Assembly (NCBI GenBank): GCA_910574455.1 | Contig: CAJSYZ010000009.1 | Coordinates: forward strand, 2,993,040-3,057,039 | DNA length: 64,000 bases | Reading direction: 5' to 3' | Source of the DNA: Trichaptum fuscoviolaceum | Lineage: Eukaryota; Basidiomycota; Agaricomycetes; Hymenochaetales; Trichaptaceae | Shown here: positions 1-64,000 of the stretch, in pieces | Layout of the letters: each line of letters starts with the position of its first letter | Numbering within the stretch: the first letter of the stretch is position 1 | Notes under the pieces: generated by a model | What the model was told of the DNA's origin: nothing | Seen by the model: only the letters and a program-made list of their open reading frames with translations | The model's database searches: none | Program-made: the position numbers and the translations under genes

Positions 1-867
1 CCTCAAGTTACATATACATTCGCTGCAGTTGTAAAATTACTTGTATCATCTCCCTCAGCTCAATCCATTTCAATTCACTGCATCTCCTTCGAGTAATCAG
101 AAATCACGCGAGAAAAGGAGAAACCGCGACTTCGTCCGCTCACCGTTTCTGTTGGCTTCATTGCAAGAGAAAGAACAAGCGACATGTATCCCGCAAGGGC
201 CACTCAACGGATCAGAGAAAGTAAGAATGTGACAACGTCCATGCTAAACAAGACTGTGAACTGATACCAGGATGTGAATGTGCAGTAGCCTGAAAGGCGA
301 AGAGAATCGCAGATCTATTGCGAGATGAATCCGAGTCGCGTCTACATACGTGAGGAACGACGAAATCGCGTCACGATGTAAGTATGTAGGACCGTCGGAT
401 GGTGCGTAGCACTAGGGCAGAGGCAGAGGCGATGTGGGGACAAATTCTAGATCGAGCCGAGCGACTCACGGCGGACTAAGAAGGAAGATGCGATGCAGTC
501 ACGGAAAGCAAGCAGATCCTTGCGTAGGGGTAGGTAGATGCTGATGGCCAGGGTCTATTATGGGCGAACAAGGAAGAGGAAGAGGAAGATATCAGTCGAG
601 CGAGGATACAATCAAGAGATCAGACAGTTGACCAAGGTGTCTTCGAAACGTGGTTTGTGACGCGAAGGATGCAAGTGTTTGCGATGGATATCAATAACTG
701 TTGGTATCTGCAATAGTCATACAAGGCAGGGAGCCGTCACAGTACTTATAAAATCATCTCGTTAACTTCCAACAAATTTCCTCGACTATTCGCGAGCCTG
801 AGCGGACCCCACCTACGATCACACAAAATGCTGAAATCCCTTCGCCCTGTCTTTGATACTCTAATTC
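1..867. other. no gene recognised
   Basis: No reading frame here resembles a known protein, and no repeat structure was seen. The stretch ends where the sequence becomes a duplicate of the 3' flank of F-box gene B (position 868 pairs with about 15040). It may hold regulatory or 3' sequence of a gene outside the window. Confidence 0.4.
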
Positions 868-2229
868 ATGGAGGAATAAGTAACGATTAATACGCACGCG
901 ACTCGCTAGGAAACTTGAATGACTGCCGACTTACCCGAGCGTCGTTTTACAAAGATGTCTGTGGCGCCGCGAAAACCAGGAATTCCTCGACGAAAGTCCA
1001 TGACATAAATGACTCCATATCACGATAGGTAAGTATCGTCCTCTCACCATCCATATACACCCTAGTAATAGGTTCATGTCCTGCCAATTCCTCGGCAAGC
1101 GAGGCTTTCGTTGTTTCGACATACGGCAGCTCTCTGGCTTGAACCACCTCGGAACCGGGATAGATTTCCCCATTGTAGAAGATCCTGACATGGCTTTTTT
1201 CGTACACGAGTTTCGGAAGAGCAGGGTCATTCACCCGCATTGAGTCCTCTTCAACTTCGGATACAGAATCCACCGACTCCTCCTCCGACTCCTCCGCGAG
1301 AAGATTTTCCGCGCACATGAAAGCATATGGATTGAAATCCTTGATAGTGACCCCATCTTCATACACTGTTGCCAGTCTTTGGCCGTAAATTGCGAAGTCC
1401 GGGCGACCGAGTGACTTTAAACCAGCCCTGTTATATAACCATCTGCTTCGAAAAGCCCAATCCTGCCAAGGTAGATCCATCACATCATCGGAATCTGCTC
1501 CATTCCACATCTCATCAGCCTCTATAGCGTCAAGCAAAGTCCTGCGGTAGAGCACCAGTTCCGAGAGTTTATCGCCTTTGCGAGGACATATTTGAAGGAG
1601 TATGATGCTTCGCTCGGGGTCAGGGTAAAAGGGATATTGGCGGGAAGCGCGGCAAGCTGATGGACTCATATTTTCGGCACCACAAATTTGCCGCTACCAT
1701 TTGCCGCACCAGGTAGCGGCTGGTAGCGGCTGGTAGCAGCTGGTAGTGCTACGAGGGCCGCATCTGATAAGTGGTGCGGCGCGGGGTGTCATAAGTGTTC
1801 GGGGTCCAGCAACGGCAAGAGTGTGCCGTCTGACTGGGTGATCTTGTAACTTATTATGTAAATCTGTATTGCGTGCAAGAAGGCTTTGGCGGATTCAAGT
1901 GCATCGAGTTCTATGTCAATAAATTCACAAAGACTTTTCATCGTCTTCCTTCACCTCCTGAACATGTACCACTTTGATTTATAGTTATATATCTTGATAC
2001 ATTGACACTCATTGGACTTTGTAGTCTATAATCACAACTGTTGCTGTTCTAATTGTCTGTATATACTTATTATGAATTTAACAAGACTTTGCATCGTATG
2101 GACAAGATCATGCATGAGATCTACAACTGAATAGGTGGCTGTCCAGTAAGTGAATGAGAGGCAGTGTCAGTGCCTGAATCTCATATGCTTTAGGGTTGGT
2201 CGAGACCCCGGTGCGGCTCTGTATGCAAC

Positions 2230-2804
2230 TGTCAGGAATCCGCCTCAGGTTATTTTATTTCTTTTATTTTCTTTTATTTTCTTTTACGATCACACTCCGA
2301 GTCGGATCCCCGACATGTCCGGTCCGAAACCGGACTTTCTTTGACTCCGATTCTCTTCCTTTTTGCGTAGATTACTTGCCTGTATGTTTGCAGGCCGCTA
2401 GGACAAGCGCCCTGCAAGCAATTCTCTTTTCTTTCTTTCTTCCGCCACTCCGACTCGAACCTCCGCTCTACCGATGCGGGACCCCGACTAGAGCGGGACC
2501 CCGAACTCCGACTTACGTCAGCGGTATAGGTCGGACCTAGTCGGATCAGGGTCCAGTGGCTTGGTACTGTATAGTTTTTGCCTTGGTTCATCAAAACCGC
2601 GGATCCCCCTGCGAAGCACTCCACTTTTGGCCTCTTGTAAAGTGCTTCTCAGGTGATGTGTTTATCTTTAGCTCTGATGTGTAGAATAGCTTAATTGACT
2701 TGTAAAGTGCTTCTCAGAGTGAGAACCACCGCTCATTGCGTCCGATCGTCGTCCGTGTCCGATTCAGGGTCTCGAAAGCGAAGGAACCACTCTAGGTCGT
2801 AACA
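2230..2804 (+). repeat. 5' LTR of the Ty3/gypsy element
   Basis: Starts TGTCAGGAATCC and ends GTCGTAACA. A TATA-like sequence lies near 2569. By comparison with the primer-binding site, the transcript (R) would start about 2623. It matches the 3' LTR at 7991-8565 with no difference noticed by eye. Confidence 0.93.
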
Positions 2805-2806
2805 TT

Positions 2807-2817
2807 AGGCCAAAAGT
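2807..2817 (+). promoter_or_regulatory. candidate self-priming primer-binding site
   Basis: The 11 bases AGGCCAAAAGT lie two bases after the 5' LTR and are the exact reverse complement of ACTTTTGGCCT at 2623-2633 inside the LTR. No TGG expected of a tRNA primer site is present. Tf1/sushi-type elements prime reverse transcription with the first 11 bases of their own mRNA, and this matches that length. Confidence 0.65.
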
Positions 2818-2868
2818 TTGTTCTTTCGACGCCCTGCGATTGCACCGACCGATTTTTGATCCCTCTGA

Positions 2869-4149
2869 ATGGGAAGATTCGGACAAGAAGACTCCGACGA
2901 AGATATGACCGACCCGATCAACCCCGCGCAAGCAGCGCCCGCGCCAGGCGCTGCTCCGACTCCGACTCCGGGTGCTGCTCCCCCACAGGCCGCACCGCCG
3001 CCCCAGCAGAGCGGAGACCTCCCCCCAGACGTCCTCCAGGCTATCAATGATGCCACCCGACCTCTCCAGTCACACCTGCAGGAGGTGACCGCCGAAAACC
3101 AGCGCCTCCACGACTTCATGAACCTGTTTGTCCGAAATGCGCAGGAAGGCGCGACCCGCACTCCCAAGGGTCCGAAGGTCGGTGCCCCGCCCGCGTTCTA
3201 TGGGCGTACACCGAAAGATAAGGAGGCGGAGAGTATCAGCTTTGAGGAGTGGTCGCAGAAGGTCCGACTTTATGTCCGGATGCGCCCCCAGGAGTTTGTA
3301 GGCAGTCCGACGATGGCCTGTCTATGGGCTGCTTCGCTACTCCGCGGGCCCGCTGAACAATGGGCTCGTCCGCACACAACCGCCGCCCTCGAGGGCACCG
3401 AAGTCCCCGCTCTCATGACCGACTTGGAACTCTTCCTGGCGTCCCTCCAGTCCGCGTTCGGACGTCCGAACATCAAGCGCCACGCCGGACAGGAGCTTAT
3501 GAAACTGCGCCAGGGCAAGGACACGGTGTCGGAGTATGCGGCGAAGTTTCGTGCATTGCTGGTGGAGTCGGAGGTGGACTGGGGGATGGAGGGGAAGATG
3601 CTGGTGTTCGAGACCGGACTCAGCAGCCAGTTCCGCTACGATCTGGCGAGCAAGGAGATCCGGGAGACGAAGAGCTTCGACCAGTGGGTCCGACTGCTTT
3701 GCGAATACGATGAGGACTTGCGTGCACGTCGGACTGGCTTCAAGCAGAACAACTGGAGTCCGAACTGGGGCTCCCGCTCGCAGACACACCACTCCGCTTC
3801 GCGCGGACCGACTCGGGACCCCGACGCGATGGACATCGACCGCTTGAGCACCGAAGAGATGATGCGCCGCGGACTCTGCTTCCAGTGCGGTGAGCATGGA
3901 CACCTGGCTCGAGACTGTCCGCAGCGGAGCAAGAGATCGAATGGCCGATCAAAGGTGGCTTCACAGACCGCCGCCTCGTCATCCACCGCTCCGCCCGCCG
4001 CCTCTGCGCCCGCCGCCGCTTCTAAGACACCAACTGCGACCCTCGAGGAAGTCCGCGACGAGACTCCGACCGTGAATGCCGCTCGCACTCCGACCGTTGA
4101 CGAGATCGCCAAAGCGGTCGCAGCTGCTCTCAAGAGTCAGGGTTTTTGA
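2869..4149 (+). CDS. gag: Gag polyprotein of the Ty3/gypsy element
   Basis: 426 residues from an ATG 64 bases after the LTR. A Pro/Ala-rich N-terminus (about 1-60) is followed by a retrotransposon capsid domain (about 105-290, with the family's FEEWSQKVRLYVR and GPAEQWARP stretches). One CCHC zinc knuckle, CFQCGEHGHLARDC, lies near residue 338 and would bind RNA. The C-terminus is Ala/Pro/Ser/Thr-rich. The stop TGA overlaps the beginning of the pol frame, which lies at -1. A slippery heptamer sits directly before the stop. The frame is intact. Confidence 0.9.
   Translation: MGRFGQEDSDEDMTDPINPAQAAPAPGAAPTPTPGAAPPQAAPPPQQSGDLPPDVLQAINDATRPLQSHLQEVTAENQRLHDFMNLFVRNAQEGATRTPKGPKVGAPPAFYGRTPKDKEAESISFEEWSQKVRLYVRMRPQEFVGSPTMACLWAASLLRGPAEQWARPHTTAALEGTEVPALMTDLELFLASLQSAFGRPNIKRHAGQELMKLRQGKDTVSEYAAKFRALLVESEVDWGMEGKMLVFETGLSSQFRYDLASKEIRETKSFDQWVRLLCEYDEDLRARRTGFKQNNWSPNWGSRSQTHHSASRGPTRDPDAMDIDRLSTEEMMRRGLCFQCGEHGHLARDCPQRSKRSNGRSKVASQTAASSSTAPPAASAPAAASKTPTATLEEVRDETPTVNAARTPTVDEIAKAVAAALKSQGF
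4140..4146 (+). promoter_or_regulatory. candidate -1 ribosomal frameshift site between gag and pol
   Basis: The heptamer G GGT TTT follows the X XXY YYZ rule in the gag frame and is directly followed by the gag stop TGA (4147-4149). A one-base backward slip would place ribosomes in the pol frame. No ATG begins pol here, which supports fusion by frameshifting. A stimulatory RNA structure downstream was not modelled. Confidence 0.65.
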
Positions 4150-7100
4150 GTGGGTCTAGGCGCGCGGTCGTTCCGCCAAAGACCCCGAACCGATTTTCGC
4201 TGTTAGATGATGATGTATCCGATCCCTCTGTGTACAATCGTACTTCGCTAATACACAAGAGTTTGCGTCGATTCATCCATGTCCCAGTGAGAATAAGTGA
4301 CGGCCGAAAGATTTTGAGCATGAGAGCGCTGCTAGACTGCGGTGCATTTTCGGTGATTATCAACCAGAAGCTGGTGCGGAAGTTCGGACTACGTACTCGT
4401 CCTCTCGACCGACCAATCAAGGTGTACAACGCCGACGATTCGCTGAACCAGAGTGGTCCGATTACAGACCAAGTCCGACTGACTCTGGAGATCGGTGGAC
4501 ACAAAGAAGAAGTCGATGCCACAGTGGCAAACATCGGAGACTATCCGTTGATTATTGGGATAGATTGGCTACACCACCATAACCCCGAGATTGATTGGAA
4601 CGACGAGACCATCAGCTTTACGCGATGTCCGAACGAATGCCGCCCTGTCGAAGCGGCAAGAGTCGTAGAAGCCGGACAGCCGCTACCCCGCGCCGTTCGC
4701 AAGTTGCGGGCCGCGCGATGCAAGAACAGTCGACAGATGCGACCGCGACCGCAGCACCATGCGAGAGTCTGCGTTGCGGAAGTCGGTGATGATTCAGACG
4801 AGTCGGACAGTGAGTCTGACGACCTTGCGAAGATTCCCCCCGGATTTCGGTACTCCGAAAAGTACATGGACATCTACCATGACGCGGAGCAGTTCTATGT
4901 GGCGGACGATCCGGACTTTGTGCATAAAGTTGCGGCCTCGTATACCTGGTCGCAGGCGATTGCGGAGAAGTCGGCAGTGAAGGAGGGCGACAAGTCCTTC
5001 GAGGAGATGGTCCCCCCGCAGTACCGCGAGTTTGCGAAGGTGTTTTCTAAGTCAGAGGCCGAACGGTTGCCCGAAAGGAAGCCGTTTGACCATGCGATCG
5101 ACTTGGAGCCCGGATCGACCCCTTCGTACAGCAAGATCTATCCTATGGCACCGGCGGAACGTGCAGCCTTGAAGGAGTTCATTGAGGAGAACCTCCGCAA
5201 GGGCTACATCCGTCCGTCGAAGTCCCCCGCCGCTGCTCCGGTCTTCTTCATCAAAAAAAAGGACGGATCGCTTCGGATGGTCGTCGACTACCGAAAACTC
5301 AACGAGATCACCGTCAAAAATCGGTACCCGCTTCCCCTGACCACTGAACTCATCGACTCCTTGAAGAAGGCCCGCGTTTTCACGAAGCTCGACTTGCGGG
5401 CCGGATACAACAATATCCGCATCAAGGAAGGCGACGAGTGGAAGGCCGCTTTTCGGACTCAGGAAGGACACTTCGAACCGACCGTTATGACTTTCGGACT
5501 TACGAACGCACCTGCTACGTTTCAGCGGATGATGAACGAGCTCTTCAAGGACATGCTGGATGTTATTGTCATTATCTACCTCGATGACATCTGCATATTT
5601 TCGGAGAACGAGTCGGAGCACGAGGAACACGTTAAGGAGGTACTCCGACGTTTGGAAAAGTATGACCTGTTCTGTAAGCCCGAAAAGTGCGAGTTCCACA
5701 AGGACTCCATCGAGTACCTGGGTATGATCATTGGCTCTGGAATTATCTCGATGGATCCGAAGAAGGTCGAAGCGGTGGCCGACTGGCCGACTCCGGCGAA
5801 GGTGAAGGACATTCAGGCTTTCTTGGGGTTCGCAAACTTCTACCGACGTTTTATCAAGGACTTCTCGAAGCTGGCGGTTCCCATGACCGAATTGTTGCGG
5901 AAGGATGTCCAGTGGCGCTGGACTACCCGCCAGCAAGAGTCCTTCGATGGTCTGAAGAAGAAGTTTGCGGAGGCACCGGTCCTCGCGATGCCCGACCTCG
6001 AGAAACCCTTCATCCTCGAATGCGATGCTTGGACTTCGCGACCGGAGCGGTACTTTCGCAGATCGGACCAGACGGTGACATTCACCCAGTGGCCTACTAT
6101 TCGAAGTCCCTGGGCGATGCGGAGAGGAACTATGAGATCCACGACAAGGAGCTTCTAGCCATCGTCCGAGCCTTGGACGAGTGGCGGCACTATCTCGAAG
6201 GAAGTCCGCACAAAATTGATATTGTGTCGGACCACCGAAACCTGCTCTTCTTCGCGGAAGCCCGAAACCTTACGAGACGCCAGGCCCGCTGGAGCTTGTT
6301 CCTTAGCCGTTTTGACTTTCTGATCCGTCACCGTCCCGGACGACTCGGTGGAAAGCCAGATGCTTTGTCCAGGCGCGAAGATCTTCGCCCTGACGGACCG
6401 GACAATACGAACAAGGTCCTGCTGGACACGAACCGCTTCTACACGTTGGCGATGCGACGAGGGATGGTCCGGGCCGAGGGGGATACGGAGTTGTTGCGGA
6501 GGATTCGGGAGTCCGAGAGGTTTGACGAGGAATTGGTCGAGGCGATTGAGAAGGTGAAGGAAGGGGCTCCGCGCGCGCTGGCGAACGATCTGGAGGAGTG
6601 GAACACGGAGGATGGGCTGCTGCTGTACCGGGGTAAGGTCTATGTGCCGAAGGACGAGGAGATCCGCCGCGATATCGTCAAGTTACACCACGATTCGCTT
6701 CCGGTCGGACATCCGGGTCGTTGGAAGACCTACGAGCTGGTGAGTCGGAACTACTGGTGGCCTGGTATGTCTACCTTCGTCGAGCGGTACGTGTCGGGCT
6801 GTGACACTTGTATGCGGACGAAGAACATCCCGCAACGTCCGGTTGGTCCGCTTCAGCCCAACGAAGTACCAGACGGACCGTGGCAGGTCATTTCTTGCGA
6901 CTTCATCACCCAGCTGCCACAGTCCGGTGAATACGACGCAATCTTCGTGGTTGTAGACCGACTCACCAAGCAGGCCCATTTCATACCGACGACCTCGGAT
7001 ATTGACTCTGCGCGGACGGCCGACTTGTTTGTGTCCGAAGTTTGGAAACACCATGGCACGCCGCGCAAAGTCATTTCGGACCGGGGTACGCAGTTCGTGT

Positions 7101-7948
7101 CCCGGTTTATGAAGGCGGTACTCCATCGACTTGGGATCGAGGGCGCAACATCGACATCCTTCCACCCGCAGACGGACGGTCAGACCGAGCGGGTGAACCA
7201 GGAGTTGGAACAGTATCTCCGCGCGTTCACCGACGTCCGACAGGAAAATTGGTCGGAGTTACTGCCCATGGCGGAGTTTGCGCACAACACTCGAGCGCAC
7301 TCCGCTACCAAGGTGTCTCCCTTCGCGCTGTTGTATGGATACGACCCCGAGTTCACCATCGTACCGAGTGCCGGACTTTCGACGGTACCCGCAGCGGATG
7401 ACCGACTCGACCTGCTTCAGAAGGCTCAGGAGGACGCTCGCGCGGCTCTCGAAGTCGCAGCGGAGCGGATGAAGCGGTATTACGACCAGGGACATGCAGA
7501 CACGCCGGACATTCGACCAGGAGACAAGGTATGGCTCGACGCACGGAATATCGCAATACCGGGCACGCGCAAGCTGAATCCGCGGAGACTCGGACCCTAC
7601 ACGGTTTTGCGGAAGATCGGACTCTTGAATTACGAGCTTCAGCTGCCTGCGACTATGCGGATTCACCCAGTGTTCCATGTGTCGCTTCTCACGAAGTATA
7701 CACCGGACACTATTCCTGGTCGCGTCCAGACACCGCCAGAGCCCGTAAACGTCGACGGCGACGTCGAATACGAAGTATCCGAAGTCCTTAATTCGCGCCG
7801 AAGCGGTCGAGGTCGGACTCTGCAGTATTTGGTTCGCTGGAAAGGCTATGGACCCGAGGAAGACCAATGGATCGATGCCGCGGACATGGAGCATGCCCCC
7901 GCCGTTATCCGAAAGTTCTATCGTCGGTACCCCGACGCCATTCGCTAA
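4146..7948 (+). pseudogene. pol: Pol polyprotein (protease, RT, RNase H, integrase, chromodomain), frame broken
   Basis: The protease motif reads LLDCGAF (about 4331), with Cys where Ser or Thr is usual in D-S/T-G. Reverse transcriptase runs about 5200-5620, with the catalytic YLDDICIFS. RNase H starts near 6010, and here a single base is missing (about 6030), so the frame moves by -1 from one open stretch (4146-6158) to the next (open from 5687 and continuing to 7948). Integrase has an HHCC zinc region (about 6690-6825) and a DDE core with SCDFITQLP, ISDRGTQF and DGQTERVNQELE (about 6890-7215). A chromodomain with YLVRWKGYGPEEDQW closes the protein (about 7755-7930); in chromoviruses this domain guides integration to marked chromatin. 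The stop at 7948 is 42 bases before the 3' LTR. Confidence 0.92.
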
Positions 7949-7978
7949 CGAACGCGCGCGCTCTTTAGGAGCGCCCTT

Positions 7979-7990
7979 GGAGGGGGATAA
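7979..7990 (+). promoter_or_regulatory. polypurine tract
   Basis: The run GGAGGGGGATAA directly precedes the 3' LTR. It is the expected primer site for plus-strand DNA synthesis in an LTR retrotransposon. Confidence 0.75.
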
Positions 7991-8565
7991 TGTCAGGAAT
8001 CCGCCTCAGGTTATTTTATTTCTTTTATTTTCTTTTATTTTCTTTTACGATCACACTCCGAGTCGGATCCCCGACATGTCCGGTCCGAAACCGGACTTTC
8101 TTTGACTCCGATTCTCTTCCTTTTTGCGTAGATTACTTGCCTGTATGTTTGCAGGCCGCTAGGACAAGCGCCCTGCAAGCAATTCTCTTTTCTTTCTTTC
8201 TTCCGCCACTCCGACTCGAACCTCCGCTCTACCGATGCGGGACCCCGACTAGAGCGGGACCCCGAACTCCGACTTACGTCAGCGGTATAGGTCGGACCTA
8301 GTCGGATCAGGGTCCAGTGGCTTGGTACTGTATAGTTTTTGCCTTGGTTCATCAAAACCGCGGATCCCCCTGCGAAGCACTCCACTTTTGGCCTCTTGTA
8401 AAGTGCTTCTCAGGTGATGTGTTTATCTTTAGCTCTGATGTGTAGAATAGCTTAATTGACTTGTAAAGTGCTTCTCAGAGTGAGAACCACCGCTCATTGC
8501 GTCCGATCGTCGTCCGTGTCCGATTCAGGGTCTCGAAAGCGAAGGAACCACTCTAGGTCGTAACA
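7991..8565 (+). repeat. 3' LTR of the Ty3/gypsy element
   Basis: 575 bases, TGTCAGG...TAACA, matching the 5' LTR throughout as far as can be seen by eye, and followed by the target duplication GCAAC at 8566-8570. Confidence 0.93.
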
Positions 8566-10085
8566 GCAACCGTCTGACTCTGGTGCGGCCCTCGAGTGGC
8601 TGTGGATGCAGCCTGGTAGCGGCCCAATTTCAAATGGAAGCGGCCCAATTTCAAATGGTAGCGGCCCTATTTCAAATGGTGCGGCTCCATTGACAAACTG
8701 CCGCTACTTGTAAGACTTCACTGTATTGTAATTGGACAATCAATTGGACTTTATTATTTAACGTATTTTATCTATTTTATCATTGGTGCCCTGAGAGCGG
8801 CCTTGCTATCAGTCAAGCCGCTACCAGCCGCTACCTGGTGCGGCAAATGGTAGCGGCAAATTCGTGAGGCCGCTCATATTTGTGTCGCAAAACTTTGTTG
8901 CTTGCGGCGTGTCGCCTACAATTGGGTGTGCATAGCAGTGCACCTTGTATAGCTGCGTTGGTTTTGGTAGGCGTAAACGCGCGATGCGTCTGAAAAGTGT
9001 ATTGGTGATTCCTTCGAGGCTCTCAGGATCCGGTAGTTTGATGATCTCCAATAGCGCATTGTCCGGACGAGGAAGGAGTAGCAGATCTGGTGTAAGGAAG
9101 ATGAATTTACCAAATGCTTCGAAAGGCAATGTCTCTCTCTTCATCGATGTTTTGTTAGCGCAATACAAATTACGAAACAAGTCGCCAAAGACTTACGATG
9201 ACAATTTCGCCGCTTGACCAATGCATTAGTAAAAGTTCTCCGACTAGAACAGTTTCGATGTCGCCGCCGATGTCGCCGCCGCTCTCTGACAAAAGCAGCA
9301 TCAACCATGGTCCAACTATATCTACTTGTGCGGCGAAGAATTCTGGAATGTACCCCGCATACGCCGTAATATATTCTGCATTCATTGCGAGAGGATGCAA
9401 ATCGCTTGTCGAATACTGTCTCAGATGAATAATTATCTCGTTCCCAACTTCTGCGCTGAAGAAACAGAGAATAAGAACCAACACAGGATAGGCTATTGAA
9501 AAGGACTGACGTTTCTCGCGCTTGAACAATGCATATTAAGTCATGCTCTTCTATGGCTAGACCAACAGCCAAGATGCGACCGCTAAAAGTAGGTAAGTTG
9601 CGAAAGTAGAAGCGGGAGTCGTCCTTATGGTTTTGGCAAGTTGAGAAATCAGACACGCGCAGATTCCATTCATCCTCCCCACTTCCTCTAATATCCCCCA
9701 CTAGTACACCCTCCTGGAACCTGAGAATAGACGACGCATAGTATTGACCAGATTCACAAATCTGCTTTGAAAGTTTGAGAGTTGGCCAGCTCTTTTCCCT
9801 TCTCAACAACTCCGCCAATTTGTCCTTAGTGGACATCGATGAGTGACCATCGACCATGCCATATGCACACAATGCAATGCGATACTGCAGCTCTGTGGAA
9901 TTCAAAATGACGATATTCAGTCTCTTGTTGAGGCGCAGGGATGTGATAAGGTCTCGTCCCGGCAAACAACCGAATATGTTTTCGATAATTTCGATGGCGA
10001 GTAGATCAAACTTGCCGGACGGAGAGAACTCTGATGTCTCGGTTTGGCGAAGGCGACCGAGAGAGATCATGATACTCCGAGTCAT

Positions 10086-10563
10086 AGTTTCTTAGTATAG
10101 AGAAGGCGATGAGCTGGTCGATGATAGTTTTCGAGTCTGTTGACGGGTCGAGGAAAGTAAAGAGGGAAGGTAAAAGCGATTGTCAGGCTTTCCGAGCTGC
10201 AAGGAACACTGTCAGCGCCGATTCAAAACCAAACAAACAAAGCAACTAAGCAGGAGTTGTCAAAAGCACGTAGTCCGGAAGAAAGCATAGAAGAAGCATC
10301 CAAATGCCAATCACAGAACACTTAATTAGTTCGACGTCCGTTTGTGAAAGGAATGGATAAGGAATTATATACCTATTATCGTCGACTTGAGTTGGCATAA
10401 CGCTGATCCGGACCTTTTTGCAATGAAGTAAGCTAAGCAGAAGACTAAATTGATTGACAGGCGCTCGGCAAGGATGTCAGGGAAAATGAGCTTCAAAGAA
10501 GACAGCCGAAAGCGTGGACTCTTATTCAAGTTTCAGAAGAGTTTGTTTTGGTAGGTGACATAC
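10086..10563. other. 5' flank of F-box gene A
   Basis: From 10086 to about 10285 this is a duplicate of the 5' flank of F-box gene B (17068-17271), so it probably includes the promoter of both. From 10286 to the P450 stop no gene was recognised. Confidence 0.5.
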
Positions 10564-11860
10564 TCAAGTAGAGTCCACCAACGAAACATGCTTTTGGCTC
10601 CTGGGAGTTATTATGCACTTGAATGGTCTCGGTAAACTGAAGAATATGCGGTAAGCCGTTACGCATCATTTGCATCCAAAGAGCAGATGCAAACCTGCTA
10701 AATCCCGAGACGAAAGATATCTCGGGCGGTTTTTCCTTTCTGCTTCCTGGGTCGACGTACGGACCCATATCAAAGACAGCAAGCACCGTTGCTATGGTTA
10801 ACCAGACAGTCGCATCTGCAAAGAAGCGTCCCGGGCATATCCTAATCATTTCCGTAAGTGCGGATCTTGATTGAGCAAGATGAACCTACCATCTGCCAAA
10901 TCCGAACACAAGGTCGTTGTGATCGATGTATGCTCCAAGTTCTCGTTCACAATTCATATCCGCTTTTTTTCTCTTCTTCAAGTGTTCCAGGCGTCTTTCC
11001 GTAAGGAATTGAAGAGGGTCGTGGTAATTTTCTTCGTCTTTCATCATTGCCCTATATATACTATCAGTAAGCCTACTTCGCGCAAGGCAAGGCAGACGGA
11101 CTCGTACCATATGTTGCCCAGTATTATTGATCCGGACGGAATAATCCAATCGCCGGATTTCTCTCCTTTTGTTGTTGCATGCGGAGTACCTGAGGTCAGA
11201 TTTGTAAGAAACGTAACGCCTAGCAAATGGTTGCATTATCTCACCGAGAGGTCCACTTGGATGGAATCTTAAGTACAGAAAGCGTTAGATTGTGCAATAT
11301 CTGAACATCATCATGGAGATATACCGGTAAGTTTCTTCAACTACGCCATCGACGTACGGAAGGTCCGGTCGATCGTCCAAAGTTGGCAAGCGCTCTCCTC
11401 CAGTAAGATTGTCAATCTCAAACTGCGCTTTTCTGGCCACCTCTGGATGCAATACCATATTCAGGATGAATGAAAGCAACGTCGAGGACGTCTTGACGCA
11501 TCGCAAGTGATCGATAAGCTGAGATAACGGAAGGGAATCTCACAACACTTCCCGTGTCGTAAGCAGCTGAAGAGTTCAATATTAGACTCTGCCAGAGCTC
11601 GCTGCAGTCAAACTACTTACCTGTAAAAGTGACCATAGCGACTCCCTTGACGTCCTCATCTGCTGCCTAAGAATAACCAGGGATAGTACGGAAGGAGGCC
11701 CTATGGAGAACCGGAAAAGAGATGGTACATACTCTCCTTGATTTTAGCTCCTCAACAGGAGCATTCATGACCGCCTCGTTCACCTCCCGAATTCGGAAGG
11801 TGTAACGCTTGACCTCCACCCCAGGAAACCATGACGGGAACCAAACAGGCACATGTCGCA
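10564..11860 (-). CDS. cytochrome P450, C-terminal part (5' end not found)
   Basis: Nine exons joined by GT-AG introns keep one frame for 283 codons: 11860-11733, 11666-11621, 11566-11544, 11491-11325, 11267-11245, 11189-11108, 11051-10890, 10841-10695 and 10636-10564. Landmarks in order are RHVPVWFP, the I-helix oxygen-binding motif AAYDTGS, LHPEVARKAQFEID, the K-helix EETYRFHP, PHATTKG, and the heme-binding loop FGFGRWICPGRFF with its Cys ligand. The loop has Trp where Arg is usual. The protein ends KCIITPRSQKHVSL. This fits fungal OrdA-type monooxygenases, which hydroxylate small metabolites at the ER membrane. The N-terminal 200 or so residues, including the membrane anchor, could not be found in 11861-12700; a stop lies upstream of the first exon in its frame. 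It may be a 5'-truncated pseudogene. Confidence 0.8.
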
Positions 11861-13632
11861 CTGCGGTAACTCACATTACAGTAGAAGAAAGCTGGCTAAC
11901 ATGCCATATCCTGAACCTCGAATGTTTTCTATATGGTAGAGATCTGTACAAAAGATTTCCGCAAATGAGCAGCTAGCCGCCAGTGCATTGAATGAAAAGA
12001 TAGTAGATATTGATAGATCATGGGTGGAAAGCGGAGAACGAGGAATTCGATGTATCCCCTTGATTAGCGTATAATCAGATCGAGCATCTGCTACCAGTAG
12101 TCCCTTTTGGCAGTGGTGCTGTGTTTTCGAAAACGAATGGTAAGCGAGGTGTACGAGACCAGGCCCAGACCCGAGATTCGTGACAAGACGACTATTGCGA
12201 CATACGGATATCCTACAGCGTACGGGCCATGCAATATCGTTTATTTGCAAAAGCTCGATAATCTTTGCAAACCTACATGTAAGTTCGGGGACTAAGGTAA
12301 AGCAATTGTATTCAGACTTACCTCAACGCGCTCCGAGAGCGGCCACGTTCAAAATGCCACCTCACGAACACAGGGCATGATAGTCTCGAATATAGGACGC
12401 GGAAGCAGTCACAGCAAGATCGCAAGTTGTTTATTCAGGTAGTCTGCGATTCACGGTGGATGCACTTGGCTGCTGAGACTCCCTGAGATCATAAAATCGA
12501 AGATGTGCACCCCGAGTGACTAAACTCGAGCCAGTCGCGATATAGCAGCTGATTTACGAGTCTACCGAAAGACAAGCAGTGCGACCTGCTCAATCCCAAG
12601 ACCCTAAATATTGATTAACGAGAGCATTCGCTTGGTGGCACCTGAGGAACTGTAGCAAGGTGATGGTGGAAGTTCCGAAGGAGTCTATATGAACATACGA
12701 GGACGCGCGACTTGCTTCACGTACTACGTGCCTCTTATTCACCAACCTTCATTCTTTTACCAGCACCTCTTAAAACTCTAGTACACGTGTTCGCATAGTG
12801 GGCCACTACCTAATCCTTTGCAAAAAGTTGTCGCAAGCAGCGCGAAGTTGAAAAATAATCAAGCCCAACGAAGTTACGAGGTAGTGGAAAATTTTTCGAG
12901 TTTGGAACGAGAGTGGACTGGGGATTACTATTGAAGTTCCACGGTGAGTAGTTGAGCAGTCTTCTGCTGAGAATACTGACATATTAAGAGTATATATGTA
13001 GAGATTAGATATGAGTATAGGTTACCGTCAGAGACAGGGGACGGGGTGACTACCAACTGGAGAACAGCTTGAAAAAGCGCTAGAAACATGCAAGGTTGTC
13101 TGGTCGCATCACAAGTCCAAACTCTTCAGATCCATAAACCACAGCTACTATTTTATTAGCGTGTCTCAAGAGCGGACGAGATCTGAAGTTGTGGTCCGGA
13201 GCGGTCATGGGCTGAAAAAGAGCTCAAGAAACTGGTGGGTCTTTATACATTTGAAAGAACAAGGACCACGACTCACACTGAGTGTCTTTCTGTCGGCCAC
13301 ACAGCCGGGTAGACTTACACGTATGGTATGCCAGGCCTACCTCACGGGATACTGGTTTCTCGACGGTCACTTCAAATCTCTTGATAGGCGATTCGATTCC
13401 CACCTCTGCCAAACCACTCATCATCAGACTTATTTTGTTCAGGAGTAGCCTCAGTACTGAGACACCGGTACTAATATTGTTCCGTGGAAGGTCAGGCTGC
13501 TCGAACAGGAATCGTAGTGAGCCGTATCTCACTGATAACTCACCCGACGTCGACTTCTGCTCCTTTTACCATTGAAGCCGATTTCATCAACAATTCCCTA
13601 CCAATATCGCTCTCAGTTCGTATGCGAAGGAC
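11861..13632. other. no gene recognised (upstream of P450 and BTB genes)
   Basis: This should contain the P450 N-terminal exons if they existed, but no membrane anchor, Pro-rich hinge or C-helix was recognised on the minus strand. Short open frames at 13161-13532 resemble nothing known. The promoter of the BTB gene is presumably in the last few hundred bases. Confidence 0.4.
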
Positions 13633-14535
13633 ATGGCTTTCACTGTTGGCGCACCTTTTGATTCTGACCCCGGCGCTGACGTTGTGCTCCTTTCATGCGA
13701 CAACTTCGCCTTTCTTGTCCGGAAGGACATCCTTTGTCTCGCTTCACCAGTCTTCAACGATATGTTCTCCCTTCCTCAACCAAAAGTAGTGGCCGACAAT
13801 GATTCCTTGGAGTCCCTCGCCGAAACGACCTTGCCGTCCGTCCAACTATACGAAACAGGACTGGTACTCGATATCATCCTCCAGTTTTGTTACCCCCTTT
13901 CCACGCCGACTGGTATAGACGGCTTTGGAACAGTGCTTGCGGTACGCGTGGCCGCGGATAAGTACGATATGGGATTCATTCAGTCCAAGCTGGACGACTC
14001 TATAAAGGCAGCATACCCAAAGAATCTTGCGTACAGCTTACTTTTATATCGCATTGCTTGTGAGAAAAAGCAGGAAGTACAAGCTCAATTATATGCTCTG
14101 GACTGTCTGAAACTTCCGTATATGTCGCTCGTGAGGCACTGGCCATCATCAACGCTGGACGCGGCCCTGGTTAATCTCATCGATTACCATCAAGCAATTA
14201 CGAAAACAGTCGTCAACACCATTGCCAGCCACCGATTTATTGAATCATCAGGTTGCAAAGACCTTTTCCGGTCAAACTGTCCGACGTGCTTCTTCTGGGA
14301 CGGGCGTTCATCCCAACCAAAGTGGTGGAAAGACAACATCGCATCTTGTCTGAAAAGGATCAACAGCAACGGGCCGATTCTCGGACATGTGTTGAACTCT
14401 GGAGATGATATTGGGGTCATGTTTTGTCACGAATGTGCTTCTCAAGGATTTCGCAATTGGTTTACGATAGAAGAGAAGATGAGCAAATCTATTGAAGACG
14501 AGACAAAGAAGGTCTGTCTTTCCTCAGCAGAGTGA
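13633..14535 (+). CDS. BTB/POZ domain protein
   Basis: An intact single-exon frame of 300 residues. The start ATG gives MAFTVGAPFDSDPGADVVL, which leads straight into the BTB fold; the core is DVVLLSCDNFAFLVRKDIL and SPVFNDMFSLP (about residues 15-50), followed by the helical back half to about residue 115. BTB domains mediate dimerisation and often bring substrates to Cullin-3 ligases; many Agaricomycete genomes have large families of such single-domain proteins. The C-terminal half has no recognised domain but contains paired cysteines (CPTC, CHEC), which could bind metal. Its substrate is unknown. Confidence 0.8.
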   Translation: MAFTVGAPFDSDPGADVVLLSCDNFAFLVRKDILCLASPVFNDMFSLPQPKVVADNDSLESLAETTLPSVQLYETGLVLDIILQFCYPLSTPTGIDGFGTVLAVRVAADKYDMGFIQSKLDDSIKAAYPKNLAYSLLLYRIACEKKQEVQAQLYALDCLKLPYMSLVRHWPSSTLDAALVNLIDYHQAITKTVVNTIASHRFIESSGCKDLFRSNCPTCFFWDGRSSQPKWWKDNIASCLKRINSNGPILGHVLNSGDDIGVMFCHECASQGFRNWFTIEEKMSKSIEDETKKVCLSSAE

Positions 14536-15039
14536 TGGCCTTCAACTGACGCGGTCGAACACCAACACAGGTCAAACTCGTTCTTCCTTGGAAGTCCACT
14601 AAATAAGAGGACGAAATTTGACTATCGGACGATGACAGGTCATTATTCGCAGTAGGCGCTGAGTGCAAACCACATAAGGAAAATGGTTTCATGAGTTGTG
14701 AATCCTTTCTCTTCAATTTGCGTCGTAACACGAGTTGACATGCTACTTAAGTATGTACCATATTAAAGATACAGGACTATTGTTTTTACCCCGAGCCTGC
14801 AATGTCAGTTTTGCTAGAACGTCAAACCTTTCCTTGACTTTGGAAAACTTGGTGTTTACAAACTCAATACTCCTCGAAGGTGGTCATATTGTTGAACTAT
14901 TAGAATTCAACTCAGCGTCTCGGAATGTCCGCGGAGGTATGTCATTCCATCACGAGAAACAGTTTGTGCCCTCGTTACTCATGGGGATTGAACCTTCTTC
15001 CTGAGTACCGAACTTCTCAAGCCTCATGTGGACCTAGTT
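14536..15039. other. no gene recognised
   Basis: Spacer between the convergent BTB gene and F-box gene B. Nothing recognisable is seen. The duplicated 3' flank shared with F-box gene A begins at about 15040. Confidence 0.4.
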
Positions 15040-15119
15040 CATGGAGGAATGAATAACGATTAATACGCACGCGACTCGCCAGGAAACTTGAATGACTGCC
15101 GACTTACCTGAGCGTCATC

Positions 15120-17067
15120 TTACGAAGAAGTCTGCGGCACAACGAAAACGTGGAATCCGATGCCCCTATACCGTGCCCCTTCAACCGTGTCTTCAAACGT
15201 GTATATTATCCTCTCGCCATCCATATACACACCATTATACCATCCGTGTTCTGGCAGGCCCTCGGCAAGCCTTTGTATTGTTTCGACATACGCCAGCCTC
15301 CCCTTTTGTACCACCTTGGGACCGGGATAGATTTTCCCATCGGGGGGGATCTGGAAGTGGCATGTTTTATCCACGAGTTGCAGACGAGTAGTCTTATTCA
15401 ACCGCACTGAACCCTCTTCAGCTTCGGATTCAGACTCAGACTCAGGCTCCTCCTTCTCCTCTTCCTCCTTCTCCTCCTCTTCCGAGTCCTCCCCATTCGC
15501 AAGAAGATATTCCGCGTGCATGAAGACATATGGATTGAAATCCCTGACAATGACTTTATCTCCATCCATTGTTGCCAGTCTCTGGCCATAAATTGCGGAG
15601 TCCAGGCAACTTGAGTCGAGAGGCATTACACCAGCACCGTTATATATCCATACTACCGCATTACCTTGCAGAGCCCAATCCTCCCATGGCAGATCCCTCA
15701 CATTATCGGAATCCGCTGCACTCCACATCTCGGAAGTCTCTACAGCCTCAAGCAAAGTCCTGCGATACACCACCAGTTCCGAGAGTTCGTCGCGTTTGCG
15801 AGGACAGATTTGGACGAGAATGATGGCTTTCTCGGGGTCAGGGTAAAAGGGATCGCGGCAAGCGGATGAAGTCGACGCTGTGTCGCCCAGAATTGGGTAT
15901 GCATTGCAGTGCACTCTGTGTAACTGCACTTTCCCCTCGAAGCCCAATGGTCTTGGTAGATGTAAACGCACGATGCGTCGGAATCGTGTATCGGTGATTC
16001 CTTCGAGTCTCTTAGGGTCCGGTAGTTTGATGATCTCCAGTACCGCATCTTCCGCATGAGGAAGGACGAGCAAATCTTGTGCAAGAAAAATGAATCTACC
16101 ACATACTGAGAAAGACAATGTCTCTCTCTTCATCGATGTTTTGTCAGCGCAATAAAAATGCCGAAACAAGTCGCCAAAGGCTCACAATGACGATGTCGCC
16201 GCTTGGCCAATGTATTAGTAAAAGTTCTCCAACATCGATATCATCAAGGTTATCTGCGATGCTTCTGTCTTCTGACAAAAGCAGCACCAACCACTGACCA
16301 ACTATTTCCACTTGTGCAGAAAAGCGTAGTATATCGAGCCCCGCATATTCTATAGAAATTTCTGCTTTCACCGTGAGTGGATGGAAATCCCTTGTCGAAT
16401 ACTGTCTCAGATGAACAATTATCTTATTCTCAAATTCCGCGCTGAAGAAACAAAGAATAAGAGCCGACATAGGGAGACTATTAAAAAGGACTGACATTTC
16501 TTGCGCTATAACAAAGCAAATTAAATCATACTCATGTACGGTAAGGCCAGCAGCCAAGAGGCGACCTCTAAAAGCGGGTAGGTTGCGAAAGTCGCGAGAG
16601 TCGTCCTTATGGTTTTGGCAAGACGAGAAATCAATCACGCGCAGATTCCAATCATCCTCCCCACTTCCCTCAATGTCCTCCACTAGTACACCATCCTGGA
16701 ACCTAAAAATAGACGACGCATAGTATTGACCAGATTCACAAATCTGCTTTGAAAGTTTGAGAGTTGGCCAGCTCTTTTCCCTTCTCAACAACTCCGCCAA
16801 TTTGTCTTTAGCGGACATCGATGAGTGACCATCGACCATGCCATATGCACACAATGCAATGCGATACTGCAGCTCTGTGGAATTCAAAATGACGATATTC
16901 AGTCTCTTGTTGAAGCGCAGGATTGTGATAAGGTCTCGTTTCGGCAAACAAATGAATATGTTTTCGATAATCTCGATGGCGAGTGGATCGAACTGCCCGG
17001 ACGAGGAAAACTCTGATGCGTCAGATTGCCGAAATATTCCGAGAGAGATCATGATAGTCTGAATCAT
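15120..17067 (-). CDS. F-box family protein B
   Basis: Exons 17067-16496, 16441-16186 and 16127-15120, with GT-AG introns of 54 and 58 bases, give 611 residues with no break. The F-box is near residues 25-65 (FDPLAIEIIENIFICLPKRDL). It is followed by a long conserved middle region shared with copies A and D, an acidic linker (runs of Glu with Ser, about 15420-15490) and the family tail LAYVETIQR and VYMDGERII. F-box proteins act as substrate adaptors of SCF ubiquitin ligases; the C-terminal region would be the target-binding part, with no known fold recognised. About 200 bases (16706-16917) are almost identical to copy A, while the flanks are more diverged. Confidence 0.85.
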
Positions 17068-17271
17068 AGTTTCAAGTATAGGGAAGGCGGTGAGCTGCCA
17101 GTGGTCGATGATAGTATTCGAGTTTGTCGACGGGTCGAGGAAAGTAAAGAAGGAAGGTAACAGCGATTGTTAGGCTATCTGGGCTGCAAGGATCACTGTC
17201 AGCGCCGATTCAAAACCAAACAAACAAAGCAATCAACATGAAGTAGGCGTTGTCAGAAGCCCGTAGTCCGA

Positions 17272-20200
17272 GGGTTTTTATATTCTATATGCTCGTAGGC
17301 GAAGCGAAGCGCTGCGGCCGTCCCTTGGGCCTTGGCTGGAGGCTCATGAGTCATGACCATCAATGACCATGCCACCATGACTCTCCCGCCACGGTATCAG
17401 TTTGGCTCAGCTCCCTTCTCAAATCATTGCACCATCCATTTCACCATTCGCGAACTGTATTCCATTCGCCTATCCTTTCTTTTCTCGCTCCCTAATTTCC
17501 TATTCCTATTTCTTTCTCTATTCTTGAGTTTTAGGGTCCGGATCGAAACCCATCACCGGAACACACTGGCAAAGCTTGGGATGCGGCCCCGCTCCTGTAG
17601 AAACGTGCTTTCTCAGAGACATTGGTGTAGGCCTAGGGAGTACGCGTGCGCTCAAGTCTTCCCATCGAGTCCGAACGTGCACTGCCCAACCCCAAAGTCC
17701 TTCCATCTTTCCTGGATCCTGAACTTGTGCATATATGCGGAATGCCCCTTAATAGAATTGACTTGAAGCACTGAGCACTCTGAGACATTCGCATCGCAGT
17801 CTAGCTCTCATAATTGATCCACGTTCGAATCACCACTCCCGTTCAACTGGCGTCTGAAGGAGGGGATTCGCCATCTACCGCCTGCATTCCGTATTCCGGG
17901 TGCGCATCACTCACTCACTGGCATGCAAATGAGAGGCTCTCATGGCCTCTTTCTCATCTTTTTCTTACATCTTTTCTTTTCGCACACACGAACAAAAGCT
18001 GCGGCGGCGACCGGTCAGCCACGATAATTGCGGTAAGATGAGCGACACAGTACAGTGTTTCGACACTCCTTGAAACACCTATTCGTAAAATCTAGAATTT
18101 AATTCACATCATCAGTTAAATGCTTGCTATTCCTCATGTTCTCCTTCGGATACATACTCTATATCATATCAAGCAAATAGCCTGCAATCAAGTGGTCTAC
18201 ATAAATTAAGAAGAGTAAAGCTTTAATTTGAAGAAAATGTCACATTTTACCCGTCTGTGAAACACAGTCACAAAGTGTGACATGAGCATGAAATTCTCGT
18301 GTAGTTGTCCTAATCAAGGCATATTTCCCACCCAATGTTGTCACAACCCAAGCTGCAAAACATATCATTTGCTATACAAGACTTTGACATTATTTTCGTA
18401 CAGAGTTACAGAGAGTATATGCTATAACATAAGCCATGTATCCTTTGAGCCAAAGACAATTGGAATTGGAATTGCTGTTGAATTTATAAAAATGAAATTA
18501 CAATGTGTTTAAGACTCAGAATGCTGATTTTAAGACAATTCTATGTCTAAATTATTTGGATCTCACCGGATCAATGATATATTTAATACAGCCATACCTA
18601 TAGCTCACCCATACACTTGAGTCAAAGATTAGAACCAAGAGGTTCAATGATAGTGGAGGAAATCGAGTTGTTTCAAGGAACAATTGGGTTCCAAGGAGTG
18701 GTCAAACACTGTAATCTGTCTCCCCTCTTTCTTTTCATTCACTGGCCCGGGCAGTCCATTGGGCGTCCGAGTCATGACCCATCATTCTCTCGTCCTGGCA
18801 TGCAGTCTTATTTTTTTCTTCTTGTTCCAAGCAGGCGAAGTTCGCGTTGATTATGGCAAACTCGTGCTCACGGCGGTGATGACGTTTACGCCGGGCCTTC
18901 AAGTTACGTTTGTCTTCTTCAAAGTGGAAGGTCAAAGTTCCCCGAGATCAGCATTGCCGGAGATTCCCTTCCGTCAAGTGTGTTCGACGGTGTTACCCGC
19001 GACGTTTTGCCGGTGGGATAAACTTGAAAGCGCGTCCGAGTCGGCCGAAGACACCCGGCATTAGGATTTGGATGGGAGTTCAACCTGAAGAATACGCGAT
19101 GAACATCGACCGAGCGAGGCGACTCTCGCGTTCATACACTGCTGGCGTACATCATGTAGCCGCCTGAGACCACGAACGTTCGACAGCGAAATCACGTACG
19201 ATGGTCTTTTTGAATCAGAGTCGACTCGGAGGTCAGAAGCCAGATGGACAAGAATCATGCCCTGGTATGTGTGCAATGGTGAGCATTAAGTTGAAGTTGA
19301 ATAAATACCAATTTATCCAGTGTGTTCAAGCTCCTATAGGAGAGCATGAGGTCACCCAATTGAACGTGATCAACGTTTATATGCCTTATATCAGGAAAGG
19401 AAGCATAGAGCACAGCTCGGAATCGAACTTTGAAATTCCGTTGGATCAATTCGAACTGGGTTATTCTGGCGTTCGACTGTCGCCGGCGTCAGTCTCGTAC
19501 TACACTGGCAGATGGGCATCGAAGAGAAGCTCTAGCAAAGTCCATATCAGTCAATGCGTTTCAAGTTACATCTTGGCCCGCCCGGAGTCGACAGCGAGGG
19601 CGAGGAAGACGGAGGGGAAAAGTTCCTTTTGGCGGTGAAACCAAGGAACGGTCGAGTTGAACAGATTGTATCTTTGCGCCATCGAGGGGTTCTCGTTGAT
19701 CTCTTGCGAAGCCAGTGACACGCTACCAGAAGACGCGCAAGAAGCTGATGTAGGAGCTTCATAGTAGGTATAAGGCGTCTTTGAAAGACAGATTAGTGCA
19801 TCACTGACAGCGAAAAAGGTCCGAGGCTCAACGGTATAGCAAGAATGGCTCTTGATGCTTAGAAACTTCCTGTTGTCAGGGCTTTAAGGGGATGACCAAC
19901 TTGAGCTATCATTCTGATTGCGTTGATCACTGACCATAATTTATATAGTATAATCCTCCAAGCGGCCTTGAGATCATGGTGAAGACGATGCCCGGTGGTC
20001 CATTGGATCGACATAGGGTCGTCAGGCTTCCGATGACTTTTATCGGGTCGCAGTCTGCCAAGTTTTGTCTTGAAGCCACATTTCCCTAAAAGCACGAGAA
20101 GATATTGTAAACGAACTGTACCGAATATTTTTTCGGGGCCCAGCAAATGCATAGTAGGTACGGCACAATACCCAGCGAAGAGGCCCGGGCCGAGGATGGA

Positions 20201-20327
20201 TAGCCTTATACCACGAAAGACAAGTATTAGCACACTTTCTGGAATGCGTACAGATGAGTATGGAACAAGAAAATTTGTAGAGATAGAATGCGGCGTCCTG
20301 TCTCGAGTTACGAACGATCCAGGACCG
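17272..20327. other. 3-kb stretch without recognisable gene
   Basis: Several open frames of 60-145 codons exist (for example 18684-19064 and 19201-19638, plus), but none resembles a known family or has convincing introns. No TIR or LTR structure was recognised. The 17272 boundary is where similarity between the F-box A and B flanks ends. Confidence 0.4.
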
Positions 20328-22335
20328 TCACATAGCGTATAGGTCCAGATACGTGACTCTGTTGTCCCATTTCCGAGTGAGAATAAGTCTCTCCCCATCC
20401 GTGAACAAATTTTCATAGTCGCCATCATCTTCAAGCTTCGTCACTGTCTCAACGTAAGGAAGCTCCCCGATCTCCTCTGCCTTTCCATCAAGCGAGACAT
20501 TGCTCTCGATCAATCGCATATATGTGCAATCGTTCAGCCACATGGCCCACATCATGTCGTCCTGCTGAGGAGCGCGATGATACGTCCATACACGGCTCTG
20601 CCAGTGCATCTCCTCGGAAAACTCGGAGCTCGCCCCACACTCGCTTGACTCACTGGCAGGCACTGGTACACTGCCTTCCGCCAGGAGGGACGCACGCGCG
20701 CGCCTGACGGCATAGGGGTTGAAGTCCTTTATGGTGAGGAACCGTGCTTGAATCCCAACGAGTCGCTGGCCAAAGTTTGTCGAATTGAAGCCCCATTCAC
20801 CGCGAATCCATCGTACAATCCCACCATTAGGACCAAGCGCCCAGTACGCCCATGGAATATGCACCCCCAGGCCCTCCTTGCTTGGCATTGTAATCGAGGT
20901 TATGAACGCGTTTATGGCCTCCACCAAGGCGTGACGGCGCACAACTAGCATCACATCATTGGCGGGTTTCACGACGATAATAGCACACTCTGGATCGGCC
21001 GTATAAGGATAACGAGATCGAGCAGGATCGAGTTCCGTTGGATGGCGTGTACCGATTGGATTCGTTGGATTCGGCGCAGAGCAACAGTCAATTCTTTCAT
21101 CGAAGTCGTCGGCCATTTGCCTGGGTAGATGCAGGCATGCAATGCGTTTGAAAGTCTTCTCCATATCGCTGTCAAGTTGTTCGTCATGCCCCGGAAGTCT
21201 GATGATTTCGAATAGCTTTGTGTATCCGTTTGATAGAAGTAGCAGATCATGAGTAAGGAAGGCAAAGGCACCGTACGTCTTGGTAGGAACCTCTTCCCTC
21301 TTTCACAAAGTTTAAGGGAGAGCAGTCCGAGGGACAAAGAAGTATATGACTCGCCTTGATTATTTCTCCCTTCCACCAGTTTATAAGTAAAAGTACATCT
21401 TTGCGGCTGTTTGACAGAAGTATGACCATGTACGACCCAACGACCTCAGACCTAACAAGGATACTGTCCCAGTATTCGTTCGTTAGGAAAACCTTCGTAA
21501 AAATTTTGGGATGCATTGCATGAGGATGAGGTAGGCCAGTCGAGTGCTGTCTTAGGTGGACGACGACGTCGCCTATCCATTCATTTCCACTGTGAAGCAG
21601 AGAGCTATTAATTGAGCTTGTCGATTTTGATCAAAAAACTTACATTGCCCGACTTGCAATAATGCCCATTAGATCATGCTCATCCACTGCAAGACAAACA
21701 TCTATGATTTGGCCAGCACCGGGGATAGACATTTCGCGGCAAAACTCCTTGCCACTCGGAGTTCCTGATTCAAGCTTGCTGCAGTCCGAAAAGTCTAATA
21801 ACTTCAGTGTCTCAGAACCACGGTCGCGATCCTCCGATACGCTCTCACAAACATCGCCGAACGCAATGTCATTTGTTAGTCCATAGATCCGTGAAAGAGT
21901 ATCATATCCAGGTATGGTGACACGTCTTGATGTATCGATTGCTCGCCAAGACTCTTCCCCCCTCAGCATCTCCCTCAGCTTGTCATCCAATGAACGAGCT
22001 TTGTCGCCATCCACCAAACCTAAGGTTCGCAATGCGAAAGAGTACTGCAGCGTCGTACTGTTCTTGATAATGTTATTGAGGCGGATGTTGAGACGCAGAG
22101 CAAGGACCAAATCTTGTGGTGCAAGGTAATCAAAGATACTTTCGGCGATCTCATCTGGGATTAAGTCAAAGTAGCCAGAAGACGCAATACCTCCTGGCGA
22201 TTCAGACTGTTTGAGTCGGAGGTCACCGAGGGATATCAAGATTGTCCGAGACGTTGGTCTCAAGCAGAAAGTAAAGAGTTTTGGGAATGCGGCAATTGAT
22301 TTACTTGTGCTACTCGATCCGCTGCTTCGAGACAT
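20328..22335 (-). CDS. F-box family protein D
   Basis: Exons 22335-21644, 21589-21355 and 21299-20328 give about 632 residues in one frame. Both intron positions match copies A and B. The second intron (21300-21354) begins with GC instead of GT (AAG then GCGAGT), a known minor splice class. The F-box lies near residues 50-90 (FDLIPDEIAESIFDYLAPQDL). The family tail is present: IKDFNPYAVRRARASLL, a Ser/Glu-rich linker, ELPYVETVTKL and LFTDGERLIL. It is clearly a paralogue of A and B, but much more diverged. The ATG lies only 71 bases from the end of the Plavaka-type element at 22407, so its promoter has probably been displaced. Confidence 0.8.
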
Positions 22336-22406
22336 AGCAAAGTGTGGTAGAAAGAGAGAGGGGCGACCAATAATGACTGAAAGTTCTGTGAAGACATAAT
22401 ACTAAC

Positions 22407-22827
22407 ATCAGGGAAACTACTTTCTGCTGAAAGTGACTTAAGTGTTACTTAAACGTCCTGAGAGACTGAAGTCTTAAATAAGGCAAGCTTCACTTATTCA
22501 TGCATGTCCTCCCATTATTCAGGACAAGTTGGCTGAAATAAGTGCGGGCTGGCTTAAATAAGGAAAGATGGCTGAATCAGTGCTCTAAGTGTTTCAGGCA
22601 TTCAGCACCCCAGTGCTCCAGTGTATCATCCTTTAATTACAGCAGTACATAAGTGTTGTAAGACGAATTGCAGTGCTCAAGAGTCTAAGTGCATAAGAAC
22701 GATCCAAGTATTTCATTGCATCAGAAATATATAAGACAACATTATGTAGCTATCAGTGCCTCAGCGTTCAAGTACATCAGTCATTTACGCAAGACTAAGC
22801 ATAGCAGTCGCAATCATGGGATCCGCC
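22407..22827. repeat. left terminal and subterminal region of Plavaka-type element, copy 1
   Basis: About 420 bases almost co-linear with 52073-52482. It is dense in short words such as CAGGAC, CAGTGCTC and TTCAGG, as expected of transposase-binding subterminal repeats in CACTA-like elements. It is cut at 22827 by the hAT-like insertion and resumes at 25917. Confidence 0.7.
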
Positions 22828-23591
22828 CAATCACCACACACCATATGCTGCATCGTATTCTGTCATGACAGTGTATCCGATTCAATCCTTATTTGGAAGG
22901 GTATCCGATACTTTACCATATTTGGAAAGTGTGGTGCAAAATGTAAAAAAAATTGGGCTGGGATAGCGTTATATTCAAAACCTGTATTTACTATTACATG
23001 AGACTACTCATTTACTACTTACGATGGCGAGGCGTTCCATACGCATGTCTACCGAGTCGGCGGGCGCGGGCTGGGGGCTGTTCGATCTTCAACTTCTTCT
23101 CGTTGTCAAATCAAACTGCTGACACAAAGGCAGAATCAGCTAGGATGGGGCGCCAGCGCTGAAGCTGATAGGTATTGTCGACGAGAACGCGCTTGCTGAT
23201 GTAGGCTTCAGTCTTGATTTTCGGAGCTTCACCTTGTTTGCAACCTGAGTCCAGTTCCTGTAGTAAATTTCATTAACAAGCATACTTCGAAGGACAAGCC
23301 ACTTACACATCATTGAAGAAGATGCTATCCTTAGCATCTTTCATCGGGATGCAACGGTCAAGGTCCTTGGAAAGTAACCTTAGTATCAACGTGTAGGCCG
23401 GGTAGAAGTCTTTGCTGAACTAATTGGGAGAAAGAGTGTCGTCGAGAAGCCGTCCCCTGTTGATGGTTCCGATCACGGCCACGGAACAGATGCTGGAGGG
23501 TCAATCAGTGAGTGTCGAAGACCATAAGGATATGAATAAAACTCACTCTTCCAAAGGGGTGCCTCACCTACAACGCGCTCTCCGCCTTTGA

Positions 23592-24127
23592 ATGCCAATG
23601 CGAAATTCAGAGTTCCTTTCCCCTTCAAGAACAAAACAACCATTATCAGTGAAAGACTACATCTCTTCTGATAAAGGAGATAGGTGGACTCCGGGAATGT
23701 ACGAAAGGCTGGACGAGGATGGACGACGGGCAAGAGATGATGAGGCTCACCCGCGGCGCAGACGAGAAAGAAGCAGTGGTGGACATAACAGAAGAGGAGG
23801 CACCAGAGATTCATGAATGTCGACTTCAGCCGATCACTACAAGCCAGATCCTCCGGTCATAGACTCGTACGCCTCAATTCGAGATAGTGACAGGAGATGG
23901 GCGCCTCGGGACCGTGACTCTCGTTCTCCTCTCCGAGATCGAAAACGCGAGCATTCTCCTGCACGCACGCCTTCACTATCGCCCTCATATATACCTCGCC
24001 CGCCATCATCTCGCTCGTTGGCGCCTCCGACCCGCCCTTCGCGAGAACGGCCCAAGCACCGCCTTCCAACTCCTCGTGTTGCGGCAATAGTTTTGCCTCC
24101 AAGAATCGAGTACTCCAATGGTAGATA
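23592..24127 (+). pseudogene. Ser/Arg-rich gene fragment inside the hAT-like element
   Basis: Two adjacent open stretches (23592-23816 and 23817-24127), separated by a stop, are rich in Arg, Asp, Ser and Pro with RS-like dipeptides (DRDSRSPLRDRKREHSPAR). Such composition is typical of splicing-related proteins. It runs head-on into the kinase fragment, and the two overlap slightly near 24105. It is probably a captured fragment; it could be a composition artefact. Confidence 0.35.
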
Positions 24128-24720
24128 ACACCGACGGAAAAGCAGACAACCTTATACAAGAAGTGTTCATCGCAAGGCATCTTTGGTGCCATATACCCAG
24201 GAGTGCCTCACTCACCTGATGTATGACGCCAGAAGTCGTCGGTTCCCATAGCCTCAAAACCGTTGCCCATGATGTGTTGGAATACGTACCCTAGTCCAAA
24301 ATTGCCAATGGCTAATTGCCCGTGTTTGTCCAGAAAGATGTTCTCGGGCTTGATGTTGCGGTGGACAATGTTGTGATCCTGTATGATGTTCACGGCGTGT
24401 CAGCCGGAAGAACAAATTCGATCAGAGGAAGGAAGGACGTACAAGCTGTGCCATGAGGAACTTGACCTCGTGCATCCGGAATAAAGTCTTTGAGTAGTCC
24501 GTGGCGTCCCTCAGGTTGCCTCCAGGAGCAAGACCTTGTACGATCGTGAAATTGAGCGAATCTATGAAAAATTCTATCAAAGGGGGAGTTGTCGTCAAAA
24601 GAAGAAAGGATGCTCTTCTCTGTAGAGCTCCCGGTGCTCTCTAGCCACACGCGAGGTGCAACCGGAACTCGGAGCAACTTCAGTTGACCGTGGGAGTAAC
24701 ACGGTCTTGTGACTGTCAAA
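24105..24720 (-). pseudogene. captured protein kinase gene fragment
   Basis: Read on the minus strand: a piece of the N-lobe/hinge (IVQGLAPGGNLRDATDYSK), an intron, then the catalytic loop IVHRNIKPENIFLD (usual HRD changed to HRN), NFG in place of DFG, and, after another intron, GTPGYMAPKMP (APE changed to APK) and YKVVCFSVGVIYHW. These are kinase subdomains V to IX in order. Introns are kept, so capture happened at DNA level. The loss of both catalytic aspartates means it could not act as an ordinary kinase. The N-terminal glycine loop and the rest of the C-lobe are absent. Confidence 0.7.
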
Positions 24721-25828
24721 CAAGCACGCGTCAGTCATGTGCTTTGCATGAGGGCGGGCTCCATTTTTCCATTTATGGTATGATATGACCTGCCGAAGCC
24801 TACCCGAAATATAGTGATTTCAGTAACACTTAAGGCTTCCCGAAGGCAATTAACTACGCTTTCTCTTCCCCTTCGCCTTCTACATTGCTGCGGAAAGGTT
24901 TGTCTGTCTTTTTCTCAAGTACGACGGAAACTGATTCTTTGTGTGAGCTCAAGTGCCTCATGGATACGTCAAACTTCTTGCAACGCCTGTGTCGGACGAG
25001 GCCTTATTCGTGCCACCCGACTTACCGCCCAAGGCCTTGCAGACGCGTTTCACTTTGAAAGCAGCAGATGCCACCTGCTATATCAAAGCCCATTGGCTGT
25101 TGCCGACATCCGGGGTGTGGAACGGAAGTAGGTGAGTTGTGCACTTCAATGTCTATTTACATGGGTGGCACTATATGGAGACCTTCGGTCGGCTTGGCCT
25201 TCCTTGTGGGCTTGCCTAGGCGACTCATCAGAGGCTATGCCCCCCTTCGGTTGTGGGCTTGACTTGTCGGTCCCTAGACAACTCGAGTCTCTCTAGAGCA
25301 AGGGCCTTTTCAGCGAGCTCAAGGGTGGCTTCTCCCACAAGAACCTGCCAGCCCAAATTTTCACTATGGCATCCTTCGAGGAAGCTTTTCTTTTCAGATT
25401 ACAACAACAGAAGCAAGTGAGCGGGAGCGCAGGTACGAGTCTTGTGTAACTCTTCTTACATTTGTAAGTTTTGCCCCTTCCCTCTTCCAAGAGTTCTTGT
25501 CTGACCTTTTTTGCCCTCTGTCACTTTGAGCATCCGATGCAGATTAGCTGTCCGTTACAATTCAGGTATCCGATACAAGCCATGTATCCAACAATAAGTT
25601 AAGTATCTGTTACATCTCAAACATAATATTATGCTAATAATACCTCTCCTTCTGTTTCCTATTTCTCTCTAATTTTGCTATCAAATCTTTGATTTCTTGC
25701 TTTGTTGACTCTCCCTCTCACAACACAAATTTATTTACCTGTCTGTACCAAACTTTGCAACTTCTCCTGTACATATATATTTACACCTGAAATGACATGA
25801 GAAGATTCTACTAAATATGGCATTGAAT
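24721..25828. other. right half of the hAT-like element, no gene recognised
   Basis: No protein similarity is seen. The last 300 bases hold scattered copies of the GTATCCGATAC word, likely subterminal repeats. Confidence 0.4.
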
Positions 25829-26103
25829 CGGATACCCTTCCAAATAAGGAAATGAATCGGATACACTGTCATGACAGAATACGATACAGCTTATAAACTG
25901 AGGTGCCTGATCCGCCACGACATTATCCCGAACCTCTGCCGTGACGGGCAGTGGCAGGCCACATTTCGCTGCCGTGCCTTCAATTCTGCATGTTCTTTGG
26001 CGTACCAGTAGAAACGAAGGCTGCTCTGCAAGTCGATGCTAATATAATATTGAGCGCACGGACAGAAACGAAAAGAAGAGGCTCACCAGTGATCGATTTG
26101 CCC

Positions 26104-26179
26104 TTAGAAGTCTACGCAGTCTGTAGCCGAATCCCATTTTGAAGCGTCGTCCTCCTCATGATCACCATCTCCACCTAAA

Positions 26180-26210
<31 letters not shown>

Positions 26211-29200
26211 CCTCGCCCTTGCCCTTGCCCTCGCCCCCTCGCCCTCGCCCTCAATCTTGTCAACACCCTCGTCCCCGCTCTCGCTCAGGTTGTCGTCACC
26301 CTCAGCATTAGCATGCTCGTCCTCTGCATCACCTTCCACCTCGCCTCTATACTCAGCCCCCTCACGCTCTTCGCCCTTATCGTCGGTTCCGTCGGTTCCG
26401 TCTTCCCAATTATCAGCGCCTTCGTCATACGCTTTCTCGCAGGTCGAATCTGCATCTACAACGTCAAAATACAAGGAAAAGTCCCTGCCAGTGATACCCG
26501 ATCCAACAAGTTCGGTGTTCTTTCTCGTATCGATATCTGTACTGGCATCGTAAGCTAGGAGGCGGGATCGAACCTTTTCCCAGTTTGATTCAGTGAAGAA
26601 AGAGGGATTCGACAACAAGTTAACATAGTCGTCCGTATGAGGCTGCCACAGAGCGCTAGTGAAATACCACTCAGCGCCGCCAAGTTCTTCTTTGATATTT
26701 TGCAACCGAGCCACCTGTTTATCAATGGCAACCTTGACCTATCCATGAGAAGATCAGCGAATAAGGACAATATAAGTACTGAAAAAATAGATACCGCTGT
26801 TGCCGCAAGGGCGAGGGCACCGATAGGCTTTCCTATGGTGTTTCTGTCCAGTATTTTATGCCGACCCATGGCCAAGACAATGTGTACGGACAACACTGAG
26901 ACCACAAGGTCAGAGCAGAACAGTCCTTGCTTCTGTACATTTAGGGTCAATGCATGGACACAAAATGTGACAATAAATACTCTTTTACTTACCCTCTCCA
27001 TACTATACCAGCTTTCCCATAGAAACGGTTTGGCTTTCTTCTTGTCAACTAGCGTCTGCAACATCTTCACAATTGCTTCGTTTTGCATTGACTTTGATTG
27101 TTCGCCGCTGATAAAACTAGCAACTGATTGCTCAGCTTTCTCAAACAGCTTCTTGCGCCAGCTATCAGAGCATCTCTGGGCCGCCTGAAATACGAGGATT
27201 GCATCTCAATTTGGTAAAGGTGATTTGAGAATAAGTAAAAATGACTCAACTAGAGAACAGATATCGGCGAACTGAGTTTCGTAAATGAGTTCCACAGAAT
27301 CAAACACTTTCCCCCACAATGAGCTGATGAGCTTATTGTCCGGGGTTTGCCATGGTGTGACGGACTTTCCAACTGCGCGAAATAGTGAAGGTAATAGAAT
27401 ATGAGTCCATCCTGCCTGAGTACCGGGAGGGAGACACTGGTTCGTCGCCCTTTTCCTGCCTGGCACGCGAGATCCTTCCCTTCCTTCATTTCGATCCTTG
27501 TCCTCAAGTCCCACTGATGTCTGCATATACGTACATCAGCAAAATATGTCATAGAAATGAATTTGATTCGACAAACTGAGCTAGTAGTCCGAGAGACTTT
27601 GCGATGACCTTGATAAGCCCCAGTCACTATCACTTCGGGTCCGGGGGTGCGGGACGCTCTCGTCATTGCAAGCGACGGTGCTCGAGGTGCTAACGACATC
27701 TTTCGACCACCAGACTATTAAGAAAAGAAGGTGAATGCTCACGTTTAGAGTGTATCAATCAACTCTCACTTACTTCATTATCAGCCACCAGCAACTGCCT
27801 CTTGCGATTAAAGGTAGCGGATCCAATCTCCGGCTGCAACACGTCAGAAAGCTGTTATCCATGGCAAGTGAGCAGATCGAAAAGAAGCACTTACCGTCGT
27901 GTCAGCCTCAGGCCGATAAGGAATATCAGAGGGGTTCCTCTTCTTACTCAAGTCCTTTCCGCCTGATCAGATACGAACTTGAATGCCAATTACCATAGAA
28001 TTGACACTTACTGTGGCACCGGCCTGTGTGTCCATGTCAATCAACAATGACTTATTGATCTTGACAGTCTTATTAGCCTATTGAGATGGTTTAAATTAAG
28101 TAAACATGAAATGAAGGAATTCATTGCACGTGAAGGTAGAAGAATTACCACATTAACCTGAGAGTCGGTGTCTGGTGGCGACTTCCTCTTTCCGTTCTTT
28201 GTGACTGTGATGTCCTATTCATATGCACACATTAGCGATCGACTCGAAGTGAAGAAGGAAACGAATAGTTGCTACAGGAGAGCACCGGAAGTGAGCCTAC
28301 GGTGCATCGACGCTCACACATACCTGTACACGGGGTTCCAAAGCTAGTGATCGCACCTTACAACCATAAATAAGGGGGGGAACGAGAGAAGTTGAAATAA
28401 GATAGACTTACCGGTGCGCTAAGCTGCGAGTTAGCAGTCCTCTTGTTTGCATCCTATGCAAATACCAATTCAGCAATGAAGGATATAGAATGAAGATCAC
28501 TGTGCTTCGCTGTCTGGCACTCACCTGTCCACCTGGTTTTATCTCGTTGTTCTTATCCTCGAGTACGGGAAGGGATTGCTTAGTAGAATGAAAAATGAAA
28601 AATGATATGACATTGCTTACCGTTGAAACCTGCGACCCGGAAAGAGTGTCATGCAATAACTTCCTTTTCTTCGAGTTGAGGTTGCTGCTACCTCCATCCT
28701 GTTCATGACACGGCAGTTGGCAGATAAATAATAACGAAGGGATATGAACAAACGGTCATGGAGTAACTGACGTGAATCGAACAGAAATAAGTCGTACTCA
28801 CACAAGCTTGAGCCGGCCTTGTTAGCCTCTTCGGATTGCTTCCGCCCTATAAACAAGTTATTCAGACTGCATTTGCCATTCTAATTCTCCGTCAACTCAC
28901 AACATTTGATTCCGAATCGACAAGATGTGCCTTCTGTTGCACACTGATTGTGCTATTTTTTACACCATGATAGCTTGTAAGGGTGATTGTTTCTCCTTCA
29001 TCCTCCCAGGGACTTAAGTTTTCATCATCTGGCAATGAGATGGTGTGTCTGGTGTAGCTTTGCGTCAGCAAGGCTCATAATACAGTGGTAACAAGGACAA
29101 GAGCGTCAATATTGCAGGTGAAGGACTTCCAAGTCGGGTCTTGGCCCGGGAGCGTCACGGTCAACTTGAACCGCTGGCACCGTGACCGCAGTAACACTGG

Positions 29201-30357
29201 CAGCCTGAGTGGCAGGCTCAGTAGTAATCTAGTACTACTACTAGTAGTCGGGATGATGTTTAATCGCACTCACCATTACATTGACTTGACAGTACAAGAT
29301 ACTGATTCAGACGCAATGCAAGATTCAAACTTCAAACTCACAAATTGATCCTTTCTGAGTCTATCCCTGCCACTGGCACCTCAAGACCTCCACCCTCTTC
29401 ACCGATGAAAGTGGAATCATCTGTGTTGCGAAGCGCCCTGACAGGGCGTTTTGTCTTGTCGTTCCGCCTTGACGTAGCGGGCGAGTCTATTATGTCCGTT
29501 TCTTCACCAGAAAGACTCTCGTTCGGTCCTGCAGGAGCGTGAAAGAATGCGTCGCTGGGAGTGGCGGCAGACCTGGACATCTTTGCGGTCTGCACACGTG
29601 TGCGAAATGAAAGTTCACCTTTGGAATCTTCTTTCCTAGCTTTTTTTGCAGGCTTCCTGTTTGGCTCATCCATACTCGCTGCTTCGCATTAACGTGAGTC
29701 ACAGGGTTCAACCTCCAAGCTTTGAGATCGTCTGAAAATGTATAGGCAATGTTACTCACGAATATCCAAGTCTTCGTTGTGTCCATCTTCACAATCCGAT
29801 ATGTCTTTAACATCGTTCTTCGAGTCTGTTTATGCCAGTTCAAATCTGTGTCATCACTGATCTAAAGTTGAAGACTTACAACTAGCTTCGCCTTTTGGCT
29901 TTCTACGTCCACGTTTGCCAGTGAGTTTGGGCACTGTTGAGCCCATCTGGGTGCGTGTCTCAAGAGCCTTCGACAAGTTGTTTTCAAGCTCTACGGTCTC
30001 TAGCATCGCTGCTTCTTGGTTCTCTGCTGCAGTCACCTTCTTGCGAACCTTGTCAGCTGCCTCTTGTTCTTTTGCTGCCCGTTTTTGCTCCGCAGCATGT
30101 TTTCTCCTCTCTTTCGCAACCGCGACTTGCTGGGCCGCAGCTCTGCGGAAAGCTGCCCGCTCTTCCTTCTGCTTTTCCTTCTCTTCCTTCTCCTTCAATG
30201 CCTCATCCCGCCTTTCTGCCTGCCGTACTTTCCTTTTCTCTTTTTCTTCCTTCTCCCGCAATATCTCCTCCTGTGTTCGTCTTGTTCTGAGTTGGTCAAC
30301 GACTGCTCCGGGGTGCTTTTCCTTGTTCTTAGCCCTTGTCTGTCTTTGAGTTGACAT
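26104..30357 (-). CDS. Plavaka-associated accessory gene, copy 1 (multi-exon)
   Basis: It starts at the ATG 30357. The first exon encodes about 160 residues of highly charged Lys/Glu/Arg coiled coil (EKEEKEKQKEERAAFRRAAA) ending in KRGRRKPKGEAS. There follow many small exons with basic, Ser-rich sequence (about 29700-27730), then a folded-looking part: LLPSLFRAVGKSVTPWQTP, WRKKLFEKAEQSV, KPFLWESWYSMER and GKPIGALALAATAV. It ends in an acidic tail, ASKWDSATDCVDF, with the stop at 26104. From memory the folded part resembles the DUF6532-type proteins common beside such transposases in mushrooms. Function is unknown; it is transcribed divergently from the transposase. A repeat tract at 26180-26245 shifts the frame before the tail, so the ORF read straight through stops at 26175. 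Exact exon joints are not all resolved. Confidence 0.6.
26180..26245. repeat. short tandem repeat in the accessory gene tail (copy 1)
   Basis: Repeats of CCTCGT and CCTCGC type. On the minus strand they read as Arg-Ala/Arg-Thr, Glu-Asp/Glu-Gly or Gly-Arg according to frame. The equivalent tract in copy 2 (52750-52850) differs in length and sequence, so this is a slippage site. Confidence 0.8.
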
Positions 30358-30629
30358 TTTGTGCAGTGTTTTGAGACTTGTATGATGATAAGATGTGTCG
30401 AAGGTGCAAGTTCAAGATCAGGGAGGCGGGGGCGTCTATCTTAGACAAGTTGAAAATTTACACCCACTACTACCGTGACTACTCTATGACTAATTTTAAC
30501 TCAGGTTCAAGTTCACTGGCACTCCGAGTCCGAGTCACTGCCAGTGCTAGCAGCCTGCCAGTGCCAGTGAGGCTCAGCTGTGAGTCCCAATTGTCAACGT
30601 GTACTACTACTGAGGTTACATTCAAGTTG
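30358..30629. promoter_or_regulatory. divergent promoter region between accessory gene and transposase, copy 1
   Basis: 272 bases between two outward-reading starts. It is packed with short words (CACTGGCA, CCAGTG, CCGAGTC, TACTACTAC, GTTCAAGTTC). The corresponding 225 bases in copy 2 (56895-57119) share both edges but have a different set and order of these words. Confidence 0.55.
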
Positions 30630-33600
30630 ATGCCAGCGACACGGAAAAAGCACGATCCCTTTCATTTTCCACCAACTATTCGATGCACCTTGCCTGGCTG
30701 TAGTAGGACGTTCAAGAGTCAATCTGGAAGAGCAAGACATGAATATTCAGCTCATCCGACGTCATTCTTGGCAAGTTCTTCTGCTTGTGGTCATGAATAT
30801 GAATCGTCACCTATTCGACCCATACGAGCTCCAAGTCCTCAACTTGAAGCTCTCCTGAGGTCGTCCGAACTTCCATCAGAGGGTCATCTTGAGAGCGGCT
30901 CTGACTCCTACGATTACGATATTTCCATGCTTACACAGGATATCTCGATGCTCAGTATAGGCCGAGACGAGCTGCTTCAAGATTTGGACAGACCTGATTC
31001 TCTGTCCCATTCTGTCACCGGAAGTGACAGTGGCCGTTCTGAAGACTTGGATTCCGACATTGGAGATTATGAGGAGAGCGAGGATAACTTGAAGGTGTAT
31101 CACAGATACTTGAATGGTGCGCGCCAAATCAATTGTTCCCGGTTTACTGTAGCATTTTGACATCAAACATTGTGCAGCCACTCCATGCGATGCAGAAGGG
31201 AACTTCTTAGAATACGAAGACTCACCCGCTCCGCGAAACGAATCTGCGTCAAATGACTGGTTTCCATATTCGTGCCGAGCAGATTTTGAGCTCGCAGATT
31301 TTCTCTATCGGGAAGAGCAAATGTCTGCTGGGAACATAACAAAGCTTCTGGGAATCATGAAGGCTTATCAGCTGATTCAGGAGGCGGAGAATGTAAAATC
31401 TTGCGGATGTTCCGAATTGGATGCGACATTGCCTGACGATGACTTGGATCTGGGTTCAACTAGTACGCTACTCGATGGAGATGCGCAAAAAATGTATAAC
31501 GCCATTGATGCTACGAAAGTCGGTGATGTGTCTTGGAAATCCTTTAGTAACTTCTACACGGACGATCATAGCCAAAAGGCAACAAACGAGAACACCGAGT
31601 CATGGAAGAGGAAAGAATATGATGTATGGTATGGGATCCTTTGGAAGTGATCCGGAATTTGGTGGACAATCCGGCGTTGGAAGGCGAATTCGACTATGTC
31701 CCGTTTCGTGAGTATCAGCCGAAAGAGGACTCTGATGACAACAAAGAACGAGTCTTCAGAAACTACATGTCCGGAAATTTTGCTTGGGAACAGGCTGTAA
31801 GTCATGAATCATGCAGCATTCGAAGTTGGAGGAAGTGTACTGATTATCCTTGACTTAGAACAAAATCTACGCCGAAGATAAAGCAGTTCATGGGTCCATG
31901 TTCGTTCCGGTAATTTTAGGGAGTGACAAGACAACAGTTTCCGTTGGAACTGGCAACAACGAATATTATCCGTTATATCTCTCAATAGGAAATGTATCTA
32001 ACAAGGCCCGGCGGTCCCAAAAGTTGAATACAGTCCAGCTCGTAGCATTTCTAGCAATACCAAAGAGTGTGTGTCAAAAACTGAGCTATCCATTTGTGTT
32101 CTGATGCTTTGCAGCTGAACGGCAGTACGAAAAGTCGGATGAATTCCGCCGCTTTCGACATCAAGTCTTTCATTCATCTATATCGAGAATCTTGAGACCA
32201 CTGAAGAGCGCAATGTCCATAAACAACGAACAAACCATTTTCCGGTGCCCTGATGGTCACTTGCGTAGGTCGATTCTCGGACTCGGCTCGTATATAGCCG
32301 ATTATCCGGAACAGGTGAGTCTATGCGCAATATGCACTGGATGGTGCTGCAAGTAAGTATTGTCCTTTCCACAAATCACATCCGACTTGAGTTCGAGGAA
32401 ATGGCTTAATGCGGCTACTATATAGATGTACAGCACCTCACAAGAACCTAGATAATCCGGAATTTGTTACAAATCCTCGAACAAAAGAGCTGCACGAACG
32501 ATTGATAGAACAGGTGGATGACAATAGCATAAGTAGAGCCACAATTCATAAGGAGTATGGGTTCCACCAAGATATCGTCGTATGTGTTCCAACTTCAAGT
32601 TGTCCATTAGATGCACTTACCGCAACTTGAACTATGTCCCGTAGCCCTTCACCAATGATTTTCCGCGTGCAGATATATGCGATCTCATTTCTCCAGACTT
32701 ACTGCACCAAATCATCAAAGGCGTGTTCAAGGATCATCTTGTCGAGTGGATTTGCCAGAGCATGACCACGACAGAGCTGGATATTGTGGATAAAAGGTAC
32801 TATTCCCTTACAAGTCATGTGAATACCACTGCTAACTTTCACGTAGAATCAGAGTTGCTGCTCCTTTTTCTGGACTTCGCAGATTTCCCGAAGGTCGAGG
32901 CTTCAAGCAATGGACAGGTAATGATTCAAAGGCACTTATGAAAGTATGTGGTATTTTCATCATGATCTTGTTTGAGGTGGTGGTTTGCTGATATCTGATG
33001 CAATCCGCTTACTAGGTGTATCTTCCGGCTATTGTGGGCATTGTACATGATGATATAGTTCACGCATTGAGTGCATTTCTGGACTTCTGTTACCTTGTGC
33101 GTCGGTACACGATTACAGCCTCAACTCTTGATCAGGTTAAAGCCTCCCTGGATCACTATCATCAATATCGCAAAATATTCATAGCTAAGGGCATCCGGGA
33201 TAACTTCTCACTTCCACAACAGCATGCCATGATTCACTATCCTACAATGATCCCTCTCTTCGCTGCACCAAGCGGGCTGTGCTCATCAATCACAGAGAAT
33301 AAACACATTTACGCGGTCAAGGAAACGTGGCGACGCTCAAACAGAAATGATCCTTTAGGTCAGATGATCACAGCAAACCAACGTCTCAGTAAACTTATTG
33401 CATCGAGGGCAGACTTCAAGAGGCGTGGAATGCTGGAAAGTCCTCTGGCTGAGGCTTCATGGAGAGCTTTGCTAGATGTTCTGCGCAGGAATATGTCAGA
33501 GTCGGAGTCAGATGACGCTGAGAGGACCCAAATTCGGAAGGAGCAGATGCAGCATCAAGATACACCCGAAGCTGGTGCAGCTGATGATACAGAGGACTTC

Positions 33601-34628
33601 TTCGATGACATTGTGGGCAATAATGAACTCAACGAAATTGCAGACCTGGAAGATCCCGAACTTGAAAGCTTACTAGTAGTGCATGGGCCACAGCATCTTG
33701 CGGTTCAAGACATACAACATGCTGAACGCCAGATCCGCTTGGGTGGCAGAAATGACCCTTTGAGCTTGATGTTAATGGCTTCGAAGCAACGTGGGTATTA
33801 CTTGGTAACCCATGCTTTTGGTGTTACACATCTGACTTCTTTGTTGTCATCCTTGCAGAGTCCAGTAAGGTGTATCCTAAACAGCTCAACACGCTTGCGG
33901 CAATAAAAGGTCATCCAGAGCTCCGACAGCTCCGACAGCTCATTAAAGAATACTTATTCAACAAGTACGAGAATCACACCTCCAACTCAAGGGGCTCCTC
34001 TGGTAGAGCCCAACCAGCAGTTGAATTGGACACGAGCAATGACTTTTCAATATTCCATTCAGCCACCGCTTTCTTTGCCTACCATGGCGAATCGATCCCT
34101 ATAGAACAAGCAATGAGGGAGGTGATCAGGTCCAATCCCTCTTGGCGCGGAAAAGCAAGACGTGATGCAGTCCTTGTTCGAGTTAGCTCCTGCACAAAGG
34201 GGTTTGCGGGAATGAGAGTTGCCCGAGTTATGCTTCTTTTTTCCTTCACCGCTAAAGGGGAACGTCAGGACTGCGCTCTCGTCCAAATTTTCAAGCGTGT
34301 TGGAGATTCACCCGACCTGAAAACAAGAATGTGGATAGTCGAACCGGAGTATGAGTTAGAGAGCTCTACCACCTGTGTCGGATGCTGTACTGGAGTGAAT
34401 GCCAGTGGCAGATGTCACTATCAGCGCAACTGCAAGGCTCCGAAGCTATCTGTGATAGATGTAGGGGACATCCTCCGTTTAGCCCACCTCCTGGGGGTTC
34501 CGAAGGGTGATGAATGTCCTCCAAAGTCATTGACACCTGAGGAGACCCTGGATTTTTATGATAGATTCTATGTTAACCAATTTGCTGACATGCACATGCA
34601 CCAAACACTGTACGAAGCTAGACAATAA
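30630..34628 (+). pseudogene. Plavaka-family transposase, copy 1
   Basis: It starts MPATRKKHDPFHFPP and has a C2H2 zinc finger, CTLPGCSRTFKSQSGRARHE (C-x4-C-x12-H-x4-H), at about residues 20-45. Exon 1 ends at 31116 and exon 2 starts at 31178 with ATPCDAEGNFL. Then follow the family's blocks: ADFELADFLYREEQMSAGNI, MSGNFAWEQA, HGSMFVPVILGSDKTTVSVG, CPDGHLRR, GSYIADYPEQ, DLLHQIIKGVFKDHLVEW, FKQWTGNDSKALMK, AFLDFCYLVRRYTI, CSSITENKHI and, at the end, FYVNQFADMHMHQTL. Introns are about 50-65 bases. This set marks Plavaka, a CACTA/KDZ-related DDE transposase of mushrooms that cuts and pastes the element. One base is missing near 31632 (WY then GG), shifting the frame inside the conserved DPLEVIRNL block, so the copy is probably inactive. 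Confidence 0.88.
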
Positions 34629-34855
34629 TTACTAAGTTAAACTCTTCCGTTAGCACATTGCCACATAGTACTACAAAGTGTATTGAGACTTGTTGTACAG
34701 TTTACATTGCCAGAGCCAGCGGCGACAACATCATGGTATTCATTGTTCGAGGTAATATAATTATCAACAAATCTCAAAGCAACAAAAGGAGAAACTGGAG
34801 ATGCAAGCATACTGTGTCCATTGTCAACCCACCACCTACGAGAGGGCTAATTCGG

Positions 34856-37100
34856 CTAGTAGTTGAGGCGACCTTGAGGACTTGAAGGCTTGGAGTCATC
34901 CTTTGACTCTATCGCCAATTCTAAATAATTGCGATACCCTAGAATTTGTTTAATATCAATATTCACCGCGATGCCTTTCGGGGGTTGTCTGTCGAATGAC
35001 GCGCACACCGCCTCCGTCAGATACGTTTGGTATCTCTGCATGTCCGCATGCTCCAAGAAAGATTTTCGAGTCGTCTGGGTAGTCAAGGACGCTGCTGACG
35101 TTGATGCTGCCGTGCCCTGTCTTTCCGTATATGCCTCCATTTCGTCCTTGTTATAGGCTGCTAACATATCAATAGAATCAAGGACATCATCAGTCGACTC
35201 CTGCCTTCGATGTATTATCTTGTTTAAGAGATCTGATACGACATCGCCTTTCCCCTTCCGCATGACGACATTGAAAAGACCCTTTGTGGAGGCAATTTGC
35301 AACCATCTCTTGACAATCCTAAGCGCGCTTATCAATCTCCTCTGAAGATGACCCAATTCGCGGAAGTAATTATTAATCTCAACAGAAGGAATATCTGCCG
35401 GTGGTCCGACAGGCCCCTGCTTCGACTTTGCTTCCCTGGTAAACCTTCCTATGATGTCATGCAAACGCGCCTGAATAGATTCTGCCGTTGAGATAATCGC
35501 ATAGTCATTGGAGGTGACCTCTAACACCTTCGTCCGATGGAAGAATGCATCGTGAATATTGCACAGCTTAATCGCCATTTCCCAAGATTTCTGCTCCGTG
35601 TCAAACTGCAGTAGCATTTCGTTGACCTCCTCTTTCTGGGGCTGAAAATGAAGCTGTTCAACCGCAGGCGTCATGTATTTCGATTGCAAACTCCCTGGTT
35701 CCGATATCGGATGATAGGGTAGATGCACTTTCAGTGGGGGGGGCCGAATACCGGAAAGATGACTGGAAGCCTGAGAATGAGCCTGGAAAAGTCTAGAGAC
35801 CGTAACTGACATGCTTTGGAGACCGGCATCGATGATTGCGATGAGTTTGTAAGTTACGTCGTAGTAGGCCTGGAAGAACGGTATGAAGAATTGGAAAGCC
35901 TTAAGATCTTCGGCATCCGTATCGTATGAGTTCAATACTGCCATAAACTCTTCTGCCTTCTCTTCTCTATAAAGTCCATATTCAGATAACAGTTCTCTAA
36001 GACCTTCCAAGCCGTCGCAAGAATGTCTTCGGTAGTATTGATTCATGATTTTCTGAAAATCGAACCTGTCCAACTCGAAGTAGAGGGAACCGAAGGGATC
36101 ATCAGTGCCTCGATTGTCAAGGCAATTCCGTATCTCCCCTCTTGAGAACCCAAGGACAATTGCGGAGGATTCCATGAAGAAGAACCTTAGACTATCCAAG
36201 GTCTTCCTTACTCTAACAGCGTCGCCTGCTGCCCGTGACTAACAAGCGTAGGTTATTAGACGTTCTTTTTCGAAACATGATCATAATACTTACCCCAGCA
36301 ATATTATCAGTCAAGAGAGCGACATCAGAATATATCTTGCGAAGAGTATCGTTCAACGTAGCAACCTGACCCTCCAAACTCGCAATCCTATCATCTGATG
36401 AAAGGCCTGGATGGCCTGAAGTCGAGCGAACCGACTCGTTGCCTTCTATGCCAGTGTGCGACATGGCACCTGGATGGCCTGAAGTCGAGCGAACCGACTC
36501 GTTGCCTTCTATGCCAGTGAGCTGTGCATTTTGTGCCACAGCGTCAAGCAGTTTACCCATAGTACGTCCGGGAGATTTTTTAGGTGATTCGAGAACACCG
36601 CCAGGTCCCGGGACGTGATAATCGGCCAGTGATAGTGACCTTGATGGTGGTGGAACGGATGTCGGGAATGATTCCACCCGTTCAACTTTGGGCCTTTTCG
36701 GTTTGGGCTCATCGACACTAGGACTCGGAGATGAAGGGCCGCGTTTGCACTCGGCAGAAGATATGCGACTATTAAGATCTTCAAGTTTACTTGCGCCTAT
36801 CTTTCTGTACGCATCAATCCGGTTTGGGTAGTGTGAGCTGCCGCCACCAGCGGGTGAGTTGCTGGGCTGCCTGCGTGAGCTGCTCCCACCAGCGGGTGAG
36901 TTGCTGGGCTGCCTGCGTGAGCTGCTCCCACCAGCGGGTGAGTTGCTGGGCTGCCTGCGTGAGCTGCTCCCACCAGCGGGTGAGTTGCTGGGCTGCCTGC
37001 GTGAGCTGCCGCCCCTGGGCTGCCTGCGTGAGCTGCCGCTACCACCTCTAGAATTTGATCCCGACATGTTAATTGTGTGAGGCCCAAGCGTCACTGGCAT
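34856..37100 (-). CDS. third gene of the Plavaka module, copy 1, unknown function
   Basis: Two exons (37100-36294 and 36238-34856), with a 55-base GT-AG intron, give about 729 residues in one frame; a second ATG lies at 37067. The N-terminus is Ser/Arg/Gly/Pro-rich with a 14-residue repeat (about four copies), then GIEGNESVRSTSGHPG twice, a basic Pro/Lys stretch that could be a nuclear signal (KPKRPKVER), a short coiled coil (RIASLEGQVATLNDTL) and a long helical domain (ESSAIVLGF, FQFFIPFFQAYYDV, IVKRWLQIASTKGLFNVVM). I do not recognise this family. It converges on the transposase, and a distant homologue with the same intron occupies the same place in copy 2, so it is a regular part of the module. 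Confidence 0.7.
36843..37040. repeat. 42-base coding minisatellite in the third gene
   Basis: Four near-identical 42-base units and a partial one, encoding 14 residues (SSSRRQPSNSPAGG) on the minus strand. Copy 2 lacks it. Frames on the other strand stay open too, a by-product of the repeat. Confidence 0.85.
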
Positions 37101-37883
37101 GGTGGGATACCCATCATTCCGACTCCTTTTACGATCTACAATTTAGTTATTGTCAGAACCAACAAGGGCGTTCGACTCAAACTCAGGCTCACCGGACATT
37201 TTGAAAAAAACTGTGACTTGAAGCCTGATAGGAGGTTGTTTCGCTTTCTCCAACAGCTTCAAAATGGAGTTAAAAAACTGGTGCAATAGTATAGTAGCTG
37301 CGAGCCTACCAACTCCGAGTCCGACTCCGAGTCGTCGGAACCGAATAGTAGTATCTTGAACTTCGGTTCAAATTTAGAGATCAAGTTGCCAATATACTAG
37401 TAGTAGTAGATAGTACTACTCAGGCTACAACTTGAAGTTTGAAGATCTCAGTCAGCGGATGAAGTTAAACTAGGAGACTGGTTGACTCACCGCCAGCCTG
37501 AGTACCGCCAGTGGCAGCCTCTGAACTAAAATTTAGGTGGCAGGGACTTCGACTTTAAGGTGAGAGGGCTTCAAGCTGTTGAAAAGAACAACCTTGAGTA
37601 CTACTAGAGTACAGTACTACAGAGTATAGTAGACAAAGACACGATACGTCGATGCCACTGGCAGTGGGCATGGGGTAGTCAGGCTACTAAATGCGGAACT
37701 TGAATCTGAACTTGAAGCCAGACTTCTCAGGCTCACGCCACTCACTGCCAGTGCCAGTGGCAGCCAGAACCGTGCCAGTGACGTCTTTCCCACTGCATTC
37801 TTTCCCATTTCGTCCCAATAGTACTACCTATTCATCTTGAACTCGAAAGCACAACAGCAACGACTTCAACTTGAATCAGCATC
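37101..37883. other. gene-free stretch dense in palindromic words
   Basis: No coding sequence is recognised. The stretch 37300-37800 is crowded with short inverted words: CCGAGTCCGACTCCGAGTC, TACTAGTAGTAGTA, CACTGGCAGTG, CTCAGGCT and GAACTTGAAG. It may be the shared upstream region of the third gene and the protease gene. Confidence 0.5.
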
Positions 37884-39239
37884 ATGCTGGCATCATCCAA
37901 GCCATCACGTAGAAATCCGATTCCGCGTGAGTCCTACAGCTTTCTACTACGTTCTCCTATACCGGCAGCAATGATTAATGAGGTGATATCCAGCTTCGCC
38001 AAGGGAAGGCTTTGATTTGATAGAATTGTCTCGGCAGATCACGGGCTTTCACCCATCCAACGAGGAAAATAGTATTCGATCTGCAAGGCAGAGACTAGAA
38101 GGTGTCATCGATGGCATATGGCCAGGTGAGTCCTACTTTCTCCTTCGCCGGTAGTCCTGCTTTGTTGACTACTTCTACTCGTGGCAGAGAATAGAGTCTG
38201 AGCGGATCAATAGTGCCTCGTAGAACCCCTCGGATGCCAACAAACACTCACACGGACTAACAAGCACCCCTATGCATCGGACTGGGCGTTGATCAGGATT
38301 TGTGACGACCGTCTCCCATCTGACATGAATATTCTCTGCAAGCAGCATCGGAAGGGGCAATTTTGGAATTATGCAGACTTGAGAAGGTATGAACCAAAGA
38401 GCTTGTGTGGTTCAGCTGCTTTCGACGACATTCTGGAGTTCATGGGATGGAAGGAAGGCACTCAAGTACATGATGGTCTGGTGCATATCAAAGATTTCAC
38501 GAAACCGCGCGACATCTACAGCCGTCTTTATCAAGAAGAAACGGACAAACAAGCGATTACAGATAAGCAGCTCCATAGAGCACTAGCGAATGATGGCACA
38601 AAGGTCGTATCCTCGAAGCTTGAAACAAGACGGGTATATAAGTTTGGTTGGACAACTGGCCACACAGTGGGCGTTTATAACAATCTCACTTCCTACTGGG
38701 TCGATCTTACACTAGAATATGATGTCACAGTCTCCGGTGAAGGCAAACGTCGCAAAACCTGTGGAATCAAAGAAGGTGTAAAGGGCGTCGAGAGTTGCTG
38801 GCAGGCGGTCCTGCAATTTCCACCCGGCAAGCACTTCGGTGGTCCTAGCCGTATATTTGGAGACCAAGGTGATTCCGGAAGCTTGGTCATCGACCAGGAT
38901 GCCAACGCACTTGGTACAATCACCTTTGTTACGACTTCGACCGAATGGCAACACGATGGGTTCACTTACGGAGTCCCTATTTGGCAACAATTGTCGGAGA
39001 TGCGCACCTCAGGCTTCGGTTACGGTGATATTCATTTCGGATTCGAATCACAAGAGGATGATGCAGTGATGTCGGAACTTGCGGAATATCATCCACAGAT
39101 TAAGGTAACTAGGGCTAACAAGGGCTCGAGTACATGGAAAGCGTGGTTTAATGAGGAGCACCACAAGGTTGAGCGGGAACGAGCAGCATTGGGACCTTTT
39201 AATTCACTTAGACCGCAGACTCGGAGTCAGACAAAGTAG
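37884..39239 (+). pseudogene. trypsin-like serine protease, decayed upstream part
   Basis: The last exon (open from 38289 or slightly before) encodes about 316 residues with the catalytic serine motif GDQGDSGSLVI (about 38869), the family's KFGWTTGHTVGVYNN before it, and SDWALIRI just upstream, which fits the catalytic Asp strand. A likely first part is 37884 (MLASSKPSRRN), an intron, then REGFDLIELSRQITGFHP to IDGIWP at about 38125. Between this and SDWALIRI the frames are closed by stops, and no catalytic His region (such as TAAH) was found. It is probably inactive, or an exon was missed. It resembles intracellular fungal trypsin-fold proteases; the substrate is unknown. Confidence 0.65.
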
Positions 39240-39780
39240 CCTGAGGACTCAGGCTTGTACTCAAACTATTTCTAACTGTTTTCTTTTCGTAGTATTACCT
39301 CATACCAGTGCATACCACTAGTATTCAAGTTGTGTCTTTGTATGTTTGTCTCCTGTTCTGTGTTCGTCGACCTTATACTTGTGTTTTCTGTGCATCGGTA
39401 TTCAAGTTGTTGTATTCTGTATGTAAATAAAAAACGATATGAATTGTTTACTAACTATTCCGAGTCGGACTTGGACTCACTGGCACCAGTGATGCTCTAA
39501 TTACTGCCCGATAAATTCACGACTGGCTCGAATCCGGGTCTACCAACCTGAAGACCGAACATCGTTACGGGTCACTGTTCGGCAACTTGAACTTTTGAGC
39601 TGAACTTGAAGTCCCACGACTCGGTCTCAGGCTCTGACTCGGAAGTTCTTCCGATTCGGAGGTCAGCTTGAAGTCGGAAACTACTAGTACTAGTAAACTA
39701 AGCCTGAGGGGCGAAGGTCGGTCCGGCTACTACTACAACTGCTCTGCTCAACAACTATTAGGTATAATAATTTTAATGCA
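39240..39780. other. gene-free, palindromic words
   Basis: Downstream of the protease. 39460-39740 again carries words such as CGAGTCGGACTTGGACTC, CACTGGCACCAGTG and CTACTAGTACTAGTA. Nothing coding is recognised. Confidence 0.45.
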
Positions 39781-39999
39781 ATGACCGGTTGTTATTCTCG
39801 GGACGTTCTAGGTCAGAGGGAACTGGACGGCTTGACTTATGCTATTGCCTTCTGGCAGACGACGGAGGAGCTGGAACAAATGGGCTTTGCGACCAACCTT
39901 GATTCAAAGACAGACACGCAACTTGGTAGTATTGTTTTCCCGACTCCGAGTCAGCAAGAGCCCGACGTGGACATCGCCGCTCGCCTTTTCCCAGACTGA
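39781..39999 (+). pseudogene. fragment of a second serine protease copy
   Basis: 72 codons, with DGLTYAIAFWQTTEELEQMG matching the region HDGFTYGVPIWQQLSEM that follows the active-site serine in the protease at 37884-39239. No other part of the domain is present. It is a remnant of a related, not identical, gene. Confidence 0.55.
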
Positions 40000-40602
40000 G
40001 CCCCTTCCTCAACTCCCCCACCATGCGCACAAACTCTCTCATCTCATCCTCTTGCACTACCTTGAGGCTTGTCATTTTCTTCAACCTTGGCGCTGTCTCC
40101 TTCACATACGACATCTTCCATGCGCTGCTCTCCTGCACTTTGTACTAAATTATGTCGTAACAGATCTGGGCGGAATGGGAGACAGAGGTCTGCACGAGCA
40201 TGGCACAGGAGTTCAAGGCTGGTGAGTTTATTCTCCTTCTCAATCCTTTTACTTCACGTTATTTACATACCATTTGATACAGAATCCTAGCTCACACCGT
40301 TTACAGCGCACGCAAGATGGTGCAATTCTGGAACACCGCCAGACAGTACCACCACCATTGCCATCGCACTCCTGCTACTAGTAGTACCCAGCATCGACAT
40401 GATGACTTCCCACGTGGGGTCTGACACTGGCATCACAGGCCCTCCGTCGTCCGCTACCACCACTGACAGCCATGGTCAGGTTGGAAACTAGAGACTTCCG
40501 GAGACACTTTCATTGTTGTGGGGACTGGTAAGTAGCCCTAGTAGTTATCCGCTATTGCAACAATAGCTCATGACCCGATGAACACAACTACATGACTGGC
40601 TG
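40000..40602. other. no gene recognised
   Basis: Spacer upstream of the BCS1-like pseudogene. It contains one CTACTAGTAGTA word near 40376; nothing else is recognised. Confidence 0.35.
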
Positions 40603-41640
40603 ATGCTATGGTTGTTGAAGCGCTTAGAATGCCAGCACGCTTACGAGTTCGAGACGACAGCGCGCACCATCTTGCCGGGCAAGTCTTCTTTCAGAGACAA
40701 GTCATTCAGAGATGAGGAGCTCAAAGGCTTCCAGTTTGCCTCACCAGACGACCATCAAATTCATATCTATTTCGCTGATTCCATGGCTCATGGCGGGGAT
40801 TTAAGAGATGCTCCTTGCCGACACAAGGGACTTCTTGCAATCAGAGAAGGTATGTACATAAAGTGCCACACATCGACTGAAAGTTTAACCTCTCTTTCTG
40901 AATCAGTGGTGCGCTGACCGTGGTAACCGCTCTCGTCGCGACAATTTCCTCTATCGTGTCCCTGGCTTGGGCAGATCATCATTGATCCATGCCCTTGCTG
41001 GCGCGCTCATGCTCGACATTCTCGCCATCTCACGTTCCGCCTTTTGGATGAACAATGTGGCGTTGTCGTTGCTTATGGGCCGTGTGCCTGCCCCGTGTAT
41101 TGTCCTTCTCGAGGACCTTGATGCTGCATTCACTCGCTCAACTTCGCGCGACGGGTCCTCAACCTGTGTTCCTGGTGGTAAGAAGAAGAGCTCTTTGTTG
41201 TCCGACAACAAGGATAAGATGACGATGATGACGACAATGAAGAAATTGGCAAGAAGAAGAAAAGCAAGAAATATGACACTCTATCCGACGTGAACACGCT
41301 CTCTCTTTCTGGCCTTCTTAATGCACTTGATGGTGTCGCCGCTGCTGTTGGCCGCTTCCTCTTCTCGTCGCAGCGACGAACCATCTTGAGCGTTTCGACC
41401 CCGCGCTCTCGCGCCCCGGTGGCATGGATGTTTGGATCGAGTTCAAAAGCGCAAGCCCTAGGCAGGCTCAAGCGCTCTTCTGCGACTTCTTCCTGTACGC
41501 GGACGTCAAGAAGCCCGAGATCACCAAACGCGAAGGCGAGCTCGATGGGATCCTCCTCCCCACCACACCCCATCCTCTGGATCGATTTCGGAAATTCCGG
41601 TGTCGGTATTTGCGTCCGATGCCTCGAGTACCGCAACCTT
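40603..41640 (+). pseudogene. BCS1-like AAA ATPase, degenerate
   Basis: Pieces in all three plus frames line up with the mushroom BCS1-type family (membrane-linked AAA ATPases related to the mitochondrial complex III chaperone). In order: LLKRLECQHAYEFETTART (start), GLGRSSLIHALAGALMLDI (Walker A, with Arg for the essential Lys), GRVPAPCIVLLEDLDAAFTR (Walker B, acidic pair present), LSLSGLLNALDGVAAA (second region of homology), then MDVWIEFKSAS in another frame. At least three frame changes and the loss of the Walker A lysine show that it is not functional. The C-terminal part of the AAA lid is not found. Confidence 0.8.
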
Positions 41641-42551
41641 GAGCTCGAGCTCATTGATGAGAGGTGCGTCAAACAGTCTACCTGACGTTGGCAAAGCAGC
41701 TCACGACGCAAATTGCGAATGCATCAAACGGGAAAAAGTATTACTTCATCTTAGATATCGTTCAAGTAGTCATGTCCTATTCCTCGACAAACACCTCTGT
41801 GCCACCACCATTGCCGCCGAAACGGAGATCGCTCGGTTTCAATATGCAGAATAAGTCGATTATCGGCCGACAGCGCAATCCCCCCAGCTCTAAGGTCAAG
41901 AAACGTGCCTTCATTCAATCTACTTCTTTCAAAGCGGATTGGGGTGCATTGATCCCATTTCCCATATCGGCATGGTTCCGGTTTCGAGTTGTGTCCAGGG
42001 ATGACTGATTGTATGACGGCTTACTCGTGGCTTTGCCTTCTAGAGCTGATGGAACAGCTTCTTGTGCAGTGGGCTATGTCTTCCTGACTTCTTCGGAGTT
42101 AACCTGACTCACTTTCTTGTTTGTTTGTGCATAAAATGAAAAGAAGCCTCATAATCGAGTCATCTAGAAGAAATCCTTCTTATCTCCTGTCAGTTCAGCT
42201 TGAGGTTTATCCGAGCCATAGTATAATGCACTGATAGATTCCTCTCTTCTTTTCCCAGAAGAATAAGGCATCAGAAAAATGCGTGCAAGAGCTTTGTATA
42301 AATGTGAACTCGGAGTGGGTGTCGCCCCTCCCCGCCACCCACCCACCCATTCAACCCTTCGCCATGAACTTTTATCACATTCTGTTGGGGCTACACATGC
42401 TCCTATTGATTGACCATGCTGTGCTTCGAGTACGCATCGCGCGAAGACTTCCTTGGACACAAAGGAGGATATCTAGGATGCAAAAATTCGTGCTTACTTT
42501 CTATTTCCTCTCAAAATCACTGCACTGACTTTTTGCCAGCTTCACAAACAG
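41641..42551. other. no clear gene
   Basis: An open frame at 41664-42008 (plus, 114 codons, Pro-rich middle) follows the pseudogene, but I do not recognise it. The rest holds the promoter side of the exonuclease-like gene. Confidence 0.35.
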
Positions 42552-43410
42552 ATGCAACATCTCCTCGACTACCTGGGGGTTCCGCCAACGCCTCTTCTTC
42601 AACTTCGCAGTTATACACTCGGACCTCTTGTTCCTGAAGTATGTCTGACCACCGCGACGATGGAGAATGCCGTAGACGTCATCTATGCTTCCTTGCCGGA
42701 TGCCCCGGAACGACGCTTCGTTGCCCTTGACATTGAATGGGCGAGTAACTCACCAGAGCTATATCGCGTGGACCTCATCCAACTCGCGGTTCAGCAACAT
42801 GTGTTCCTCCTCCGGACTCATCTACTTAATGAACTTCCCGCGAGATTGACACAATTATTAGGTGATGAAGCTGTATGGAAAGTGTCAGCAGGAATCGCTG
42901 GTATGAGAGTCCCATTTCTTCTCTCATTATTCGGCATAACTGAACTAATTGGCAGGTGATTGCAACTCGCATCAGGAATAAATTTGGCGTTCCCGTAACC
43001 TCCTGTGTCGATTTGACAGATTGGGCGCGCTTCGTTTACCCCGATTTCTGGCCAAGAACGCTAACTTGGCTCCAGCTGCTTCTGAACCCCCGTCTCTGGT
43101 TCAAGTTTCCGCAACCGTTTATAAAGCTGGAGGAGATGGCGGGCAGACTCCTGCAGACAAACATCAAAAAAGATGTCTTGGTCACGATGAGCAATTGGGC
43201 CGAAGTTGAGCTGTCGGCTGCTCAAGTCCATTGTAAGTTATCCTTTTCAAGTTGTCACTCAGGCTGACCATCTTCTCACTTGCATCTGCTCTATTAGATG
43301 CGGCAATCAACGCGCACAGCACGTTTGCTGTTGCTTCCGTCTTGAATCAAGATGCCTTGGCCTTACCGGATACAGTAATCCATCACTTCCCAATGCTCGA
43401 TATTGAGTAG
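42552..43410 (+). CDS. DEDD 3'-5' exonuclease-like protein (RNase D/WRN type)
   Basis: Proposed exons are 42552-42900, 42956-43232 and 43298-43410, about 245 residues. The first exon, from MQHLLDYLGVPP, contains RFVALDIEWAS, the Exo I motif with its D-x-E metal ligands, then VDLIQLAV. The second has SCVDLTDWARFV, and the last junction builds LSAAQVHYAAINAHSTFA, which corresponds to Exo III (Tyr present, the usual Asp replaced by Asn). Such enzymes trim RNA or DNA 3' ends. The join of exons 1 and 2 is off by one base, either a one-base insertion near 42960 or an alternative splice site. With the Asn substitution, activity is doubtful. Confidence 0.6.
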
Positions 43411-43662
43411 GCTGAGGCCCGTTTGAATAGTGCTAACGGTGTTATCTTGTTGAGTAAATTGTTGAGTGTATGCTCTTGTCTTCAAAAGTTGCCAGGAGCA
43501 TCGTGATTGTATCGATTATTATATTGCTTCTCATTGAATGATCATTGTAGACTGAGGTTGTCAATGGTGTTTGCTGTCGCTTTCAGGATGTCATGAAGAT
43601 GAAGGTAGCTTGAAATCTCAAAACAGAGGTTCAAGTTCACTTGAGTACAGTAGTGGTAGTAC

Positions 43663-44292
43663 AGTGTCGGAAGGTCAAAACCCGCCTCTGGGTGCAGGCC
43701 GGAATTTTGCGTCAATGACTGAGATTTCAAAATTCTTGTAATAGAAGTAAGGAAGATACGTTGATTTCTGCAATAAAAAATTTTCCGGTACATGTTTCAA
43801 AATTTTTGAAGAAATTGAAAAAGTTTAGTCGAATTTTAGTCGCTATTGACCTTGGATTGACTGGAAATACAAACAGAATTGTTTTCCGAGACTTTCTAGA
43901 AAGTCTGTAATTAGGGTTTAATGCTTGAGGCTCCCGGACGAAAGTGTCCGGGTGGACCGGGAAAAAGAAGAATTCCGGATAGAATTGGTAAAACTTGCCA
44001 AACTATTCCACCAGGAAGTCCGGCTTGCAAAAAGATATCGTTTCCGTATATTCCGAAGCCGTGGGAACCTCTTAAAAGGGCTGTATTACTAAATTAGGTA
44101 GCAAGTTTCAAAATCCTGGTATGAGAAATTTTTCGGAATTAAATTCAAGCAAATCTAATCAATAAGAATGAAAGATATAATGCATTAGAAGCTATTTACA
44201 CAGTTTCAGGGTCATTGGCAAGTTTTTGTGATCGGAGAAAAAAACGTTTTGAAGGGGGTTTCCGAGAGGCGGGTTTTAGCCTTCCGACACTG
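43663..44292. mobile_element. 630-base MITE
   Basis: It begins CAGTGTCGGAAGG and ends with the inverse; the inverted repeats match for about 26 bases with two mismatches. It is flanked by TAGTA at 43658-43662 and 44293-44297. There is no coding capacity. The superfamily is not assigned: a 5-base TAGTA or 3-base GTA duplication are both possible readings. Confidence 0.75.
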
Positions 44293-44322
44293 TAGTAAAT
44301 CTCACTTGAGTCTGACTTGCCG

Positions 44323-44447
44323 CCTGTCACGAACCAAACTGGGAAATAAGGCACTGAACTGGGATTTTAGCCATTACACTAAAAGAGCCGTGTTGTCAGG
44401 TTACTGACAACTGTTCCCAGCGCTATTTAAGGTGTTCAAACATTAGG
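44323..44447 (-). repeat. SINE-like repeat, copy interrupted by the MULE-like element
   Basis: 125 bases nearly identical to 47932-48056. On the minus strand it includes TAGTGTAATGGC, similar to a pol III A box. The sequence continues on the other side of the MULE-like element at 47724. Confidence 0.5.
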
Positions 44448-44479
44448 CCAAAATAGGATTTCAGCACCTCAATGTACCT

Positions 44480-44940
44480 ATCTGACATCTGACACCCATT
44501 ATCTGACACCTGGACACTTGAAATGTATAACTGACCCATATAAGAAGTAAAATCCAACCTCCGTTAGATAGAATATCTGACAGTTGGAGTATAAATATCC
44601 AACAATTGGAGTATCTAATTCTGACAGAATAAAGTATCTAAATCCAACCCCTGTAAAGAATGTATTTCCAACACCGCAGGTTTATCATTATCTGACCCCT
44701 CAAATAACACAATTCCAACCCGTATTAGAGGTAATTTCCAACCTATCTGCCCATAAAGTATATATATCCAACACATCTGTAGTATCCATATCCGACCTCC
44801 TGTAGTATTCAATTGCAACCCATCTGGAATGTAAATTTGACCCTCTTTAATATGTATTTCCGACACTTTTTAAAGTCGAATTTGGACATACTTCAGTATG
44901 TAAATCCAGCCCAAAAAGAACTTAATTCCAACATCTTTCT
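44480..44940. repeat. left subterminal array of the MULE-like element
   Basis: Degenerate 20-25-base units containing TCCAACC, CTGACCC or CCAACA separated by AT-rich spacers; inverse of the array at 47235-47700. Confidence 0.75.
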
Positions 44941-47234
44941 CACGTCATTCTGTAAAGCTTTGTATAGCGCCGTCAGAGCTAATTGCCCCCAACACAAACA
45001 TGCATTAATTTCAACGCTATTCCCACTACAAAGGTGGGTAGTACTATCATACAATGTATTTGGTTCCTTTACTTAGCAGAAGAGACAGAGAAAATTTCTT
45101 GATATTGAACGGTCTCGTAGGCCACCAGGAATTCCGAGTGGCAGGCGCGGTGCAATGCTAAGCGCAGCAGCGAAGATTTTGTTACAACAAATAGAGTATA
45201 TATTCTAATAGGTCGAAGCAGTGATAACCAGCCACTCTTCGTGTGTATGGTAGGTCACAGTCCCACAGAGCGAGGCCAGAGTGGCAAGAGCAGACTGTCC
45301 AGGAGTGGTGGTCGTCATTGCAGTCTTGGGAGGAGTCTTTGCGCGGAGAGCTGGAATCGTGAGCGCAAGAACGTGTGCGCGTAGTGGACAACCTTGACAC
45401 CGACGAGACTGAGCCTGGCCTAGGTGCAGTCTGTCTGGTGAAACCTTGCAGCATTAGATCTGGCCTAGATCTGCAGCTGATGAGTGGGTCGATTGACTGG
45501 TCGCCGCTTAGATTCCGTTGCTAGACTTGAGACTCTTGAGACCTCAGGACGGGGTGGCTCTACTCTTGATAACTTCTTTAATGCTTTGCTTTCTTCGGAT
45601 ATGTGGCTGCTGATCGCTTTTGATCACTGTTACAAGAAGTTAGGATGTCGACGTGAAACAAGAAAAAGGTGCACGTACGATCTCAAATAGGAGCAGCAAG
45701 TAGCAAATTTCGTGCAACACGGGACTTGACACGACGCTCGCGAAGATCCTTGTGGAAGGAAACTGGCAAACAAGAGGGTGCTTGGCACTGGCCCAACAGA
45801 TCGCATGTATCGTAGGTCACTGACAGGCAAATGTCAGAAAGCCGAGGAACTGTCGTGGCAGAAGCGTAGCGGATGATTAACGAGGTTGCTCAATGGACGC
45901 AAACTCGGGTGTGTCGGTACTTGCACCAGGATGGATTTTGACGGTCAAAGGGAGACTAGATGGCAAACTTCCTACACTAAGGGTGAGAAAGATAGCAAGC
46001 AGATAAGAGAGGGAGTGCTCACGTTTGCAGAAGTGGTTTGCCACTTAGAAGATTGGACTACACTGCGTTTGAGGATAAGAATGGTATTCAAGAACAGATG
46101 TATAAGAATATGCTTACGTTTTCGGAAGGGGACCTGCCGTCCAAGCTAATGGACCCGAGGCATACACTAACTCTGAAGTTCAGTAAGCTATCGAGCGTCG
46201 AAAAAAGTGCGGCCTACGATGTAATGAAAAGCCTCTGCTATACTGGCAATGTGGAGCAAACAATGCCAACTCATTTGCCCCGCGAGTAGCGCCAGCAAGA
46301 ATCGTGACGGAGGATATGCTGGAGCGGCGGAGGCAGAGACATAGATTGATGATGAACAAATCGATGGATGGTCGTCCGGGGTGCATCGGAAGCATCACCC
46401 TGCGCGCTGGGTAGTCGAAGGAGGCGAATCAGTCGACAAGCAGCACAAGAACTTGGCGGACGTTTTGGGGGTTGGGGTGCTTGAGTATCGAGAACTGGGC
46501 TAGTCCTTCCACTGATCGGGTGGCACGGACAGCGAGAACAAGAGTGTTTTCTATTCAGGTTCAGAGGTCGAATGGAAGGTGGTGTCGAGCAGTCACCACT
46601 CAAGTCAAATGGTGCAAATAATGACGAAGCAGAGAGTCCGAATCACTGCAAAGCGATGGGCGAAGTATACGCGGAAGTTAAAGTGGTTGGGGAGATGCTA
46701 TAGCTGACGAGCATGTCGATTGAAGTTCCTTGGAAGTAATGAAACATGAGCAAAGAGAGAGAAGAGAGAAGAATAGCACATACCATGTCAGGTTACCCAA
46801 TCACTGGCATCTCAAGCCTTGGCAAATACTAGCACTTGACTTGGTAGCTGGTAATATCACTGACATATGGGGTTGTCCTTTGAGTGGCTTCTCATCGGAC
46901 GAATAAAGATCTCCAATGGCGTCGGTTTCCGAAAAGATACTTATAATCCCGTCGGTCTGGGATTAATCTTCGGTTGGGTCGCAGTCAGGTGGGCTGTTGG
47001 AGAGCTCCGGTTCTCCAGTTGACATAGTGCACCCGACAACTATCTGCGTCTCGAGAATGATGTATGTGAGGCATACCTCATCGACCTTGCATCCCAGTTG
47101 GCGCTGCTCAAGCGCACACCGTGTTTGAGATAAGCAAGACTTTCCGATATCGAAGTGTGAACATCTTTGGAAACGAGCGGAGGGAAATCGTGATCATCGC
47201 TGCTGTTGTCGTGAGTGAGGTCTGAGGTTCGGGT

Positions 47235-47700
47235 ATACAGAGGGTTGGATTTGGATACACCGAGGGGTCAAAAATAGATTCTCACGAGGGTCACATACAT
47301 GTACTTTACGGTGGTCAGATAATGGTGCTATGAGGGGTCAGAAATCAATACTCCGGGGGTTGGATTTACATACTTTTGAGAGGTCGAATTTGCATACTTT
47401 GAGAGGTTGAATTTAAATACTTTGAAGGGTTGGAATTGGATGCTATTAAGGGTCAGAAATGCATACATTGGAGGGTTGGATTCTTGTAAATGCCGGGGTT
47501 GGATTTAGATAACCCAAATTGTCAGATATTGATTCTCAAATTGTCAGATATTATTTCGCAAGTTGTCCGATATTACTTTTAAAATGTTGGCAATAGCTGT
47601 TATAATTGTCAGATTTATGTATTATAAGGGGTTGGATTTATATAAGTCGATGTGTCAGATTATGATAAAACGCGGGTCAGATAGGTACATTGAGGTGCTG
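47235..47700. repeat. right subterminal array of the MULE-like element
   Basis: Units such as GAGGGGTCAGAAAT and GGGTTGGATTTA, facing the left array in inverted orientation. Confidence 0.75.
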
Positions 47701-47714
47701 AAATCCTATCTTGC

Positions 47715-48075
47715 AACATTAGGATTTCTCCAAATCCTAATATTACCTCCCTCTCAAAGACCCCCTCCCGCCGTCGGGAGAGGACACCTTCTCGAAATAG
47801 CCGCCCCCCACCCATTTCCCTTTTTGGGTGTAAGCCAAGGAACAGAGAGGACCCTCCGTGGCAATATTAAGAATCCGTCATTAATATTGCACACCCCGGG
47901 ACTTGAACCTGTGACCTTGTTAACCTGACAACCTGTCACGAACCAAACTGGGAAATAAGGCACTGAACTGGGATTTTAGCCATTACACTAAAAGAGCCAT
48001 GTTGTCAGGTTACTGACAACTGTTCCCAGCGCTATTTAAGGTGTTCAAACATTAGGATTTCTCCAAATCCTAATA
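47715..48075 (-). repeat. SINE-like (tRNA-derived) repeat
   Basis: On the minus strand GGTTCAAGTCC (47909-47899) is a good pol III B box and TAGTGTAATGGC (47990-47979) an A-box-like sequence, though the spacing of about 70 bases is longer than in tRNA genes. Both ends carry the same hairpin (10-base stem ATTAGGATTT, four-base loop; 47718-47741 and 48051-48074). No poly-A tail was seen. It could also be another small non-coding repeat. Confidence 0.45.
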
Positions 48076-48428
48076 CCGCCTGATGTACAGCTTCCCTCCT
48101 TACGCACTGATTTTGTCCTGAAACGCCGTTTTAAGGCCATCAGGCAGCCAGGCAACACTTCAGGCAGGCATGACAACGCTTCAACCCATTTAAGGAAGCT
48201 TCAGGACGCGCCAGCCGCCGTAAGCAATCTCTGATGTATTACACTTGAGCACTGAAATCCTGACTTGCATTCTGATGCACTGAGAGACGGCTTGCATCCT
48301 GAAACACTCCTTATTTCAGTGAGATAAGGCAATCAGTGTATTTTCAGACGAAGTAGCGACCCTTCAGACAGGTGCCAGCCAAATCAGGACGCGTCAGTCG
48401 CCGTAAGCAAAAGGAAGTTTCCCTGATG
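48064..48428. repeat. right terminal and subterminal region with Plavaka-type end
   Basis: It ends AGTTTCCCTGATG, the inverse of the 22407 and 52073 termini. Inside it, CAGGACGCG followed by CGCCGTAAGCAA occurs twice (about 48202 and 48385), along with repeated CTTCAGG and CTGAAA words. It is either the right end of the 26-kb element or a separate MITE. Confidence 0.55.
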
Positions 48429-48956
48429 AATTACGTAGTACTAGTAGTACTCAGCCTGAGGGGTCACTGCTACGCGGCGTACTCCGGCTCCGAGTCGATA
48501 GTAGGTTCGAACCGTTCAGATGTCAGAAATCCAGAGACAACGCATAGTAAAATCCAACGTGTTCACCATGGTTATTGTCAAATCCCACTGCATTTAAGTG
48601 CTATGATATCTCATTATACGCTGAGTCTTAAGTTCCAGAAAAAGAGATAATCGCTTCATTAAGCATTAATCGAGAATTCGTTGTGACCGTCTTGCGGTTC
48701 AAAGATGAATGGCGTAGTTTACATGAGTTTTCTACGAGGAAACAGATTGTGCTAAGCTTTTGATACACGTAGGTCAATCGGCGCCTTCGGTTACTGTCAG
48801 AAACGCATGTAACAATGAGTGACAAGCCCAAGGCAAAGGAAGAATATAAGCATATAGTCGAAAGCTTCTGTTGAAGGTTATTTCTATGTGAAATGGATGG
48901 GCAGAAGATTTGTTAATGAAATGCTATAAGTTTATCAGGAGAATATCTGGCTTACC
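48429..48956. other. no gene recognised
   Basis: 48435-48510 holds palindromic words (AGTACTAGTAGTACT, CCGAGTCG). The rest shows nothing recognisable. Confidence 0.4.
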
Positions 48957-49715
48957 TTTTTACAGTCTTTCCCATAAACCTTGACCCCCCCCCCTCAAAA
49001 TCGAAAGTTTTTTTTTGCGGGTCACGTGTGTCACGTGCACCGCCACGTATGTGTGTTGACGAACGCGCACTCGTTCAGCACTTCAATTTTGCACACTGGC
49101 GATACAATGTCGCTGACATTCTATTTCATTTCTAACATAATACAGCATCATATTATTGATGAACTAGATGTAATAACAATGCTTTGCATAAAAAATGTTT
49201 TTTTTTCTCATTTTTGAGTAAAATGTGTAAAATTTTGAGCAAAAAATCGAGAGAAGTGACTACAATCTATTATAGCTTATTCTAACAAGAAATGAAAGCA
49301 ACTTCCAACGGAAAATATCAGCAAACCTATCTACCAAAGCCCCAACTTTGTGGTGCGCAAAGGTCTGAAGTTCTCTGAACTCGTGTGCAACTCACCTTAG
49401 GCAACAGATTTCAGGGTCCAATAGGGCCTCTTAGGGGTAGTTCTTTTTGCAAAAGAATAGACCTAACCATATGAAAGCTCCCGATGTTCGTCCCCCTATT
49501 TACCCAAAGAAGTTCGTGAGACTTTGGTAGAATCCCAAAACATTCACGATGTTCGGCATTCAAATTGCCGATGTTCGCGAGACCTTCGTGAACATCCGAA
49601 GCCACACGATCTTTGGGTAACATGGTACAAAATATGTAGTATATATGCACAAAATAAATACACTAACAAGAACATTAAAAATGGTAGCTAAATGCTATAT
49701 TCTATGAGAAGAACA

Positions 49716-50003
49716 TCTGCAGAACATCTGCAGAATATCTGCAGAATATCTGCAGAATATCTGCGAGAACATCTGCAGAATATCTGCGAATATCTGCAGA
49801 ACATCTGCAAGAACATCTGCAGAATATCTGCGAATATCTGCAGAACATCTGCAAGAACATCTGCAGAATATCTGCAGAATATCTGCGAGAACATCTGCAG
49901 AATATCTGCGAATATCTGCAGAACATCTGCAGAACATCTGCGAATATCTGCAGAACATCTGCAAATATCTGCAGAACATCTGCAGAACATCTGCAGAACA
50001 TCG
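49716..50003. repeat. minisatellite, left arm (CTGCAGAACAT type)
   Basis: About 26 units of 10-12 bases, variants of CTGCAGAACAT, CTGCAGAATAT, CTGCGAATAT and CTGCAAGAACAT. Because stops do not occur, several frames on both strands are open; these should not be taken as genes. Confidence 0.95.
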
Positions 50004-51042
50004 AAATTGCAACCTCGGGTTTTGCCTCAGTGGGCTGGCCAATCACAGCACGTATAAGAGTATACCGTCCGTTTGCATGATCCATTTACTTATCTACCGC
50101 ATACAACTAACTATTTCTCCCCCCATTGCATTGTCTTGTTCTATTCAGACCCCAATAGGTGACTACACATGTAATACACTACTAGTTTCAATAAGTAAAT
50201 TGCTCTTACAATACTCAGAATCTTGAATAGAGGAGGAATGTATGTATGTGAAACAATACATACTGGATCTTACTGACTCGGAGTCCATAACATAGCTTCT
50301 CTACCAAAAGCCCCCACCCCTCAATAAGTAACATAAGATACATTAATTCAGTTCTTCTTTAACTACATTACTATGCCCTATGGCATTGGATGAGCTACTA
50401 CCAGGCTTGATATTGAGTTAAGTGTGTCAAACAATATTGTGTACTTCTCGGGCCTGCACCAAAGGCCCGGAGTATCCATCCTTGCAAGCAGTAGTTTCAA
50501 GTATATTACTTATGGAGATTGAATACTATTTGTTTATTTCTGTGCTTGTACAGCATGACTACTCATATTTTACAAGGGTCCTTGTAAGTGTATTTGTTTT
50601 ATGCATATATACCGTAACATAAAGTTTAATATTTTAGACTTTTTGATTGTTTGCTCTGTAACTCAAGAACTAATTGTCGCGTTCAAAAGTTAAATAGATA
50701 CATGGAAAGGTCTTGATTAGTAGTTTCTGTTGATATAAGTTTCAAATTTCTAAGCAAAGAATTGACGGAGTTATTGATGTCCGAACTGGAGTCTCATTGA
50801 GACAGTACCGTGACATTCCGATAATTCGGACAAAATCATAATATATTCATTTCCGCTTCAAATCACTTCGGATTTTTCGCAATGGGAAGGGAGTTATATG
50901 TACTTTGTACCAAGAAGGTCTGCTACCTTACTGTCGAAAAGCATGTGGCTTTGGATGTTCGCGGCAACTAGCCGAAGGTCTTGGACAGTCTCACGATCTT
51001 CTCTGGTGTATACACGAACATTGGCAATGCCGAACATCGCAG
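50004..51042. other. centre of the foldback element, no gene recognised
   Basis: AT-rich spacer. From about 50905 the sequence resembles the arm (GCATGTGGCTTTGGATGTTC, AACATTGGCAATGCCGAACA), so the right arm seems partly duplicated. No protein family was recognised. Confidence 0.4.
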
Positions 51043-51270
51043 TTATTCGCAGATGTTCTGCAGATGTTCTGCAGATATTCGCAGATGTTCTGCAGATGTT
51101 CTCGCAGATGTTCTGCAGATATTCTGCAGATGTTCTCGCAGATGTTCTGCAGATATTCTGCAGATATTCTGCAGATGTTCTCGCAGATGTTCTGCAGATA
51201 TTCTGCAGATGTTCTCGCAGATGTTCTGCAGATATTCTGCAGATATTCTGCAGATGTTCTCGCAGATGTT
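51043..51270. repeat. minisatellite, right arm (GCAGATGTTCT type)
   Basis: About 20 units of GCAGATGTTCT and GCAGATATTCT with occasional TCGCAGATG variants; inverted orientation relative to 49716-50003. Confidence 0.95.
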
Positions 51271-51741
51271 CTTCTCATAAAATATAGCATTTAGCTACCA
51301 TTTTTGATGTTCTTGTTAGTGTATTTATTTTGTGCATATATACTACATATTTTGTACCATGTTACCCGAAGATCGTGTGGCTTCGGATGTTCACGAAGGT
51401 CTCGCGAACATCGGCAATTTGAATGCCGAACATCGTGAATGTTTTGGGATTCTACCGAAGTCTCACGAACTTCTTTGGGTAAATAGGGGGACGAACATCG
51501 GGAGCTTTCATATGGTTAGGTCTATTCTTTTGCAAAAAGAACTACCCCTAAGAGGCCCTATTGGACCCTGAAATCCGTTGCCTAAGGTGGTGCAACTCAT
51601 CTTGCGCGCAACGTTTCAGGCAGGTGCGCGTGCACGTGACGCACGTGACCCGCAAAAAAAAACTTTCGATTTTGAGGGGGGGGGTCAAGGTTTATAGGAA
51701 AGACTGTAAAAGTCAAGTCATGATTTGCCTACAGGGCACAA

Positions 51742-52071
51742 TTATACACGAACCACGACTACTTTGCCACCTGTAGAACAGATTATCCTCTCCCCGTCCA
51801 TGAACATATTGTCGTATAAGGTATTGAGATTCACTATCGTTTCAACATATGGCAGTTCTCCGTCGCTTTCTCTGTCGTAGAAAGTAGGACAGAGATTCAC
51901 CGAACTCTCTACGACTCGCTGGACTGTTTGACCTTTCTCGATCAGAGGAAGTAATGAGATTTGTGATTTGCCAGTTGACCATAGGACTGCACGTGTACGT
52001 TTGACATTATACGGATTGAAATCCATGATGTACAGCACAGAACATTTTTCCTCCGGCTCTTTGGTCATCAC
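51742..52071 (-). pseudogene. F-box family gene E, C-terminal stub
   Basis: About 109 codons with the family's tail marks: MDFNPYNVKRTRAVL, ELPYVETIVNL and MFMDGERII. The open frame runs up to 52071 and is cut exactly where the Plavaka-type terminus begins (52073). The F-box half is absent from the window, either lost or on the far side of the element. Confidence 0.75.
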
Positions 52072-52665
52072 ATCAGGGAAACTACTTTCTGCTGAAAGTG
52101 ACTTAAGCGTTACTTAAACGTCCTGAGTGACTTGAAGTCTGAATAAGGCAAACCGCACTTATTCATGCATGTCCTCCCATTATTCAGGACCAGTTGGCTG
52201 AAATAAGGACGAGTTGGCTGAATCAGTGCTCTAAGTGTTTCAGGCAATCTGCACCCCAGTGCTCCAGTGCTTCAGTGCTTCATCCTTTAATTACAGCAGG
52301 AGACAAGTGTTGTAAGACAAACTGCAGTGCTCAAGAGTTCAAGTGCATAAGAACGATCCAAGTATTTCATTGCATCAGAAGTAATATAAGACAACGGTAA
52401 GTAGCTATCAGTGCCTCAGCGTTCAAGTCCATCAGTCATTTACACAAGACTAAGCATAGCAGTCACTATCATGGAACCCGCCACGACACGATTCTGAACC
52501 ACTGCCACGGGCAGTGGCAGGCCCATTTCGCTACCGTGCCTTCAATTCTGCATGTTCTTTGGCGTGCCAGTAGAAACGAAGGCTGCTCTGCGAGTCGATG
52601 GTAATAAGTTATTGAGCGCACGGACAGAGACGAAACGAAGAGGCTCACCAGTGAACGATTTGCCC

Positions 52666-55600
52666 TTAGAAGTCTACGCAGTCCGTGGCCGAATCCCATT
52701 TTGAAGCGTCGTCCTCCTCATTATCGCCATCTCCGCCTGGATCCTTCTCCCTCGCCCTCGTCCTTGTCCGCGCCCTCGTCCTTGTCCGCGCCCTCGTCCT
52801 CGTCCTCGTCCGCGCCCTCGTCCTCGTCCTCGTCCGCGCCCTCGTCCTCAATCTTGTACAGCGCCCTCGTACCCGCTCTCACTCAGGTCGTCATCTCCTT
52901 TAGCATCGGCATCCTCGTCCTCTGCATCACCTTCAACATCGCTTCTATGCTCAGCTCCTTCACGCTCGTCGCCCTTATCATCGCTCCCGTCTTCCCAATT
53001 ACCAGCGCCTTCGTCATACGCTTTCTCGCAGGTCGAATCCGGACCTGCAACATCAAAATATAAGGAAAAGTCCCTGCCAGTGATACCCGATCCAACAAGT
53101 TCGGTGTTCTTTCCAGCATCGATATCGTTACTGGCATCGTAAGCTAGGAGGTGGGATCGAACCTTTTCCCAGTTTGATTCAGTGAAGAAAGAGGGATTCG
53201 ACAACAAGTTAACGTAGTCGTCCGTATGAGGCTGCCACAGAGCGCTAGTGAAATACCACTCAGCGCCACCAAGCTCTTCTTTGATATTTTGCAACCGAGC
53301 CACCTGTTTATCAATGGCAACCTTGACCTATCCATGAGGAGATCAGCGAATAAAGCCACTATAAGTTCTGAAAAAATAGATACCGCTGTTGCCGCAAGGG
53401 CGAGGGCACCGATAGGCTTTCCTATGGTGTTTTTGTCCAGTACTTTATGCCGACCCATGGCTAAGACGATGTGTACGGACAACACTGAGACCACGAGGTC
53501 AGAGCAGAACAGTCCTTGCTTCTGTACATTCAGGGTCAATGCATGGACACAAAATGCCACAAGTACTATTTTACTTACCCTTTCCATACTATACCAGCTT
53601 TCCCATAGAAACGGTTCGGCTTTCTTCTTATCAACTAGCGTCTGCAACGTCTTCACAATTGCTTCGTTTTGCATTGACTTTGATTGTTCGCCCGCTGATA
53701 AAACTCGCAACTGAATGCTCAGCTTTCTCAAACAGTTTCTTGCGCCAGCTATCAGAGCATCTCTGGGCCGCCTGAAATACAAGGATTGCATCTCAATCTG
53801 GTAAAGGTAACTTGAAGATAACTAAGAATGACTCAACTAGAGAACAGATGTCGGCGAACTGTGTTTCGTAACTTAGTTCCACAGAATCAAACACTTTCCC
53901 CCACAGTGTGCTGATGAGCTCATTGTCCGGGTTTTGCCATGGCGTGATGGACTTTCCCACTGCGCGAAATAGTGAAGGTAATAAAATATGAGTCCAACCG
54001 GCCTGAGTACCGGGAGGGAGACACTGGTTCGTCGCCCTTTTTCTGCCTGGCACGCGAGATCCTTCCTTTCCTTCATTTCGACCCTTGTCCTCCAGCCCCA
54101 CTGATGTCTGCATATAAGTGAATCAGCAAAAATATGTCATAGAAATGAATTTGATTCGACACACTGAGCTAGTAGTCCGAGAGACTTTGTGATGACCAGG
54201 ATAAGCCCCAGTCACTAACACTTCGGGTCCGGGAGTGCAGGATACTCTCGTCATTGCAAGCGACTGTGTTCGAGGTGCTAACGGCATCTTTCGACCACCG
54301 GTCTAATAAGAATAGTGAGTGAATGCTCATATTTAGAGTGTATCAATCGACCCACACTTGCTTCATTATCAGCCACCAGCGACTGCCTCTTGCGATGAGA
54401 GGTAGCGGATCCAATCTCAGACTGCAACACGTCAGAAAGCTGTTATCCATGGCAAGTGAGCAGCTCGAAAGGAAGCAATTACCGTCGTGTCGGCCTCAGG
54501 CCGATAAGGAATGTCAGAGGGTTTCCCCTTCTTACTCAAGTCCTTTCCGCCTGGTCAGAAACGAACTTAAATGCCGGCTACCAAAGAATTGACACTTACT
54601 GTGGCACCGACCTGTGTGTCCATGCCAGTCAACAATGACATCTTGACCTTGACACTCTTACTAGCCTATTGAGATAGTGTAAAGTAAGTAAACATAAACA
54701 TGAAGGAATCCATTACACGTGAAGGTGGAAGAATTACCACATCAACCTGGGAGTCGATGTCCGGTGGCGACTTTCTCTTTCTGTTTTTTGTGACTATGAT
54801 GTCCTATTTATAGGCACAAATTAGTGATCGACCCGATGTGAGGAAGGGAACGAACAGTTGCTACAGCGGAAGTGAGCCTACGGTGCATCGACGCCCACAC
54901 ATACCTGTATACGGGGTTCCAAGGCTAGTGAATGCACCTTACAACCATAAATCAGGGGGAAACGAGAGAGAAACTGGATTAAGATGGGACTTACCGGTGC
55001 CTGCGAATTGGCAGTTCTCTTGTTTGCATCCTGTCCAAAGATCAATTCAGCAAGCAAGGAAGGAAGGATGCAGCATGAAGATCACTGTGCTTCACTGTCT
55101 GGCACTCACCTGTCCACCTGGTTTTGTCTCGTTGTTCTTATCCTCAAGTACGGAAAGGGATTGGTTAGTAGATTGGAAAAGGTAGGAATGATATGACGTC
55201 GCTTACCGTTGAAACCTGCGACCCGGAGAGAGTGTCGCGCAGCAACTTCCTTTTCTTTGAGTTCAAGTTGCTGCTACCTCCATCCTGTTCATTACACGAC
55301 AGTTGGCAGAAAAATAATAACGAAGGGATATGATCAAACGGTCATGGGGTAACTGACGTGAATCGAACAGTAATAAGTCGCACTCACACTAGCTTGAGCC
55401 GGCCTTGTCAGTCTCCTCGGATCGCTTTCGCCCTACAAGCAAGGTATTCAGACTGCATCTGCCATTCTAATGTTCCGTCAACTCACAATATTTGTGTCCG
55501 AATCGACAAAATGTGCTGTCTTTTGCACGCTGATTGAGCTATTCTTTACACCATGATAGCTTGCGAGGGTTATTGTTTCTCCTTCATCCTCCCAAGGACT

Positions 55601-56894
55601 TAAGTTTTCATTGTCTTGCAATGAGATGCTGTGTCTAGTGTAGCTTGGCGTCAGCGAAGCTCATAATATGGTAACAAAGACGAGAGTGTCATCGTTGTAG
55701 GTAGAAGGAAATTTGATCCCGTTGTCGGAGCGTCATGATCCGCTTCCTCAGCATGAACATTAGTAATCTAGTTGGATCATACTATGAGCTTTAGCTGAGT
55801 CTAAATCAAGCTTCACACTTACCATTACATCGTGCATTCCAGAAATTGATCCCGTACGCATTGCAAGATTTCAAATTTAAACTCACAAAATTGATCCCTC
55901 TCGAGTCTATCCCTGCCACCTCAAGTCCTCCATCCTCTTCACCAATGAAAGTGGATTCATCTGTGTTGCGAAGCGCCCTGGCAGGTCGCTTTGTCTTGTC
56001 GTCCCGCTTTGACGTAGCGGGCGAGTCTATTATATCCGTTTCTTCACCAGAAAGGCTCTCGTTCTGTCCGGCAGGTGCGTGAAAGAAAATGTTGCTTGGA
56101 GTGGCGGCAGATCTCGACGTCTTTGCGGTCTGCACACGGGTGCGAAATGGAAGTTCACCTTTGGGATCTTCTTTCCTAGCCTTTTTTGCAGGCTTTCTGT
56201 TTGACGCATCCGTACTCGCCGCTTCATATTGTGAGTCAAAGTAGTCAACCTCCAAGCTTCGAAAACATCTGAAAATGTATAGGCAGTATAACTCACCAAT
56301 GTCTAAGTCTTCGTTGTATTCAACTTCACAACCCGACACGTCTTTAACATCGTTCTTCGAGCCTGCTTACGCCAGTTCAAAGCTATGTAATTACTGATCT
56401 GAGGTTGAAGACTTACTACTAGCTTCGCCCTTCGGCTTCCTACGTCCACGTTTTCCAGCGAGTTTAGGCACTGTTGAGCCCATCTGGGTGCGTGTCTCAA
56501 GAGCCTTCGACAAATTGTTTTCAATTTCTACGGTCTCTAGCATCGCTGCTTCTTGGTTTTCTGCTGCAGTCACCTTCTTTCGTACCTTGTCAGCTGCCTC
56601 TTGTTCTTTTGCTGCCCGTTTCTGCTCCGCAGCGAGTTTTTTCCTCTCTTTCGCAACCGCGACTTGCTGGGCCGCAGCTCTGCGGAAAGCTGCCCGCTCT
56701 TCCTTCTGCTTTTCCTTCTCCTCCTTCTCCTTCAATGCCTCATCCCGCCTCGCTGCCTGCTGTACTTTCCTTTTGTCTTTTTCTTCCTTCTCCCGCAATA
56801 TCTCCTCCTGTGTTCGTCTTGTTCTGAGTTGGTCAACGACTGCTCCGGGGTGCTGTTCGCTGTTCTTGGCCCTTGTCTGTCTTCGAGTTGACAT
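52666..56894 (-). CDS. Plavaka-associated accessory gene, copy 2
   Basis: Same structure as the gene at 26104-30357: a charged coiled-coil first exon from the ATG 56894 (MSTRRQTRAKN), many small basic exons, then LLPSLFRAVGKSITPWQNP, WESWYSMER and GKPIGALALAATAV, and the tail ASKWDSATDCVDF ending at 52666. Introns align with copy 1. A one-base difference near 52859 makes the straight reading stop early (AVQD), before the Arg/Thr-type repeat tract (52750-52850), so the tail may not be joined in frame. The function is unknown. It is divergent from the transposase, with 225 bases between starts. Confidence 0.6.
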
Positions 56895-57119
56895 TTTGTG
56901 CAGTGTTTTGAGTCTTGTATGAGGATAAGATGGATCGAAGGTGCAAGTTCAAGATCAGGGAGGTGGGGGCGTCTATCTTAGTAGACAAGTTGAAAATTTA
57001 CGCCCACTACTACTGCTATGACAATTTTAACTCAGGTTCACTCAGGCTCAGGCTCACTCAGGCTGCCACTGGCACTGTCGTCGACGTGTAGTACTACTAT
57101 TGAGGCTACATTCAAGTTG
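56895..57119. promoter_or_regulatory. divergent promoter region, copy 2
   Basis: Shares both flanks with 30358-30629 but has a shorter and differently ordered run of CTCAGGCT, CACTGGCA and TACTACTA words. Confidence 0.55.
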
Positions 57120-60100
57120 ATGCCAGCGACACGGAAAAAGCACGATCCCTTTCATTTTCCACCAACTATTCGATGCACCTTGCCCAGCTGTAGTAGGACA
57201 TTCAAGAGTCAATCTGGAAGAGCAAGACATGAATATTCAGCTCATCCGATGTCATCCGTGGCAAGATCTACTGTCTGTGGTCACGACTATGATTCTTCAC
57301 CTATTCGACCCACACGAGCTCCAACTCCTCAACCTCTACCGAGGTCGTCCGAACTTCCAACAGAGGGTCATTTTGAGAGCGGCTCTGACTCCTACGATTA
57401 CGATATTTCCATGCTTACACAGGATATCTCGATGCTCAGTATAGGCCGAGACGAGCTGCTTCAAGACCTAGACAGACCTGATTCTCTGTCCCATTCTGGC
57501 ACCGGAAGTGACAGTGGCCGTAGTGCATCCTCTGAAGATTTCGACTTCGACGTTGGAGATCATGAGGAGAGTGATGGTAACCTAAAGGTGTACCACAGAT
57601 ATATGAATGGTGTGCACCAAGTATATTGTCCTCGGTTTGATAACACTCTGATGAAAAACATCGTGCAGCCACCCCGTGTGATGCGGAAGGAAACAACTTA
57701 GAAAACGAAGAACCACCTGTTCCGCGAAATGAACCTGCACCAAATGACTGGTCTCCCTATTCGTGCCGAGCAGATTTTGAGCTCGCAGACTTTCTTTATC
57801 GCGATGAGCAAATGTCTGCTGGTAATATAACAAAGCTTCTCGGAATCATGAAGGCTTACCAGCGAATTCAGTCTGTGAAGAACGCGAAATCTGGCGGATA
57901 TTCTGAGTTGGACGTAACTGAGCCCGACGATGACTCAGATCTGGATCCCACTAGTACGCTACTCGATGGAGACGCACAAAAGTTGTACAATGTCATTGAC
58001 ACTACGAGAGTTGGTGATGTGCCTTGGAAATCCTTTAGTAACTTCTACACGGACAACAATGGCCAAAAAGCGACAGACGAGAACACCGAGTCATGGAAGA
58101 GGAAAGAATATATGTATGGTATCGGGATCCCTTGGAAGTGATCCGAAATTTGGTGGATAATACGGCTTTAGAAGGCGAATTCGACTATGTCCCATTTCGT
58201 GAATATCAGCCAAAGGAGGAATCTGATGACATCAATGACAAAGAACGAGTGTTCAGAAATTACATGTCCGGAAATTTCGCTTGGGAACAGGCTGTAAGTC
58301 ATGAATAATGCAGCTTCAAAGTTGGAGGAAGTGTACTGATTATCCTTGACTTAGAACAAAATCTCAGCCGAAGATAAAGCAGTCCATGGGTCCATGTTCG
58401 TTCCGGTGATCTTGGGGAGCGACAAGACAACAGTTTCCGTTGGAACTGGCAACAACGAATATTATCCGTTATATCTCTCAATAGGAAATGTATCAAACAA
58501 GGCCCGGCGGTCCCAAAAGTTGAATACAGTCCAGCTTGTAGCATTTTTAGCAATACCAAAGAGTGTGTGTCAAAAACTGAGCCATTCAATTGTGTTTTGA
58601 CGCTTTTTTGCAGCTGAGCGACAGTACGAAAAGTCAGATGACTTCCGTCGCTTTAGACATCAAATTTTTCATTCATCTATATCGAGAATCTTGAGTTCAC
58701 TGAAGACCGCCATGTCCATAAACAATGAACAGACCATTCTCCGGTGCCCTGATGGTCACTTGCGTAGGTCGGTTCTCGGACTCGGCTCGTATATAGCCGA
58801 TTATCCGGAACAGGTGAGTCTATGCGCAATATGCACTGGATGGTGCTGCAAGTAAGTACCATCCTTTCCAAAATCGCATAGGAGTCTGAGGAAATGGCTT
58901 ACGGTGGCTATATAGATGCACAGCTCCCCACAAGGACCTAGATAATCCGGAGTTTGCATCAAATCCTCGAACAAAAGAGCTACACAAACGATTGATAGAG
59001 CAGGTAAATGACAACAACTTAACCAGAGCAACAATTCGCAAAGAGTATGGGTTCCACCAAGATATCGTGGTATGTGCTCCAAATTCTCCATTGGATGCGC
59101 TTCTAAGAACTATGTTTTCCCGTAGCCCTTCACCAATGACTTTCCGCGCGCAGATATATGCGATCTCATTTCTCCGGACCTATTGCACCAAATCATCAAA
59201 GGTGTTTTCAAGGATCATCTTGTCGAGTGGATATGCCAGAGCTTGACCACAACAGAGCTGGATATTGTGGATAAAAGGTGCCATTCTCAAACAATTTGTA
59301 TAATATGAATACTATCGCTGACCTCCGCGTAGAATCAGAGTCGCTGCTCCTTTTCCTGGACTACGTAGATTCCCCGAAGGCCGAGGCTTCAAGCAATGGA
59401 CAGGCAATGATTCAAAGGCACTTATGAAAGTATGTGGTTTTTCCTTCTTGTTCGAGGCGGTCGTTTGCTGATAGTAGTCGATGTAAACCGCTTAGGTGTA
59501 TCTTCCGGCTATTGTGGGCATTGTGCAGGATGATATAATTCATGCATTGAGTGCATTTCTCGACTTCTGTTATCTTGTGCGTCGGTACACGATTACAGCC
59601 TCAACACTTGATCAGATCAAAGCCTCTCTGGATTGCTTTCATCAATATCGGCAAATATTCATAGCTATGGGTATCCGGGATAACTTCTCACTACCACGAC
59701 AGCATGCCATGGTCCACTATCCTACAATGATTCCTCTGTTCGCTGCACCGAGTGGACTATGTTCATCAATCACAGAGAATAAGCACATTTACGCGGTCAA
59801 GGAAACATGGCGACGCTCAAACAAAAATGATCCCTTGGGTCAGATGATCACAGCAAACCAACGACTCAGTAAACTTATTGCATCAAGGGCAGACTTCAAA
59901 AGGCGTGGAATGCTGGATGATACGTTAGCCGAGGCTTCGTGGAGAGCTTTGCGAGATGTTTTGCGCAAGAATATGTCGTCAGAGTCAGAGTCGGATGACG
60001 CTGAGAGGGACCCTGATGCCAGTGGGGGAGAGCAGATGCAACAACGTGACGTATTAGTAGTAGGTGTAGCTGATGATACAGATGACTTCTTCGATGCCAT

Positions 60101-61128
60101 TGTGGGTATTCAAGAGCTCAACGAAATTGCAGATTTGGACGATTTCGAAAGTTTAATAGATGAGCCACAGCGTGGTGCGGTTCATGGCGTAGGAAATGCT
60201 GAACGCCAGCTCCGCTTGGGTGGCAGGAATGACCCTTTGAGCTTTACATTAATGGCTTCGAAAAAACGTTAGTGAAACATCCTTTTGGTGCTGCAAATCC
60301 AACTTGTTTATTGTTATCCTTGCAGAGTCCAGTAAAGTGTACCCTAAACAGCTCGATGCTCTCGCGGCAATAGAAGGCTATCCAGAACTTCGACAACTCC
60401 GACAACTCATCAAGAAACACTTATTCAACAAGTACGAAAGTTGTAACACCAACTCAAAGTGTTCTGCTACTACTAGTAGTAGCAGGCAAGCCAAATTAAA
60501 CTACAACGGATTTGAACACTATAAACTGGATATTAGCAATGACTTTTCAATTTTCCATTCAGCCACCGCGTTCTTTGCGTATCGTGGTGAATCGATCCCT
60601 ATAGAACAAGCAATGAGGGAGGTGATCAGGTCCAGTCCCTCTTGGCGCGGAAAACCTCGACGAGATGCAGTTCTTGTCCGAGGTGGTTCCCGCAAACAGG
60701 GGTTCGCAGGAATGAGAGTTGCCAGGGTTATACTTCTTTTCTCATTCACCGTTAAAGTGGAACGTCAGGAATGCGCTCTCGTCCAGTTTTTCAAGCGTGT
60801 TGGAGAATCGCCCGACCCGAAAACAAGAATGTGGATAGTTGAACCAGCATATGAGTTGGAGAGCTCTACCGCCTGTGTCGGACGCTGTCCCGGAGTGAAT
60901 GGCAGTGGCAGACATCACTATCACCGTCACTGCAAGGCTCCGAAGCTGTCTGTGATAGATATAGGGGACATCTTTCGTTTAGCTCACCTCCTTGGGGTCC
61001 CGAAGGGTGACGAATCTCCTCCGAAGTCATTGACACCTGAGGAATCCCTGGACTTTTACGATAGATTCTACGTTAACAGATTTGCTGACATGCACATGCA
61101 CGAAACATTGTACGAAACTAGACAATGA
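57120..61128 (+). pseudogene. Plavaka-family transposase, copy 2
   Basis: Same start, zinc finger (CTLPSCSRTFKSQSGRARHE) and exon order as copy 1, and very similar throughout, for example GSYIADYPEQ, DLLHQIIKGVFKDHLVEW, AFLDFCYLVRRYTI and FYVNRFADMHMHETL. One base is missing near 58111 (after KRKEY), about ten bases before the position of the loss in copy 1, so the frame breaks at almost the same place but by a different event. A CTACTACTAGTAGTAG word is inserted in coding sequence near 60468, adding residues absent in copy 1. It is probably inactive as it stands. Confidence 0.88.
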
Positions 61129-61569
61129 TTACTAACTTGAAGTAAAGCTTTTCAATTAGCATACACAACCTTGAATGTACTATATTGAAACTTACGAGTG
61201 AGGACTCGGATATGGCAATGAAACAAAAGGATGTACTAGACGAAACAGACCTTAGTACTACGCTATTTAACGTAGTACTACACTGGCATTGCAGCATCGG
61301 CTCTTAAAGACTAGTACCATGACACTGTTTTAACTTCAACTTCAAGTTATGGTGTTCTTGGCTTGCTTTCAAGTTGTACAGTATACTACTAGTGGTACAC
61401 TGGCAATGATATCATGGCAGTAGTATTTCATTCAGGTTGGTCAAGGTAATGTTATTATCAGCAAATCACAAAGTGACACAAGGAAAAACTGTAGACACTA
61501 GCATAGCGCAAAGATTACATGGGAACTCCAAGTCATAGCTTCACCTCCGAGTCCAGCCCGCAACAGCTA
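61129..61569. other. spacer between transposase and third gene, copy 2
   Basis: Parts resemble 34629-34855 (around 61446-61507), so the spacer is homologous but diverged. About 200 bases of palindromic words (GTAGTACTAC, TACTACTAGTGGTA, CTTCAAGTT) are present here and absent from copy 1. Confidence 0.5.
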
Positions 61570-63596
61570 TTAGTAGTAACTGTTTCTAGAAGGAGACCTT
61601 TCTTCCTGCTTGCCATTAGGAAGATACATCGATGTGACAATATCCTCAGGCTTTCGGTTTATCACTTCGCTTAGATAATCGCGATACTGTGAGTTGTAGA
61701 TCTCTTCCGGTGATAAACTCGTCCTGGCAGTCGAAGCCCCGGCCGTAACCCTCGCTCCGGGTGGTATATCGTCATGTAACTCGCGCACCGTTGCCATCAG
61801 TTGGTCTTGAAATTCATCATAGCGGGTAATGCGGGTATTTATCACGTAAGCCGGGAACTTCTCAATAGAGTCAAGGACTGCGTCAGTCCTCTCCTCCCGA
61901 GCATGTATGATATCGTTCATTACGCGGCGGATTGAATGGAATAGCGAGTTACCCATGACTGCGTTGAAAAGATCCTCGTTGAGGACTATTTGCAACCACC
62001 TCTTGACGATTTTAAAACCATGTAGCAAGTTCCGCTGAAGCTTATCCAAGCGACGGACATGACTTGAGTCGATGTTGTTCGAAAAATCAGCGTGAGAAGA
62101 GGGATTAGGCCCCAAGGCCCCCAAGGCCCCCAAGGTCCTTTTCATGTATTCAACAAATTTGATGTGATCGTTGTCGGACTTGACAAGGTCCGGCACTTCT
62201 TCACCGTTATGGAGTGCGACGACCTTGTCCCAAAGTGTGAGCGCCAGTCTCCGTCCAATCTCCGAGTCTTTAAAGACTAGATGCTTGTGAACGTCAGGCT
62301 GAGGGCGTGCCTGAGGCAATCCCCCAAACAGTTCGACCGCAGGCGTTACGAAAGTTCCTGGGTTGTCCACCGTCATTAAGTAGAGCCTTTCCTCTGCATT
62401 GGGCTTGAAATTATGTTGAAGAGCTGCCCATTGTTGGAGGAGTTTGTCAATTTCTACGATGAAATCGTAAAGTGCGTTGTAATGGAGCTGGAAATATGGT
62501 AGAAAGAACCGGAAAGCAGTTATTTTGGTCTCATGAGATTCGTCGTAACACTTTTTTGCACGTTGCTGAGTTGCACGATTCCGGATAAATTGGACATGTG
62601 GTGGGTCTTTTTCCACAGTGTATAATTTACGACCGGCATCAGGATGTGTCGGGGGAACAGGTGGCAGGTAAAGAAGGTGTCGTTTAAAGTGTTCATGCAT
62701 GACGTCATGCAATGCATAAAAGTCGGCGGCAAAGTAATTGGGAGCGCCGGGACGGGATGACGCTAAGTGCTGGGTTCTCTTTACGTCCTTGCCAGTGAAA
62801 TCAAGGACAATTGCAGAGCCTTCCCGGAGGTAGGTCAGTAGATTATCTAAAATCTTCCTCATTCTTACAGCGTCGCCTGCTTGCCGTGACTAACAAGGGT
62901 ATGTTTTTAGATGTCACTCTTTTTAGAAATGTGATCATGTTACTTACCCCAGACATTTTGTCTTCCACGAGATCGATTGACGCTGATACGTCATTTAAAG
63001 TATCTGCAACGTTCTTCTGGACTCCTTCCATCACGGCAAACCTCTTCTCCAAATCCGTAACTCGAGCCCTCAATTCATTGGAATCCTTTTTATGAAAGTC
63101 CTCCCATTTTTTCAGCTGCTTGGTCAAGTCCTTCAGCTGCTTGACTCCTGCATTTGGATCGTATAAGGGCGCGAGCTCAGAGGGGGTTGGCGAATGAGAT
63201 GGACTCTTTGTTATCAAGTGAGCCGATTTGATGTTTTCTGTGCCAGTGAAGGGTTAGCTTTGGACACAGACTATGATAGGAAAGGGAGGAAGAATGCGTT
63301 ACCTTCGCTTTGATCGACATTATCAACTTTAGAATCCGATACTCCAATTGCCGGCGAACTGCTCATAGAGTTTTGGGCAGTAATCACTTTAGAACGCATA
63401 TCCGACAAGATGTCATTTGGAGTACTAAGTGGGCTGTTGCTAACTCCAGACCGAGGAGCAGGTGAAGGGGTTGACGACTTAAAGACACTAATGCGAAGAG
63501 TCCGTGGAACACTGATCCTACTTGGAGCAGTCGGATTGTTCTGCGCGACCTCCCGGGAGGAGGGTGTCGAGATCCCGGGCTCCTTTTCTCATTTCC
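61570..63596 (-). CDS. third gene of the Plavaka module, copy 2, unknown function
   Basis: Exons 62889-61570 and 63237-62948, plus an upstream exon ending at 63303 (in-frame ATG at 63399, open back to 63596), joined by GT-AG introns of 58 and 65 bases. From 63399 this gives about 568 residues. Coiled coil (LEKRFAVMEGVQKNVADTLN), then the helical domain with EGSAIVLDF, FRFFLPYFQLHYNAL and KIVKRWLQIVLNEDLFNAVM, corresponds to the gene at 34856-37100. The intron after the coiled coil is at the same place. Overall it is only distantly similar, in contrast to the neighbouring transposases. The true start may be further upstream. The family is not recognised. Confidence 0.65.
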
Positions 63597-63599
63597 CGC

Positions 63600-64000
63600 A
63601 CGTTCCCGCCAAGGATCCCGACATGAGCAGACAAACCCGCGGGGAGAATCCCGCCATTGGATTCCCCGCGCGAAACCTCATTCCCGAATCGCACGATCCC
63701 ATGCTCACGTGACTTATCCCGCACCACCGTCCCGGCAACCATGCACGCATGCACACACTCATTTACGACGACCCGCCACGGCACACGTACATTCACTTAT
63801 CAACATACGCTCATTAATCCGTTAGTACCTCAAGGTGACGACCTGCAACAGTCTGGCATACCTAGTCTGGCTAGTCGCGGCCCCGGACCGGACGCTGACG
63901 TCCACGGACAGGCCGTAGCCATCTGGAGAGACGGGATAGACATGCCTAGCAGTGCGGTCGTAGCATGTATCGTTTGTAGTAGATAGGTGCGCATTGCGCA
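63600..64000. other. GC-rich end of window, no gene recognised
   Basis: Repeated TCCCG/CCCGC words (63560-63720) and a GC-rich tail. Open frames here match nothing known. The right end of copy 2 was not identified. Confidence 0.35.

Follow-up and report, generated by a model that had tools for sequence, protein, structure and literature searches.

Large PlavakaB-type transposons of Trichaptum fuscoviolaceum that carry host gene fragments and a hypervariable third gene exchanged between copies

The window, a 64,000-nucleotide stretch of the Trichaptum fuscoviolaceum genome, holds two members of one large, abundant fungal transposon family. The first, element A (22406-48428), is very probably one PlavakaB-type DNA transposon insertion of 17-21 kb, later enlarged by nested insertions, with a third gene that comes in exchanged types. 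It is bounded by a 2-bp target site duplication, AA, at 22404-22405 on the left and 48429-48430 on the right. Its left end of 422 bp (22406-22827, plus strand) has the terminus CATCAGGGAAACTACTTTCTGC, and its right end (48076-48428, minus strand) has the terminus CATCAGGGAAACTTCCTTTTGC. The second copy, element B, occupies 52071-64000 of the window on the plus strand and runs on to 72469 (20,399 bp). B sits in an F-box-like gene with the target duplication CA/CA, and that it is an insertion follows from its joined flanks, which restore the interrupted reading frame. An earlier note on this DNA had placed inverted partner ends at 22407 and 48428 and a further end at 52073. All of these ends are real and the first two do pair, with the AA/AA duplication, as the termini of one element, but the true starts are 22406 and 52071, a shift of one and two bases.

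The 26 kb given in the earlier note describes a very large single element, as proposed, but this is not its native length, since two tracts of A, about 3.1 and 4.4 kb long, are nested DNA and its relatives measure 17.2, 20.05, and 20.6 kb. These younger insertions, which the note had anticipated, were judged against two other copies, el17 and LR20. The first (22828-25908), missing from the reference copy el17, has an 8-bp target duplication, GATCCGCC, and an 82-bp subterminal inverted repeat. The second (43662-48075) is 4414 bp long, replaces 28 bp, and opens with a stretch of about 0.63 kb having 36-nt inverted arms. Outside a variable tract, A and el17 are colinear at 96.6-99.2% identity. 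The left end of A is 98.6% identical to that of el17 and is found at 98-100% identity in 40 scored genomic places, itself included; the right end is 99.2% identical to that of el17, with 41 matches in the genome search.

Within the window, CATCAGGGAAACT lies at 22406-22418 (plus), 48416-48428 (minus), and 52071-52083 (plus). At least three matches also arise in 26 of 100 shuffles with up to 2 mismatches, and thus three matches alone are not significant. The extended ends, however, are not chance matches, because the 22-nt left and right termini recur at 338 and 168 genomic places, respectively, with at most one mismatch, compared with 0 for each reversed control pattern. The similarity noted earlier between the two ends of A over about 27 bases, with common subterminal words, was borne out: 21 of the first 27 bases agree, and beyond them the ends have 66 8-mers in common (mean 7.7, maximum 32 in 500 single-base shuffles). 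The alignment of the left end with 52071-52482, which had been proposed as a check, gave 86.6% identity over 432 columns.

A census of end orientation covered contigs C1-C4, with 87 left and 62 right termini, and counted adjacent facing ends within 62 kb. It yielded 37 left-right, 13 left-left, and 0 right-right pairs, compared with means of 6, 4, and 2 expected for random positions; zero right-right pairs was reached in none of 2000 shuffles of end type. Other copies with the same two ends, another check put forward in the note, do exist, as paired ends recur at 17.2 and 20.6 kb. Spacings of 17.15-17.22 kb were found in 9 pairs and, on C1-C4, spacings of 20.6-20.8 kb in 3 pairs and of 20.04-20.18 kb in 6 left-left pairs. 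Of 12 end pairs that were fetched, 11 (that of A among them) have matching 2-bp flanks, as do el17, LR20, LL20, and B; the twelfth, a 39-kb pair on contig C7, is without a matching duplication. Among the sequences retrieved for these 12 pairs and A there was no empty site, and for A, apart from its two flanks themselves, a search of the same genome gave just one sequence partly related to the left flank, over 74 bases at 91%.

These data bear on a second account of the right end, also raised in the earlier note, in which 48064-48428 forms a small non-autonomous element of its own and the left element has its end somewhere else. The two ends of A do share only their first 23-27 bases plus subterminal words, and on C1-C4 the adjacent facing pairs within 62 kb leave out 25 of the 62 right termini (as well as 24 of the 87 left termini). 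Nevertheless, this account is extremely unlikely given the orientation census and the 11 matching duplications. In addition, the inner edge of the supposed small element, at 48076, was made by the nested insertion, and in el17 and LR20 homologous DNA continues colinearly inward. Among the copies compared for other purposes, none has 48064-48428 standing alone with its own duplication and none ends after the third gene.

For the left-left pairs, the idea that they are elements with 420-bp inverted repeats was rejected in the case of LL20, where just the very terminus is left-type and the final ~186 bp match the right end at 96%. If every terminus were paired, the family may number some 250 copies (168 left-right and about 85 left-left), although some termini on C1-C4 are unpaired. 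At 17-20 kb each, 250 copies would make up some 7-9% of the 59-Mb genome.

As the earlier note had recognized, the genes between the ends include a transposase as well as the accessory and third genes. Gene 1 (26175-27205, minus strand) consists of conserved open frames with a dN/dS of 0.22-0.58 in 8 comparisons, some of them across indel regions. The accessory gene (29854-30411, minus strand) encodes a charged protein of 185 residues, coiled-coil-like as judged by eye, with 90-97% amino acid identity among copies and a dN/dS of 0.22-0.70. The transposase (30630-34628, plus strand) has several exons and a C2H2-like N-terminus (sub-threshold); relative to el17, the A gene has a one-base frameshift near 31640. 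Five of its 8 pieces match the Pfam Plavaka domain PF18759 (5.5e-27, 3.8e-16, 4.4e-12, 4.6e-12, and 1.1e-4, the last below the curated cut-off), spanning model positions 3-325 with gaps; the remaining three have no Plavaka match in Pfam. One exon has a dN/dS of 1.53 (22 changes) between A and el17.

PlavakaB elements of Agaricomycotina are described (Kojima 2025, in the available text of PMC12730594) as having a Plavaka transposase, termini CATCA..TGATG, and target duplications of 2 or 3 bp. The assignment of the present family is by Pfam domain, termini, and duplication length: PF18759 is present; 5'-CATCA..TGATG-3' is found at 22406 and 48428 as well as in el17, LR20, LL20, and B; and the duplications with matching flanks are 2 bp long. 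Some PlavakaB families, as that text has it, also encode a TET/JBP dioxygenase (PMC12730594); in the frames scanned here, a subset of all frames, Pfam gave no match to one. Transposition would involve an EnSpm/RAG-like DDE transposase that cuts at the CATCA..TGATG ends and generates 2-bp target duplications; ends and duplications are observed here, while the chemistry is that attributed to the enzyme family. The mobile core would encode gene 1, the accessory protein, the transposase, and the third protein.

The third gene of A (34856-37142, minus strand) is a hypervariable cassette of type T1 with intact frames of 460 and 309 residues. In B, its C exon (61573-62889, minus strand) is of type T6 and encodes 439 residues, intact. 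Genome-wide, the gene occurs in discrete types with 26-78% protein identity between them, on backbones that are mostly 93-100% identical in DNA. Sliding-window identity between copies drops mainly at this gene; A and LR20 are 28% identical there at the amino acid level, compared with 94-100% for the accessory protein and first transposase pieces. The variable tract is not always limited to the third gene, since the C-terminal transposase exons of A and LR20 are 79-81% identical.

When copies are sorted, by our assignment, according to a backbone marker, those with marker D carry T1 in 4 cases and T2 in 22, and those with marker U carry T1 in 22 and another type in 2. Both of the D copies with T1 that were fetched (of the 4) switch near 34.9 and 37.1 kb; upstream of the cassette, they fit both parents nearly equally (99 vs. 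100%), and thus the switch point is weakly marked there. Judged from these sequences, the third gene is swapped between copies as a cassette, and it is kept in the genome as several very different types.

Selection on the gene differs among pairs of types. The T5-T6 pair has a dN/dS of 2.42 (interval 1.52-4.33), or 3.15 and 4.11 once codons close to gaps are excluded, and is the only pair with a value significantly above 1. Values for T1-T2 (1.07-1.31) are not significantly above 1, and those for distant pairs are 0.45-0.71. Types probably diverge under positive selection in at least one pair. It is also conceivable, if somewhat unlikely, that the third gene is under no special selection and that the variable tract is old family diversity shuffled by recombination. 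The T1-T2 pair, with its dN/dS near 1, suits this explanation: its synonymous divergence (0.11-0.14) exceeds that of the transposase (0.02-0.05 in the measurable exons of A and el17), so that in this pair older variants must have been exchanged in any case. For T5-T6, however, synonymous divergence resembles that of the transposase (0.030-0.055 vs. 0.035) and non-synonymous divergence is about 5-fold higher. Furthermore, full-length rows are stop-free in 13 of 14 cases for T1, 14 of 16 for T2, and 7 of 8 for T3. Constraint on the transposase of the T5-T6 pair is itself not strong, given a dN/dS of 0.72 overall and 13 non-synonymous changes to 1 synonymous in the last exon.

Similarity searches of the third gene in Pfam, NCBIfam, and PDB sequences gave nothing over the cut-off, the best match being ZW10_C2 (0.011, for 2 of the 10 members). 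A profile search of proteins, in which the best 7998 candidates were scored, returned one homolog, P0001; being 99% identical to T4, it probably belongs to this species or a very close one. An AlphaFold2 model of the C exon is nearly all helical (pLDDT 62, pTM 0.64), and its best Foldseek matches (E of 0.64 in PDB and 0.044 among viral models, TM-scores of ~0.1) are not meaningful. In the titles, abstracts, and parts of papers covered by a literature search, no Plavaka gene was described as hypervariable.

VANC proteins of the VANDAL elements of Arabidopsis differ in the targets they recognize and remove silencing marks from the elements that encode them, according to the consulted portions of PMC5735166 and PMC10398659. 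As in VANDAL elements, a protein of a DNA transposon other than the transposase diversifies between copies here. By analogy, the third protein could be a sequence-specific anti-silencing factor, with a matching set of non-coding motifs for every type, but this seems improbable. Among carriers of T1, T2, and T4, the ends are 95-99% and the backbones mostly 93-100% identical, and thus no co-diverging partner motif is evident outside the cassette, as distinct from its interior. In addition, the only tandem array in A with a score of at least 150 lies within the third gene itself.

The striking difference in this gene between otherwise similar copies hints at evolutionary conflict as the likeliest driver, perhaps with host silencing and, as a rather slimmer prospect, between rival element copies. 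Tentatively, the third gene may be a transposon-owned recognition or counter-defence module, with one genome holding six or more discrete types (T3 being carried by elements without identified ends) that are swapped as a unit among near-identical copies and made to diverge by positive selection. With a gene that changes fast and is exchanged, an arms race or competition among the copies of one genome becomes testable, the questions being which types are active at once, which of them are silenced, and what is bound by the protein.

Beyond the third gene lie the host-like genes. The piece at 38214-39239 (plus strand), which we take to be a protease from its GDSGS motif, is a 3' remainder with an open frame of 341 residues. 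In A its 5' part is missing relative to LR20, the gene is mostly absent from el17, and the deletion junction is found at 26 places. Pfam gives only sub-threshold Peptidase_S32 matches (0.08 and 0.19), the LR20 piece has no PDB match and no homolog in a protein search, and the dN/dS between A and LR20 is 1.52. A BCS1-type AAA ATPase fragment follows at 40582-41642 (plus strand; Pfam AAA 1.2e-6, PDB BCS1 4.7e-12). Its frame is broken identically in three copies, and its P-loop reads GLGRSS, without the lysine at its proper position. The third piece (42477-43267, plus strand) is a WRN-type exonuclease-like fragment with a weak PDB match to WRN (0.023) and no Pfam match. In the sister lineage (LL20) there are pieces of an alpha-1,3-glucan synthase (GT5), with diverged relatives elsewhere in the genome. 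Eight BCS1_N matches also lie elsewhere, presumably host genes. A single host locus as the source of both BCS1 and exonuclease pieces was rejected, the sole PF01612 match being on C7, a different contig from the BCS1_N matches.

The host-like cargo genes of the earlier note are present as BCS1-type and exonuclease-like pieces, but to all appearances these are remnants in decay and not functioning cargo. Functional cargo benefiting host or element, as in Starships, would fit the open frame of the protease piece in A and a 251-residue glucan-synthase piece that occurs at full length in 21 places with 99-100% identity and is stop-free in 18. It is nevertheless very unlikely, given the shared frame break of the BCS1 piece and its P-loop without the lysine in position, the exonuclease piece without a Pfam match, and the truncated protease gene with its widespread junction. 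The glucan synthase is itself present only in part, and recent spread alone is enough to explain the high identity of copies. The host gene pieces would have been captured in the stretch from the transposase block to the right end, and copied as passengers.

Among known systems, the third gene resembles the LINE-1 ORF1p coiled coil (PMC5940361, PMC7449397) in belonging to a fast-changing, non-catalytic protein; LINE-1, however, is a retrotransposon, and we know of no cassette exchange of discrete ORF1p types. The dynamics of the putative module are comparable to those of allorecognition or immune-evasion genes, but it is transposon-owned. Large cargo-bearing fungal transposons are best known, in the available text of PMC12134995, from the Starships of Pezizomycotina. 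Starships encode a tyrosine recombinase captain, and the enzyme identified in the present element is a Plavaka transposase. In plants, Pack-type CACTA elements and other TIR elements that capture genes contain host gene fragments between their ends and amplify them. Host fragments with relatives elsewhere in the genome (BCS1 and glucan synthase) are likewise carried here, in this case by a transposase-bearing fungal Plavaka element of 17-21 kb. In Marasmius oreades, Plavaka DNA elements are prominent and library elements reach about 42 kb; the accessible parts of these accounts contain no hypervariable gene or gene capture (PMC8290104, PMC9674265). The present family is of the PlavakaB type, with the same transposase class, termini, and 2-bp duplications, and it adds to the picture in the available text of PMC12730594 both the fragments of host genes and the hypervariable, exchanged third gene seen here.

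The terminus CATCAGGGAAACT occurs three times in the window, at 22406 (+), 48428 (-) and 52071 (+). An earlier note had suggested that the first two bound one element, and this is borne out: both ends are colinear with el17, a 17,175-bp reference copy on contig C3 of the same genome, and the flanks of the window copy (copy A) are its target duplication, AA/AA. Colinearity with el17 covers 22405-22827, 25909-35399, 35493-36668, 37134-37744, 38978-43661 and 48076-48428. Nested DNA lies at 22828-25908, with an 8-bp duplication, and at 43662-48075, where it replaces 28 bp. Because of these insertions and a one-base frameshift in its transposase relative to el17, copy A is probably dead. Another copy, LR20 (20,639 bp, contig C4), retains the part of the protease region that is absent from el17.

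The whole genome (59.09 Mb, 12 contigs; window at C9:2993040-3057039) contains 338 matches to the 22-nt left terminus and 168 to the right one, and none to the reversed control pattern of either, all at ≤1 mismatch. Pairing was analyzed on contigs C1-C4 (87 left and 62 right termini among the matches listed). Here, facing neighbours no more than 62 kb apart are left-right in 37 cases, left-left in 13 and right-right in 0, against random-position means of 6, 4 and 2, respectively; 25 of the 62 right and 24 of the 87 left termini fall outside any such pair. Both flanks were retrieved for 12 end pairs; the 2-bp flanks are identical in 11 of these, the sole mismatch being a 39-kb pair on C7. Beyond these 12, duplications of 2 bp flank el17 (CA), LR20 (TA), the left-left copy LL20 (TT) and element B, a second copy in the window (CA). 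At three retrieved loci (L005, L028, L050), left and right termini stand back to back, 0.2-0.7 kb apart (C7:1062264/1062468, C4:1609308/1609999 and C7:3108103).

Element B, which is related to A, extends for 20,399 bp from 52071 to coordinate 72469, beyond the window. When its flanks are joined and one CA is taken out, an open frame runs continuously over the junction and resembles a relative at 20328-21302 (minus) on either side of it (E 5e-12 for the set), with 35% identity over 52 aa upstream and 67% over 15 and 12 aa downstream. This restored frame is direct evidence that the ~20 kb inserted as one unit. We call the interrupted gene F-box-like, a label taken from sub-threshold Pfam matches in the neighbouring frame 21640-22401. 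Related F-box-like frames, recognized by eye and with a sub-threshold Pfam match, occupy the minus strand at 947-22401 and 51742-52070, and both elements lie within or beside this cluster. The neighbourhood also contains a foldback-like 2.7-kb element (48985-51690), whose inverted arms each carry arrays of the 11-bp unit AGAACATCTGC, and gag and pol frames (2869-7948), which we take, from their motifs, to be those of a Gypsy-type LTR retrotransposon.

Copy A and el17 are 96-100% identical in all comparable 300-bp blocks outside ~34795-37194, and within this tract identity drops to 61-92%. Relative to LR20, copy A is 49-69% identical over ~34795-37790 and 85-100% elsewhere, the lower values of the latter range belonging mainly to the adjoining C-terminal transposase part. 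On these alignments, the third gene (34856-37142, minus strand) is the tract that varies. Its protein has a variable N part, with 42-bp repeats at 36833-37009, and a C part that is helical, with a short conserved joint between the two. C-exon proteins of copy A, LR20 and LL20 share 26-31% identity (up to 34% in a second alignment); for the accessory and first transposase pieces in these copies, identity is 94-100% inside family A and 80-100% across families. Genome searches resolve the third gene into discrete types, which we binned, with a few rows intermediate (e.g. C1:448548 at 61%): T1, that of copy A (14 full-length rows, 95-100%); T2 (16 rows, 71-73%); T3 (8 rows, 44-45%); T4, that of LR20 (9 rows, 33% to element B); T5, that of LL20 (mostly 75-76% to T6); and T6, that of element B, which thus differs in type from A (3 full-length rows, 99-100%). 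A 10-protein tree separates the types with strong support and gives T4 a long branch. The T3 copies on C1, C3 and C4 lie within no terminus pair among the matches listed, and this type may therefore be part of another family.

Several lines of evidence point to exchange of the third gene between copies. We compared a protease-region deletion (26 places) and its undeleted counterpart (24 places) with the type of the closest third-gene rows; not every copy has one of these markers, and T1 was in some cases assembled from rows of 82-99%. The deletion accompanies T2 in 22 cases and T1 in 4; the undeleted sequence accompanies T1 in 22 and other types in 2. Two of the four copies combining deletion and T1 were retrieved. 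Inside 34899-37133 they are 87-100% identical to T1 and 50-96% to el17; outside, they are 94-100% identical to el17 and 96-100% to copy A. Since both parents match similarly outside this interval, the deletion fixes the downstream exchange border, and the upstream border is only weakly marked. T1 is present in three and T2 in six of nine elements that measure 17.15-17.22 kb. The C-terminal transposase exons of copy A and LR20 also differ (79-81% identity), so some exchange tracts reach beyond the third gene.

The argument for positive selection on the third gene comes from one pair, LL20 and element B. Over 434 C-exon codons there are 127.8 non-synonymous and 16.2 synonymous differences, giving dN/dS of 2.42 (bootstrap 1.52-4.33; one-sided Fisher 1.6e-4), or 3.15 and 4.11 with codons near gaps removed. 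For the transposase of this pair, pN is 0.026 and pS 0.035 (ratio 0.72), with 13 non-synonymous to 1 synonymous change in the last exon. The claim is limited to this pair because no other third-gene pair is significantly above 1 (T1-T2, 1.07-1.31; within types, 0.82-1.26; distant types, 0.45-0.71). One transposase exon gives 1.53 on 22 changes (copy A and el17) and the protease piece 1.52 against LR20; other computable transposase comparisons give 0.15-0.61.

Searches with the third gene returned no family over cut-off, no sequence match and no fold match. As its variants remain open and change fast, the best-supported guess is that the protein would act in conflict, against the host or other element copies. 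Type-specific motif recognition like that of VANC, the anti-silencing protein of Arabidopsis VANDAL transposons, is disfavoured, since the remaining DNA of the carriers is so similar.

We read the host-like pieces as captured and passively copied. The AAA piece is BCS1-like (PDB match 4.7e-12), and its frame is broken identically in copy A, el17 and LR20. Its P-loop is GLGRSS; the canonical form is GxxxxGK[ST]. BCS1_N matches 8 stretches elsewhere in the genome. The exonuclease-like piece weakly resembles WRN (0.023). LR20 has the longest version of the protease-like gene; copy A has a truncated one, and el17 has lost most of it through a deletion with a junction that recurs at 26 genomic places. 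LL20 (C4, left-left lineage) has alpha-1,3-glucan synthase pieces beside its right terminus; a GT5 domain (1.4e-8) covers one, and the remainder presumably belong to the same enzyme. Its 251-aa synthase piece is found full length at 21 places (99-100% identity), and more distant relatives are widespread. In this lineage, at L063-L065 (C4:4513786-4533836), such pieces lie ~0.3 kb from the right terminus; on C1-C4, 13 of 14 copies of the piece are 299-350 bp from a left-type terminus among the matches listed. With 171 stretches matching the synthase piece genome-wide, about two thirds of those listed at 48-85% identity, and stop codons in many, this gene family seems to have expanded and in part decayed.

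Five of the eight transposase pieces scanned match PF18759 Plavaka. In Kojima 2025 (PMC12730594), PlavakaB is defined by CATCA..TGATG termini and 2-3 bp duplications. The elements described here have the same CATCA..TGATG termini, their duplication length fits, and we class them as PlavakaB.
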